Below are positions 1 through 64,000 of a stretch of 64,000 bases of DNA, piece after piece; the stretch's first letter is position 1, and every line of letters begins with the position of its first letter. Source of the stretch: Neckera pumila (lineage: Eukaryota; Streptophyta; Bryopsida; Hypnales; Neckeraceae); NCBI GenBank assembly GCA_963969595.1, contig OZ018418.1, positions 1,369,001-1,433,000 on the forward strand. The letters run 5' to 3'. The notes below the pieces were generated by a model. It was not told the DNA's origin, searched no databases, and worked only from the letters and a program-made list of their open reading frames with translations. The translations under genes were made by a program, and so were the position numbers.

Positions 1-672
1 TCGGCGTGGATGGAGGAATCTTGTGGACCGGCAGTTACGGCCAAGTGGCTCAATCCGGTCATACTTGCGAATCCGAAGGCGCGGATGCTTTTGGAGGGCA
101 ATCTGGACAGCATGGGATGCACGGGGTTGCTGCGCAAGCCTTGGAAATTGAAGGACATTACGACTCAAGTTGCAAGTCAGGCGGGGCCGTCACAAAGGAG
201 GGAGAGGTTAACCGCGGAGGTTATCAAGAAGGGTCCGAAAGCTCCGATTGTTCAGGAAACTCCGGTGAAGACAATCCTTGTTACATTCCCCACGCGCACG
301 GCAAGGGTACCAGAGGGGAACGTAGGATCCAAGGTCATGGTTTCTTCGGTTCAGATGGATTTGACAAGCCGGATGCCTGTGGTGGAGAATCCGGCCTGGA
401 CACATCCGGAAGGATTCACCCACATGGAGGGAGCATCCAAGGAAGAGGAGGAAGGCAATGACGAGGATCCGGTTGGAGCTTCATTGGAGCAACCCATTGA
501 GATGGAGTCGGATAGGGAGTTAGTCCTATCCAATGACGAGGAAACAGAAGTCACGGCAACTCCACTGATCCGACGCCCAATTCAGATTCGGGCAAGTGTC
601 CGGAACACCCCCACGAAGACGACAGGAGCGACGCAAGGCGGCAGCAGTTCAAAGAAGCCGCAGAAGAAGTAG
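1..672 (+). CDS. Gypsy-family extra ORF, copy A (shortened, 5' end outside window)
   Basis: The frame is open from the first base of the window to TAG at 670-672, so the true start lies upstream or is lost. Near the start is an MGCTGLLRKPW segment. The same module appears at the N-terminus of copy B (about 2690-2730) and copy C (about 24050-24090), where it is followed by some 300 residues missing here. Copy A therefore looks like an internally deleted version joining the N-terminal module to the C-terminal tail. The rest is Pro/Glu/Ser-rich, with an acidic run (residues about 140-160) and a basic Lys-rich end, like the end of copy B. The LTR begins 10 bp after the stop, so this is the last ORF of a retroelement. 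The function is not recognised. The layout resembles 'putative plant transposon protein' ORFs near 3' LTRs, but I could not test that. Confidence 0.5.
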   Translation, partial: SAWMEESCGPAVTAKWLNPVILANPKARMLLEGNLDSMGCTGLLRKPWKLKDITTQVASQAGPSQRRERLTAEVIKKGPKAPIVQETPVKTILVTFPTRTARVPEGNVGSKVMVSSVQMDLTSRMPVVENPAWTHPEGFTHMEGASKEEEEGNDEDPVGASLEQPIEMESDRELVLSNDEETEVTATPLIRRPIQIRASVRNTPTKTTGATQGGSSSKKPQKK

Positions 673-682
673 TTAGTTAGGA

Positions 683-1777
683 TGTTTTGATTTTGGATTA
701 GGATTTGAACTCTAGTTCCAGAACGGGTTTTCCGCACTTGGGACCCTGGTTCCGGATTTATTTTTAGAATGAGCCGGCAGTGGATTTTCCGGGTATTTTG
801 GGTGGTTCTCTGATTGGCTGCTTGGATTTCTGGGCTGCTTTTTGGCTTTTAGGTGTTGGCTTTTTATGGGTTTTTAAAGGCTGGCAAGCTTGTTGTGCTG
901 GGATTCCCTCCTAGCAGATTTTCATTTTGTATTCCATTTCTTTCTTTTAATCTAAGTGCTGAGTGAGCTTTTGGATTTCCATCTTTGTGTTCAAGTGTTG
1001 GTCTGAATGTTTGTGATTGTACTAGAGTGTGAGGGAAGACGGGTGAAGAGGAATCCGGGTCTTGGGTAGTCGGTTCCATTTGAAAGGTACATTTGAGACA
1101 GTATTAGATTCTTGACTGAGTGAAAGTGCACAGTGCTTTTAAACTATCGTAACAATGATCCGATTGATTGAGTAGCGGAAGTGAGTCCGGTTGTCAACCC
1201 GTGCGGAGGTAAGCGCCCGCCCAAAGGAAGTCGCCACTCTCTCAGAAGGTTTGCCAACCTTGGAACGGTCTGGCACTTAACAAACAACCCCCGATAGGTT
1301 CCGAAACCCTGTGATTTGTCGTTGTAGTAAGGAGTGGATTGAGTCCTAAGTGACCTGCTTTCCGGATCGGGTATCTAAGAAGTTGTGAGGATCCGGATCT
1401 TCTTTCCTTGTTGCAACTCCTTTAAATATTTGGGTGTTTGTTTGTGTTTGTCAAGTTTAGTGAATGTGAGAACCAGAGTGGTGAAGTCCCTACCCCTTGA
1501 AAGATCAAAGCGAACCCTCTGAGGGTAAAACAGAGGTGAAAGAAGCCATATTGATTTGGAAGTGGAAACCGGATTCCGGGTCGAACCAGATTCGGATTGA
1601 ACTCCGGATAGTTAAAAGTTCCGGAAACGAGTAAATAGGTGATTGGATTGAGGAGAAAAGAGAATCCGGAAAACTTGAAATGTGTAGCATCATCTTGGAA
1701 TTCCCTGGGACAATATTTTGTGTTATCTTAGCAAATTTTTGTGTTAAAGATACTTACGCGTAGACTGCGCGTACAAG
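683..1777 (+). mobile_element. LTR of Gypsy family, copy A
   Basis: About 1.1 kb aligned by eye with 4509-5618 and with the reverse complement of 21475-22559. Shared landmarks are a purine tract before the start, a TATA-like TTTTTAAAGG at about 870, a block with evenly spaced GGATCCGG-type motifs, the words 'cctctgagggtaaaacagag' near 1515, and the terminus 'gactgcgcgtac' near 1770. It starts TG after the AGAAG purine run that ends the upstream ORF. Downstream, instead of a flanking target site, LINE-like sequence starts directly. Confidence 0.7.
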
Positions 1778-2165
1778 AGTAGTGCTTGTGTGGAGGTTGT
1801 TTAGTGATATATTGGTATATTTTGTGATTGTGCATGGTTGTGAACAATTTTGTTGGCGACAGTGTAAATGACAAAACATAATTTGGCTATAATATATTGC
1901 GCCTAATATTAGGGGCGTGCATATACCATTTTGCTGTTTAAATTGTGCTTGATCTATTAGAACTTTACCATTTTGAATTGTGAGTTGATCCAAGGTGTGG
2001 ATATTTAGTGTCAATAGCTTTTTTAATATATTTGGTATTTTCTTTTGGTGTGTTATTTAATTTGTAGATGTTTTCTTTCCAGATTGTTTCTAGTTGGATT
2101 TGTTTTAAACAGAAGGTTGTGTCAAAGCTTTGGATGTGGATGTTGTGGGAATATGGAAACTCCAA
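1778..2165 (-). pseudogene. LINE-like remnant abutting LTR copy A
   Basis: Two overlapping minus-strand open stretches (1754-2014 and 1965-2165) lie directly after the LTR end. The DNA resembles the segment after LTR copy B at 5619-5740 (for example 'ggctataatatattgcgcct' against 'agccataatgtattttgtt'). It is therefore probably the 3' end of the same LINE-type element, truncated at about 2165. No catalytic motif is present. The assignment rests on position and short DNA similarity only. Confidence 0.4.
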
Positions 2166-2599
2166 TAGATAGGAAATAGGATAAAACTGGGTTAGAATAG
2201 TCTAATTTTTTTGAATTTGTTATTAGTATCTAAGAATCCGGGTCAGCTACAAAGCAATTAGAAATAGCTGATACCTGGATTGCTAGAACTCCTGAACTGG
2301 ATAAATATTCCAGTGATAGATGGAAGCCATAGGACAGAAGACGGATCCGAAAAAGCCTACGACCATTAGCCTTCTGGTTTAGAGATCCTAGGGCACCGTT
2401 ACGGGAACAATCTCATACCCGTTCCCTTGGGGAACTGTCAGCCGAGCATTGGGTACTTATGGGCTTCGCTCCCATTCTTTCTCTTTCTTTCTTCTTGTGT
2501 TTATGGCGTGCGCTTAGAGAGTGAAAGTGTGGTGAGTTAGGACCGTGCTAGGGAGAGATTGGTGAGGTCGGTGCCGATTGCACCGGATTAGCGAGTTGG
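2166..2599. other. No gene; probable leader of extra ORF copy B
   Basis: This carries many CCGGAT/ATCCGG words typical of the Gypsy family and a pyrimidine run around 2474-2496. It occupies the place that in copy C (24220-24780) separates pol from the extra ORF. I see no ORF or RNA gene. Confidence 0.35.
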
Positions 2600-4499
2600 T
2601 AAGCTATAGCAGGGTCGGCTTAGGTGATTTCTCCAGCAATTCCTAAAGATCCGGAAGCCCAGAAGCGCCTGAAGGAGGACTTAGAAACAATAGGATGCGC
2701 CGGGTTGTTACAGTGCCCCTGGAGTTTGAAGAATAATGAGATCATCGCGGAACTTGTAGTGGAAGTTCCAAATTAGTATCAGTTGACTGTGAGAGGCCAA
2801 TCTAAGTTCTAAATGAAGGACATATGGGCGGAGGTATATTCATTCCGGAAAGCTAGATTTGGATTAGCTCCTCGTAACGATAGAACCGGGCAGACTAAGT
2901 TCCGAGGCCAGCGCACAATATTGAGGAATACAATATTCATGATTGTATTGAGAATAGGCATAGCCGGATCTTGGAGTTTCTCATTTTGATTTTGTATCCA
3001 AAGAAGCCGACTCTGGTTACGGCCACAGTTGCAAGCACCATATTCGGAGCGATGGAAGGCAGACCGGTGAACTGGAGTAGACTTATCATGGACGTAGTCT
3101 ATAAGTTAATTGCGTGTGCAACTTCTGGAAAAGCCACCCCGCTCAGCCCATATATTTTCCACCTTTACCATCAATAGGGGTTTTTGAATGAACCGGAGAT
3201 GCATGCATACATCCATGGAGAGGAGGTCATAAAATACGGATCTACGGAAAGAGTCCAACCGGATCAACCCGTCCAAGGAGAATCCAAAAGATAGGAATTG
3301 GAGCAGCCACCCTTGACGCACAAGCGGATCAAGAGATGGAAGTCCACAAATCAGAATGTGCGAGGCAAGCAGGTGGTTACGGATGACAAACCGCAATCAA
3401 AATATCCGGAAAATGAGTATATGAAGGAGTTCTAGGGGCGCGGGCATAAGTGGCCGACGAGTGTCGGTTGATGTACAATGAAATGGCGAAATACATCAGC
3501 GGAACCATGACACTCTTGGGAGTGAATTGCCCGGAGCAGATAGCTGACGCAATCCAGAAAAGGATGGATCCGGAGACACTAAAGGCGCAAGAGCTCCGCA
3601 TTTGGAATCTGTAGCAGGACAAGACGGATCTCAAATCCCGGGTAGCTTTGCTAGAGAGCAAGCTAGAAATGGTGAGGACAAAGGAGGCAGACGCTTCCAA
3701 CCTCGTCCAGAATCTATTGGCTTTGGTGGCAGCTTCGGCGGAGTAGGTGTTAAGAGCTCGGCTTTTCTCCAACAAACTCACGGACAAAGCTCACCCTTCT
3801 GGACCGAATGTGCTGAGGGTACTCATCGACTACCAAGCCCGGATGGAGAAAGTGTTGGCGGAGATGCGGCATCTGCTGAGGCAACTTGACTTGGGCAGAG
3901 AGTTGGATTTTGAGGGTTTACCAGAGGTTGCGGATGCCCAGAATTACTTGCCTAAAGTGGCCAAAGAAGTAATATTAGAGGAGAATCCGGTAAGGGGACA
4001 GGATATGTTGATCAATGACACCAGTATGCCCTTGATGTCCAGAAAGGAGGGAACCGGAACATCTGTTCCGGCGAGGACGAAAACGACTGTTATGACAATA
4101 CCGGAAGCTTCAACACCGGAAAAGGCAAGAGACTTGATTCCAGGGATGAGACTCTCCTTTCTTACAGGTGAGCTGGCTCGACCGACTGGAGTTGCACTCT
4201 TTGCTATACAGCAGTCCGTGATTTGTCGTAACTTGGCCGGCCTTTGGGGGCCATCAAGAATCCGGCTCAGAGCTATCCGGAGAAGTTTACTCACATGTAA
4301 CAGGCTTCTCCGCCCAAAGGCAATAAGTTTCCGTTGGAAATCTCGGATGACGATGAGGAAGAATGTCTGAATGTGAGACCGGAAGGGAGTCAGAGGATAA
4401 GGGCGCACAATCATCACCCTGGCGCAAACCAAGAGCACGCCAGTGAAGTCACCACCAACTAAGGCAGGGAGCAACGTGAAGAAATCAAGGAGGAAGTAG
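2600..4499 (+). pseudogene. Gypsy-family extra ORF, copy B (decayed)
   Basis: The translation begins with a module (IGCAGLLQCPWSLKNNE, about 2690-2740) matching copy C near 24060. It goes on through a block matching copy C residues around 'PTRVTMTIDNTIF' and 'SRATPLSPYLFHLY' (here about 3000-3170), then a coiled-coil region (3747-4000) and a Lys/Arg-rich end with TAG at 4497-4499. The frame is broken many times by stops and shifts, so no protein is made. It is followed by a purine tract (4478-4496) and then by the LTR at 4509. That placement fits the last ORF of the element. The function is unknown. The conserved block may correspond to the putative plant transposon domain seen beside retroelement pol genes, but this is an inference. 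Confidence 0.6.
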
Positions 4500-4508
4500 T
4501 TAGTTTGG

Positions 4509-5618
4509 TAGTTTTTTGTGTTTGATTTTTGATTTTGTTCCGCATCGAGTTTTCCGGAGGTGGGACCCGGAGTTCGATTCTTAGAAGGCCACCGGCCTGG
4601 ATTTCCGGTTATCTCCGATGTTAGTTTGATTGGCCACCCTGATTTTTGGGTGTGCCCTTTTTACTTTTTGGCTTTTTTAGTTTGGGTTTTAAAGGGAGGG
4701 CAGGCTTGTTGCCCTCTCATTCCATTCTAGCTGATTAGAGTGCATTTTGATTATGTTTTTTTGCTTTCTTTAATTGGAGACCCCTTGTGGATATTTCTGG
4801 ATCCGGCTATATGCATGAGTAAGAATATTTGCAAGAGTGTTGAAGTGTGAGGAAGATGGGTGAAGAGGAGTCCGGATCTAAGTCAACTAGGTGTGATTGA
4901 TAGTCGGCATTTGAGAGAATTCTGGATCTGTGAAGGAGAATTAGTGCACTGCGTCTTTAAATTGCTGGGATAGTGATCCAAAAGAGTGGAGTGGATGCGT
5001 GTCCGGAACCTAGAAAGGGCTTTGTGCGGAGATAAGCGACCGCTAGCAGAATATTCCCCACCACCGGAAGGCCTGCCAACTATCGGATCAGTTTGAGAGT
5101 CTTGAATAGAAGCGTCACTACCGATTCCGGGTGCTTGATTTGTCATTGTAGAAAAGGAGTAGAAAGTGGATTCTAAGTGACTTGTTTCTAGAAAGATCAT
5201 CCGGAGAGGTGTGAGGATTACTGTCTGCCTCTTCTTTACCACAAATCCAGAAGAGAGTTGTTTGTGTATTTGTGTGTGTGTGAGTGTTTGAACTACGAGT
5301 GGTGGGTCCGTACCCCTCTAAAAGACCAACAGTGGACCCCTTGACGATAAAATAGAGGTATAGAAAACCAGATTTTTGATTGAGAGTTATCGGATTCTGG
5401 ATAAGGACAGATCCGGATTGGATTCCGGAAGGTAGTGTTATCCGGAAGGAGAAAGAGTAAAGTAATTTAGTTACGGATTGCTTGGGGTTTTGTTTTGGAG
5501 AGATATCCGGATAGCCTTAGTTTGTGATAAACACCTAGAATTCCTTAGGACGATATTTTGTGTTATCTTAGCACATTTTTGTGTTAAGGATACTTACGCC
5601 TGGACTGCGCGTACGACA
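4509..5618 (+). mobile_element. LTR of Gypsy family, copy B
   Basis: This aligns throughout with copy A. A TATA-like GGTTTTAAAGG lies at about 4684-4694, followed by 'gggcaggcttgttgccctc' as in the other copies. The end is 'tactgcgcgtacgaca'-like, with the ACA terminus at 5618, equivalent to the ACGACA terminus of the full element at 21475. A polypurine tract precedes it. The next base begins minus-strand LINE sequence. The LTR end to LINE junction is thus the same as in copy A. Confidence 0.75.
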
Positions 5619-6020
5619 GATGTTATTTTCTTTTAATAGTGATATTGTGCAGGTTATTGAAGAATGTTGGCATGCTGCGCTTGTTATTTTTGTGAGGGTT
5701 GTTAAACCATTGTACTTAGCCATAATGTATTTTGTTAGCCTTCTATAGATTTTTTCAAGTCTAGCTTTGTCATTTAAAGCATCTTGCAATTGCTCTCCTA
5801 TGCACTTAATGTATGCATTTTTGAATGAAAAGGCATCTATGCCAAATAGTTTGTGAGGAAGTTGTGTAGCAAGGTTTGGTGTGCTTTTTGGAAGATTGCA
5901 TATTGTTTTTGTGATTGATATTATGAGCTTGTCAAGTTTCTTTATATTAGACATTGAATAGGGTACTCCGTGGAAGCTGTACGTTACACCTGGTCGGAGA
6001 ACTGTATTAACTACTGTCAT
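5619..6020 (-). pseudogene. LINE pol, post-RT C-terminal region
   Basis: The open stretch runs from about 6020 into the LTR end. It contains NTVLRPGVTYSFHGVPYS and KLDKLIISITKTICNLPKS, the helical region that follows the RT fingers/palm in LINEs of this type, then LPHKLFGIDAFSFKNAYI. It directly follows RT motif A in the same orientation, with about 300-400 residues of expected RT (motifs B to E) missing. The 3' end of the coding region runs to the LTR boundary. Confidence 0.55.
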
Positions 6021-6047
6021 GATCTATGGATGTATCCATGCTAGTAG

Positions 6048-6503
6048 TCATGCATGATCTATGAATCCAAATGCATTTTTGAAGTCTATGTATGCAATGA
6101 AGATGTGTTTTTTTGTAAACCTTGCATCTTCTAGGGCAGCTATGAGTGTTTGTATTTGTCTTGTTGTACTCCTTTTTGGTCTAAATCCTTCTTGATTGCT
6201 GTAGAGTATTTGATGTGCTTCTCCATATATTGTTAATATTGAAGTGAGGGTACTAGTGAAGAGTTTGTAGATTATATTTGTGAGGACAATGGGTCTATGA
6301 TTGGATAATTCCATGGGATTTCTTTTTTTGTATAGTAAAATGGTTAGACTTATTTTCCATGATTTTGAAATGGCGTTTTGTTTATAACATTGTTGAAAGA
6401 AGAGGTATAGTAAATTGTGGAATTTTTCAAATGTTTTTTTTATTATGGCATTTGGGATCCGGTCGGGACCTGGTGCTTTTTCGTTTGCTAGGTATTTTTG
6501 CAA
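6048..6503 (-). pseudogene. LINE reverse transcriptase, N-terminal half
   Basis: Non-LTR reverse transcriptase motifs appear in order: EKAPGPDRIPNAIIKK (RT motif 0/1), WKISLTILLYKKRNP, LSNHRPIVLTNIIYKLFTS (motif 2), SNQEGFRPKRSTTRQIQ, and AYIDFKNAFGFIDH (motif A with its catalytic Asp). The frame stops just after motif A. The catalytic YxDD box (motif C) is absent: the sequence jumps at about 6020-6060 to the post-RT region across two copies of 'catgatctatg'. The protein would be inactive. Confidence 0.8.
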
Positions 6504-7090
6504 AGTTCATATATGTCTTTCGTGAAATATGTATAAAGTGGTATATTTGGGGTTCCTCTTTTTTCGAGTATAAATCCATCTAAATCATGCTATGGAGATT
6601 GCCTCACTGCACATGTGCAATTTGGTTGAAGTGAGTTCTTGTAGTAGCATGTTGGTATGGTTGGTTTGGAGTTAATACTTTGTTGTGCATGTATTTGGGA
6701 TGCTATGTCTTCAGGGTGTGTTAGTATATTATTATCTCAATCAATTAGGCTATCAAGTGGAGGGTTCACATTATCATTGAAGATTTGTTGATGTATTCTT
6801 TTTGGTTTCATTTCTAGTTGTATTCTATTGTTTTATAGCATTTTGAATGTTTTTTCTTGTTTGTTTTTGTACTATTGTGCGTGCTTTTTTTCTTGCAGAT
6901 GTTCTTTTTTTAGCTATTGCTTTTATCTAATCTTTTAGATGTGTATTAGGGTTTGGTGGGTTTTCGAGGTCTATTGTTGTATGTTGTATATGTAGATGTT
7001 GTAGCTAGTGTGCATTGTAGTTTGCAATGTGTATTGCTTTATGACTATTATGGTAGATTTTTAATTGTTTTTTCCATTTGTTTTGGAGTT

Positions 7091-8250
7091 TTATTGGGAT
7101 AAATCCTCCTTGCTTTTTGGAGAATGTTGTGAGTGGAGGTTGGAGGGAGTAGCACAGGTTTGGATGAATGTATTAGACAAATTTTCAATAAGTTGGTCCA
7201 TGGTGGTTATTGTGTCTAACCATTTGTCTGGAGTGAGTGTATCCATATTGGTGAGTGTTTGTCTGAGGTTAGATATTTGATTATCATTTGAGGTAATGAA
7301 TTCTACAATGAGTGATTTTATAATATTCAAAGGTATTGTATTTGGGATTTGAGGCTGTGGAGTGGGAGATGCTATGGGTGTTTGTGATATTATTGTATTT
7401 GGAGGTATGTTTAGTTGTACTAGAAAGTGATTTGAGTTTTGTGCTAAATTAGTAATTGTGGTAGATGTATAAGTTTGTGTGTTTTGTCCTTTGACATAAT
7501 ATCCATCTATTAGGATTGTTGATGTAAAGTCTTCACCTCCTTGTCTTGTATATGTGGTATTGGTGGTGATATATTGAAGGTGAAGATTCTGTGTAAATGC
7601 ATACCATTTGTAGTCTTTAATGGTGAGTGGTCTCCATCTATTGTTGTGGAATCTTTCGATGCGCTATATATCACGGTTAAAGTCCCCTAGTAGTATTATA
7701 TTATGTAGTGGTTTAGTGTTTATAATATTGATAATTTGTGTTTGGATTGTAGCAATGAGATGGATGTCCTTTTGATGGCTTGGCATGTACAGGTTAATGA
7801 TTAAGAATGGTATTTGTGGTTTATTTTGTATTTCTATGATTTGTAGATATAGAGAGATTGTGCTGGGTGTTGCTATTTTGTGTATGTTGTCTGGATACGC
7901 ATAGTTGTTGTGAATTAGAGTCATCAATCCTCCTCTAAAGGGGGTATAGTTTAGATAGTTTCTTTTACTGCATTGGGTGGCATTGTGAGATAATGGTGAA
8001 TTGTGGGAAAATTTTCTTGAGGTATTTTATGGGTTTTGTAGCTGTTAGTTTAGCTTTTTGAAGTGAAATTATTGCTGGCGATTTGGAATAGTTGTGGATT
8101 CTTGGTAGTAATGTATTTAGTGAGGCTACATTCCATATTACAATTTGTATAGCATATATTGTGTAGGTTGGTTGGTGTGGTTAGAGTAGTGGTGGCGTAT
8201 ATTGTATTGTGGGTCATCTGTACCCAAAGATGGGTTCTAAGCATTCAAGT
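7091..8250 (-). pseudogene. LINE APE-type endonuclease and linker
   Basis: On the minus strand I read LMTLIHNNYAY, then FLIINLYMPSHQKD and NIILLGDFNRDI (7664-7927). This is the apurinic-endonuclease core with the Asn/Asp of GDFN. In the next frame come RQGGEDFTSTILIDGYYVK and NLAQNSNHFLVQLNIPPN, the C-terminal end of the fold in place of the usual SDH motif (here SNH). A Pro/Ile-rich linker and an alpha-helical segment (7091-7330) follow. Frames change at least twice and there are stops. The domain would cut target DNA to prime reverse transcription in an active LINE. Confidence 0.65.
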
Positions 8251-8829
8251 GCTTTTATTAGGAGTGGTGTTGGTAAATATGTGAATTTTTCTTGTAATTG
8301 TTGGAGGTTTAAATTGGGTATAGTGCATATAGTTTCATATAGTTTTTTATTGATGGTTTAGGATGTAGTTATGATTTCATTGTTGTTATTATAAAATTCC
8401 TGCAGTTTGTTTATATTGACTTGGGTGGCTTAGGGTAAATTTTTTATTTTTTGGAGTACCGTTATGATTTGTTATATGTTTTCTATATTGATTTCTTCTT
8501 CATAGGTAGTGGGGGTTGGATCTAGAATTATTATAATTGCAACATGAGTTGTTCTGTCATAAATTCATTATATATTTGGTAGAGTGTATAAAAATGTAGT
8601 AGATGTGTTGGTTTGTTTGGGTGGTTTTCTTGTGTAATTGGTATAAATTTTTTGTTTATGTGATTGAATTCAGGTTTAAGATGTATAGTGTGCGGAATAA
8701 AGAAATGTTTGTATCTTTTTTGTTGATTTTGGATTAAGGCTTTTATTATGTTTTTAACTATAAGCCCTGGATTGGTTTCAATGTCTCCACTTCTGAGTAG
8801 CTTCTATAGTATTAGATATGTGTATTTAT

Positions 8830-9133
8830 ATTTTGGGATTTAAAATTTTGTAGTTTTGATTTTGATTTGTATTAATTTTGATTTTTGTTGTTGTTTTTGT
8901 TTTCTGTTTTTTAGTTTTAGTTTTAGTTTTTGTATTTATTTTTGTTTTTGTTTTTGATTTTTTGGGAGATTTCCTTATTAGTTTTTTTTATTTTTTGTTT
9001 TGTTTTCTTATTAATTTTTATTTTTTTTATTTTGTGTTTTCTTAGTAGTTTTTTCGATGTTTTTGAGTATTTTCTTAATAGATTTTTTTATTTTTAAATG
9101 ATTTTCTTAGTATATATATATATATATATATAT
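8830..9133. repeat. T-rich low-complexity run and (TA)n
   Basis: Repeated 'tttttgtttttg'-type words fill 8830-9110, followed by a perfect (TA) run at 9111-9133. It lies between the endonuclease and ORF1 parts of the LINE, on the strand where it reads as an A-rich spacer. Confidence 0.8.
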
Positions 9134-9248
9134 GAGGTATTTGATATTTATGCATAAGGTATTAAAAATACCAGTGTAAGGTTATATATGCAGTCTTCAA
9201 TCAAGCAAAATAAGGGATAGTCAATAGTTATTTAAACGGTTGTATAAG

Positions 9249-11355
9249 TTAGTTTGACTTGTCTTGCAATGTGGAGGGAAGTGTCAATTGGGTCCTTGGT
9301 TCAGTGAGCATCTTGCGGGTGTTGGCTATGACATTCATCATGTTTTGGAATTGCTCGTCAATTTGCTGTTTTAGTTCAACTGTCATAATATCCATGTAGA
9401 TGTGAGTTTCTCCTACAATAGCTTCTTTCATCTTTTGCATATCCGCGGCGAGCTCTTTCTTGAGTTGTTGATTGCCTTTGGTTACTGCCTCAGTGACAAG
9501 TGTATTGATTTCCTCCCGTATAACGTTGTTACGGGAAGTTCCAGCCCTTGGTGCATTTTGAGAGCTACCATAGCTCCCGCTAGTATTGCGTTGACATCTA
9601 GAAAACCATATTTTTTGAGGGTTTGCTCATCCGATGCATTGGAGCCATCTAGGCTACTGGGATGTGGTTTGAACTTGATATACTTGGAGTGGAGCTTCAA
9701 GGCCTTCTTGGAAAATTGTTTGTAAAGTGCGGGGTTGAGACATTCCACATTTACTTTGCCACTATGCATATTGTTTTTGGTGTTGGGAAAATAGGTGGTT
9801 ATTATGTTTCTCTCTCCTACAATAGCCTTGATCCCCTCGGTGGTTTCCATAGTCTTTTTTGCCATGTTGAGATTAGTAGCAATAAGAACCAAACAGTTCT
9901 TCTTAGCTATGTCCAATTTGGAAAGTTGCTCCATTTTGTTGAGTGTAGGTTGTATGATCTCTCCTAGAATTGCCACTTTGAAGTTCAGTAGCCTGGTTCT
10001 TTGGTTTGAAGAGGTTGCAATGATGTATGCATGGTCTTCGTCCACATCTTTGACAATTTGAGTGATGTCAAACTCAAATTTCCTTGAGAAACTATCTTTA
10101 ACAATCTCCTCCATAATTTGAAATCTATAGAGTCCAATTAGATTGGGGCTTGTGATTGTTGCTGATAGATCTTCTGTAGAGGCCAAAATATCATACCCCT
10201 TTGCCACTTTGGCAACGTGTATAGATCCATCCAGCTCAAGTGCAAAAACCCTTTTGCCAGAAAGTAGTGCTGTCCCATTGTTAGTTGGATTCTTTTAAGT
10301 AGATTATGATGATTCCATTCCATGTTTTGGTCTTCTTGGAGTTGCATAGTGGTGCAATTGGCTCTAGGGTGTTCCCCAGAGCAATATGCATAGTCTGGAG
10401 CCTCTTAGTGGTCATTTTGACAATATTTGCACTAGTGTAATCTTTCCTTGGCATGTTGAAGTGGAATCGGACCTGATATACCAGAGCATATCCTGTAGAG
10501 GTATATATCTCCACATCAAACAGAATTTGGGTGAGGTGATAATGTTGCCCAATTGCCTTGTCAACTCGTAGTGTTGGCCATATAGATTGGGGAATCCTTG
10601 GAAATGCCAATCTATAGCTCATGGGCCTCACATTTGAAGTACCCTATGTCTATCATGTCACATATTGGGAATGCCTCATAGAGGCAATCCCCTCTTTCTC
10701 GAGCTAGTGCTTCCATCATAGGAAAGCCATACCAAAAATGATGAGGTTTGGGAATGGTGTATACCGGATTGTGAGAGTTTCTTGACTTCTTTTGTGATGT
10801 TGGTGTTTTCTCTCCCGTGCCTTGTTTGTTGTTGAGTGAGGAAGAATCTTCAACCTCCATATGTGTTTCTTTATCAGAAGAGTTGCGTGTGTTAATGTCC
10901 ATCATAGGAGTGACTATTTTTGCAGTCGTCTTTGTGCAAGCCAGCCTATTTTGAAGCATAAAGGTTAGCAGACTTGCATTCTTGTTAAATCTTTGAAAGT
11001 TTTTGGTTATGATATTTTTGTATTTTAACATTTTTTGTGATTTGTATAAAAAAAGATGTGTTTTGATTTTTTTAAGCAAAGTATTGGTACTTACTAGCAT
11101 GTTATAATTTTTTGAATTTGGAATTAAAGGTTTTAGATTTATGTATTGTGCTATGTGATTTATACCTTTATATATGTGGTTTTTGAAATTATAGTTTTGG
11201 TTGAGTTTGTTAAATTTTATGGTATTTGAAAAATCAGGATTAGATAGGTTAAACGTAATTTGTAGACTATTGTAGTGATTATTTATAGGTTGTAGGATGG
11301 ATGTTTTTGGTCTACAGTGTTTTATATTATTGTTAGTTGTATTTGGATTAAACAA
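9249..11355 (-). pseudogene. LINE ORF1-like protein (frameshifted)
   Basis: Adjacent minus-strand frames form one long product when read in order: 11355-10612, 10631-10281, 10207-9482 and 9440-9249. The N-terminal part is Asn/Lys-rich with a Ser/Thr/Glu linker, then PHHFWYGFPMMEALARERG. The middle carries QILFDVEIYTSTGYALVYQV and the motif KGYDILASTEDLSATITSPN. The last 60 residues (AVTKGNQQLKKELAADMQK onward) are a coiled coil. No CCHC knuckle is seen in this part. I recognise no family. The role as ORF1 (RNA-binding partner of the LINE) is inferred from its place upstream of the endonuclease/RT frames and from the coiled coil. Confidence 0.5.
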
Positions 11356-11468
11356 GGTTATAATGGTGTGTGTTTTAGGAATTTGTGCAAGTGAATTAGT
11401 TGTATAATTTTCTTGGGTTTGTGCATTAGAGTGATATTGCTAGAATATGGCATTAGTATTTTACATGT

Positions 11469-11888
11469 TTAGATAGTGATTGCACTTGTTTTAGTAGAAA
11501 TTATTTTGGTATGGTTTTTTGGTGATTTTTTGTGATTCCAACAAGTAAGATGACATTTCATTTTAATGACATATAATTGATGTTTTTCCTTATTTTCTTG
11601 GTTGATTAATATTGTTATTGTAAAATCACTCTTTGGATTACAAATTATAGAGTTCTTTAGATTGATCAAGAGACAATTTATGGTTTGTTGGTCTATTTTG
11701 TTTGATTGGTATGGTTGTAATTTTAGAATTTTATATGAGTATCCACAAAGAGCTTTTGATGATATGACTTTTAAATACTTACATTGAAAACATTGTATTG
11801 GTGGATGTTGTGATATATCATAACAAGTAAAAGAGTATGATTTTTGTTTTTCTTTAGTATAATTCTTATTTATTATATGAGTCAACAA
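11469..11888 (-). CDS. Cys-rich 139-codon ORF upstream of ORF1
   Basis: The open frame has HPPIQCFQCKYLKVISSKALCGYSYKIL. The spacing Cys-x2-Cys followed by further Cys/Tyr/Lys residues recalls a degenerate zinc knuckle of LINE ORF1 proteins. A second CHLTCWNH sits near the end. It is on the same strand and upstream of the ORF1-like region, so it may be the true N-terminal part of ORF1 separated by decay. It is AT-rich and could be partly chance. Confidence 0.35.
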   Translation of the reverse strand: MLTHIINKNYTKEKQKSYSFTCYDISQHPPIQCFQCKYLKVISSKALCGYSYKILKLQPYQSNKIDQQTINCLLINLKNSIICNPKSDFTITILINQENKEKHQLYVIKMKCHLTCWNHKKSPKNHTKIISTKTSAITI

Positions 11889-12019
11889 TCCCCATTGTTT
11901 TTGCTAGTAGGATGTTTTATCTAAATTTATATTTCTTGATGTGATAAATGAAATGCATAGTATATAAGGCAGGATGTAGGGTTTTGAAAGTTTACCTGTA
12001 TATAGCAAAATTTTTGATG

Positions 12020-12190
12020 TAGCGTATATGAAGTTGCGAGATATGAGCTTGATGAGATATCTTTGTAGTTTTAAGCGCTCCCAATACTTGAAAAGTATAA
12101 ACTTGATAAAATATTGATGTGATTTCAAGTGCTCCCAATAGTGGATAGGTATAAACTTGATAAGAGAAGTGTGGAGTTTTGGCAACTACC
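12020..12190. repeat. Short tandem repeat (~54 bp) in LINE leader
   Basis: Two copies of 'agygctcccaata' followed by 'gtataaacttgata' start at 12074 and 12128. A partial third copy is at about 12030 ('gagcttgatgagatat'). Confidence 0.55.
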
Positions 12191-12790
12191 AAAGATCAAT
12201 TAAAATAAATTTAGTAGGAGCTTTTGATAGTTGCAAGTATCTTAAATAATTTCTTGTGTTTTTTGTAATTACCTTTGTTTGAGTTTCTCTTAGAATCATG
12301 TATATAATCAATGCAATGGTTTTTTTCTTCCTTTTCTTGCAGTATTTTCAATATTAGTTGAGTATATTACAATATTAGTTGAGTTTTTCAATTGTAGGTG
12401 AATTTTTGTTTTGTTACTAAGAACATTTGATTGACATTGTTTTGGTTTTGAAGTATGAGACATGTCTTGACAAAAATATTGAGTTGTTAGAATAGGCATG
12501 AGTTTGTATTTTAAAATGTTACAAAATTGTGCTAGAGTGTTAGATTGGACTAAATTAGGAGGGAGGCATATATTCTTGCTAGTTTTGTTTATTGAATGTG
12601 GTTTAATTTTTGAGATTTGTTTTTCATATTCATATGAAGATTGAGAATCTATGTTAAATGTAAGGTATAGTTGTAAGATGTAAAGTACTTGTGTTAAATA
12701 TTGAAAAGAGCACTATATTGACGGTTGTACTACTTGTTGGTTTGATTTTTGATGTTTTGGTGAGCTCACCATTTCCCTTGTTATTGTTGG

Positions 12791-13680
12791 TGTTGTACGC
12801 GCAGTCTAGGCATAAGTATCCTTAATACAAAAAGTGCTGAAATAACATGAAATATTGTCCCAAGGAATTCTACTACGTTATCGCAAACTAAAGATGTCCG
12901 GATCTCAACAAAAACACCCAAGCAATCACGTCTATGCTCTCTTTCTAGATAACTTTTCCTTTTGGATTCCAATACGAATCCGTCCTTGTCCAAATTCTAG
13001 TTACATCTAGTCACACTTTGGTTTTATATACTCCGGTTTTATATACCCCTGTTTTACCCTCAGGGGGTCCACTATTGGTCTTCCAGAGTGGTGGGGACTT
13101 CACTACTCGTAACTCTCATATTCAAACACACACACACACACACAAACTACTTCTAGTATTGTAATAGGGATGACAAAGAAAACAATCCTCACAGCTTCTC
13201 AAAAGGCCTTTCTGGAAAGCAGGTCACTCAGAATTGACTCCCTAACGCCTTTACTACAATGGCTCATCAAAGCACCCGGAACCGGTTGAGACGTGCGTAT
13301 TCTAAAATCTAGACTGATCCGGTAGTTGGCAGGCTTTTCAAACATGGGGAATATTTTGCTGGCGGTTGCTTACCTCCGCATGGAAACCCTTCCTAAGTTC
13401 GAGACTTGCATCCACTCCACTCTTTCTGGATTACTATCCCAGCAGTTTAAAAGCACAGTGTACTAATCCTCTTTCACAAATCCAGATTCTTCACACAAAC
13501 GCACTCTATCAATCAAAACCCAGTTGCCTCAGATCCGGACTCCCCGTCATCCATCATCTTCACACTTCAACACTCTTCATGAACACTCCAACACATTCAC
13601 GCACACAGCCGGAATCAGAATAGTCCACTAAGTGATCTCAAATTAAAGACAGCAAAAGAACATAGACAATATGCACTCTA
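12791..13680 (-). mobile_element. Inverted partial LTR (R-U5 part) of the Gypsy family
   Basis: The reverse complement of this segment matches LTR copy B from about 4737 to its very end at 5618. The left edge is the exact LTR terminus (TGTTGTACGCGCAG). Matching continues through 'accctcagggggtccactattggtc' to 'ttaaagacagcaaaagaacat' and 'atgcactcta', then stops at 13680. The U3/TATA part is missing. The truncation point lies roughly 45 bp downstream of the TATA-like box of copy B, near where the transcript should start. A (CA)n run sits at 13125-13145. Confidence 0.7.
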
Positions 13681-14289
13681 CAAAACGTAATACAATGGTT
13701 CCATCTACAAAACGTCTCTGAAAGATCACCCAACCCATTACTTTATAGAAAGGCAGAGAAAAGTAAACCTCTATAAATGGAATAGTTCCTTACGTAATAT
13801 CTACTTTTTTAGAAGCAAAGGCATGGAGGATAAAAAGTATGTAATCAATGACTCAAGGCTTTTCAAGAAAAGATTGAAATAGAAAATGCACCTTTTCATT
13901 TATGAATCTTGATAATTTTGGGCTACCGGCTTGGTGATAGGTTCACATCCTTTTGCAGTTAAAAATGTTACAAATACTTCAAAAAATTGTATTTCATTGA
14001 ACCAAAGTTGTTACCAAATAAAGGTTCTATAGATTTCCTAAAATAGGATCCAAAATTTTGAAACCTTTCATACTTGGAATACAAATAATGTACCAATAAA
14101 TAGGATTCATAGAGTCCCCTTGTAAAGATATGAGGTCCGTAAAGCACCCTTCAAAGAGCAAATTTACAATGCTTGAAATATTTTCCAATAAATTTTCTTT
14201 GAAAGACAAATAGAATTGACATCTAATCCGGTTGATTCATATTTCTTGAACCGTTGTAGAATTATTTATGAATTTTGAAGTTGGCTCAC
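13681..14289. other. No gene recognised
   Basis: Ordinary AT-rich sequence with only short ORFs. 'tctacaaaacgt' occurs twice within 30 bp at 13678-13710. I see no element boundary apart from the MITE start at 14290. Confidence 0.5.
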
Positions 14290-15221
14290 TTAACCCCTAA
14301 AGGACCAAGATGCGTTTTTTGGCCGTATAGAAATTTTGGGCAGGTACGTGTGACTAGAGATATCCATATTTGAGGCTGAAATTTTAATAGAAGGTGGGGG
14401 CAAGGAATATCTTCATGTGTACCAAGTTTCATGACATTTCAAAATACGAGTCAAAAGTAATGACCTGATATGTTACTTTTTTTTGTAACCGGGCAATTTG
14501 GGCAGATCAGAAAAAATCATTTTTTCTAGAATTTTTTTTTAAAAATTGGTTCTCTACATTTACATATACTTAAAAAGCTTTGAGTCACTCCATTTCAATC
14601 AATGAGTCAAAAGTTATGAGGGTTTTTGGTTTGCGGGCAGTTATGGATTGTCTACTCTAAAAAAAACTTTAAAGTTGTTTATTTAACTCAATTTTCAATA
14701 TTTTTGGAAAAAAATAAAATCTTAGGATGTAGATTGATTGTTACAACATTACAACCGTTGGGATTGGCAATTTTAAATTCTATGATTAAAATTTTAACAA
14801 TTTAGTATTTTGAATCATTTTCTACTTCTTTCTACTAACTATTTTTTTTCGATATGTTGTACAATTCCAAATGATGTGAAGTTTTTCATGCATATAGACA
14901 ACTTGTTTAGGAAACTGAATTCAAAGAAGCACCACCTTTATCAGCATTTTTTCATTGAAAAGTGAGCTTGCAAAGTGTAGCTGCCCGGTTTTTTGCAGGA
15001 TTGAAAAAATGGTTTTGAGGACTTTGAATGCTTATATCTTATGATCCACACGGTGGAATTTTCTGAAATTTTTACCACATGTTTTCAAAATATCATACTA
15101 CAAGATCCTACGGTTACATATGTCAGAAATTGTTCTTTTCCAAAAATTTGGTAGTTGTATTAGAAATGGCTGTTTTGGAGCGTTTTTGGTGATTACATAG
15201 TCATGAAACTTTAGGGGTTAA
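14290..15221 (-). mobile_element. piggyBac-like MITE, copy 1
   Basis: Bounded by TTAA (14290-14293) followed by CCCCTAAAGGACCAA and, at the other end, by CTTTAGGGG followed by TTAA (15218-15221). The TTAA duplication with CCC...GGG ends is the hallmark of piggyBac-type elements. It has no transposase ORF. The interior matches copies 2-4 in the same orientation and copies at 54044 and 60709 in reverse (for example 'aagatcctacggttacatatgt'). Confidence 0.75.
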
Positions 15222-15239
15222 AGTATCCATCCTTAATAT

Positions 15240-15575
15240 ATTCATTGTTGGTACTGATTGAAGAATTCAAAATGAACCTCAGTATTAGAGAACTCTTTTA
15301 GAGCCCCTTCATGGTTTCTTTGGCATTTTAGTGCCAGATTGCACCTAAAAAAACAATTTGGCTAAAAAATGGTAAAATGTCATGAAGATTTTTCCTTGAA
15401 AACTTTGAATTAAAAAAAATCTTGGATGAAATCGTCAAAGTATGGATGAAAACAAGATAATAGACATGTGATATGTGCTAATGTGATATTTTCTATCCAT
15501 TGGAGCACCACTAATTTCTATCCAAAATGTGAAATTATGTCGCCACTTTGGCACTTCATAAAAAAAAGCCCTAAT
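15240..15575 (-). repeat. Dispersed repeat D, copy 1
   Basis: Its reverse complement matches 36440-36800, including 'agtggtgctcc', 'agaaaatatcac', 'attagcacatatcac' and 'gatttcatccaagat'. It has no coding capacity and looks like a second MITE-like family. Confidence 0.55.
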
Positions 15576-16069
15576 TCAAACCTCTCCACAAATGGGTTGG
15601 CAACAAAATTTGATTTGCCCCGTGACAAGGAAGGCTCACCACGTTGAAAGCAAGTGTAGTTACAGCGCCATACCATTACAACGCCTTTCTCCATACAGCC
15701 CCCCTGGATCTCAAGAGTTCTTGCAGAGCGTGCCGTTTCACTCCAATTGCAGTCGGTTATATTTTGTTATTGATGCAGTGGGAGACTTTAGTAGTCTCAA
15801 TTCTCTCTTACACCCAAACGATCTGCACTGACCGGTTGTTCACTACAACAAGATTTGTAAGTTTTTTAAGCTGCCATTCTTGAACTGAGTTGGTTCGTCA
15901 GGGTTTTGCATTCTTGTACTCTTCTCACCAGATTTGGCGGTAATCCTGGAGCTTGCATGAGATGAGGGAGCGGTAGGTGAGATTTAGAGGAGATCGGCTA
16001 TGGCGTTGATGCTGAGAGTTTAGTTTTAGTCTTAGTTTTTGAATCAATGAGGGAGCTGTGAGAAAGGCG
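15576..16069. other. No gene recognised upstream of NME7 remnant
   Basis: Two overlapping 79-codon frames at 15592-15883 show no recognisable motif. The higher GC here than in the surroundings could mark an old first exon or promoter of the NME7 gene, but nothing confirms it. Confidence 0.3.
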
Positions 16070-17030
16070 ATCTCAAAAAATGATAGAGCTAGAAAAGATG
16101 ATTGTGATTCTGTTTGTTGCTGTCAGATGAGATTTGTTCTTGAAGCTATTAGTGGAAGATAATCATAATTCTGTTTGTTGCTGGTAAAGTTGATGATTAA
16201 TTGAATAGCTGTAGTGGAGGAGGGAGTGAATTGCCTTGTGCCAAAGTGGTGAAATATTGTATAAATGTCGGGAAGCAAATTTGCCACGATATCTTTCACT
16301 CAACTGTCTTAATTGAAAGTGAAGATGTAAATTGCACATTCTGCTCTCAGGTTCTTTAGATATGTGCGATTGAAAGTTCCTTTTTACAAAATGGGAATAG
16401 AATGTGTAAAAGGATAGGGAGTGCAAGGAATCGTGTTTTTTAGGCATGTGAAAGTTCGTCGATTCTGATATTGTAGCTAAGCTAGGAAGTTAATTTTAAC
16501 CGACTAGATAGCCAGCTTTCTAGGAAATGGTGTAAACCAGTTATTGCCACCATGAGCTCAGAAAATAATAGAGATGGAAAAGAATCGGAATTGTGTTTGT
16601 TGCTGTAAGATGAGATTCTTTCTTGAAGATGCAAGCGACAATTTTCTTGGTGAAGACTTGGAGGTGGCAAAGAGTTACTGATAAAGTGATGAACTGAACA
16701 GCTAGAGTTGAGCAGGGATTGACAAAGCCTTGTGCCTACGTGGTGAAATAGTGGCCAAATGGTGGTAAGCAGATTTGTTGTACAATCTTTCTCTTGACTA
16801 CCTTGATAAAAAGCGAATTTTAAATGCACATTCCGCTTGCAAATTCTTTGGATCTAAGTGATTGAGTGTTCCTTCCGTCAGAATAAACTTTGCAAACAAT
16901 GGAGAGAGCAAGTGACTGCTTCTTAGTCATGTGAGAGGTCCTTGATTCTGACATGACAGCTAAGCCGGAAAGTTAATTTTCAACCAATTAGATAGCTAGC
17001 AATCAAAAAAATTGTAAATCAGTGTGTCAT
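16070..17030. repeat. Direct tandem duplication (~480 bp unit)
   Basis: Segments about 16070-16545 and 16555-17030 match by eye in the same order: 'tgtttgttgctgt(c/a)agatgagatt', 'ccttgtgcc..gtggtgaaata', 'ttgattctgat..tagctaag', 'aagttaatttt..accaatagat'. The second copy ends at the acceptor site of the first recognised NME7 exon. Similarity is moderate, so the duplication is old. Confidence 0.6.
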
Positions 17031-17049
17031 CTAATTTGTGTTTGTGCAG

Positions 17050-18769
17050 GACATTAAAAACAACGAATCTCAGTATGCTTTTTTGGTCAGGTGGTTGGAT
17101 CCGATGACGCAGATATTGTGGAAGTATCAATTTATGTACCACACATTAAATAGATCCATTGAGATGGTGCGTTGAAATTAGGCCTTTCCTTTTGGAATTC
17201 TCTTCTGGCAGGAGATGCGTACTTGAAGAAGCAGTGTTTACTACTCTCATTTGCTATTTTACGTTAAATGCGCTGGAGTCAGCAAATGTGTTTAGAATCT
17301 GCTCTTTAGCTGATCTGGATAGCGGCACCATTGCAATGAATTGGAAAAAGCTGGAGCGATAGTGAGCTATTAGTGATGAAGCATTACTTCTTTTGCTGGT
17401 GTCATACATGTAGAGGCAAAACCTAATTGTATCACTCTGCTGAATTGATTATGAGAAACTAGGGTAAACTCTCTATTCTTTTAAACTATACACATTCAAT
17501 CTGTTGATGTGATTCTTCTGTATTTGGAATGTAGTACGATTTAAAGAACCACAATCATTTTCAAAGAGAGTGGCTTATCCTGCATTGTCTCTGCAGTAAC
17601 TTTACATTGGCAACACCATCTGTGTCTATTCTTGATAGCTCTTTATTGAAGACCACGGAGATGATTTTACCCAAAAGCATTTGCGTGGACTGCAGGAAAT
17701 GTAACGCAATTTCTCTCTAATTCTGGAATTTTTTATATTCACTGATGATTTATTGAGCCTCTGTACCTATGAATGTCCTATGATGGGTTGCTGATCCAAA
17801 CACGTCAAGCTACAGGCCAAGTTCACTGCATTGATATGATTGCCGATTCAAATCTTTGTCAAGACGCTGGCAGTGATAAAACCAGATGCGTTCCAGCATA
17901 TTGGACGAATCTTGGAATGCATTATAGCAAATGGGCTTCTCGTCAAGAACCTCCGCATGTGCCAGCTTTCTCTTTCTCAAGCAGAAGAATTCTACCAGTG
18001 TCATAGAGGGAAGTCTTTCTTCCAATGAGTGAGCTCCCTTGTCTTCCATTTCTTGGCTCTGCTATTTGATATCGCTGTTGATTTCACTGGTGTTTAGTAA
18101 CTCAAACTGATAAAAACGATAACATGTTGCTTTTCACATCGTCAAAATTGTTACATTCAAGTGCTCAGACTTTGAAACTAGGTCTGGCATAGATTTGAGG
18201 TTCCATTTGGAAAAAGTGCCAATCTCAGGAATTTTTCCAAAAAAACGATTTGAGCATGTGCAGAGATGGCAGTCCTGAGAAACCGCTTTACACATTAAAG
18301 GACAATTACATAATAATACTAATCAAATTTGAGCTGGGAACTTTTGCTGTGCCTTGCAGATGCCTCACTCAATTAATTGCTAGTAGGCCAATTGTAGCCA
18401 TGGAGCTTGTTGGTGAAAATGCAATTTATAGGTGGTGTTTGTTGCTTGGTAAGCAATTATTCATGCCCAAATGCATCACAAAGTATTTGATTTCAAATTG
18501 ACAACCATCTCAGAATGATGCAAAAAATCATCTATTAATAACATAATTGTAAGTTGCACAGGCACTAAAGATAGATTGTTGAGTGCACATATAAGCTCTT
18601 GAAACTTGTTTTTTAAAAGGATTTAAAATTCCTCTCATTTTCTTTGCCAGGGCCTACAAATACTGAAGTTGCAAGAATAAAGGCACCCTCTTCCATTTGT
18701 GCCTAGTTTGGCATTGATTGTACAAGAAAGGCTTGTCATGGTTCAGATTCGTACGAATCTACTCGTCTG
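17050..18769 (+). pseudogene. NME7: NME7 / nucleoside diphosphate kinase 7 (decayed, introns kept)
   Basis: Five exon-like blocks with GT-AG borders are readable: 17050-17166 (DM10 start, YAFLVRWLDPMTQILWKYQF), 17535-17700 (YDLKNH, then in another frame YPALSLQ and LYIGNTICVYS), 17864-18028 (TLAVIKPDAFQHIGRILE, SQAEEFYQCHRGKSFF), 18360-18448 (LTQLIASRPIVAMELVGENA, RWCLLLG) and 18651-18769 (GPTNTEVARIKAPSSI, FGIDCTRKACHGSDS with the active-site His). NME7 is a DM10 plus NDK protein of ciliary axonemes and the centrosome. Block 2 has stops where relatives have Arg-Gln and a frameshift, block 3 runs into TGA, and block 5 has TAG (18704-18706) at a conserved Gln. Upstream and last exons were not found. 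Because introns are kept, it is a duplicated or unitary pseudogene, not a retrocopy. Confidence 0.85.
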
Positions 18770-18918
18770 GTAACGGATTATTTTGCTTCTGATGTAGAAA
18801 TCTAGTATTGCATCCATACCATGCTGAACATGAATCCTTAATATTGTATTTGGTTCGGTTATCAAAATTGCCTATCTATTTTTATTTTATTCTATCAATT
18901 GTAAGTACTATCTTGTGA

Positions 18919-19262
18919 TTATGGTGGCTTGGTTTTAGTTTGAAGTACCAAAATATAAATCCTAGTGTGTTGATTTTAATTTGAAGTCACAAAACTTAAA
19001 TCATGGTGACTTGATTTGAATGTGAATTAGCCAAATTAATTCATGGTGGCATGGATTTTATTTGAAGTAGGTGAATTAAATCAAGGCGGCTTGGTTTTAT
19101 TTTTGAAGTATCAAAGTGAAATCATGGTGGCTTGGGTTTTATTTGAAGTGCAGAAAATGAAATAATGGTATGTTTATTTTAATTAAAAGTATCAAAATTA
19201 AATCTTATAAAACTTGGTTCTAATTTGAAGAAATAAAATCAAAATCAAAATCAAATCATGAT
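18919..19262. repeat. 41-bp minisatellite, array 1
   Basis: Degenerate tandem units with the consensus words 'tggtggcttgattttag', 'tttgaagtagcaaaa' and 'tttaaatca', about 41 bp each. The same family forms arrays at 20375-20873 and 39346-39770. Confidence 0.8.
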
Positions 19263-19464
19263 TGCACTTGAAATGTCATTTATCCGCCCTCCCACTCCCA
19301 AAAACGTCAAGCCAAGGCATGATTGTAGATGAGTAGCAAATATAATTTGCTAATGAAGAAGCTAGTCATGAATTTCAAGGGTTTGGTGGAATCCCACTTC
19401 AAAACTCAAGACTGTCCCTTTCAAGCCCCCCATTTCATTACCTCCTCCCCATAAGCATATTGTG

Positions 19465-19690
19465 ATCTCCACCCAAATACAAACACAAATTGATTGGACG
19501 TTTTTTTTTTTTTTTTTGTATAATTGGCTATCACGACCAAACCAAATCCCACAACCAAAGGGGTGACATCACCAAACAAAGCAGAGGATGTCACTGGGAA
19601 TTGAACTGTTGACCACCTCAAATTCCACCACTTACGGCCATGCCCCCGAGGTACTACAAAGCCACCTTGGTCCTACTTGGATTGACTTTT
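19465..19690 (-). mobile_element. tRNA-derived SINE-like segment, copy 1
   Basis: On the minus strand, 'ggccgtaagtggtggaat' (box A-like) is followed about 25 bp later by 'ggtcaacagttcaattcc' (box B-like, compare GGTTCRANTCC). Then come a non-tRNA body and a run of A (T17 on plus, 19501-19517). The arrangement fits a tRNA-related SINE. It is repeated at 21140-21375 with the same flanks, so the pair arose by duplication of a larger block. Confidence 0.5.
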
Positions 19691-19736
19691 GCTGTTGCAT
19701 TTTCATGAGTTCATAGTTTTCTTATTGCCTGGATTT

Positions 19737-20072
19737 CTGTACTCGAGGTTGCCCAAGCCGAGGTCGCCTCCAAGGGAAGGTCGCCCCTGATAACCAAGGT
19801 CCAGAATTATCTCATTCCTGGACCTGAAGTTACCCCACCTGAAGTCGACGAACCTGTGGTCGCCATACTCGAGGTCGTCAATGGACCTCTGAAACCAGGT
19901 TTGCTCAAAAGAGGACGAGCTTCTATACCCGAGATCGCATCTTAGACGTGGTTGCCTTTCAAGCGTGGTCGCCCAACACCTGAGGTAGCCATTGTCCGTT
20001 TTAGCGAAGGTATAAAAACTCTTTTGCATCCAAAGTCGCCTATCCGCGGTCGCCGTACCTTACTTGTTTACA
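19737..20072 (+). promoter_or_regulatory. GC-rich ACCCGCGGTCGCC array without a gene (orphan promoter module 1)
   Basis: Degenerate units such as 'gaggtcgcc', 'gtggtcgccc' and 'ccgcggtcgcc' lie on the same strand orientation as the arrays in front of genes B, C and F. A strong TATA box (GGTATAAAAACT, 20009-20020) lies inside the distal part. No member of the gene family follows; downstream is non-coding. It is read as a promoter module that lost its gene. Confidence 0.55.
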
Positions 20073-20374
20073 AAAAATTCAACAGACCAGCCCTTTCAAG
20101 ATTTTTGCGTTTCTTAGAACACCGTGAAGCAATCTTGCATTAAATGTGGCATGTGAGTTAATAGTGAATTAGGATTGAGTGCACTTATGAAGGAATCCAA
20201 TGCCAACCTAAATCCTATGAATTGTATATCCTACATATTTACAAGGAAAAAAAAATGGGAAGGGGATTTGTACTTTCTTCTAAATATTTACATGAAAAAA
20301 AAATGGAAAGGGATTTTCTACTTTCCCCTCCACAAAAGCACAACACTTGAATTTGAAATGTCCTTCCAAAATTA
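20073..20374. other. No gene; short tandem duplication
   Basis: 'aaaaaaaaatgg' followed by 'aggggatttgtactttc' recurs about 57 bp later (20245-20330). No coding or RNA feature is seen. Confidence 0.5.
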
Positions 20375-20873
20375 AACCATGATGTCCTTCATATTAATGT
20401 AAAGTAGCAAAATTTAAATCTTGATGGCTTGATTTTAGTTTGAAGTAGCAAATTTAAGTAATAGTGGCGTGAATTTAGTTTGAAGTAGCAAAATTTAAAT
20501 AATGGTGGCTTGAATTTAGTTTGAAGTAGTCTAATTTTAATTATGGTGGCTTGATTTTAGTTTGAAATAACAAATGAAATTATGGTGGCTTGGTTTTAGT
20601 TTGAAGTAGTCTAATTTTAATTATGGTGGCTTGATTTTAGTTTGAAGTAGTCTAATTTTAATTATGGTGGCTTGATTTTAGTTTGAAGTAGTATAATTTT
20701 AATTATGGTGGCTTGGTTTTAATTTGAAGTAGGAAAATTAAATCATGATATCTTGATTTTAATTTGAAGTACCAAAATTTAAGTAATGGTGGCGTGAATT
20801 TAGTTTGAAGTACCAAAATTACATCATGTAAAATTTAGTTCTAATTTGAAGAAATAAACTGAAAATCAAATCA
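20375..20873. repeat. 41-bp minisatellite, array 2
   Basis: About 12 units. The central ones (20560-20720) are nearly identical: 'tggtggcttgattttag' plus 'tttgaagtagtctaatttta'. Same family as arrays 1 and 3. Confidence 0.85.
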
Positions 20874-21139
20874 TGGTTGTACTCCCCGTCCAAAAAAAAC
20901 GTCAAGCCAAGGCATGATTATACGTGAGCAGCGAATATTATTTGCTTGTGATTAAAGCAGGTTTTGAATTTTGAGGGTTTGAAGGGGACAATTTTGAGTT
21001 TTGGATGGAGATGTTTGTGGTTATATGGCACTACAAACATCCTGTTCCAAAACACGAGATTGTCCCTTCCAAGCCCTCCGTTTCATCACCTCCCCCCTCC
21101 ACAATCAAATTTTGATTCCTTCTCAAATACAAACACAAA

Positions 21140-21375
21140 TTGATTGGACGCTTTGTTTTTGTTTTTGTATGGTTGGCTACCACGACCAAACCAAACCCAA
21201 CAACCAAGGGGGTGACATCACCAAACAAGGCAGAGGATGTCACTGGTAATCGAATTGTAAACCACTTCAAACTCAAATGAGTTCTAAGAAGCTTACTACT
21301 TACGGTCATGCCCCCAAGCTACTACAAAGCCACCTTGGTCCCACTCGAGCTGACCTTTGCTACTGCATTTTCATA
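21140..21375 (-). mobile_element. tRNA-derived SINE-like segment, copy 2
   Basis: The second copy of the segment at 19465-19690. Box A-like 'atgaccgtaagtagtaag' and box B-like 'ggtttacaattcgattacc' are on minus, with a longer gap between boxes. The surrounding 'gtcaagccaaggcatgatt' and 'tgacatcaccaaacaa' words match copy 1, so the whole block is duplicated. Confidence 0.5.
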
Positions 21376-21404
21376 AGTTCATAGTTTTCTTATCACCTAG
21401 TTTC

Positions 21405-21474
21405 TGCACTTGAGGTCGCTTAAGCCGAGGTGGCCCCCCAAAAGAGGTTGCCCCAGGCGAGATTGCCTTGTAGG
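21405..21474 (+). repeat. Start of GC-rich array cut by the Gypsy LTR
   Basis: 'cttgaggtcgcttaagccg', 'aggtggccccc' and 'gaggttgcccc' match the beginning of the array at 19737. The sequence ends at 21474, where the LTR terminus TGTCGTAGCACAAGG begins. The retroelement therefore inserted into, or was recombined next to, this array. Confidence 0.65.
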
Positions 21475-22559
21475 TGTCGTAGCACAAGGCAAGCAAATTC
21501 CCAGTTATACTCCCAAAAACCACTCTAAAGTATAACAAAGTGACTCTAAAGATTGAATCCGCGAGATTCTGTGAAGTATTTAGCCTTATCTAGTCTCTAA
21601 GCTCAGTCAATATTCATAATTTTCCTTTCCGGTCTTAACACCACAACCAGAAACACAACAACACCAAAAACTATAATCAAACCCTTCTCTCCTTTATCGA
21701 TTTGTCCAACTATTCGATCCTGTCTGATCAACTCATATCTGCTCTTTATCTCATCCGGTTTAGTTTTACCTCTATTTTACCATCAGAGGGTTCGCCGCTT
21801 GCTTTTGAGAGTGGCAGGCCCGCCTCTCCTTCCGTGACTTATAGTGGCTAAAGACCCACTTTTCTATTTTCCAATCTCCTACACAAATCCGGATTTAGTT
21901 TGATCCCTCACAGCAATCCAGAGAACTCTCCGGATCACAGGTCACACAAAGATCCCTCGTACAATTCCTTCATACTACAACAACCTTGGCGCCAAGTTCC
22001 ATCTTTACAAAGTCAGGTGGTTACAAGTGTATCCGTCCATTCCAACATCAACTAAAGTTCTTCCGTTTACCAACTAGGGTAGTGAGATTTTTCAAGAGAT
22101 CGGACACTCAATTGGGTTTCCCACCCAGGAGTTCTAGCGCGACTAAGGAATCCCTTCCTATCCGCTTAGCCTAACAACAACTTTCTCGCCCGGAAACCTA
22201 AACCTTAGAAGTATTGAGGAACTAAAATCCACTCCCAATTCTTTCACTACCCGCTCACTTGCACATAACATCAAAACAAGAACACCGAAGGGAGAAATTA
22301 TCCCCAAATCTTCCTAACTCCTCACCATATAGTCTTGCCACACACGGAAGAGACACACAACAAGAAACCAATAGAAGGTACAAGCAAAATTTGGACAAAA
22401 AAAACTTGCAACTCCCAAGCAGGGGCTGGCTTATATACAACTGATTTACAAAGGCAAAAAGGCCCCCCCAAAAATCCACGTGGAACTTCCGGGTCCAATC
22501 CTAACCGACTAGACCGGATCAACATCCGATCCGATCCAAAATATCTTACATAGAATACA
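21475..22559 (-). mobile_element. 3' LTR of full-length Gypsy element (copy C)
   Basis: 1085 bp running TG...CA on minus (starts TGTATTCTATG, ends GTGCTACGACA). Its interior matches LTR copies A and B. A TATA-like GTATATAAGCC lies on minus at 22428-22440, and the word 'accatcagagggttcgcc' is shared. It begins 7 bp after the stop of the extra ORF. Confidence 0.75.
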
Positions 22560-22566
22560 TTCCTAC

Positions 22567-24219
22567 TTACTCTGCAACTCCCTCACCCAATGTAGGACTT
22601 TTGGGTTCCGCTGGTAGTTGGTTGAAGACGTCCCCCAAATTCCTGCTCCGCTCTCCGGCAGCAGGATCTGGAAGATCCGATCCTAGCAATGAGCCTAGTT
22701 GGATTTCTTGTCCAAGCCTAGGCCTTCGTTGACTCTTCTTTGACTCGGGAGTCCGATCCTTGGGCTCCCTCGGATTCAATCCTACTGCCGCAAACAATTC
22801 CAGCAGCAAGAGGTCCGAAAGTTGGATCTTCCTAGAGTACATGAATCCGTTCAGCTTCTGGCTGCTAACGTCCATCCGGTTGGCTGCTTTCCTTGCCGCC
22901 ACCATTGCTGCTTCCACCCAATCAGTGAAATCGGTCAGGATCCGAACTATCCGGGAACCGGATACTTTCTTCTCCTCGTGTACTCCCTTGTCAAATAACT
23001 CCGCCTTGATAGCGGCAAATCCAGACGCTCCAAGGATGGCCTTCATCGTTTTGGCCACCTTCCGGGTTGCGTCTGCCATCTCCCGGACTGCGACCTTATC
23101 CTCTTTGAAGGCAACCATCTCTATCTTCAAAGTGTCGACTTCCTCTTGAAGCCGACAAATCTCTGCCTCTTGCTTCCGGTGCTCGTCCGGATTGGTAATG
23201 TGTTGTGCTACCTTAGCCGGTAGACTACTATCTCCCGGCGCACCCACGAGCTCTCCAATATTGCAAAGGGTCCTTCTCCTGATCTCCCAATCCGCTTGTA
23301 TTTCATAGAGGATATTGGTCAACTGATTGAACGGATCAGCCGGGTCTTTGGCATCTGGCATCTCCACTTCTGGTCCTTGTTTGGGAGTTGACCGGTTGGT
23401 AGGAGGGGTTCCTCTCTTATGAGGAGGCGTCGTCTTCATCCGCTTCCTTATCCTGAGGTGCTCCTCCTCATCTTCTTCTTCCGTCTCGGATTTGGATCCG
23501 GATACGTCCTCCAGTTTGTCATCCGAATCCGACTCCCCATACTTCAGAATGGATATTTGCATGTTACATGTCTTCTCCTTCGTGTCGATGAGGAGTTCAT
23601 TGCATTGGTAGAGGTGAAAGAGGTAGGGACTCAAAGGAGTGGCCCTACTCTTTCCAACTCTCGTCACAAGCTGGGACACCAGATTACAAAAGATCCGGGC
23701 CCAATTCACCTTCCGTTCCCCGCTCAGAGCCCTGAAAATAGTGTTGTCGATGGTCATTGTCACCCTCGTAGGCTTCTCCGGATGGATGATCGGAATCAGG
23801 AATTGGAGAAGGCGGAGGTGTCGGTCGTCTATGCAATCCGCGACCACGTATCCATCCTTGTTGCTCGCCTCTCCATGAAACATATCATGGATGAATTCAG
23901 CCCTCCGTCCTGCCATGCCTATATCCCCTAACCAAAAGTTGTAGACCTCTCTCCACCTTTCTTCTTCCCACTCAGTTGGACGCCCCCGGACAGTGTTGTC
24001 TAACTAATTCGACAATTTGCCCCTTAGCTCTTTCACCATCCGCTCCTCTTTAAACACCCAGGGTTTATCCATCAACCCTTAATAGCCCATCGCACTGAGG
24101 TCGTCCATGAGCTCGGTTCTCACTGGTTCTTTTAGAAGGGATAACCAAAACTACTTTCCAAAGCTTAATCTTTGAGAAGAAATAGGCGCTCCCGGTCTAT
24201 TCTTACGAAGTTGAGACAT
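22567..24219 (-). pseudogene. Gypsy-family extra 3' ORF, copy C (551 codons, three stops)
   Basis: From ATG at 24217-24219 (MSQLRKNRPG...) the frame is continuous to the stop at 22567 except for three stops near residues 24, 47 and 72, all in contexts fitting Gln codons. From 23916 on it is fully open (449 codons). Order: N-terminal module (MDDLSAMGY, KPWVFKEE); a conserved block (PTRVTMTIDNTIF, VNWARIFCNLVSQL, SRATPLSPYLFHLYQ); a long acidic stretch (ESDSDDKLED, ETEEEDEEE); a coiled coil (residues about 330-400); then a Pro/Arg-rich tail. It lies between integrase and the 3' LTR on the same strand and has its own TATA box. Function unknown. The conserved block is the best handle and may be the putative plant transposon domain. 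Confidence 0.7.
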
Positions 24220-24356
24220 GAACATGGATTTTGCTAGCTCAACCCTTTCCGATTGCTACCTCACTCTCTCCTAGCCGCATGTCCCGTTCCTCACTTTCTC
24301 TCAGCCGATCTCAACCGGAAGGCAACCCAAAATTTGCAGCCCACACAATTTTGACC

Positions 24357-24388
24357 TCTCACGCACTCTCACGCACTCTCACGCACTT
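24357..24388. repeat. 10-bp tandem repeat in extra ORF leader
   Basis: 'ctctcacgca' is repeated three times without change in the leader between the TATA box and the start codon of the extra ORF. Confidence 0.8.
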
Positions 24389-24502
24389 GCACTTAAATTT
24401 CCACGCATACAACGGCTCTAGTGCAAACGGAGGCGTTAAAGCGCTCAAGGTCAACTCCAAAACTTGAGGAAAGTAAAGGAGCGAAAATGGGGACAACTAG
24501 CC

Positions 24503-24510
24503 TTTATATA
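24503..24510 (-). promoter_or_regulatory. Internal TATA box for the extra ORF
   Basis: The minus strand reads ACTATATAAAGG about 285 bp upstream of the extra ORF start and 270 bp after the pol stop. Such a strong TATA between pol and the last ORF suggests a subgenomic promoter. The rest of 24220-24782 holds no ORF. Confidence 0.5.
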
Positions 24511-24782
24511 GTCCGAGGACCCCAACTGGTCATCATGACCTTTTCCGGTCCGGTCCATAGCAATCCGGTTCAACCCTAATCCGATCCGAGATAAATCTCG
24601 ATGTGATTCCGCTGCTGAGTACTAATACTCTGACTAGATCAGAATCCAATTTATCCCTTACTGCATTAGCTTTGTCTATCTTCAGTCCTTTTCTGCCTCC
24701 TAGCAGGATCCGAATTCTAATTACTCGTTTCCATTCCAACTTTTAGGTAAACGAGGAAAAACCAAAATTTTTGGTTGCGACA

Positions 24783-25970
24783 TTACCCCTTCCTCATCTG
24801 TGAACGTCCTCGCAAACATCATTTGGAGTCGTCTGAAGAAGTAGCAGCGATGTACTTCCTTACCCTTAATCCGTTCACACGAGTGTCAAGCCATTGTTCT
24901 CGTAGATTTTCTAATTGCAGGGATCCGTTCTAGAAAACTTGATTAACTCGGAAAGGTCCCATCCATTGGGTATGCAATCTACCTGGAAAATCCTTGTGAC
25001 GATTGTCATAGAAGAAAACAAGTCCTCTCTCTTGGATTCCATGATTGACTGGATGTTTCCGATCATAGTCCTTCTTGCGCTTGTTCTGCACTCCCAGGGT
25101 TCTCTTTAAAGCCGCATTCCAGATCTTCTCCAAATCTTCAATGGCGAGGAGTTGGGGAAGTGTATCCTTTCTTGACTTTGCACTTTGAGCTGCCATGACT
25201 CTGAAAATTTCCACATCCAACTCCCCCCCATGGATTGCCTCCTGACTAAAGACCCAAAAGTACGGTGTCTTTCTGGTTGTTGTTTTCTTTGTAGTGTTGT
25301 ACGCATGGACTGCTGAAGATAGTTTCTGGTTCCAATCCGTCTTGTGAGGGGAAACCATCTTGTTCAAGATCTTACCTACAATCCTGTTTGCCCGCTCCGT
25401 CAGTCCGTTTGCTTTAGGATTGTAAGGAGTCGTCTTCCGATGCTTGATAAGGTACTTGGTTGTTAGGTTGACAATGAAATCATTGAGGAAATGGGTTCTC
25501 TAGTCGCTGACCAACTCAAGTTGGTGACCAGACCGCATGGGGATTTCTTCAAACAAAAAGTTTGCTGAAGTCTCCGCATCGTTCTTCCGTGGTGCTTCGG
25601 CCTCCACCCATTTGGTTGCATAATCCTTGGCTAGGATAATGTACCTCTTCTTCTATCCACTGACCGGAATGATGGGTCCAATAAAGTCTATCCTTTATTT
25701 CTCAAATGGTGCTAGAGGAGTAATAGGAGTCAATGGCCAGTGGTTCCGAAAGGATGGTGCCCTTGTCCGTTGGCACTGATTACAACTCGTAACAAAAATC
25801 CTCACATCTCGGTGTAAATACGACCACCATTATCCGATTGATCGGATCCGGTTTACTGTACTTACAAAGGCAAAATGCCCTCCTGAACTTCCAGCATGAA
25901 GAGCTTGGATTACTTTCTTCCGTTCCGGAGGTTCTAGACATTGCCTAAGAACGTCATCCATTCCTAGCTT
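24783..25970 (-). pseudogene. Gypsy integrase region of pol
   Basis: Reading on minus: an HHCC zinc-binding segment (LHAGSSGGHF ... CNQCQR, about 25780-25900); the core with first Asp in RIDFIGPIIPVSG; KDYATKWVEAEAPRKND; second Asp in VSD followed by a stop where TDQGTHF-type motifs have Gln; then RTHFLND; then TPYNPKANGLTERAN carrying the catalytic Glu (25388-25432). The C-terminal part (24783-25367) is open and ends with LDTRVNGLRVRKYI. All three catalytic acids are still present. It would insert the cDNA. Several single-base nonsense changes inactivate it, and no chromodomain is seen. Confidence 0.85.
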
Positions 25971-27520
25971 TTAAAGAACTCCTCTAATGAAAGTATAAGG
26001 AGCCATTTTCCTTTGGAAAATTTCTTTCTCCTCGTGACTCACCTGTTCCGGATATCTAGACTTCACTAAATAATCTATAATGTCTTGATAATCGGAAATA
26101 GACTCATCATTGAGGGAAAAGACCTTGCCCAAAGGAGAATCTAAATTTTCTATCACTATCGGATCTACCACCGAATTCGGGAATTCATCCGGAAACTCGG
26201 CAGAAATATCCGCGACAAATTTTTGTCCTCTTTGCCTCCAGAGGTAATCCGCATTAATGTTTGCCTTTTTGGACTTGACTACAACTTCATAATCAAACTT
26301 TTGTAAGAGCAAAATCCATCTAGCAATCCGGCTTGATAAATCCAGTTTGTTCACAAGGTATTTCAAAGAATCATGATCCATGTAAAAAATACCTTGTACC
26401 CCAGTAAATAATGCCGAAACCTCTTACAGGATTATACAATTGCTAGCGCTTCTTGTTCCATGGTTGTGTAATTCCGTTCCGCCAAACCCATTTGTCTGCT
26501 TGCATAATAAATTGGATTCTTCCGCTTCTTTGCATCGAATTGCCACATGATGGACCCTAAACACCAACCAGATGCATTGATAGTAACATGGAACTTTGTA
26601 GTTCAATCCGGATTTGACAGGATCGGAGCTTTAGCCAGCTAGGTCTTCAGATCTTTGAAGGCCTGCTATCTCCTTCCGGTGCAAACGAGTTCCGTATCTT
26701 TTTTGAGAAGTTCCGTGAGTGGAATAGCCTTCTTGGCATATCCATCGATGAACCGTCAATAGTAGCCTACACATCCAAGAAATCTATGGACTTCTTTAAC
26801 GCTGGTTGGAGGTAACAAGGAGAGCATCACTTTTACCTTCTCCAAATTTGCATGTAATCTGGTTCGGCTCACCACATGACCGAGTAGAATTCTGGATCCC
26901 ATTCCAAAAAAACATTTTCCCGGGTGTAGTTTCAAACTTGTCTCTCGGCATTTTGGGAATGTCTTCTTCAAACACTTGAGATGACTTTCCCGGCATTTTG
27001 GGAATGTCTTCTTCAAACACTTGAGATGACTTTCCCGGCTAAAAACCGCAAAGTCGTCTATGAATACCTCAATGAAATGCCAAAGGAAATCTTTGAAGAT
27101 GTCCATCATGAGTCGCTAAAATGTTCCGGGTGCATTACACAAACCCAATGGCATCCAAGTGAAGGCGTAAGTTCCCCATTCCGTCGTGAATGTTGTCTTC
27201 AATTGATTGCACCACCGGATGAATATTTAATTATAACCAAAAAATTCATCTAAGAAGTTGTAGCACTCATGTCCAGCAACGTGGTCCAAAATAATATCAG
27301 TGAAGAAAATAGTCCTTCTTTGTGGCTGTGTTCAATTTCCAAAAATCTTGGCAAACCCGGATTTGGACTTTCCCATTTGCTTCGACCTTCTTTGGAACAA
27401 CCACAATGGGAGAAACCCATTTGGAGTTGTGGACCGGATAAATGAATCCCGCCTCCAACAGTTGATCGATTTCCTCTTTGACCATCAACAAATACTTGGG
27501 ATTGAGCCAATACTGTTGCT
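25971..27520 (-). pseudogene. Gypsy reverse transcriptase - RNase H region of pol
   Basis: RT motifs: YPVHNSKWVSPIVVVPKK and VQIRVCQDFWKLN (27310-27460), GLCNAPGTF, and the catalytic FIDDFAVFS (about 27060). RNase H follows (26200-26640: INASGWCLGSI, NPIYYASRQM, YTTMEQEALAIV, then DHDSLKYLVNK). The reaction is copying of element RNA into DNA and removal of the RNA strand. Damage: stops at 27227-27229 (GYN-stop-IFI, Gln expected), 27116-27118 (GTF-stop-RLM, Gln expected) and 26756-26758 (GYY-stop-RFI, Arg expected). There is a local frame change between about 27290 and 26756, a 45-bp in-frame tandem duplication just after FIDD, and Asn replacing the first RNase H Asp (usual DASG). Confidence 0.9.
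26946..27035 (-). repeat. 45-bp perfect tandem duplication inside RT
   Basis: The unit at 26946-26990 is repeated without change at 26991-27035. In protein it doubles the 15 residues ESHLKCLKKTFPKCR downstream of the catalytic FIDD. It keeps the frame. Confidence 0.9.
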
Positions 27521-28967
27521 ATTGGATCGGAATGGATCCTTCCATCAAGTCAATGCGATGCTCTTCTAGATGAGAGGGAATTCCCTTGAGGTCGGATGGC
27601 TTCCAAGCAAAAATGTCAAGGTACTCCTTTAGAAGTTGAATATAACCGGATCTCTCCGTATCCTTGAAGAGTTTATTAAGGTAGAAACTCTTGTCGGGTC
27701 CAATACTCTCCTTCTCATAATTAGTGGGTGAAACAACCGCTTTGAATTTTTCCGTGTACACTTCCTTCAGAAAGGAAGCTAAATTTCCCCAACCAGATTC
27801 TCTTGTCTCACTCTCACTGGTCGGAAGATTTTTGCACCTGATTTGCTGAGTGATCCACTCAACTGTGAGCCGAACACTCGACTCCCCTAAGGATTGATCT
27901 TCCAACATTGTTTCTTGGATTTCTCCCGGTTCATGCTCTAACATAGCATCCGAGAATCCATAATTTGCCTTGGATTGGTGTTCGAACGGATCTACATAAT
28001 AGCTCGCGACGGAATCTTCCAGATCTGACCAGTCCGTCATGTAGCCATCCGAGTCGCTAGTCTCTCTCAAATGTTTCTCCATGGCCTAGGGAATCCGGGT
28101 GGAAGGTTTCCCTACCACCAGCTCCTTGGCTCCCCAATCCACAAGCACTCGAGTAGAATATAACCAAGGTCTTCCAAGTAGCATCGGAAAGGGTCTACCT
28201 TTATAAACACGGATGATGATGTAGTTCAACAAATAGTCCTTTTCTCCAATCCGGGTTGGCACTTGTGAAAGTCTACCAACCGGATGAACTCGAGACTAGT
28301 CCACCATCCGGAGAACTTGTTTTGTGGCTTCAAATGTAGTGAATCTTAACTCAAATGCTGTGTCTTCCAGCATCAAGTTAACTCCCGATCCGCCATCGAT
28401 GGGAACCTTGGAAATCGCACATCCTTCTATCTCCACAGTGACCTCTGGTGCTCCGAGATCTTCCGGTTGAGAAAAGTTAACTGCCACCACTGATAGTTTC
28501 ACCTTCTTCTTCCGATTCTGTATCTAGGCGTCTCGGATTAGCTTTTGGTACATCACATTGTCATACACGAGCTGTCCAATAGTCACATTTGCCTTCTAAT
28601 CCTTAATATCCTAGATGATGTAATACTCATGGGTACTCACATCCGGATTAATAATCACTGGAGTGTCACTAAAAGTAATCGTCTTCTGGTTCCGCACAAT
28701 ATCCGGTCCAAGGATTTTCGCTCAGATCTCTGCACTGATATCTATCGAAATCTGGTTATGGTCTACTCCCTCCTCCAAATGATCTACCTCCGGTTCCGGT
28801 CTCTTCTTTTGGGGAAGTGGATCCAAATTGCTACTCGATTCCGGTTTCCTCTTTGACTTCCTCTTGCTTCTCTTAACAAACCGTCCAGATTGGTTCCTGG
28901 TGGAAGTGCGGGTGGATACTCGATTGAACGTGCTCTCAGCTCCCACTAGCAGCTCCACCTCACACCA
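27521..28967 (-). pseudogene. Gypsy protease and protease-RT linker
   Basis: The retropepsin core reads AISKVPIDGGSGVNLMLED (about 28365-28430), a DGGS form of the Asp-protease triad known in plant Gypsy elements. It is followed by YKGRPFPMLLGRPWL (about 28170-28210), the hydrophobic-GR flap partner. A long acidic linker (27519-28082; SDSDGYMTDWSDLED) leads into RT. Stops occur at several places (for example VD-stop-SRVHP and IP-stop-AMEK), mostly TAG where Gln would fit. The frame is the same as in gag upstream and RT downstream, so gag-pol was one ORF. Confidence 0.75.
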
Positions 28968-30530
28968 TCACTTTTTTGGATTCTCCATTCCGGCTGAGTG
29001 ACCGTAGTTTAGTGCGGTCTGCTCCCTTGGAAGAATTTGCACTTGCTTGTGAACCGGCCGCGGTTGCACTGGTTTTAAATAGTCTTGCTCGGTATGTCCA
29101 TATTCTCCGCAATTTTGGTACGGCAAAATCCGTGGTGCACCTTGCCCTTGTCCCTTAATAGGACAACTACTAGCATAGTGTCCTGGTTCTTTGCAACAAT
29201 AACAAATCACCACTTGTCTATCCGGATATCCAGGTACTCGTATAGGTGGCTGCATCATTGGGCCTTGACTAGGTCCAGGTAAAAAGTTCCAATTCAACAC
29301 ATTCGAACGGTTTGGAACAGCAATACCTTTCCCTCTCTCATAAGTTGGCTGAACCTGGTAGACTTCTTCCTCTTCCTCGGCTGCCATGGTGTAGTAGATT
29401 TTTTCTTCTGAATACATATAGTGGACTTGTTTCGAAGCTGCTTTCTGGCATTCACTCGGATAGTGACCCGGTTCTCCACATCTTTTGCACCAAACATTGG
29501 CTCAAGAAGTCGAGACAATCCATCTTGGTCTCCGGTTCTCAACGAGGTTGACCTTGATTGCCTCCAGAGATTCTTGGATCTTCTTCATAAACTTCTTCGA
29601 ATCCGGATCCTTCGTCTTGACTTTAACGACAATCTTCTCTCTTTGACCCCTCTTGGATGAACGTTGGGGAGGCGACGTGCTCCGGTCCTCCTCCAAACTT
29701 GACAAATTGGGATCAGAAACTTTTGATCCGGATGACTCAGAACTGCTCTCCGAATCCGAAACATTCTTACGATGCTTTAACTTCCGGTCACTCCTCTTGC
29801 TCTTCTCCTTTTCTTTCTTCTCGCTTCTCCTTAGAGACTTTCGGAGTGATTGTGCTGAGTTCTCATAGTTGGTTGCAGCATCCATGGCTTCTCTAAGTGT
29901 CTTTGGTCTTGTTTGTCGGATTAGGAATCCCATAGATTCGGATAATCCAGCAACATACCACTCCACTTGTAGGCCAGGAGCAATCTTAGTAGTCAATTTC
30001 TGCATGAGCGCTTTTAACCTCTACCCACACTTTTGCACAGATTTGGTTGACTTCATAGTGAGTGTACTCAACCGGCCCAATGCTCTGGCCTTCCCACCTA
30101 CTTCCCGGAAAGTCTGTAGGAAGTCCGCTCTCAGCTGATCCCAGTTATTCCGGTTCAACATCGGAATGTCTTGGTACCACTTGAGAGCTTCCCCCTTTAG
30201 CAATCCTTAGAAGATTCTTTGTTGGGCAGCCTCATTCTCCTGATTGGCAAATGCGGTCAACTGAAACTTGCATAGCCACTCATCCGCATCCTGGCTTCCG
30301 TTGCCCTTGAAGCGCTTGTACCTCAACCGGGTCACTTTGTCTCCTTCTGGCAACGGCTCTTCCGCTTCCGGTTTCGATACTTGCTCAGAAGTTGGAGGTG
30401 TACTTCCCAATCTCGGACTCTTGTTTCTTTCTCCAGGTGCAGGCACAAAAATGGGTTGGTCTTCCGGTTCCGAAATATCTGGATCACTAAGACCTAGTCC
30501 AGACGATTCTCCATGTTGATCCTTCCTCAA
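28968..30530 (-). pseudogene. Gypsy gag
   Basis: Starts at MRKDQHGESSGLG. The capsid region carries DADEWLCKFQLTAFANQENE and LLKGEALKWYQDI with REVGGKARALGRLSTL, the plant Gypsy retrotransposon-gag pattern. A Ser/Lys/Arg-rich linker follows, then zinc knuckles: CKRCGEPGHYPSEC (29451-29496), CYCCKEPGHYASSC (29160-29206) and a broken third NCGEYGHTEQDY (about 29082-29115) that lacks its last Cys. Gag packages the element RNA. In-frame stops include TAA at 30207-30209 and TAG at 30021-30023, both at probable Gln codons; no frameshift is needed from 30530 to 27300. Confidence 0.85.
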
Positions 30531-30684
30531 TCATCTCTCACTTCTCATCCTTCTTCTCATGAGTACGAGATCCAATCTCTCCCTCTCTCTCTGTTGAAAA
30601 CCTAAACTAAAACAACAGCACGGAAATCAAAACAACTACTGACTTTTAGCTATTAGAGATAAAAATAAAGCCGATAGCTTTAGA

Positions 30685-30702
30685 ATCCCCGGCAGCGGCG
30701 CT
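30685..30702 (-). promoter_or_regulatory. Primer-binding site, tRNA-Asp type
   Basis: The minus strand reads AGCGCCGCTGCCGGGGA. This matches the complement of the plant tRNA-Asp 3' end (GGCGCCGTTGCCGGGGA) at all but about two positions. It lies 11 nt inside the LTR terminus and 155 nt upstream of gag. Confidence 0.75.
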
Positions 30703-30713
30703 TGATTTTTGTA

Positions 30714-30728
30714 TGTCATAGCACAAGG
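30714..30728 (-). mobile_element. 15-bp remnant of the 5' LTR
   Basis: TGTCATAGCACAAGG equals the 3' LTR terminus TGTCGTAGCACAAGG (21475-21489) with one change. From 30729 the sequence is unrelated AT-rich DNA. The 5' LTR was therefore lost except for its last 15 bp. Confidence 0.7.
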
Positions 30729-31854
30729 ATTTTATTTCAAAAATATATATATTGGAACGTAATAATGGGATAAAATACGTGTTATTCTTTTCATGAAGCA
30801 AGTCTCCACAATTCTTTAAGAAAATTAATAAATATAGGACATAATAATGCAATAAAATAGGTGCGACACTCCTTTTGGGGGGATCCAGAAAAGTTTCAAC
30901 TGTATTCTCTAAAATTAATGACTCTTGTAATTTTATTCAAAACCCGTGGGAAATTGAATCACTTTAGAAAATGGAAGTCTTTCTTATTAAAATAATTCAT
31001 ACATGAAGAAAGACAATGAAGAGGAATATGATTCTTCTAAAATAAGTAGAAGAACATAATAATGAAAGAAAACCAGTGCTCTTTTGCTTATTCAATAAAT
31101 AACCCTTCACAATAAAAAAAAAAAGGATTTGGATAGTACTAAATGGAAATGACTATTTTTTATGTATGAATAAATAACATTCATTCATAAAAGAAAACAC
31201 TAAAGACAATTTGCCTTCCAAAATAAAATTCAATCAAACATAATATTGATAAAAGTGAAACAAAATGGGTGCTCTTCTGATACAACTATACAAGAAAATA
31301 CTTATTCACAAATCTAAAAACAGAACGGGGTTAAGGCCTTCACTTTCTTCCAACAAAATTTGGAAATAATACTAAAAAATAAAAAGGGTGTTCATTGTTT
31401 GAAAAAAAAGAATTGGAACCTCCATTAGCAAATAAATAGCAAATTAGCAATAGCATTTAATTTTAAAAAAAACTAGAACATAATAACATAATAATGAAAG
31501 GAAGTGACTAAGAAAGTGCATTTTTTTTTATATGCATGGGAAGTTGGGAATTGTCTACAATTATTTAGAAAAGTAATAAGTCTTTTTTTTTTGGTTCAAA
31601 TATTGGAAACATAATAACCTAGAAGAAAAAGTCTATTTGGAAATAAAGAAAAAATATAAAGAGGGTTGTCATTCTTAAAGATATATATATATATATATAT
31701 CAAAATCTATTAACAAAAAGAAATAGGTGTTTCCCTTCTCATATCTTAAATTTAACTTCAACTATCAGAAAATGAACAACGGTTTAGAGTTTCAGGAAGA
31801 AAAACATAATAAAAAACTCAAATGAGTATTTTTTGCTCATGAATTTCATTATCC
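30729..31854. repeat. AT-rich region with degenerate periodic repeats
   Basis: The motif 'gaacataataatgaaa' followed within about 20 bp by 'gggtgctcttt'-like words recurs at about 30756, 30836, 31052, 31238, 31365, 31477, 31607 and 31800. This suggests an old satellite with an irregular 80-200 bp period. (AT)n at 31681-31700. No ORF of note. Confidence 0.45.
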
Positions 31855-32796
31855 TAAACTCGTAAACAAATAAGGCTATTTTCCTGCCAAAAGAAACTGA
31901 AAACAGCCAATTCCATAGCAAAGACCACCAAAAAGTTGGAATGTTTTTCTTCTTTTCATATCTAAGCGAAGGATCTTATATGTAATTTGTTTGACAATTT
32001 GTGGAAAATATTTAAGAATTTCAGACCGCATGAATTGCAAGATATTTCTATTTGAACTACATATGAGGTGGTTCTCTAGCATATTGTGGGACTAAATTTC
32101 CTGAATTTGAACATTATGCACTTTAATTTCATGCTCTACAAAGTTTTGACCTTTAAATCTTTATATTTTATAGGGGAAAATTGAGTTGAGAGTGTACCAA
32201 GAAAAAGAAGATAAAATAAAAATTATTTTCATTATTAAAAAATTGTTAAATACAAGTAGCCAAGTACGTAAAAGATAGAAGGATAATATGGATTTTTGAT
32301 GTCCAGTATATCGAATTAAAATTCAGTAATTCAATAATTTTGAGATTATTCTAGCACAAAAACTATACGACATAGACCTATTTTATTTTATTTATGTAAA
32401 AATCACATTTGTAAATGAATCCTACACAAGATAATATTCAAAAAGATGCTCTAAGTGCCCAAATAATAAGATTGCCCACAACTTTTTCAAAACAAATCCA
32501 AATGGAATGAATAAAAGCTATTCAGTTAAAAAAATATATATTTTATGGTGGAAAAAAATAATTTAAAAAAAATGCAAAATTCTGTTGGCTGTCCCTTCTC
32601 CCCTATTTGAGCTTTCTTAGGCACAACTTGTGTTTACGGTAGAGGATTATAAAAAAATGATATTCCCAAAGAGATTATCAGTTCTCTTATCTTCAAAAAA
32701 AGTTGTAAAATGTAATCACGAGAAGAACTCAGCCCTTACGAACCTGCTTGAATTTCCAAATGTCCCTTGAATGGATAATGGTCCTTGCAAGGTTAT
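31855..32796 (+). mobile_element. piggyBac-like MITE, old copy (31.9 kb)
   Basis: The left end TAAACTCGTAAACAAATAAGG and right end GGTCCTTGCAAGG plus TTAT are degenerate forms of the TTAA-bounded termini. The interior shares 'gatgctctaagtgcccaaa', 'ccaaatggaatgaataaaag' and 'cccttctcccctatttgagc' with the copies at 54044 and 60709. Confidence 0.6.
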
Positions 32797-33229
32797 TTAG
32801 GAAAAAAATAGACAGTGTATTCATGGTTTTGACAAAAATCCAATATTAAAATGCAAGAGAATGTGTGCTCTTCATTTTAGCTCTTATGATAGATATCCAG
32901 AACAATTTTGTATAAATTAGCAAATGTTCTTATTTTATCGTATAAAAGAAAACATTCTCTAATAAGGAAAACAAAAAAAATGGGTACTTTTATTTTCAAC
33001 AAAAGAAAGGTTGAAAAATAAAATCAATTAATCCAGGGTGTTTTTTTAATTTAACATAAAATTCAAAGACAATAAACTTTAAGCGGTCTTATAATATTTG
33101 TGCATTAAAGATTCCCACCTTTATTTCTGGCCACCACTATCTTTTTTTTTATAAAATAATTATTCTATGATCCAAAAAAAGATGACATTTTACATTCTCA
33201 TGAAGGAAATAGTTAAGGATACTAATCCT
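32797..33229. other. No gene recognised
   Basis: AT-rich; carries two more 'tgtgctcttcatttt / atgggtactttt' words like those of 30729-31854. Confidence 0.4.
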
Positions 33230-34188
33230 TTAACTCCTACAAAACCAACATGCGTTTCTAAAGTATTGACTACATAGACATTTTGGGCACAATGAATGTC
33301 ACTATAGATTTCTATATTTGGGCCCCAATTTTAATAAAAGATGTAGACAAGGAATCATTGTAAGGTCCAACAATTTTTATAATTTCTCAATGAACAATTA
33401 TCCAAGCTATCCCATAATATATAGTTTGTTATTTTGATTTTGAGCTTGGACAGCTGGCGCAGATTTAAGTAATTCACTTTCTTCATAAACAAGAAGTAGC
33501 AAAACTGTTTTCTAGAGTTTTATTCATAGAGACCTTTGAGTCAATCAGTTTTCATGATATCAATGAATCTAACGTTAGAGACATTCAACTCTATAAACAC
33601 CAATTATTATTTTTGTATTTGAAAATATATTTTAAAGTCCTTTATTTAAGTCAAGTTCCAATATTTTTGAAGAAAATAGAAACCTTAGGTGTAGATTGTT
33701 CATTACAACATTGCCACTACTAAGATTGGTCTTTTTTATTTCATATATAAATTCTTAACAATTCAATATTTCAAATCATGTTCATTCCTTCTTTGTACTC
33801 ACTATTTCTTTCCTATATACTGTACAAATCCAACTGATGTGAAATATCTCAAGCATGACACCCATTTATTCAGGAAAAACAATCCAAAGAAACATTACTA
33901 CTATGCACATTTTTCCATAGAAAAATAAGCTTCCGTAGTGCAATTGCCAAGTTTATTGGGGGGCCCTCAAAAAGGTTTTATTTCATTTGAATGCTTATAT
34001 ATTGCAATCCCTACGGTGGAAACTTCTGAAATTCTGTAACAAATGGGATCAAGACAGCATACTACTACATCCAAACATTACATATGTTGAAAAATTAGTT
34101 TTTAGAAGAAAATTAGTACTTCTTAAAGAAATGGGAGGTTCCAAATTTCGCAGGTGAAAACATAGTCATGGAACAATGCAAAGGTTAA
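33230..34188 (-). mobile_element. piggyBac-like MITE, old copy (33.2 kb)
   Basis: TTAA (33230-33233) plus CTCCTACAAAACCAACATGCG at the left, and CAATGCAAAGG plus TTAA (34185-34188) at the right. It has the same orientation and interior words as copy 1 (14290): 'catgcaagtggaaatatctc'-type segment, 'ctacatccaaacattacatatgt'. It is more diverged. Confidence 0.6.
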
Positions 34189-34391
34189 GGATGTGTTCAA
34201 GTACTAATGTGTTGAAATGTCATGGTGCTTTTTCACATCCTTATGGGATTATAAGGGCATAAGCCAATTTCAAAGTCATTATATACATAATATTTCAGGG
34301 ACAATTTTGAAAGAGAAAACATTATATTTCAAAATTATTCAAAGTAATTGCCATCAAAAAAAGTTGCCCAAACCCATTTCTTTGCACTGGG

Positions 34392-35897
34392 CTAGTAACA
34401 AAAATCCTTCAAGCTTCCACTAATGCTGAGATAGTCGCATTCTTCTGGCTGCGGACCCATCTGCTCCCACTCTTCAGGTAGTGCACCTCTAGTAGCTTTG
34501 CTCCACTCCATCCAATCCCTATTAAAACAACGTTTGCCTCTTAGTTTATGATACTCTTTTAGACACACTTCAATTTTTTTCTCATGCAGCTTCACCAATT
34601 TCCGAAGATTGGCTAATTCTTCGAGGCTGCTACCATACCTTGGAGCCATAGCCAAATTGTCTAGCTGCAACAAATGTTCTACAGCAGTTGTGTATAACTC
34701 TTTTTCTTTTGAAGCTACTTGTACATCTAGACTTTGCCTTTCATACTATAGCCTTAAACAATTGTGTTCCAAGATTTCAAGTTTCTTCTGATACATTGCA
34801 ACATCATCCATCATGTGAGCGCGCCCATTAACTATCTTATTCAAATAATTATCTTCACTTTTCTTCAAAGCAACCAAGTATTTGTCGTTTGCAGCTACCT
34901 CTTTATTCACAATCTCTAACTCCCACTTATATGATAACACGTACTCTCAGGTGCTCAAATCTGAAAGTTATTTTTCTTTCAATTCTTTCAATTCCACAGT
35001 CGCTTCCCATAAACATGTTCTTGCGCTTGCAATCTTAGCACCCAACATTTCTACATTGTCATTTGAATCATTCTCACTCTTATTGCCACTACGCTCGTGG
35101 AACTCATTGTGTACTTCCATTTCCTCCACATCTTCCGTCTATTGTTTACGAATGTCAGGTACAGTCTCAAACTCCTCAATCTTTTTTTTTCCTATCCTGT
35201 CATTTTCCGCCTCCAAACCCTTCTTATATCAATCCACAACAGCATATTCTTCATCCTCACTTCGCCAATTATACTCGTCGTACTTATGGGTGTGGCCATC
35301 GAAGCTAGAACCATCCGACCACACTACCTCTTCATTAGGAATGCATAACTTCCTCGGCTTAATCGATGCCAACTTCTTCTTGGCATCAAGTATGGCAGCT
35401 GCATTCAACATTGTTGCATTGGCAGGACGGTTTCCTTTAGGGAGCTCCTTTACAGTCATCCAATCCACCTCCTTCTTCAATATACGCTTGCCATACAACA
35501 TTTGGACAAGATACAAAGGAAAACTGTCGTTTCAGAATGGCAAGGATTCCAAATACACTCCAATCTATATCTCTAGGCATCTTTGTACAAAGTCTTCAAA
35601 GAGGCAGTATCCAAGATTTGCTTTGTTAGACTCCAAATGTAGCTTGTGACGCCAGCGCGGAAACAGCTTGTTGATGTGGCACCAATCCACATATTTTTTA
35701 ACTATTTTGTGGGTCCAAGGCTCCGGTTCCCTTCTCCAACCCCCAAAAGCCTTAATCTTTTCATGCAAAAGGATAGCCTCACGCTTTTTGTGGCTTTTCC
35801 CAATTCTTTTTTGATCCTTATCGCGAAGTGCCTTCTTTTGGAGCCGAGTTAGCGATTCGGGTGACGTAGGCGGGAATGGTAGGGTCTCATCTTCCAT
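34392..35897 (-). pseudogene. Gene A: WCHI-domain coiled-coil protein (nonsense-riddled)
   Basis: ATG at 35895-35897 (MEDETLPFPPTSPES) starts a 502-codon frame that needs no frameshift to reach 34392. It is crossed by about seven stops (35565-35567 where paralogue D has Trp, 35532-35534 where D has Arg, 35229-35231, and others). N-terminal domain: KAFGGWRREPEPWTHK, KKYVDWCHINKLFPRWRHK, NKANLGYC, FVQRCLE, then ILKKEVDW. Acidic segment VVWSDGSSFDGHTHKYDEY. The second half is a heptad-rich coiled coil, ending MAPRYGSSLEELANLRKL. Closest to gene D (about the same length and order). Function unknown. The conserved Cys and His residues could bind metal. Promoter array c lies upstream. Confidence 0.75.
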
Positions 35898-36206
35898 AAT
35901 GATCACTTCATATCTAGATGTTGCTCTAGATATTTTGTCTAATGATCTAAGAATGAACCCGTAATACACAAACAAGAAAACCCTAAAGCAATCGCAATTC
36001 ACATTTACAAAAATACAGTCATTTATTATAACAAGATGTGAAATCAATCTCAAACATGAAAAGAATCTCCGGAAACGAGGTGGAAAGGGACAATATATCC
36101 CCCTCACAACTCAAGCTCTTGGCCCACGAGTACGCAGTCAACCACTTCTAGGTGGATGACAGTCAGTACGCAGAGCCAGAAGTGGAGAATGCGGGTTCAA
36201 GGGATT

Positions 36207-36430
36207 GCTTTAATATCCAAAGTTGCGACGGGGCAAGTACGGGTCTATGGCAGGTGCGGGTGAGACCATTGAAGCGACCTTGGGTTCTCGGCGAACGTGA
36301 GTACAGGACTTCTCGTCCCGATTGCGGGTATTGGATGAACGCAGGTATGGGTCCACAACGATAGCGGATACGGGTCCAATGTGACCTCGGGGACGGGTCC
36401 ATGTCGACCGCGGGTATGGATCCATGGCGA
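36207..36430 (-). promoter_or_regulatory. Promoter module of gene A: TATA-like box and GC-rich array
   Basis: In gene orientation: degenerate ACCCG-(C)-GGTC-type units (36225-36430; for example 'acccgcggtcgac', 'ccccgaggtcac'), then GGATATTAAAGC at 36207-36218. After it comes a leader containing 'ccacttctggctctgcg', 'catccacctagaagtgg' and 'ctgcgtactcgtgggcc', which recurs before genes B, D and E. The start codon is about 310 bp downstream. Confidence 0.6.
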
Positions 36431-36810
36431 CATTATGTGGAAAGCTTGTTCTTTTTTCCATTTTTTATGAAGTGCCAAAGCGGCAATATTGAATGTTTTA
36501 GTAGTGCTCCAAATTTCAACATTCATCCACATATTGGATAGAAAATATCATATTAGCACATATCACCATGGTTTTTTTGAAGTTTTTTAAAAGTGCCATA
36601 GTGGCAATATAAACTTTTGTAGTGGTGCTACAAATTTCAACATTCATCCATACCAGATACGAAATATACATATTATATGTCTGTAATTTGGTTTCCATCG
36701 AGAATCTGGCAATTTCATCCAGTATTTTTTTAAACTTTGAATTTTTTAGGGTGATTTCAACCAAGTTTTTTGCCAAGTTTTTTACAATTTTAATGCCAGA
36801 TTATTTTTTC
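36431..36810 (+). repeat. Dispersed repeat D, copy 2, with internal duplication
   Basis: Matches the reverse complement of 15240-15575. A ~120-bp part is doubled: 'gaagtgccaaagcggcaata' at 36469 and 'aaagtgccatagtggcaata' at 36589, each followed by 'aaatttcaacattcatcca'. Confidence 0.6.
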
Positions 36811-38926
36811 TAGTGCAACAAAGCATCAGAAAGCCAAAAAAAAGCGTTGCATATCACATATATACTAATTCAGTTTTCATTTCCATTTTGGCGATTTCAT
36901 CCAAGATTATGAATATATTTGAAATTTTTGGCAATTTTGCACCTTTTCAGTACCATTTTTCCCTACAGACGCGGTGCCAGGCCATAAAATTAAATCATAT
37001 TTTGCACCAGATCACCACAAAAAAAACATTGGTTGGAAGTTGTCCAATCACACAGATTTCTTGGACGGAAGGAGACATGTTCTGAATTTTTTATTTTTAT
37101 TTTTCAAATGGGTTAGATTTTGATCAATATTTGTCGCCAAAACTCAAATCACTACAGTCAAACCTAAATTACGAGAGATATACCACAAAGTGTTCAAATT
37201 TGCCTATTGTTGAAAAATTTACTATTTCGGAATAGGGTTGGTATTTTCATTATTAGATCTTATGCATTTTTTTACAAATCTATAGAAACCACAATTTTGA
37301 CCAATACAAGAAAAAAGCGTATGCGGAAGATAGAAATTGTACTTGGAGTTAATTTTTAAAATTTTATCATCAAAAGTCATTTTGAGGAGAAGCTAAAAAT
37401 AATTTGATAACTTTCACCATACAGTCATATAGATGCTTTCTACTTTTTGTGCTTCGTATTCTCTTTTTTGATGAAAACTTCAAATTAAGTCTTAGAACTT
37501 ATATTTTGTAATACATCTATATTTCTATCCTAACCCCTACGGCTCTTAGGAATTACAGACGTCTGGAAAAATTTAATTGTATCAAAAAATAACTCAAAAA
37601 TACATTTGATAAATAAGTAGGAGTAGGTACAAGAAAAATCAAAAATATTAACATCTTTTATATGGAGTTTAAAGCAGCACTAATCTTAGTGGCAAGATTG
37701 TTCTATCCCCAAAATTAACCTTGTGGACCCTTTTTTTAAATTGTAAAAATGGCGTTCAGAAAAGAATTTTACAACTCTGCAAGTTTTTTTCTTTAGGAAG
37801 ATGCTCTAAGTGACCAAAAAACAAGATTGTCCATAACTTGATAATATAAAATCCAAATGAAATGAATCAAAGCTTTTTAGAGAGCTAAAAAAAAAATCTA
37901 TGGGAAAAAAGAAAATTTAAAGACTAAAAAAAAGTTTAGTGTTTTATATAGGGTTCTTATTCTATTTCAAGCTCAACAACCTAAATCAATACGGCTTGCC
38001 CACAATATTTAGTGACTTTTTACCCTTGAAATTGACAGTAAGTATTCCATCTAAAACCTTTTTTTGGAGCTCAACCTAGCCTATTCCATTTTACCAATAT
38101 CAATTATCTACTGTTTCCTTGGTCATTAGATGTAATTGTCATATTGACAAATTGGGAACTTCCCAATGAATAATTCTAAGAAATCAATGATGGTACAAGT
38201 CATTTAAAATTATAAGCACTCATGGTACAAGTAACATTGGCGTTTCGGCCTTGAGGGCTCATGATTCAAACATCTTTTTTTTAATAGGTTTCACAAGGTC
38301 ATGATCTCTTAGAACAACAATTTCACCGTGGATACCAGCTACTACTGTGGCAATTCCCTCTAAAAGCTATTCACAGTTTAGAATTTCCTTCAATCCTAAA
38401 TTAACTTCTACAATTCTACCTAACAATTATTTAAGGGATGAAAATAACAATTTTTTTTTTTCCTTATTTCTAATCACAATTCTTGATGAATGAGAAATAA
38501 CAATTTTTTGAATTTTGGATGTCTTTCCTTTCAATTGTTCTTTCAAACTGGCACTCATAGGCCTGAAGGGATTAATGTTTTCTTCTGAAATAATTACATA
38601 AAATTAGTGATGCGGAAAACAACATCTACTGACTAACAAATAGATTTTGGAATTGGGTACACTCAATAGTTTGCAAGCAAACAATTCCAATCACATTGCA
38701 ATCTAATATGGTAGATAGTTTCCAAAACAAAATCAAGCTTCAAGATTCTATACATGAAATTGGGCAGACTGCAAACACAATATTAGATTTACTTATGACA
38801 TTGCACATGAAAAGAAGAACTTTTATAGATTTATATACCACATTACAAAAATAGAAGCAAATAACAGGGCCAACATTTTCATTCCTTCCATGTGCTACCC
38901 TCACCACAAGAACTCGTACACTCTTT
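36811..38926. other. No gene; partial MITE relic
   Basis: 37790-37910 carries the MITE interior words 'gatgctctaagtgaccaaaa', 'caagattgtccataact' and 'aaatgaatcaaagctttt'; similarity fades at about 37370 and 38040, so ends cannot be fixed. The rest (36811-37370, 38040-38926) is AT-rich with no ORF I can support. Confidence 0.4.
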
Positions 38927-39335
38927 CTATAGAGGCGAGTCGCGGAAAACTACTTCGGGAGGCTTCATGCACCATGGTGCAGCCATGAGGGAATTCATCA
39001 CCTCAATGCATGTCTGTCTCTTCTTTGGATCAAGGTTCACAAGTTCACCCAACTTAGAAGCAAAGAACCTAGATTCGTCGCCATTCCTGAATAGGTCCGA
39101 GTCAAAGTCAATCATACCTCCAATCCTCATCCATTCCGTCAACTTCCCAATAGAATATGAGTCCAAGTGCTACATATATTTCTGTGTTGATTGCATAGTC
39201 TCTATGCTTGTATCAGAATTTTGAGGCCCATATATATAAAACAACTCCGAAGCCACCCACCAATGTTGCTGCTATTGTCGTTCCCTTTCATCCACATCGG
39301 GGTAGCCGTAATGCAATGGGGCTTTTTCGTCAAAA
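38927..39335 (-). pseudogene. Kinase-like gene E paralogue, C-terminal fragment
   Basis: The minus strand reads LHYGYPDVDERERQ, then WWVASELFYIYGPQNSDTS, LDSYSIGKL, DPKKRQTCIEVMNSL and PWCMKPPEVVFRDSPL. This is colinear with the last 140 residues of gene E (WWVAPELFYQYGPQNS, FSIGKL, PWFMKPPEFIFRDS). The APE motif is altered to ASE, and two TAG stops interrupt it. The N-terminal two thirds are missing: similarity ends at about 39335, where the 41-bp minisatellite begins. Confidence 0.8.
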
Positions 39336-39345
39336 CGACTTTGAA

Positions 39346-39770
39346 TAATGGTGGATTGGTTTTAGTTTAAAGTAGTTTAATTTGTGTAATCGTAATTTAG
39401 TTTATAGTAGTTTAAAGTAGTTTAATTTGAAGTAGCTAAATTTAAGTAATGGTGCCATAAATTTAGTTTGAAGTAGCAAAATTTATTCATGGTGGCTTTC
39501 TTTTAGTTTGAAGTAGCAAAATTTAAATCATGGTGGTTTGATTTAATTTTGAAGTAGTCTAATTTAAATTCTGGTGGCTTGATTTTTATTTGAAGTATCC
39601 AAATTCAACCACGGTGGCTTGGCTCTGATTTGAAGTAGGAAAATTAAATAATGGTGGCTTCATTTTAGTTTGAAGTAGCAAAATCAAATCATGGTGGCTT
39701 GATTCACATTTTAAGTAGAAAAATTAGATCTTTGGGACTTGATTTCAACTCGAAATAGCAAAATCTAAAA
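39346..39770. repeat. 41-bp minisatellite, array 3
   Basis: Units 'tggtggctt(g/t)(a/c)ttttag' plus 'tttgaagtagcaaaatttaa' are of the same family as arrays 1 and 2. As in those, a GC-rich ACCCG-GGTCGCC array follows some 250 bp downstream, here in front of a gene. 39771-40027 between them shows nothing. Confidence 0.8.
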
Positions 39771-40027
39771 GGAAGGATTGCTAATCCCACTCTCTTTCTT
39801 ATTTATTTTAAATCTACAAAATCCACGGGGAGAAATGGTACATGACCAATTCCATTAAGAGTAGTGCAAGTGGGTTAAAGAAAATGGGTAGGGATTTTTT
39901 ACAGAAGTTGTTAAAGGAAATTGAATGAAGAAATTTAAATGTTTGATTTTTCTTCAAGGTTGACCAAATTTGAAGAAAGTCATAAATGGAGTGACCTCAC
40001 AAATTTGAAATTGATCTAAAAAAATTA

Positions 40028-40378
40028 GACCCGAGGTTGCTCTACCCGCAGTCGACCAATGCGGGGTCGCAGCACACCCAAGGTCACCAGTCCGCTAACC
40101 AGTTTCATTCAAACAATCTTTACCCGCAATCGCCTTCTGCCTACCCGCGTTCGCTTTTTGGATGCCCGAGGTCACTTTCTATGTACCCAAGGTCACCAGC
40201 ACTGGACCCGCATTCGCCCACGGATGGCCGAGGTCGCTTTTTGTGTACCCGAGGTCGCCAACATTGGACCCACGTGCGCCCACGGTACCGACGGTCGCCT
40301 TCTGTCTGCGGTTGCCTAGATTTTGATCCGTACGTGCCCTTACCCGTACCCGCCTCCGAGCGACTTTGGCTATATAAT
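40028..40378 (+). promoter_or_regulatory. Promoter module of gene B: GC-rich array and TATA box
   Basis: About a dozen units ('acccgaggttgc', 'acccgcgttcgc', 'gcccgaggtcac', 'acccgaggtcgcc', 'accgacggtcgcc') end at about 40362, then the clear TATA box GGCTATATAATC (40370-40378). The leader 'ccactcttggctctgtgc', 'catccaccttaaagtgg', 'ctgcgtgcttgtgggc' is shared with genes A, D and E. Confidence 0.65.
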
Positions 40379-40707
40379 CTGGACCAGTAGTCGAGGTCTC
40401 CACTCTTGGCTCTGTGCATTGCTTGATCATCCACCTTAAAGTGGCTATCTGCGTGCTTGTGGGCTTGGGGTTGAGTTGCGAGGAGGATATATTGTCCCTT
40501 TCCACCTCATTTTTTGAGCTTCTAGTCCCTTTCCACCTCAATCGTAAGCCTTAATTTTGACAATTTGTTATGTGAACTTTTGCCTAATATTTGTAAATGT
40601 GAAGTACAACGGATTTAGGACTTGCACATTTCTTTTGTCGTTTTGCGTGGATCCGAGTGTAGCCGTTTACATTAGGTTAATAGTTTGTAACGCACAAATG
40701 ATATCCA

Positions 40708-41898
40708 ATGGCCCTTCACCAAAAGAAGTCGAAGCCGAAGGGGAAGCGACAACAAAGGAATTGACACTCCCTTGTTGATCCACACGCTTGGGCCTATTGA
40801 GGTTGGGATAGAATTTGTGGAGATTGGACAACGCAGACTTGCAAGGCGTTCGTAGGGTGGTGCCACATTGACAAGCTATTCCCATATCATCAGCACAAAC
40901 ACCATCTCAGTATGAACGTGGCAAATCTTTATTACTACACTCATAACGCATTTGTGCAACGATGTATTGAAGTGTATCGAGCGTTGTACCAGGTACATTC
41001 AGTAATCAGGAACGAGGTCCTGTTGTTCATATGTGAAATGGTGTATGCGGAGGTCATCTTGGGACAAACAATGGATTGGTCAACCGTCAAGGGAGTAAAA
41101 CAAGCCATCATTTTAACCACCTAGGACATTCCTAAGGCGGGCCCTTCCAGAAATCTGCGTAATGGACTAGAAAAAAGGAAATATATAAAGCTCGGAGTCC
41201 CCAATGATCAGTTTGTGTGGTCAGACCACTCAAGTTCAGCAAACAAAAATGATTCCATTGAAGAACTTTCTTCCAACAGTGCGAGTCCAATGGACACAGC
41301 ACCAGCGGTTGGAGATTTATCAATAGTGGCAACAAAAGAAAGAAATCTGAATGAATGTTGTACATTAGCAATATACGTACTTCCTGTCGCATTCATCAAA
41401 TCGGTAGAGGTCTCTCATTTTGATGAAGTTGAAGTGCAAGATCTTGTAAATACACGTTCACAAGAAGAAGATGCGGATGACATTGAAATGTCTGAGTATG
41501 TGGGGCCTTCCGCCTTGCCCTCCATGGAAAACCTACCGTTAGCGAAGGAAGACCCTCGAGATGAAGATACAGAGCATATCAAAAATCCAAAAATGAAGAA
41601 GTTTTACAAAGCTCAACTTCTGAGGATTCGTGAAGAGTTGGTGGCAAGAAAAAATAGTGCCAGATGATGAGGGACAAGCTAACGGAAGATTTGGGTGTCT
41701 TGGTTGAGATGACCGTTCAAGTAGATCTTGAAGAAAGCCGAAGCCGTTTGTCATAGCAACATGAAGAGATAGCAAATCTAAAAGCCTCTTACAACCAATT
41801 CTCGGGAGTGGAGCCATCTAGTTCTAAGAAGAGGGACTATACACTACCCTGTACATGTAAATATAATAAAATGTACTATCCATTTTGTAAATTCTAAG
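40708..41898 (+). pseudogene. Gene B: WCHI-domain protein, short form
   Basis: ATG at 40708 (MALHQKKSKPKGKRQQRN) aligns with the start of gene F (MAPPKVKKTKKKG). The domain reads CKAFVGWCHIDKLFPYHQHK, MNVANLYYY, FVQRCIEVYRALYQ, MVYAEVILGQTMDWSTVK. The second Cys of the YC motif is Tyr here. Next come FVWSDHSSSANK, an acidic stretch, YKAQLLRIREELVARK, and after one frameshift near 41665 LEESRSRLS and NQFSGVEPSSSKK, matching gene F. It ends at TAA 41896-41898, about 130 residues shorter than F. Stops: two TGA before the domain, TAG at 41122-41124 (F has Lys), and one TAG where F has Gln. Function unknown. Confidence 0.75.
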
Positions 41899-44003
41899 CA
41901 AGTATGGTAAATCCAACGTACTTCATTGTCGAGCCTAAATGTATATGAGCTTGAATTCCATGATTTGTATAATTTCCAATTAATGTATAGACATGAATGT
42001 CTATGATTGTCAACTTCTTTACATTTTTGTAGGCATATATGAATGTGTAATGAAAAGCCAGAACAAGGATCTATAAAGTGTTAAGCAGAAATTGACAAAA
42101 CACAAAGTAAAAGAAAATGAGAACGCAATAAATCAAAGAATTTTTTTTATTTTCATACTTCTTTGAAGGCAATTCTTTGATGAAACAATTTCAAAATTGA
42201 TGATAATGAATTTTGTAATTTAAAAGAAGAAAATGAAAGCTCGACAATGTTTTAATAGAAGGTGTAGAAGAAATAGATATGTTTAAAATGACACAAGTAT
42301 TGTAAGCTGGCTACAACACCAAACTTGGATGTGAATAAAAAATCAAAATTACATAGAAAACAGCCCAGTATCAATTTATAGAAGTCAATTTTATATTTAC
42401 CATAATTTTGAACTCCACGTTTATTATCATTTATCAAATGTTTAATCCCTTAAGGCATATAGTCTTTTTGGGAGAGAAGTTTGATATCATGCAAGTACGT
42501 GTTGTCTCCATGTTTGCCATGATTTATTGGAACTCTTCTTGAAGAAAGTAAAATTGATTTATTTTGGGGGCATTTTTTGGGGTGCAATTGGTGCAATAAA
42601 ACAAAAAGCATGCCCAAAAATGCTCAAAAAAGGAGAGAAGAGGCAAACAAAGTACAAATCCATGTTCAAGTAATTTTTTTCTTTCAATATATATTTTCCT
42701 CATACATTATATGTTTCTCTACATAGAAAGCTTTGATTCATTTTGTTTGAATTTGTTTTTAGGAAGTTATGGAGAATCTTGCTAGTCCATCGATTAGAGC
42801 ATGTCCTTGAAAAAATAACAAATATAATTCATGAATGGTTGCAGTTTTTTAAGTAATTCTTCAACAAATTTTCATATGGTTTACTTTTCTTGCTAAACAC
42901 ATCACACCATTCAGATTAGTGCAATTTAATTCCATCTTAGAATTATTAGTACCACAGATTTTCCTTCTATCTTATACATAATTCTACTGCATCCCTGAAA
43001 ATCGCAGGCACCCTAATGTGGTGTCGAATAAAGATAGAAGTTAAAAAGAGCCTAATGAAATTGCAATTTTTAGTAGTTTACATTTTTGAAAGATTATTTT
43101 TTAAGTTTAGTTGTAGCCTGAACAATTTTATATTGGAAATGAATGATTTTGATTTCTCTTTTCAAGATTTGGTGCCAAGGTACCTATTGCAATATTGACT
43201 TTTTGTATTGTTAAGGGCTTCTGCAAATAAGCCTTAAAGAAACCCAAAATCTTAGAGGAAGAATCACACTAGGAATTCATCTTCAAAAAGTATATACTAC
43301 ATTTTTGAGAAGTCAAAAATTAACTGGGGCTATATTTGTTAGGCTTGTCAATCTCATATTTTTTTTGTCTTCAATTTTTTAGATTCCATATGCAAAAAGA
43401 GAAGTCAGTGATTTGCCTAGTTTTTATTTATATTTTTTGGAACAAATAGAGTAAATTATTGCATTAGAAAAGCCCCAGTATCTAAACCGCCAAGCCGTTA
43501 CAATTGGTCAACAAAGATTTGCATAATTTTAACAACCAAATGATCGAAGATTATAATCTTTGAATCATTAAATGATTTTTATTTATTTCTTCTTCTGTGA
43601 TCTTTTACATCAATTACATGTGTAGTTCAAATTTGTACAATTATAATATAAACAAATTGATTCAACTTATATAATTGTTGGCTTTTGGTCTAGGGTTTGG
43701 AATAAATTCCAAGAGGCTCAAAATAGGCCTTGTGCAATTAAATGATAATATTTCTGTGGTGCTTGACAAATCAATTTTTTTTATTTTTCGTGGATTGTAG
43801 ACTGTAAACTCAATCCTCCGCCACAAAGATTTAAAGCTCAAAATTCATTAGTGCACAAAATAAAAACTAAAAAGGCTCAAAGTCTATTGACGTTCTTTTG
43901 CAATGTGCTTTTGAATATTTTTTTTCAATTTAAAGAGGGAACTCAAATATCTTGTAAAACACCCTTTCCGCATATTTTAATCTATGCTATAGAAATTGCA
44001 GTC
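41899..44003. other. No gene; relics of two MITE families
   Basis: 42560-42830 holds reverse-orientation piggyBac-like MITE words ('ctttgattcattttgtttg', 'agcatgtccttgaaaaaata'). 43050-43745 is a minus-strand copy of MITE family B ('aggctcaaaataggccttg', 'ctgcaaataagcctta'). The remainder is AT-rich with no supportable ORF. Confidence 0.5.
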
Positions 44004-44945
44004 TTAACCCCTAAAGGACCAAACACCATTTTCTGACAACATAGCAATTTTGGGTAGCTCACTACAAATGAAAATTTTAATTTTTTTCTTTGAATTTTTC
44101 ACACAAGATGTGCTCCAAGAGTAGATTCAAGGACCAACAAGTTTCATAACTTTTGACTACATGGATAAAAAGTTATTGCATGATATGTAATCTTTTGCGT
44201 TTGGTGAGCAGCCCAGGCAGCTCAAAAAAATTCTTTAAAACATACTTTATTGAAAAATAAAAAATTGAAATTGGTTATATAGATTTATATATACTTGGAA
44301 AGCTTTGAATCATTCCATTTGGATTAACAAGTCAAAACTTATGAAGAGTTTTAATTTGAGGGTATTTATGGAAACTGTATTCTACAATAAACTTTGAAGT
44401 CCTTTATCTAACTCAATTTTCAATATTTTTGAGTAAAATAAAAAATATTGGATGTATGTTGTTTATTACAACATTACAACCGTTGAAATTGAAATTTCTC
44501 AATTCTTAATTAAATTCTTGACAATTTAGTATTTTGAATCATTCTCTATTTCTTTCTACTTACTATTTTTTTCCTATATGTTGTACAATTCTAAATGATC
44601 TGAACATTTTCAAGCATGTAGACAACTTGCCTTAAAGAATGAATCCAAAGAGCAACCACCATTTTGGACATTTTTTCACACAAACGTGACCTTGTAAAGG
44701 GCTGCTTGCCTAGATTTTTGCAGTGATTAAGAAAGGATTTTTGTCAATTCAAACTCTATTATCTTGCAATCTATATGGTGGAAAATTCTAAATTTTTTTC
44801 CACATCTTCTTAAACCAATGTACTACAAGATCCTACGATTATATGTGTTCAAAAAAGTTTTTTTCTAAATTTGGATACTTGTATTAGAAGTGGCAATTTT
44901 GGAGCGATTTTTGTGAAAACATAGTCAAAAACCCTTAGGGGTTAA
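44004..44945 (-). mobile_element. piggyBac-like MITE, copy 3
   Basis: TTAA (44004-44007) CCCCTAAAGGACCAA on the left and CCTTAGGGG TTAA (44942-44945) on the right. 942 bp including target sites. No ORF. Interior as in copy 1. Confidence 0.8.
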
Positions 44946-45334
44946 CTGATTACATGCAGAAAAAAAGGCATTGGTGTTTTAGAGGTTCAGAATCTAGAGT
45001 CTTCTACCATCTCACAAATTCCACAAAAATCATTATATAGCCATATTTCGAATCATCCCTTTTTTTTTTCCTAACAAATGGAATTTGAATCATATTTGGG
45101 ATTTCATAGAGCTTATGAAGTGTAGATATCAGGGTTTTCTTGTCCGACAGATGGACAATTCGACGGACAAAATTTGTTCGACGTCTAGTAGAGGTAGTAG
45201 ACCCCCCGGTCTGTCTAGTAGAGTCAATTTTATCCTTTGACTTTTTAGGAAATTACTTTTAATTACCATAGCCTATTTGGCATCCACCTGGAGTCCGCGT
45301 GGCATATTTTAAAGGCACATGCGGGTATGACCTG
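44946..45334. other. No gene recognised
   Basis: Ordinary sequence before the gene C array. A Cys/Asp-rich purine stretch at 45150-45220 ('ggacaattcgacggacaaa') shows internal GACGGACAA repetition but no coding signal. Confidence 0.4.
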
Positions 45335-45645
45335 GAGGGGCGACCATGGGTAATGGGCGACCGTGTCTAGGGCGACCGTGGGTGGGCGACTGTGGATCTG
45401 GGGCGACCACAGGTGCGAGAAGGGTCCCTTCAAAACCCGCGGTCGCCTCTCTTGAACTTGCGGTTGCCTCAGTTCTACCCGCAGTCGCCCTGCACCGACC
45501 CGCAGTTGCCCCTCCAAGGACCCAAGGTCGCCCCACTTGACCCGCATGCACTCTACTCGGAGCCGCGGTCGCCCCACTTGGACCCGCATGCGCCTCCAAA
45601 CCTGAGGTCGCCCAACCCGTGGTGGCCCTATACAACTAGTCGCCC
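45335..45645 (+). promoter_or_regulatory. GC-rich array upstream of gene C, two opposed arms
   Basis: The left arm (45335-45418) carries units as GGGCGACCGTGGGT. The right arm (45435-45645) carries the reverse, ACCCGCGGTCGCC, so the array is an inverted repeat. The arm nearest the gene has the same polarity as at other genes. A weak TATA-like 'ccctatacaac' lies at 45625-45640. The start codon is about 110 bp on. Confidence 0.6.
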
Positions 45646-45752
45646 CTTTCTTGTTCAACACTTTTTTTCATTTTGGCTTGGTGTCTTGTATCCATTCATG
45701 GCTACATGCATGAGTCCTATTTGTTGAAACTTTAATTTTTTCTACTTTCATC

Positions 45753-48207
45753 ATGTTTCTTGGTATGGTCTCGAGGTCTTCATTTCAACAATCATTCACG
45801 GGCATCGAAGACAACAACAGAATGTCACTTCCTATTTCTGCTGCTGCACGCACTGTAGGTGTAATCAGGAAGGCAACTAGACACAAGTTTCGGCCGCGCA
45901 AGGGCAACATTCACCGAAAGCGATGGCACGTACTGAATAGCGAGAACCACCTCGCTTTCAGAGGTTGGGAAGACAAGCCTGAGCCCTGGACTATGCAGAT
46001 GTGCGAAGACTATATTGAATGGTGTCATATTGACAAATTCTTTCCGGCTTGGCGACATCATTATAATTGTCACACCAACAAGGCCAATTTGAAGTACTGT
46101 GAAAATGAGGATTTCAAACAAAGGTGTCTTGAATTGTGGCAAGCCCTCTATCGGACCCTGACTGTTGAAAGAAATGAGGTGTCTCTTTTCCTTGCGAGAG
46201 GCGCATACGTTGAGGTGGCGCTAAAAAAGGAGGTTGATTGGACAACAGTTAAAGAAGGCAAATACGTACAATAGTCAGAAAGTGGTTTAATACCAAGAGG
46301 TCTTTTGGCTTTTCCAGAAGGAGGGTTGGAACCTATTCGAAGTGCATAGAGAGATGTCCAGGTTGCAGAAGTAGACACTGAGGAATCTGAAGAAGATAAT
46401 GATTTTGATGGTACTCGAATTATAAAGGTTGCACGAGTTACTCCTGTAATTGTTGTCCCTTCAGAAGGTCAGACTGTGATGGATGATGGAGCTGGACCAT
46501 CAGGAGGACATAGAGCTAAACAACCAACAAGAGTGCGACGATCTACCATACAAATTGGTTCTAGATTGGCATCGACAACAGTTCCTAACGATGTTTTTGC
46601 CACCACGAGATGCTAGCACAGTCTTTGACTTCGGATTGGATGATGACACAACCATCGAAGTAGTTGGTGGCGCTCTAGATCCTCAATTTCAAGTGGCCAC
46701 AGGGGTGAACACTATGACTTTGGCACAAGCTTTGGTTTTACTGAAGACCAAAGATACCATGATTGCCTCACTGCAATGTAATGTGAAGAAATTGCAAGAT
46801 GAAGGCAAACAACAGAAAACTATCATTTCTTGGCAATCTACGGAACTGAAAAGCCTCAGACAAAAAGAGCACAACGCTTTTACTTTTTTGGATATGGACG
46901 ATATCTTGATTAACCATGATTCAATGCAATTAGAGAAGGTGATAAGGGACCTTACAAATTATGTCCATCACCCTTCTCCTCCTGCCAAACGTGCAAAGTA
47001 TGGAGCAAAGTTTCCAAATGCACATCTTGGTCCTACTGACATCATAGGAGATAGGTCCAATTCCTTGTGTGACCCCCAGGAGACCCAAGATTCCTTTTCT
47101 TTCCCGACGCTTTCAAGCTTTGTAGCCTTAGAAAAGGCATTGGAACTTCAAGCAAAAAACTCGACACTTCAAGGGCGGTTGTCAGAGTTGGAAGCTACAT
47201 ACTACCATTGGCAGGTTGCTTGCATTCTTTCCATGGATAGATCACAACAAGTTGCTCTGGAGTTGGAAAAAGTTTCCAAAAACTTCATTGCAAAGGCCCC
47301 AAAACGAGAGAACGGACTCACCTTGTGGCCTTTGTTAGAAGACATGTATCCTGATGATATGCCCATGGTTGGTGATTCCGATGTTATAGATTGGACCCGC
47401 AGTGGTTGGAACCATAAAAACCAAAAGTCCTACCACTTCGAAGTGAAGCAGCAAACGTTATTGTAGCCAAAGCCTGTGCCATTTGTCTTGGACTACACAA
47501 AATGCCCTATTTGTCTAGAGCAATTTGGGCCCGGAAGAGGATGGGCACTTGGATCTTGCGCCCATATATACCATCCTCAATGTCTCATCACGCAATGTCT
47601 GATTAGACGGCGTTGTGTGATTTGTTCAGCACCATTCCATAATCGTCTATATACCATGTTCAATTTGATGACTTACATGCCACCTTCTTGGGAACACAGT
47701 GGTGACACAATGGCTGAGGCGAAATTTTGAGGCAGAGATTTGCTTTGGAGTTGGCGACAAGCGGAACATGATCTGGAAAAAGGAATTGCTAGTTCGCAAT
47801 TAAATTGAGAAACTGACCCAGCTGAAATCACTAGAGTTGCACCGAGGCTCATGGGAAGCGGCTCACAAAATGAAGGCAGGAGGGCATTTTTCTACCAATG
47901 CCTTGGTGGATATTTTGATAACAACTCAAAAACCTTCAAGTGGGGTCCTCATCCACAAGGTTATCGTTGGGATTTGGACGGAAAAAGAATGGCCAACCGC
48001 GGAAGTGCGTCCATAGAAGAATGGAATTCTATGCAATACCTCAACTCTACATACGGGCCTTATTATCAAAGTCAAGCGCTCGACTATCTACTCGAAGAAC
48101 ACTCCCCACAAACAAGGAGGACCCTCCAAGCTCTAAAAGACTCCAACATGTTGGATTCTATTTTGAATGCAAACAAACCCGCTTCGCGAACTTGTGGCAA
48201 GCGTTGA
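45753..48207 (+). pseudogene. Gene C: WCHI-domain, coiled-coil, RING-H2 protein
   Basis: ATG 45753 or 45822. WCHI domain: LAFRGWEDKPEPWTMQ, DYIEWCHIDKFFPAWRHH, TNKANLKYC, FKQRCLELWQALYR, VALKKEVDWTTVKEG. A stop (TAG, 46272-46274) and a second TAG follow. The frame shifts once near 46460 and then stays open from 46483 to 48207 except for TAG 47464-47466 and two TGA (47728-47730 and about 47803). Order: coiled coil; RING-H2 finger (CPICLEQFGPGRGWALG, SCAHIYHPQC, RRCVICSAPF; C-x2-C, C-x-H-x2-H-x2-C, C-x2-C); then a 120-residue tail (FFYQCLGGYFDNNSKTFKWG). RING-H2 domains are typically E3 ubiquitin ligases, so the family may link to ubiquitination, but this copy is broken. Confidence 0.8.
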
Positions 48208-48617
48208 CTTGAGCTTGGGGGGGCATCAAGCAGTCGTTCACATGGTCAAGGAAGTGGTTCATTGAACGAACCAAATCTTGTAGAATAAGCAGTTTTGATG
48301 GTTCGTTAGTTCTACATACGAATAGTTGGATATGCATTACCGTAAAAATCTACGTTATGTAAGGCCACAAGTACACGGTCATATGACTATATAGTATAAA
48401 GGTATGCAGCTACGCTTGTACTACTCCGTGGTTTAGGGTTATTTGCAGATTTCTCTTCAATGCGGTTACTGTATTTGTGTATTGCAATTTTATATTGCTT
48501 TCATTAATCATTACATATAATTTCTATATTACTTTTGCTTCCAAATAATTGTTCAATGCTCATTCATATTGAAAATGGAAAAAATGTTATTCTTTTCAAG
48601 TGGATTGTATGCAGTAT
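48208..48617. other. Probable 3' region of gene C
   Basis: No ORF. AT-rich sequence with several ATAA-type poly(A) candidates, ending at the next MITE. Confidence 0.35.
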
Positions 48618-49400
48618 GAACCCCTACAGTTTGAAATGTTTTTTTTTGTCAAAACCACTTGAAATTGCCACCTCTGTTGCGTTCACCCAAGAAACAAAAG
48701 ATCTTTTATATTAGGATCTAACCATAGCATCTTGTACTTCAATTCTTTTACCTCATGTGGTAAAAATTTCATGAAGTTCGACTATGTAGATTAGAAGATA
48801 TTATCATTCTAAGTTGAAGAAGAAAGTGTTCTAGAATAGTGGCCTGCAATTTGAGTTATTGAGTAGACTTTGACCGCCAATTTTGAAATTTCTTGGCACT
48901 ACAAATGCACTATGTAAATTTTTTAATGTTGAGGAATTGAGAGCAAAGTCTAGGGATTTTTTTTTTTTTTTAAACACTTGATTTGGAGTTTTTACAAAAT
49001 TGTTGCATACAAGTAGGTCCAAGTATCCAAGATTCACAAAGACCCGAAATTGTGAACAACTCTTACATGGGATTCCAAGATCCCCCCAAAAATGGTGAGA
49101 TTAATTTACAAAGACAACTCCACATTTTACAAGACATAATTTGTGAAGACTTGTTGAAATTGGAATCAAAATCCGAAAAGGACTCCCAATCTCCCATGAA
49201 CTGTAATTTTAAAAAAAAATGCTTAAAGTGCCCCCAAAATAAAGTTGTCCAGAGCTTTTTCTAAAATTACTCTAAGTACAACAAAGCCAAGCTTTACATG
49301 TAGCCTTAAAAAAGGTTGAGAGCATAACAAAACCAACAATAGTTTAATTAATTTTTATTTTTTACCATTTTTTGGATGGTGTCCATTGAATTCAGTTTCA
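48617..49400 (+). mobile_element. piggyBac-like MITE, old copy (48.6 kb)
   Basis: Left end TGAA-CCCCTACAGTTTGAA at 48617. Interior 'accatagcatcttgtactt', 'gtggtaaaaatttcatgaag' and 'cttaaagtgcccccaaaat' as in the copies at 50677 and 60709. The right terminus is not recognisable; similarity fades at about 49400. Confidence 0.55.
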
Positions 49401-49715
49401 AGCTTTATGTGGTGTTACTTGTGCTTAGGACATACATCCATTCATCAAGTCAAAAGATTTCTAAAAATTAGAAATATAATCTATAAATGAACAAATGTAC
49501 TACATATCTACACCTAGTCAATAGTCACGAACCTCTTATACCTTTTTTTGAAATTGCAATTACTAGTTCCAAAAAATACAAAGAAATATAAGCATATAAT
49601 TCCATGTCAAAGGAGTAGGGGACAAGAAAAAATCCAATTTGTCCCCAAATTAACCAATAGGCCAATATACCACTAATCCACTATTTCCTCTATACAAATT
49701 GATGAGACAAGACTA

Positions 49716-50680
49716 TAAACCCCTAAAGGCCCAAAACCTTCTTTTGGACATCCTAGATTTTTTTGGGCAGCTCGCTACGAATAGAATTTTCATTTATTTC
49801 CTTTGAGACCTTTATACAAATAAACAATGTGTGGTCAAGGAGTACCTTTAAGGCCCAACAATTTTCATAACTTTGGACAACATGGATAAAAAGTTATTGT
49901 ATAATATGTAGTTCCTTTTCAAGGGTGGATAGTTTGTCTGGTCAGATCTTTAAAAATCATTTTTTTTAAAAACTGAAATTAGAAACTGGTTCTCTTGATC
50001 TATATATGCGGTTTTCAATCTTGAATTATTTCATTTTGATGAATGGGATGAAAGTTATGACGACTTCTAGTTTGCGTGTAGTTATGGATAAGTATTCATT
50101 ATCTACTCTAAAATAAACTTTGAATTTGTTTATCTAGTTTAATTTTCAACATTTCAAAAAAAGAAAAAATCCATAAGGTATATACTATTTATTACAGCAT
50201 TGTAACCATGGGAATTAGCATTTTCCAATTTCATAAATAATTTATTAACAATTTACTGTTTTTAATCATTTTCTTTGTCTTTCTACTTACTATTTTTTTA
50301 ATACATGTGGTATAATTCCAAATGATTTGAAAATTTTCAAGCATGTAGCCAACTTGCCTTCAAGAATGAATCCAAAGAAGCAGCACCATTTAGGACATAT
50401 TTCCATATAAATATGACCTTGCAAAGTGCAGCTGCCTGGATTTTCATAGGGACCAAAAATGGTTTTTTGTCAATTCAAACATTAATATCTTGCAATGTAC
50501 ATGTTGAAAAATTCTGAATTTTTTTCCACATTTTCTCAAATAAGTGTATTATAAGATCCTATGGTTAAATGTGTCTAAAAAAGTTTTAGGCTCCAAACTT
50601 TGGTACTTGTACTAAAAATGGCAATTCTACAGCATTACTCGTGAAAACATGGTTTGGCCAATTGGGCCTTTAGGGGTTAA
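49716..50680 (-). mobile_element. piggyBac-like MITE, copy 4
   Basis: TAAA-CCCCTAAAGGCCCAA on the left and GGGCCTTTAGGGG-TTAA (50677-50680) on the right. The left TTAA carries one change. The right TTAA is also the left TTAA of the next element. Confidence 0.75.
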
Positions 50681-51623
50681 CCCTTAAATTCCTAAGGCTA
50701 TTTCCTTGTCAAACACCACTCATAACTGCCATTTCTGCTGTGTTTATTCAAGAACCCCAAAAAATCATTTTTTAAATAACTAACCGTATGATCTTGTACT
50801 TCACTTGTCAAAGATCATGTGGTAAAAATTTCATGAAGTTTGACGGTATATATTGGAAGATATTAGCATTTAAAGAAATGAAAATAAAAATTGAAAACTA
50901 GCCTGCAATTTCAGATAACTTTGATTGGCATTGGTGGAAAGACTTTGCACTATAGACTTTGCATTAAAAATTTCTTCTATTGAAGATGTCTGTTGAAAGT
51001 CTACGAAAAAAATTCCAAAATACACTTGATTTTCATTCTTTCAGAACTTGTTAAGTAGAAGTAGGTCCAACATTGAATAAAATCCTAAGTCATTAATAGC
51101 TCTTAGATGCGATTGAAATATAATAATCCCAGTGGTGACATTGTTTTAGCAAACTAGCGCAACATTTTTTTTTTAAAATTGTGAAAACTTATGAAAATTG
51201 CATTCAAAAATGAACCCAACAAGTTATATTTTTCAAGAAGATGCTCTAAGAGCCCAAAAACTAAGATTGTCCATAACTTCCTTATAATATATGAAAATAG
51301 AATGAATCAAAGCTTCACATGTTGACAAAAATTTCTTATTTTAGAGAAAAAAAAATAAAAAAAAATAGACTTTCTGCAAAATTATTTGTGCTACCCGAGT
51401 TACCGAGTACACGCCAAGTCCAGTTTGAGGATTTTTGTAGTACAACTTTTGCTACCAAGTTCCAATTGAAATAAAAATTATATTTCCACAAAGCTAATCA
51501 ATTTTTCTATCTTATGGAAAAGTTCCAAAAAGTTTCGGATTTAAAAATTGAGGTCATAGATACTTGCCCGAAATTTGCCTTGTCTCCAAGGGGACAATAT
51601 TACAATAGAACTTTGAAGGTTAA
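50677..51623 (+). mobile_element. piggyBac-like MITE, copy 5 (back to back with copy 4)
   Basis: TTAA (50677-50680) CCCTTAAATTCCTAAGG at the left; CTTTGAAGG TTAA (51620-51623) at the right. Opposite orientation to copy 4. Interior 'aaccgtatgatcttgtactt', 'gatgctctaagagcccaaaa'. Confidence 0.65.
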
Positions 51624-51779
51624 AGGCTTGGACCATGTGCACTGTAGTCTGTACATTGCCACTGAAACATTGTACTCATTTGTTTACTTGACATACACAA
51701 GACAAGCGTACATTACATCAAAGAAAATTGTTTTCCCGCAATGTTTTTCCAATTGTAATCCTGATTAATTGTGACTTAT

Positions 51780-53258
51780 TCATCTGATGATGAAGTCACT
51801 CATCCTAGGCTCAGGCTGCGTTTCTTCTTCATCGTAATCATCTTCTTTCTCAAAGGTATGGAAAGCCCACTTCTTCCACCCTGTATAGTACTCCCACTCA
51901 GCAGCCAATTTACGCTCCTCATCTTTCATACTTGCCAATTGTTTTTCATGGAACTTCACCAGCTCCCGAAGCGTTTGTAATTCTCCATTCTTCTCTCCAT
52001 ATGTAGGGTCTGAAGCCAAAAGGTCCGTCTATGAGGCATGTTGCACAGCAATATCGAGATATTCTTTTTCTTTTTCTTTTATTTCCAGATTCATGGCTCG
52101 CCTTTTCTGCTCTACCACCTGACATCTACGTTGAAGGGTTTCAAGTTTTGACTCCCATACCATATGCTCATCCATTACGTAGGCCTTTCTGCTTGTATAT
52201 TTCTTCAAATACAAATCACGGTTGGTCTTGAAGGCATCAAAATCTTTATCATTCTCTTCAATGGCCTTAGTTATAGACTTCAACTTCAACTTCAAATCAT
52301 CCACAAAGCCATGATTGGCCTCACCTTCCTTCAAACTCTTCAATTCTTCTTTCTTGGCTTTCAAAGTCAACTTCGCGCTTTGTACTTTTGCAAGAAAGAT
52401 GTCTTCTTCATCCTCGGAATCACTTCTACCACCACTTTGCTCTTCCTCTTCAATTATCATAGGGTCCTCAACACCTTTTCCCTTCTGATTAGCTCTCCCC
52501 AAGAATGCCTTCCCCTCTTCCTCTTCAATTATTATAGGGTCCTCAATCCTTTTCCCCTTTTGATCTGTTCTTTCCAAGAATGCCTTCCCCGCTTCCTCCA
52601 TAGAAATATCTTCATCTTCACTCACAAAAGAATACCCGTCATATTCATGAGTATGCTCATCATCGCTTGAAGTAGCCGACCACATTACCTGTTCATTGGG
52701 AATAATTGACTTCCCAAGCTTCATGGGTCGCAGAAAAGTTTGCCAATTGTTGGATAATTCTATCTCAAATAATTTGGCTTTCTCCGGACGGATACCTACA
52801 AGAAGCTCCATTAGAGTTGTCCAGTCCACTTCCTTCTTCAATATCAGTTCTGTATACACCATTTGGGCTAGAAAGAAACTGAAATCATTGTTGCGATACG
52901 TTTTGTTCTCCAAGTACAAAGTAAACCATACCTCACAGCATCTGCGCTTGAAGGCTATATTCTTGCAGTATGCAAGACTTGCCTTGTTGGTATTCAGATG
53001 TTTCTGATGACGATACCATGGAAACAACTTGGAGATGTGGCACCAATCCACATATTTTTTAACCGTTGCATAACTCCAAGGTTCAGGTTCGGTTCTCCAA
53101 CCCTTGAATGCCTTGATCTTGGGATTAGTCAAGATTGCCACACGCTTTTTGTGCTTCTTCCCGGCTTGTGGTCGATTCTTGTCGCGAATCTCCTTTCTCT
53201 GCTTCGCAGTAAGGGTTTCAAGGCTGCGAAGGAGCAATGGTGGTGGCTCGTTGTCCAT
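51780..53258 (-). CDS. Gene D: WCHI-domain coiled-coil protein (one in-frame TAG)
   Basis: Best preserved paralogue of A: 493 codons from ATG at 53258 (MDNEPPPLLLRSLETL) with only TAG after residue 409 (about 52029, probably a Gln codon). Residues 48-118 form the signature domain (KAFKGWRTEPEPWSY, KKYVDWCHISKLFPWYRHQ, NKASLAYC, FKRRCCEVW). Residues 130-146 read AQMVYTELILKKEVDW; 190-210 VMWSATSSDDEHTHEYDGYS. Residues 224-248 and 249-273 are a tandem 25-residue acidic repeat beginning GKAFL. From 285 to 405 it is coiled coil, and the tail has LRELVKFHEKQ. Basic N-terminus (KKHKKR) could be a nuclear signal. Function unknown. It may be functional in another allele or by read-through. The promoter array lies 350 bp upstream. 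Confidence 0.75.
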
Positions 53259-53608
53259 GGTTTAGGACCTAGTGCTAGGGTGCTGAAAATTAGACTACCG
53301 ATACTAATATACCCTGTGTCTATGTCGATTACAAGAAGGAGCCGCCCTTACTATACCCAAGTCAAACTACAAATAAATTGTACTTCACATTTACAAAAAT
53401 GCAATCTTTCACATTCACAATGGCAATCAAGTTTGGAAATGTGTCGGGAAGTGAGTGTCCAAGTAAGACTGTAGAGAAAATTGAGGTGCAAAAGGATATA
53501 ATATCCCCTTACAAACTCAAGCCCAACTCATGTCCATGCAATCAACCACTAGGTGGTTGACAAACAATGTGCAGAGGAGGAAGTGGTAACTTACAGTCCA
53601 GGCGACTT

Positions 53609-53875
53609 CCTTTAATACCCGAAGTCGCTCTAGGGCACGTGCAGGTCACAAAATCGGGGCGACCGCAGGTCTGGGGGCGACTGGGCGTTTTGGGGCGACC
53701 TCGGGTATTGGTGCGAGCGCGAATTTGGGGCGACCATGGGTGTTGGGGCGACCTCGGGTGTTGGGGCGACCTCGGGTGTTGGGGCGACCTCGGGTGTTGG
53801 AGCGACCTCGGGTGTTGTGGGCTGGGGCTATTCAAACAAAACGGTTCTCGAGTTCCAGGGGCGACCGCGGGTCCT
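53609..53875 (-). promoter_or_regulatory. Promoter module of gene D: TATA-like box and 18-bp array
   Basis: Plus-strand units GGGGCGACCTCGGGTGTT (18 bp) occur about four times nearly without change at 53745-53820, with looser units on both sides. In gene orientation they read ACCCGAGGTCGCCCC. GGGTATTAAAGG on minus (53609-53620) follows on the gene side. The leader 'ccacttcctcctctgcac', 'aaccacctagtggttg' matches genes A, B and E. Confidence 0.7.
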
Positions 53876-54043
53876 GAAAAAAAAACACGTAGGCACAAAA
53901 ATCTTAAATGCCCGAGGGACCAAAATATAGTGTAACACCCTTTTAAAAAAAATGTGGGGATTGCATGAGTTCTTGCCTTTATATTAATGCACCTTTAAAA
54001 TAACTAAATACGTTGGGGAGTGCGCGATTTGGTGGACCATTCG

Positions 54044-54984
54044 TTAACCCGTAAAGGACCAAGGCCCTTTTTCTGCCAAAAAACATTCAAAACTGTCATT
54101 TCTATAGGAAAAAGTAAAAAAATTTGAAGAATGTTTTTTTTTCACATCTAACCGTAGGATCTTACACCTAACTAGTATGGAAGTGTGTGGAAAAAAATTC
54201 AGAATTTTTGACCGCACTGATTGCAAGATATATGCCTTTAAAGTGAAAAAAACAAGATTTTCAACACATTGCGGAACGAGATTTTTTGACTTTGAACATT
54301 TTTAACTTAAAATTTTTGCACTGCAGAGTTTTGAATTTTAAGTCTTTCTAGTGGAGAATTGAGTTGAGAGTCTAGGAAAAAAAAAAAAAAAAAAAAAGCT
54401 TAATTTTCATTCTCTAAATATTGTTAATTAGAGGTAGATACAAGATAGAGGGAAAATCTAAAATATTCATATACTTTAGATGGAATTAAAATGCACTAAT
54501 CCAAATGGTCAGATTGTTCTAGCAAGTAAACTTATCCCTTCCAAAAAAAAAAAAATGAAAAATTTGAAAAATTGCATTAAAAAATGCATCCTAGAAGTTA
54601 TTTTTTTCAAGAAGATGCTCTAATTGCCCAAAAAACAAGAATGTCCATAACTTTCTCATAACAAATCCAAATGAAATGAATCAAAGCTTTCCAGATAGGC
54701 AAAAATGTAATCTACAAGAAAAAAAATATATAAAAAAAAAAATTCAAATTTTTGTCCATTTTTTTTTGGCTGCCCGGGCTGCCTGCCGTCCCCTGTTTTG
54801 AGCTTATTTAGTCATAACTTTTGTTCCCGGCACCAAATGTGAAAAAAATTATATTCCCACGAAGCTAATCAGATTTTCTACCTCCAAAAATAGTTTCAAA
54901 AAATCAAGAGAAAATTTCAGCCCATAGGTACCTGCCCAAAAACGCATTTGTCCCCCGAAGGAACAATGGTCCTTTAGGGATTAA
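54044..54984 (+). mobile_element. piggyBac-like MITE, copy 6
   Basis: TTAA (54044-54047) CCCGTAAAGGACCAAGGCC and GGTCCTTTAGGGA TTAA (54981-54984). 941 bp. The interior includes a poly(A) run at 54379-54398 and 'gatgctctaattgcccaaaa'. Confidence 0.8.
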
Positions 54985-55049
54985 TGCACCCTTTAAATTT
55001 AAAAAAAAATGGGGAGTGCATGATTCAATGGCCCTTTGTTCTTTTTATA

Positions 55050-55651
55050 ACTTTGAAGCTAATTAAAACCTAAATATTTTTCTATTTTATAAAAATAAAT
55101 ATTTTTGAAAGATTCTTCGTGAAGTTTAGTTTCATCATCAAACATCCGATCTTCCAAATAAATGATAGTGATTTTTTTATTCCAGGTTTTGTGCAAGGGT
55201 ATACATTGCAATTTTGACTTCCTATAGAGTTCAAAGCTCTTGTAAATGAGCCTCAAATACAGTAGGACTTGAAGAAAAAATCACATTCAAAATTCATTTA
55301 AAAAAATTGTAGAGTACATTTTCAGAAGCCATAAAGTGATTAAAAGAATTCATATTAGGCTGCTGAACTTCATATCCTTCGGATCACCAACTTTTTAGAT
55401 TTGACTTGTTAAAAGTGAATTTAAATTTTTTCATAGGTTTAACACCCTCATGGTCAATCGCTATAATTTTCCAACTTATAAGTGATATTATCCTGTTTTC
55501 TCTTCTTGTGTGATTTCTAATATGTCTAGTTTGAATTTGCATGGTTACAATTTAAAAACAGTTGATCAGACTTATCAAAATGTTGGCTTCTAGTTCAATA
55601 TAAAGCAAATTTAGAGAGGCTCAAAATAGGCCTTTGGCATTTAGAGACTAA
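55050..55651 (-). mobile_element. MITE family B, minus-strand copy
   Basis: Its reverse complement starts TTAGTCTCTAAATGCCAAAGG, near the family B start TTAACCCGTAAATGCCCAAGG at 60123. Shared interior: 'tgcaagggtatacattgcaa', 'tgagcctcaaatacagtagg' (compare 60510-60600). The inner end is frayed. Confidence 0.55.
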
Positions 55652-55670
55652 ACCTTAGAACCGTCGGTCC

Positions 55671-55712
55671 AGGGTAGCATGCGTCTACAGCGACCGTGGG
55701 TTACAGGCCTAC
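55671..55712. repeat. Isolated fragment of the GC-rich array
   Basis: 'gcgaccgtgggtt' and 'ctaccgtgttt' form two to three degenerate units of the promoter array family, with no TATA box or gene of the family on either side. Confidence 0.4.
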
Positions 55713-55829
55713 CGTGTTTCACTTCACATGCTAAAGACTACTTCTAATTAGACTAAAAACACATATAGTATTTGTAGAATTTATTGGGATGTTTTGAGGT
55801 TGTGCAATTGTGCAAGAGCTTTGTGAATA

Positions 55830-56640
55830 TATAATTTTTATTTCAATCGGTGCCCCAAAGCAAAAGTTGTAGTACAGCAAGAAAAATCAAAGTTTGGCGA
55901 GCAACAAAAGGAAAATCACATAAAGTCGAAATAAATTAAAAAACAAAAATTCTTGAAAAACAATATTTTTGTCTACATGTGAAGCTTTGATTCATTCTAT
56001 TTGGACTAGTTCTGAGAAAGTTATAGACAATCATATTTTCTTGTGAAATCTAAGCATCTTCTTGAAAAAATAATTTATAGAACTCGTTTTTTAATGCAAT
56101 TGAATAATTTTTTTCAAAATAATTGTAAGATAGGATTTAGTTTGCATGTTACAACAATCTAACCATTGGGATTATTGACTTATTGTGTTTGGATTCCTTC
56201 TTGAAGCTATTTACAATGTATTGTTCCCTTCAATCTTGAAAGTACTGTTATTTAAAAAAAATTTAATGAGAAAAAATAAGTGTTTCTTCCTAATATTTTT
56301 TTCCTAGATTCTCAACTTAACTACTCAACATAAAATACTAGGAACACATCATCTTTAATGCAAAAAATTTAAGTTCAGAAGATTCAAAGCCAAATATTCT
56401 AGTTGAAAAAGGTGCCAAAAAACTTTTTTTTTACACTTCCAATGCAAATATCTTGCAATGTATGCGGTGAAAGTTTTTGAAATTTCTTCTACACATTCTT
56501 GTACTAGTGTAGTATAAGATCCTACGGTTAGATATGCAACAAGGAATAATTTCTAAATTTTTTTTTGCTTTGCAATAGAAATGGCAATTTCCATTGTCTT
56601 TTCATGGAAGAAATGCCTTGGTCCTTTATTGGTAAAAAAT
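55830..56640 (-). mobile_element. piggyBac-like MITE, old reverse copy (56 kb)
   Basis: Reverse orientation: 'caatcggtgccccaaagcaa', 'agatcctacggttagatatg' and the end GGTCCTTTATTGG-TAAA at about 56620-56637. The left end is not clear. Confidence 0.5.
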
Positions 56641-57029
56641 TTAATCCACATTTTCAAAATTGAACTTAGTTTAAAGATTCCACTACTCACAGTGATGCCA
56701 AAAGTTTTTGGCAACCCTCAGAAGCACTCTCAAAAACTATAAAATTAGAATTATGAACAGTGAACTTTGGACATGTTATAATAGAAAAGGGGTTTTGCCC
56801 TCATATGTAATTTCACTTAAAACGGACTATATTTGCCAGAATTTTCAATGGAAAAAATAATTGGGGTGAGGTGCAAAGTCATGCACATTACTTTCTACTT
56901 TTGCAAAAATTGTACTTCGTAATAAAATATGTTTATATAATTACAAGGATATATCAAAAAACTTGGCACTCAACTATGCCAACATTTATAGTCCTACTAC
57001 TCTACTACAAGTTGTACCAACCTATGCTA

Positions 57030-58595
57030 CTACACAACAGAGTCGCGGAAAATAAATTCGGGGGGCTTCATGAACCATGGTTTGTCCATGAGCGAGTCCA
57101 CCACTTGGGAACATGGTGCTCTTTTATCCACTTGTGCATGAAAAAGCTCCCGTATCTTCATTGCAAAGTACCTTAAACCATCTTGATGGGGGAATAGGTC
57201 ATGATCTACTTCAACAATGTTCTGAATCTTCATTGCTTGGCACAATTTCCCAATAGAAAATGAGTTTGATTTGACCGTATATTGGTATTGAGGTCGAACC
57301 TTTTCAAGACTTGTTGCTGAATTTTGTGGCCCATATTGATAGAACAACTCTGGAGCCACCCACCATTTCCTTGACATCAACTCATGCCTTTCAGTCTCAA
57401 TTTGATAACCGTAAGGTGAAAGGGCTCCTTCCTTAATACGACTTGCAATTCCCCATTCACAAATCCCGATGTTGATAACCTCGTCTGAATATCCAGGATA
57501 GTGGATCAAAATATTCATGGGGGACAAGTCATTGTGTAGCACCCCTGAATTGTACACGAGACTCATCACATAAACTAGGGCCCATGCCAACTTGGCCCTG
57601 TGCCTTTGATACAAAGTAATTTCTTTCTTCTGGTCATCTCAAAGTTCCTTGACCAACTTAATTTCATGCCACTCTGCATGTGCCACCACCTTGTCATTGA
57701 GCCCAATTAATTTGCGCAAATGACCTCCATTCCACCACAACGTGTATGCCTCCATTGTATTAGCATGGATAGCCAAAAATTTGATGATGGCCAGGTGATT
57801 TAAAGAACATACTAAGGCCTCTGTAGACCGTTCCACCCTCGCAGCATCCAAGTTCTGGGCCTTGGACACTTTTCCAGCAAATTGTGCAGTCGGTAGGATG
57901 GTATTCATTCCTTCAAAACATACCTTGCGCACCTTTCCATACCCACCTTGATTATTATATCTAGTGAGGGAAACTACCTTCACTGTAGAGTAGATCCACA
58001 AGACACATGATCCACCATCTTGAGACAATGCAGCCTTCAAAGCGTCCGTTTGCCAACCATACCCTCTCGGTTCACCCTTTGAAAGTTTTTTTGCTATTAT
58101 TTGCCACCACTTCATCAGCTTGCGAAACTCCTTGGACTCATCACTTTCAACATATCCAGGCACTATAGGGTGCAATTTTCCCATCAATTTTTTGGTGTTG
58201 AATATACATGCTTGAATACAATTATCAATCCATTTCTGGAATTGATCAAAGTATGTCAAATTCACGTCACCATAATCGGTGGAGTCTCTGCACTTCTTTG
58301 TAATTAGGGCCTCCAAATCCCTCTTCAATGCATCAATGCTTGGCCCTTTATTCCTCAAGTACTTGCTCTCCAAAGTTTGTACAGTTTGGCCCTCATACCA
58401 CTCCAAGCACACCTGATATGCAAAGTTTGAATAACGAGATGGAGGGTAGGTTGGATCTTTCTCGTGGGCTGTCTTTGGCTTTTTCAGCTTAGAAGAACTG
58501 GGCCCTCCTGTTGATGCACTTGTAGATATTTCCACCTGGAACCTTGCCGGTTCATCAAGATCTCTATCCCAAATGGACTTCCCTGGAGTAGCCAT
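57030..58595 (-). CDS. Gene E: protein-kinase-like gene (one in-frame TGA)
   Basis: ATG at 58595 (MATPGKSIWDRDLDEP; an upstream in-frame ATG is at 58634) opens 521 codons with a single TGA at 57639-57641, probably a former CGA. N-terminal 200 residues: no recognised domain. Kinase part: Gly loop NNQGGYGKVRKV, Lys in FAGKVSK, hinge YTLWWNGGHLRKL. After the stop: VLHNDLSPMNILIHYP (catalytic loop, HND for HRD; the Asp and Asn are present), INIGICEWGIA (place of DFG; Asp replaced, GICEWG), WWVAPELF (APE) and PWFMKPPE at the end. The altered DFG suggests a weak or pseudo-kinase. It shares the promoter module of the WCHI genes though unrelated to them. A truncated paralogue is at 38927. Confidence 0.75.
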
Positions 58596-58724
58596 GGTTG
58601 CCGCTATCGAGAACTTCAGAAGAAAAATTTGCAAAGGGTCCCCCCTACAACTTCACACCTTGGCCCACGAGCACGCATTCAGCCACTTCAAGTTAGATGA
58701 AAGCCGATGCGCAAGGCCAAGAGT

Positions 58725-59190
58725 GGCGACCTCAGATGGGGGGGGGGGAGGGGCCTTCTTAAGTACCCGCGGTCGCCCTGGGGTGCGTGCAGGTCAAGTC
58801 GCACTCCTAAGGGCGACCGCGGGTCCTATGGGGCGACTGTGGGTCTGATGGAGCGACGGCGGGTCCGATGGGGCAACCGCAGGTCCTAGGGCGACTGTAG
58901 GTCCAACAAGGCAACCGCGGGTAGGCATGGAATGGGCTTCTAAATTGAAACCATCCAGACCCGCGGTCGCCCCAGACCCGCTGTCGCCCCTTATGGCAAG
59001 AAGAATTGGACAAGCCTAAGTCTTGTTCACCCTTGTGGACCCGCGGTCGCCCCTTACCTACACTCGCCCCATACCCACGGTTGCCCTGAAGGCAAGAAGA
59101 AATGGATAGCCGTGAGCCTAGTTCTCGCCTTTCTGGACCCACGCTCGCCCCTGACCTACACTCGTCCCAGACCCGCGGTCGCCTCAAATG
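58725..59190 (-). promoter_or_regulatory. Promoter module of gene E: TATA-like box and GC-rich array with opposed arms
   Basis: GGGTACTTAAGAAGG (minus, 58754-58768) adjoins a unit ACCCGCGGTCGCC. 58810-58925 holds about seven units as GGGCGACCGCGGGTC, and 58960-59190 holds the reverse, GACCCGCGGTCGCCCC. In the outer arm units sit in a ~96-bp higher-order repeat with 'ggcaagaagaa'. The leader 'ccactcttggccttgcgc', 'cgtgctcgtgggccaagg' matches gene A and B. A G11-like run is at 58739-58750. Confidence 0.65.
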
Positions 59191-59781
59191 GCAAGGGAGA
59201 GAGTAAGGTAAGATCTCCACGAACTCAGATTGGATCTTACATTTATGGAATGTGATGTCCATTATATCTCTAATGTCAATGAAGACCAAAGTAGTATTCT
59301 GTCAACAATCTATTATTACTTTGTATAGTTAAAGGTCTTTGTAAAACCTATACTAAACCTATATAATGTATCCTATAATGTAATTCTAATGGAAAAAGTT
59401 TTGTTCTATATGTTTTGGGGGATGAATCCCCTATATATTTAAATTTTGGATTGTATTATATCTCTAGTTCTTAATGTATTTCTTGTCAATGTCACTTTCC
59501 CTATAATTCTATAAAGGTAAACTATTCAAATATTTCACCAATAAGCCAATATCAGAAAACATGTCAAACTCAATGGAAAAGTTTAATTTCCTCAAGAGTA
59601 ATACTTAAGAAGAAATGGAGTTGGGTTGGAAGATGTTTGATTTAAAACTCCAATGCATTAAAGGGGTGCCACCTTGAATGTATTTTCCTCCCTTTCTAAT
59701 ATATTTTCTCTTCACTTTCAAAAAATGAACTCCTCACTTATTGCATGAATGAATTGGTTTTCCAAATAGAATTACAATTTT
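59191..59781. other. No gene recognised
   Basis: AT-rich; no ORF, repeat or element end that I can support. Confidence 0.4.
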
Positions 59782-60450
59782 CCAGTAAATGCCCAAAGGC
59801 TATTTGAAGCCTCTATAACTTTGCCCTAATCTATGGAGAAAGCCAACATTTTGAGAAGTTTTATCATATTTTTTTGGATATCCGTACGTATGTAACCCTT
59901 CAAAGTTCAAATTAAACACGTAGAGATCACAAAAGAAGCCGAAACACGACAATATCACTTATAAGTTTGAAGTTTATAATGTTTGAGCTTGACAATGTTC
60001 AAACTATGAAAAAAAATTCAATTCACTTTTCACAAGTAAAACATCAAATTGAAGGTCGGGACTCCAAAAAAATATGAAGATTAAAGGCCTATCATGAAAA
60101 AACCCAATCAATTTGTGGCTTCTTAACCCGTAAATGCCCAAGGCCTATTTGGAGCCTCTAGGAATTTGTTCTAAATTTAACAAAAGGCCTACATTTTGAT
60201 AAACTGTATCAATCTATATTAAATTGTAGCCGTAGAAATTCAAAGTAGACATAATAGGGATTACATAGGAAGAAGAACACAAGAATATCACTTATAAGTT
60301 GAAATATTATAACATTTGACCATGACTGTATTGAAATTGTGAAAAAATTTCCATTCAATTTTCATAACTAAAACCTAAAAAAATGATGATCCAAAAAATA
60401 TGAGGTTTAAGTGCCTAACATGAATAACTGCAATAAATTTATGGCTAGTC
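59782..60450. repeat. Tandem duplication (~342 bp) of MITE family B left part
   Basis: 59782-60120 ('gtaaatgcccaaaggctatt', 'atatcacttataagttt') repeats at 60126-60450 ('gtaaatgcccaaggcctatt', 'atatcacttataagttg'). Confidence 0.65.
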
Positions 60451-61648
60451 AAAATCTACTCTACAAGGGTTTTAAATGAGTTTTGAATGTGATTTTTCCT
60501 CAACTCTTCTTGTATTTGAGGCTCATTTCTAAGAAATCTCAACACTATGAGAAGTCAAGATTGCAGTTTATACCCTTGCACAAAACCTTGTATAGAAAAA
60601 TGACTATAATTCATTATGAAGATTGGATTTTTGATACTAGAACTAGACTTCATGAATAACTTTCCAAAAATACAACCTACTAGAAATAGCAACTTGGTGA
60701 GTTTTTATTTAACCCCTAAAGTCCCAAGGCCATTTTTCTGTCAAAAATCATTCAAAACTGCTACTTTTGTTGCATTCATCTAAAAGATCAGAAAAAATAT
60801 TTTTTTTTTAGAAACTAATCGTAGGATCTTGTACTACACTTTTTACATATCATGTAGTAAAAATTTTGTGATGTTTGACCATACAGATTGAAAGATATCA
60901 ATATTCAAAGTGAAAGAAATTTTTTTTTTCAAGAAGATGCTCTAATTGCCCAAAAAACAAGACTGTCCATAACTTTCTCATTAAAATCCAAATGAAATGA
61001 ATCAAAGCTTCCCAAGTAGGCAAAAATATAATCTATAAGGAAAAAAAATTAAAAAAATTAAAATTATATTTTTTGCAAAATTTTTTTGCTGCCCCCTCTC
61101 CCCTGTTTTGAGCTTATTTGGACATAACTTTTGCTCCTGGGCACCGATTGAAATAAAAGTTACATTCCCCAAAAGCTAATAAGTTTTTCTATCTTATGGG
61201 AAAGTTTCAGAAAGTTTCAATAAAAATTGAGCTCAGAGGAACCTGCCCAAAATCCATTTTGTCTCCCGTAGGGACAATGGGACTTTAGGGGTTAACTTGA
61301 AAGTTTTGCAAACACTAGAATTAGGGGTTAAAATGTATTCTACAGTTTGTTTAAATGATCTCTAAATGTGATTTTTTCCTTCAAGTCCTAGTGTATTTGA
61401 GGGTCATTTACAAGAGCGCCCAGTAGTACGTGAAGTCAAGAATGCAATGGGTACCCTTGCACAAAAATGAAAATAGAAAAATCACTATCATTTATTTTCA
61501 AAATCGGACTTATGATATTGAAACTAGAGTTTTTGAATAATCTTTCCAAAAATATAAATATACTAAAAGTTTAAACTTGGTTACGTTTTATTTAACTTCA
61601 AAGTATGGCAAACACCAGATTTTGGTGCCTTGGGCAATTAAGGGCTGG
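60123..61648 (+). mobile_element. MITE family B, host of a nested MITE
   Basis: Left TTAA (60123-60126) CCCGTAAATGCCCAAGG. Right GGTGCCTTGGGCAATTAAGGG at 61624-61644, an imperfect inverted copy. A 250-bp part (60470-60710) is repeated at 61335-61600 on the other side of the nested element ('tgtatttgag(g)ctcattt', 'gaagtcaagattgca', 'tacccttgcaca'). Confidence 0.55.
60709..61295 (+). mobile_element. piggyBac-like MITE, copy 7, deleted form nested in family B
   Basis: TTAA (60709-60712) CCCCTAAAGTCCCAAGGCC and GGGACTTTAGGGG TTAA (61292-61295). Only 587 bp: the middle third of the 940-bp form is missing at about 60920, where 'gtgaaagaaatttttttt' jumps to 'caagaagatgctctaattgc'. Confidence 0.8.
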
Positions 61649-61734
61649 TTGTATAGTTTTATGGGGGAGCTTTGGAAAGTTTGAATTCAAATGGATTCCC
61701 TCCTATGTATATGGTGGGATTGGTCATATTTCCT

Positions 61735-61890
61735 GACTCGCGGTCGCCCCTCGCTGACCCGCGGTCGCCCCTCCCTGACCCGTAGTTGCCCCTCCCTGAC
61801 CCGCGATCGCCCCTCCCTGACCCGCAGTCGCTGAAGACCCGCGGTCGCCCTAACCCTTGCACTTGCCCAGGGCGATTTTGGGTATTAAAA
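61735..61890 (+). promoter_or_regulatory. Promoter module of gene F: GC-rich array and TATA-like box
   Basis: Six units, most 20-21 bp apart (GACCCGCGGTCGCCCCTCC) at 61735-61850, then 'gggtattaaaagc' (61880-61892). About 325 bp before the start codon of gene F. All units have the same polarity. Confidence 0.7.
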
Positions 61891-62216
61891 GCAGTTCTGC
61901 CTATTTTCTTTATCATTTCTAGCACTGCGCTCTGTCTTCCATCCCCCTTGCAGCGTCTGGATGCATGCTCGTGTGCTAGAAATTTGGGTCTTCACCCTTT
62001 ATACCACCGTCTAGGTACCCACACGCACTATAGACGTTTAGATTATTCTGTAAAATACGCTTGTTTGCATATTGTGAATGCACAAGTGTTGATGTAATTG
62101 CTGAAATTGCATTTAGGGCACGTGTGAACATAATAAAGAGTTGCAGATACACCTTTCGCATAGTGTAGCTCTTTGTTAGATTTCAACAAACTTCATTTCC
62201 ACCGTAATCTTCCGTG

Positions 62217-63809
62217 ATGGCCCCTCCAAAAGTGAAGAAGACAAAGAAGAAAGGGGATCGCCACGACAGAAATCGACGAGTCCTACTTGACCCTGGAAGC
62301 AAGGCATTTCACGGATGGTGCGTTGTGGAAGGAGATGTGACCTTGCCAATGTGCAAGACATTTGTGGGATGGTGCCACATCGACAAATTTTTTCCTTACT
62401 ATCGGCACAAGATTCATTTGAATCAAAACCTTGCAAATCTTCATTATTGCAAGGATGATGCATTTGTACAACGATGTATCGAAGTGCACCGATGGTTGTA
62501 CAGAACGGACAAAGTAATATGGAGTGAAGTTTCATTGGGCATTTGCCAAATGGTGTATGCAGAATTGGTGTTGGAATGAACAGTGGATTGGCGTAGCATG
62601 AAGGCATCAAAGAAGCTGGTCATACCAACTACCAAAGACATTCCAAGGGCACCCCTTTCAATTAATCCACGAGATGGATTGGGGCCTAAGAAGCACATTG
62701 TAGAAGGAGCGGCAGATGAAGACTACGTTTGGTCAAGCTCTGACGACTCGATGGAGGAAGATACTCTGGATCCCATTTCTCCAATGGAAGAAACAACATT
62801 GGACGAAAATACAGCATTGGTAGTATTTGAAGGAGAGAATGTAAGAGGGGACGTTCCCATGGACGTGGAACCTCTTGCAACGGTGGAACCAATGCATGTC
62901 TCTCATCTCTTAACTCATGAAGCGGAGCAACATGTGGAAGCACGCTTGAGAGAAATGGCTCAGGATGATTTCTATTTCAAGATTGAACCGGAGCCCACGC
63001 TGCTCTTAATATTAAAGTGGCATGAGGATGAAGTTGATGATTGGATTCTAGAGGTAGTTCCCCATGGAGAACCAAATGAATTGGTATACAATGAGCCTAG
63101 CAAGAAATCAATGAAGGAAAAGTACAAGGCGCAATTGAAGGATCTTCTTGCTCAAATAGAAGAAAAAAATATGGAGTGTCAGATTCTACTGGATAGGGCC
63201 ACAATAGATATTGAGACTGACGACGTGCACAATTTACAAGAACTAATAGGTGCTGGCCTCACTCATTTAGCTGTTCAACAACAAGAGATGGCCAGGTTGG
63301 AAGAGTTCTATCTAACATTCAATAAAGGGCAAGATGGAGGATCAAGTTCCAATCCAAAGCAAGTCAGAAAGAAAGAACTACACAAAATAATGAAAAAGTG
63401 TAGGACGGAAGAGATTCGGGGCAATGACGAAAGGCAAAGTTTGGAGGTAGCTCAATCTAGGTTGAATCACCTCCATTCCATGAAAGTTAAAGCCCCCCTT
63501 GTCAGGACTTTGGAGTTTGATGTGGCGTGTGTGGATGGGCAACAACAGATGTCTCCATTAGAATTTGCTGAATTGAAAGAAATGTGGGATTCTTTGAAGA
63601 TGTTGGAAGCGGAATATGAAAAGAGCATTAAATGGAAGAAGCAATACATTTCATTTTACAAAATGTTCAAGCCTTTTTTGATCAAGAACAATAGGATGGT
63701 TCCGAATTCTTTCAAACAGTGGCAAGTTGAGGAAGAGCAAGTCTTGAAGGAGATGGCCCGTGCAAGAGCAGGTCTTCAAGGAGAAGGCAGCAAAAGAGCA
63801 CATGAATGA
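62217..63809 (+). CDS. Gene F: WCHI-domain coiled-coil protein (one in-frame TGA)
   Basis: ATG at 62217 (MAPPKVKKTKKKGDRHDR) starts a 531-codon frame broken only by TGA at 62577-62579 (MVYAELVLE-stop-TVDW). The domain reads KAFHGWCVVEGD, CKTFVGWCHIDKFFPYYRHK, QNLANLHYC, FVQRCIEVHRWLYR. It lacks the PEPW motif of A, C and D. Next: YVWSSSDDSMEED acidic region, LILKWHEDEVDDW, a coiled coil (residues about 300-420; KEKYKAQLKDLLAQIEEKN), then a basic linker and a second helical region (LEFAELKEMWDSLKML-type, FKQWQVEEEQVLKEMARA). Basic N-terminus suggests nuclear entry. Closest to gene B. Function unknown; the single stop leaves open a functional allele elsewhere. Confidence 0.75.
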
Positions 63810-64000
63810 GCAATGAAGAAAGTGGCAAATAAAGTCTACAAACTCTACATGTATGTTGCTTGATTAGGGTGGTAGATTTTTGTATGACTATGTTATTTCT
63901 AAACATGTGTATATATAAAATTTTGGTATGAATTTTGGACATTCTTTTGACCATAAGTATATCAAATCTGTGTTGATCTTTCATGAATAAAAATGTATTT
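63810..64000 (+). other. 3' region of gene F
   Basis: Candidate poly(A) signals AATAAA at about 63827 and GAATAAAA at about 63984. No further ORF before the window edge. Confidence 0.4.

What the first reader, a model, noticed from the sequence alone, without database searches (positions are those of the whole stretch)
36207..62217. One promoter module in front of two unrelated gene families
Seen: every gene of the 34-64 kb cluster (A, B, C, D, F and the kinase-like E) has a GC-rich minisatellite just upstream. Five of six then have a TATA-like element of the GGGTAYTAAAAG kind, and A, B, D and E share a leader ('ccactcttggctctg', 'catccacct..aagtgg', 'tgcgtgctcgtgggc'). The array core ACCCGCGGTCGCC is constant, but the unit length and spacer differ: 18 bp at D, 20-21 bp at F, irregular at A and B, a 96-bp higher-order repeat at E. 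Constancy of the core despite different spacers suggests a bound site rather than chance tandem growth. That E is unrelated in protein to the others shows the module moves or is shared independently of the coding part. Inference: a co-regulated, possibly mobile or recombination-built multigene system.
Basis: partly seen in the sequence, partly recalled or inferred. Interest (0 to 1): 0.88.

Follow-up and report, generated by a model that had tools for sequence, protein, structure and literature searches.

The report
Giant multigene hAT jumping gene
The six 'co-regulated genes' are parts of two copies of a very large plant jumping gene (about 27,000 bases, five genes) whose short GC-rich repeat sits both near its two ends and in front of each gene it carries, which hints at one protein that controls both movement and cargo.

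Summary
GC-rich arrays (core ACCCGCGGTCGCC) precede all six genes (46 hits, 0.09 expected). A, B, D, E and F share a TATA-like box and leader boxes at near-fixed spacing, weakest in D and F, although kinase E is unrelated in protein. What was missed: C, D, E, F and a hAT transposase gene G just right of the window form one 26.8-kb DNA transposon. Sister copies have paired TIRs and 8-bp target duplications (2 of 8 pairs perfect, 7 of 8 at 6/8 or better). A, a relic kinase and B are an older sister. The core also lies 191-378 bp inside element ends, outward in 23 of 24 listed cases. So the array is not only a promoter module; it looks like hAT subterminal repeats reused at cargo promoters. Kinase and transposase stay together even where the kinase is at most 37% identical (27 of 45 within 30 kb; 1.7 expected). 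The window copy is decayed, as are all eight young D genes checked. Binding and expression are inferred. Cargo-carrying hATs are known (fungal ToxhAT, 14 kb); in the rows my searches showed I found none with such arrays.

The parts
45130..45151 (+). Left terminal inverted repeat CAGGGTTTTCTTGTCCGACAGA of the young giant hAT element (right TIR, imperfect, lies outside the window at L069:7864-7885 = C11:1440864-1440885; element 26,756 bp)
   Evidence: right end placed by eye
45122..45129 (.). Left 8-bp flank GTAGATAT; the right flank is GTTTCTTT, so no target duplication survives at this copy
   Evidence: read
45339..45414 (-). Left subterminal array, units pointing outward
45435..45627 (+). Array units pointing to gene C
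45714..47729 (+). Gene C: D-family N-terminal domain, then a RING finger (47467-47729, zf-RING_11 1.9e-8); in this copy three open stretches in two frames
52029..53261 (-). Gene D (410 aa open in this copy; frame in sisters runs to about residue 494-499 but all eight young copies checked carry at least one stop before that); protein family without Pfam match, EPEPW...YVDWCHI..LFP..RH motif, acidic stretch, coiled-coil-like helices
53609..53620 (-). TATA-like GGGTATTAAAGG of D; leader follows towards 53500
53658..53872 (-). Array of D, 18-bp units, pointing to D
57030..58652 (-). Gene E: protein kinase (Pkinase 9.3e-9 in 57030-57638); in-frame TGA at 57639-57641 and EWG in this copy; a sister copy (L041) has DWG and no such stop
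58765..59183 (.). Array of E, bipartite: units facing E near the gene, units facing away beyond
61736..61849 (+). Array of F, 21-bp units, pointing to F
61880..61891 (+). TATA-like GGGTATTAAAAG of F
62217..63809 (+). Gene F: D-family paralogue, in-frame TGA at 62577-62579 in this copy
34674..35897 (-). Gene A: older-family copy of D (43% identity, 7 stops inside), part of a sister element
   Evidence: C11:1403674-1404897
36403..36415 (-). The one core unit in the weak array of A
38937..39262 (-). Relic of the kinase gene between A and B (aligns with 57040-57365)
   Evidence: score 89, shuffled maximum 40
40044..40299 (+). Array of B
40830..41860 (+). Gene B (approximate limits): D-family domain in one frame, then the ORF 41125-41667; taken as the older family's F by position; interrupted

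Best explanation
SHOWN: the 45-64 kb genes, with transposase gene G beyond the window, are one giant hAT-superfamily DNA transposon of about 26-30 kb. It has short TIRs (CAGGGTTTTCTTGTC...), 8-bp target duplications at sister copies, and five genes in fixed order: C (RING), D, E (kinase), F and G (transposase); C, D and F are paralogues. A-relic-B is an older sister. The ACCCGCGGTCGCC arrays occur at two kinds of place: 191-378 bp inside ends, facing outward, and upstream of the genes, mostly facing the gene. INFERRED: the arrays are binding sites for an element-encoded protein, most likely the N-terminus of transposase G, as in other hAT elements with subterminal repeats; a D-family protein is the alternative. 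Binding at the ends would serve excision; binding at every promoter would switch cargo and transposase on together, or keep them unmethylated. E probably got the D-type promoter by ancient duplication within the element, before the families split.
For: Transposase: DUF659 2.1e-29 and Dimer_Tnp_hAT 3.6e-5 in pieces of G. TIR pattern: 87 places with up to 3 mismatches, 4 for the reversed control. Target duplications at 8 TIR pairs: 8/8 at C4:8.32 and C11:12.04; 7/8 at three; 6/8 at two; none at C3:18.34; chance of 6/8 or better is 0.0042 per pair. All five gene matches lie inside the C4 (25,979 bp) and C1:20.98 pairs. Array upstream of 48 of 52 genes, after 0 of 52, also in families at 41-56% protein identity. 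Subterminal cores outward in 23 of 24, at 17 ends, plus 7 of 7 at four second-type ends. Leader boxes 1 and 3 upstream of 12 and 11 of 14 old D, 10 and 12 of 13 old E and 12 and 12 of 12 young E, never after these. dN/dS means 0.52 (D) and 0.61 (E) over 28 pairs each suggest past selection on the proteins. Kinase near transposase in 61 of 101 (random 6.7, max 16); at 37% kinase identity or less 27 of 45 (random 1.7, max 6). Published: the hAT transposase Kat1 has subterminal repeats whose polarity differs between the ends, and a BED finger important for DNA binding (PMC4763223, passages seen).
Against: No binding, expression or methylation data. Pfam found no BED finger in the 81-residue N-terminal piece of G; a CxxC...H...C pattern is seen by eye only. 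The window copy has no target duplication, one of 8 pairs has none, and its genes are broken; no copy with all five genes open was shown, and all eight young D copies checked carry stops. C and G have arrays but not the leader; young D has box 1 in 4 of 13 and box 3 in 0 of 13, and box 2 also turns up after the match in 12 to 50% of each group (2 of 13, 4 of 14, 2 of 12, 6 of 13). Array zones are less alike between copies (86-95%, many gaps) than leader and coding sequence (93-98%), while a non-coding block upstream of E's array is 96-99% alike; 136 of 307 departures from the core are CpG transitions. So the core is kept, the array as a whole is not. Pairwise dN/dS values are not independent and reach 1.30 in one D pair. 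Two of 100 listed cores remain near no element feature at all, and 8 more only at the far side of loci with one TIR.
Confidence: 0.8

Rival explanations
1. VANC-like anti-silencing: the arrays are targets of an element-encoded anti-silencing protein (a D-family member), which strips methylation from the element; the ends carry arrays only because silencing must be lifted there too.
For: In Arabidopsis VANDAL21 the VANC21 motif forms dense same-orientation repeats, often tandem, in non-coding regions, with gain and loss of repeats between copies, and VANC21 also sits in terminal non-coding regions (PMC5735166, passages seen). Here too: arrays in non-coding DNA, mostly one orientation, many gaps between copies, CpG-rich core with CpG decay, and three D-family paralogues of unknown function in the element.
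Against: VANDALs are Mutator-type (PMC13317346, passage), this is hAT. VANC targets vary considerably between related elements (PMC5735166), whereas this core is the same in families at 41-56% protein identity. No DNA-binding fold found for D (mean pLDDT 54 and 68, no PDB match at E <= 0.001), which is weak evidence at that confidence. The outward orientation at ends points rather to transposase sites.
Confidence: 0.3
2. Promoter-only reading of the first reader: the arrays are host transcription-factor sites recruited by a mobile promoter; the end copies are leftovers of lost genes.
For: Array plus TATA-like box plus leader at near-fixed spacing in five genes; arrays face the gene in 92 of 94 D-type and 40 of 43 old E-type units.
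Against: 24 of 100 listed exact cores lie within 600 bp of a TIR, 23 of them outward, in two TIR types; the array beside G's end has about 180 bp and no gene between it and the TIR; young E arrays have more units facing away (96) than towards E (35).
Confidence: 0.15
3. Selfish minisatellite growth: GC-rich tandem repeats expand by slippage without function and are spread with the element.
For: Unit length and number differ between genes and copies.
Against: Same 13-bp core with different spacers, recurring places and orientation in families at 41-56% identity; 0 of 52 stretches after the match.
Confidence: 0.05
4. An endogenous virus or virus-transposon hybrid rather than a transposon.
For: Size, several genes and a promoter module for each gene are virus-like.
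Against: No capsid or polymerase family among the element ORFs given to Pfam; a hAT transposase, TIRs and 8-bp target duplications are present.
Confidence: 0.03

Closest known systems
hAT superfamily (Ac/Ds, Tam3, Tol2, Hermes, Kat1)
   Same: DUF659 / hAT dimerisation transposase, CAGGG TIR, 8-bp target duplication, subterminal repeats with opposite polarity at the two ends (Kat1: PMC4763223, passages)
   Different: 26-30 kb with four further genes (kinase, RING protein, D and F); subterminal motif repeated at internal promoters. Typical hAT elements are a few kb (recalled).
ToxhAT, a 14-kb fungal hAT transposon that carried the ToxA gene between species
   Same: A hAT element enlarged by cargo (PMC9594970, one passage)
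   Different: Smaller, fungal; the passage mentions no arrays and no conserved multigene set; its structure was not compared here
VANDAL elements with VANC anti-silencing proteins (Arabidopsis)
   Same: Element-specific motif in same-orientation repeats in non-coding regions, repeat-number change between copies; extra genes beside the transposase
   Different: Mutator-type; motif diverges between families; no VANC relative identified here (Pfam only)
Giant eukaryotic transposons (Polinton/Maverick, Teratorn, Starships, large Helitrons)
   Same: Large mobile elements with several genes
   Different: Other transposition enzymes (recalled); the word hAT does not occur in the 2019 review of giant transposons (PMC6431247, term search)

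Membership tests
hAT superfamily | hAT transposase (DUF659, hAT C-terminal dimerisation) | tested here: met
   PF04937 2.1e-29, PF05699 3.6e-5, both over cut-off
hAT superfamily | 8-bp target site duplication | tested here: met
   2 of 8 pairs perfect, 3 at 7/8, 2 at 6/8, 1 none; window copy none
hAT superfamily | short TIR starting CAGGG (motif recalled) | tested here: met
   8 TIR pairs, most CAGGGTTTTCTTGT; some ends begin CAAGG, CAGAG or CAGGA
hAT superfamily | N-terminal BED zinc finger | tested here: inconclusive
   no Pfam family in L069:2763-3007; CxxC...H...C by eye
hAT superfamily | subterminal repeats | tested here: met
   24 of 100 listed cores within 600 bp of a TIR, 23 outward
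hAT superfamily | catalytic DDE residues, excision activity | not tested
   no alignment of catalytic residues made; activity needs experiments
VANDAL/VANC system | Mutator-type transposase | tested here: not met
   hAT transposase
VANDAL/VANC system | dense same-orientation motif repeats in non-coding regions | tested here: met
   (D and old E; young E is bipartite)
VANDAL/VANC system | element-encoded protein that binds the motif and lowers methylation | not testable with these tools
   needs DAP-seq/gel shift and methylation data
Endogenous virus / Polinton | capsid and polymerase genes | tested here: not met
   none among the element ORFs given to Pfam

The most novel reading that the evidence does not exclude
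A lineage of giant hAT transposons in a land plant carries a transposon-wide address code: one conserved 13-bp site, read by one element-encoded protein, marks the ends for excision and drives (or un-silences) every cargo promoter, so that movement and a set of kinase, RING and D-family helper proteins are switched on as one regulon. The kinase has stayed with the transposase since before the families fell below 37% kinase identity.
Probability: 0.4. Interest if true: 0.87.

Novelty: new variant of a known kind. Interest (0 to 1): 0.7.

Why it matters
hAT elements are usually thought of as small transposons with one gene (recalled), with cargo as an exception (ToxhAT). A 26-30 kb hAT with five genes, whose kinase and transposase have stayed together over deep divergence, would show that this superfamily can keep helper genes, as VANDALs do, and would give a clean test of whether a transposase's own binding site doubles as a promoter switch. 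It also warns annotators: the kinase and D-family 'gene families' in such a genome are transposon cargo. The lineage is concentrated on contig C11 (3.6% of the genome; 30-34% of the hits used).

Tried and rejected
Function of the D family: Pfam, PDB sequence search and two fold predictions gave nothing usable. Kinase profile against the PDB: nothing at 1e-10; Pfam places it. TATA word as a window-wide motif: no excess. Host-gene cluster: rejected, because gene order recurs inside TIR pairs. Gene-less elements as a natural test: at four loci, arrays 3.7-7.5 kb apart facing outward, without element genes, were fetched at both sides. One interior has no ORF above 101 aa, but only one TIR per locus was found and the pieces may not reach the other end, so I make no claim of complete non-autonomous elements. 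De novo 8-mers in old families: the leader word TCATCCAC comes up in both D and E and GCGGTCGC in E, but most top words are family background. Older sister element: no TIR found for it in the window.

Papers: ten searches used; several listings were cut (12 of 17, 15 of 117, 10 of 13, 10 of 204 shown). No row shown named a giant multigene hAT with shared arrays. Most subscription papers are not held, so absence from print is not established. The same check changed what I say of D.

Counts to read with care. All three match lists are capped by the tool. One search used the 100 of 219 cores that one search listed (C1 to part of C4), hand-typed gene and TIR lists, and distance without regard to direction. 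In some searches and 90 loci were left out by match start (8 of 60), strands and identities typed by hand.
Full report
WHAT THE WINDOW IS. The window is G000:C11:1369001-1433000 of a 339.5-Mb genome in 18 contigs. A LEAFY-type SAM domain is present and rings in none of the tool's 14 control genomes, so it is most likely a land plant or near relative; a moss with eleven chromosomes is my guess (recalled karyotypes), not shown. C11 (12.3 Mb, 3.6% of the genome) holds 30-34% of the element hits used; a sex chromosome is possible, not tested.

OBSERVATION. The arrays are far above chance (46 hits, 0.09 expected) and stand in front of all six genes, though A has a single recognisable unit. The leader is real: scores of 62-117 among A, B, D and E, except D-E (23), compare with shuffled maxima of at most 29; F scores 35-38 with A, D and E but only 23 with B. 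Boxes recur at near-fixed distances: TATA-like to box 1 32-34 bp (E 42), box 1 to box 2 27-28, box 1 to box 3 49-50 (D 46), F included; in D and F some boxes match poorly and only the position agrees. C and G have arrays but no such leader.

THE THING ITSELF. Protein D and kinase E recur genome-wide in the same order and orientation, with C and F copies around them. Twenty kb of contig to the right of the window hold gene G with DUF659 and hAT dimerisation domains and, beyond it, a last array and an imperfect inverted copy of the sequence at window 45130 (by eye). The TIR pattern CAGGGTTTTCTTGTCSGACARA occurs 87 times with up to 3 mismatches, 4 times read backwards. Eight pairs bracket gene sets. 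Their 8-bp flanks agree 8/8 (two), 7/8 (three), 6/8 (two) and not (one). The C4 copy is 25,979 bp and holds all five gene matches; C1:20.98 (30,228 bp) also holds five; C11:12.04 (30,263 bp) holds G, E, D and C matches; C3:43.6 (21,451 bp) lacks E and F in the capped lists. The window copy runs from 45130 to C11:1440885, 26,756 bp; its flanks do not match, so it has been rearranged or one end replaced. The 72 kb between the C2:46.8 TIRs is presumably due to later insertions (not checked).

TWO ELEMENTS IN THE WINDOW. A matches D at 43%, B carries the D-family domain in one frame, and between them lies a relic of the kinase. A-relic-B is therefore the D-E-F part of an older sister, without ends found. 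The young element's left end begins about 3 kb to the right of B.

PROTEINS. C, D, F and A share an N-terminal domain of about 100 residues with invariant W, C, H and R positions in 14 sequences; C ends in a RING finger. E is a kinase with Pkinase E 9.3e-9 in its C-terminal half; in 31 relatives HND, a lysine and one G-loop glycine are invariant and DWG is at least 90% conserved. D has 11 relatives, E 32 and G 24 in a 5.8-billion protein collection, mostly on short contigs; D relative P0003 and kinase relative P0015 both list a longest contig of 6,460 bp, possibly the same one. dN/dS means of 0.52 and 0.61 over 28 pairs each (range 0.27-1.30 and 0.43-0.94) point to past selection, diluted by decay. 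In the window copy C, E, F and G are shorter than stop-free frames elsewhere: C 512 aa (C2:46.9), E 473 aa (C4), F 538 aa (C1:20.99), G 1,112 aa (C3:86 kb). D is open for 410 residues here; the frame in sisters reaches about residue 494-499, but each of the eight young copies checked has at least one stop before that, the window copy included. No copy with all five genes open was shown.

DEEP ASSOCIATION. Of 101 kinase hits 61 lie within 30 kb of a transposase hit (random 6.7, maximum 16). At kinase identity of 37% or less it is 27 of 45 (random 1.7, maximum 6), at 30% or less 25 of 39 (random 1.6, maximum 7). So kinase and hAT transposase have travelled together longer than the D family is recognisable by this search.

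WHERE THE ARRAYS ARE. Upstream 1.5 kb: 13 of 13 young D, 10 of 14 old D, 12 of 12 young E, 13 of 13 old E; after the match 0 of 52. D-type arrays face the gene (92 of 94), old E arrays too (40 of 43); young E arrays are bipartite (35 towards, 96 away). At ends: 24 of the 100 listed exact cores lie 191-378 bp from a TIR, 23 pointing outward, at 17 ends, including ends with the other TIR type CAGGGTTGTCTTGTC; 7 more lie 273-410 bp inside four further second-type ends, all outward. In the window, the C-side array is split: outward units next to the TIR, inward units next to C. Arrays change length between copies and depart from the core by CpG transitions in 136 of 307 changes. Leader and coding parts are 93-98% alike in the young copies, array zones 86-95%; a non-coding block beyond E's array is 96-99% alike, so the leader is not unusual in this.

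MECHANISM. Shown: structure, past mobility, placement and polarity of the arrays. Inferred: binding by an element-encoded protein. Subterminal repeats are reported for several hAT elements and their polarity differs between the ends at Kat1 (PMC4763223, passages); methylation of such sites inhibits Ac transposase binding (PMC3878927, passages). Reuse of the same site in front of every gene would make transposase and cargo one regulon. The VANC system is the closest working parallel for arrays in non-coding DNA (PMC5735166, passages; PMC10398659, abstract and outline). The core's constancy across families and its outward polarity at ends make me prefer the transposase as reader; the D family stays a serious alternative.

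NOVELTY. By transposase, TIR and target duplication this is a hAT element; by size, gene number and array placement it looks like a new variant. Cargo on a hAT is not new as such: ToxhAT of fungi is 14 kb (PMC9594970, passage). In the rows shown by ten searches I found none like this one; a 2019 review of giant transposons does not use the word hAT and neither does a 2026 review of gene capture in plants (term searches).

Noticed in passing
window 20402-20820 and 39421-39769: The same 41-bp tandem repeat at two places 19 kb apart (score 323, shuffled maximum 35), each near core matches (19756-20054; 40044-40299).
   Followed up: partly
window 22567-24003 (-) and L069:8388-8792 (-): Two ORFs of one unnamed family (score 275), the second just outside the young element's right end; no Pfam family above cut-off.
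   Followed up: partly
window 24930-30020 (-): Retroelement-like ORFs (integrase-like, zinc-knuckle and gag-like reading by eye), broken.
   Followed up: no
window 5568-7663 (-): Reverse-transcriptase-like ORFs of a non-LTR type (by eye).
   Followed up: no
window 55689-55701 (-): A lone core match (2 mismatches) between D and E, far from both arrays.
   Followed up: no
contig C11: 3.6% of the genome but 30-34% of the D, E and G hits used; possible sex chromosome, not tested.
   Followed up: partly
C11:11697655-11711477 and C11:11816550-11830372: Two copies of an old-family element in opposite orientation about 106-132 kb apart with identical hit scores: looks like a recent inverted duplication.
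   Followed up: no
C2:17579842, 17656610, 17804383, 17888066: Four ends with the second TIR type, each with a core exactly 223 bp inside, within 310 kb.
   Followed up: partly
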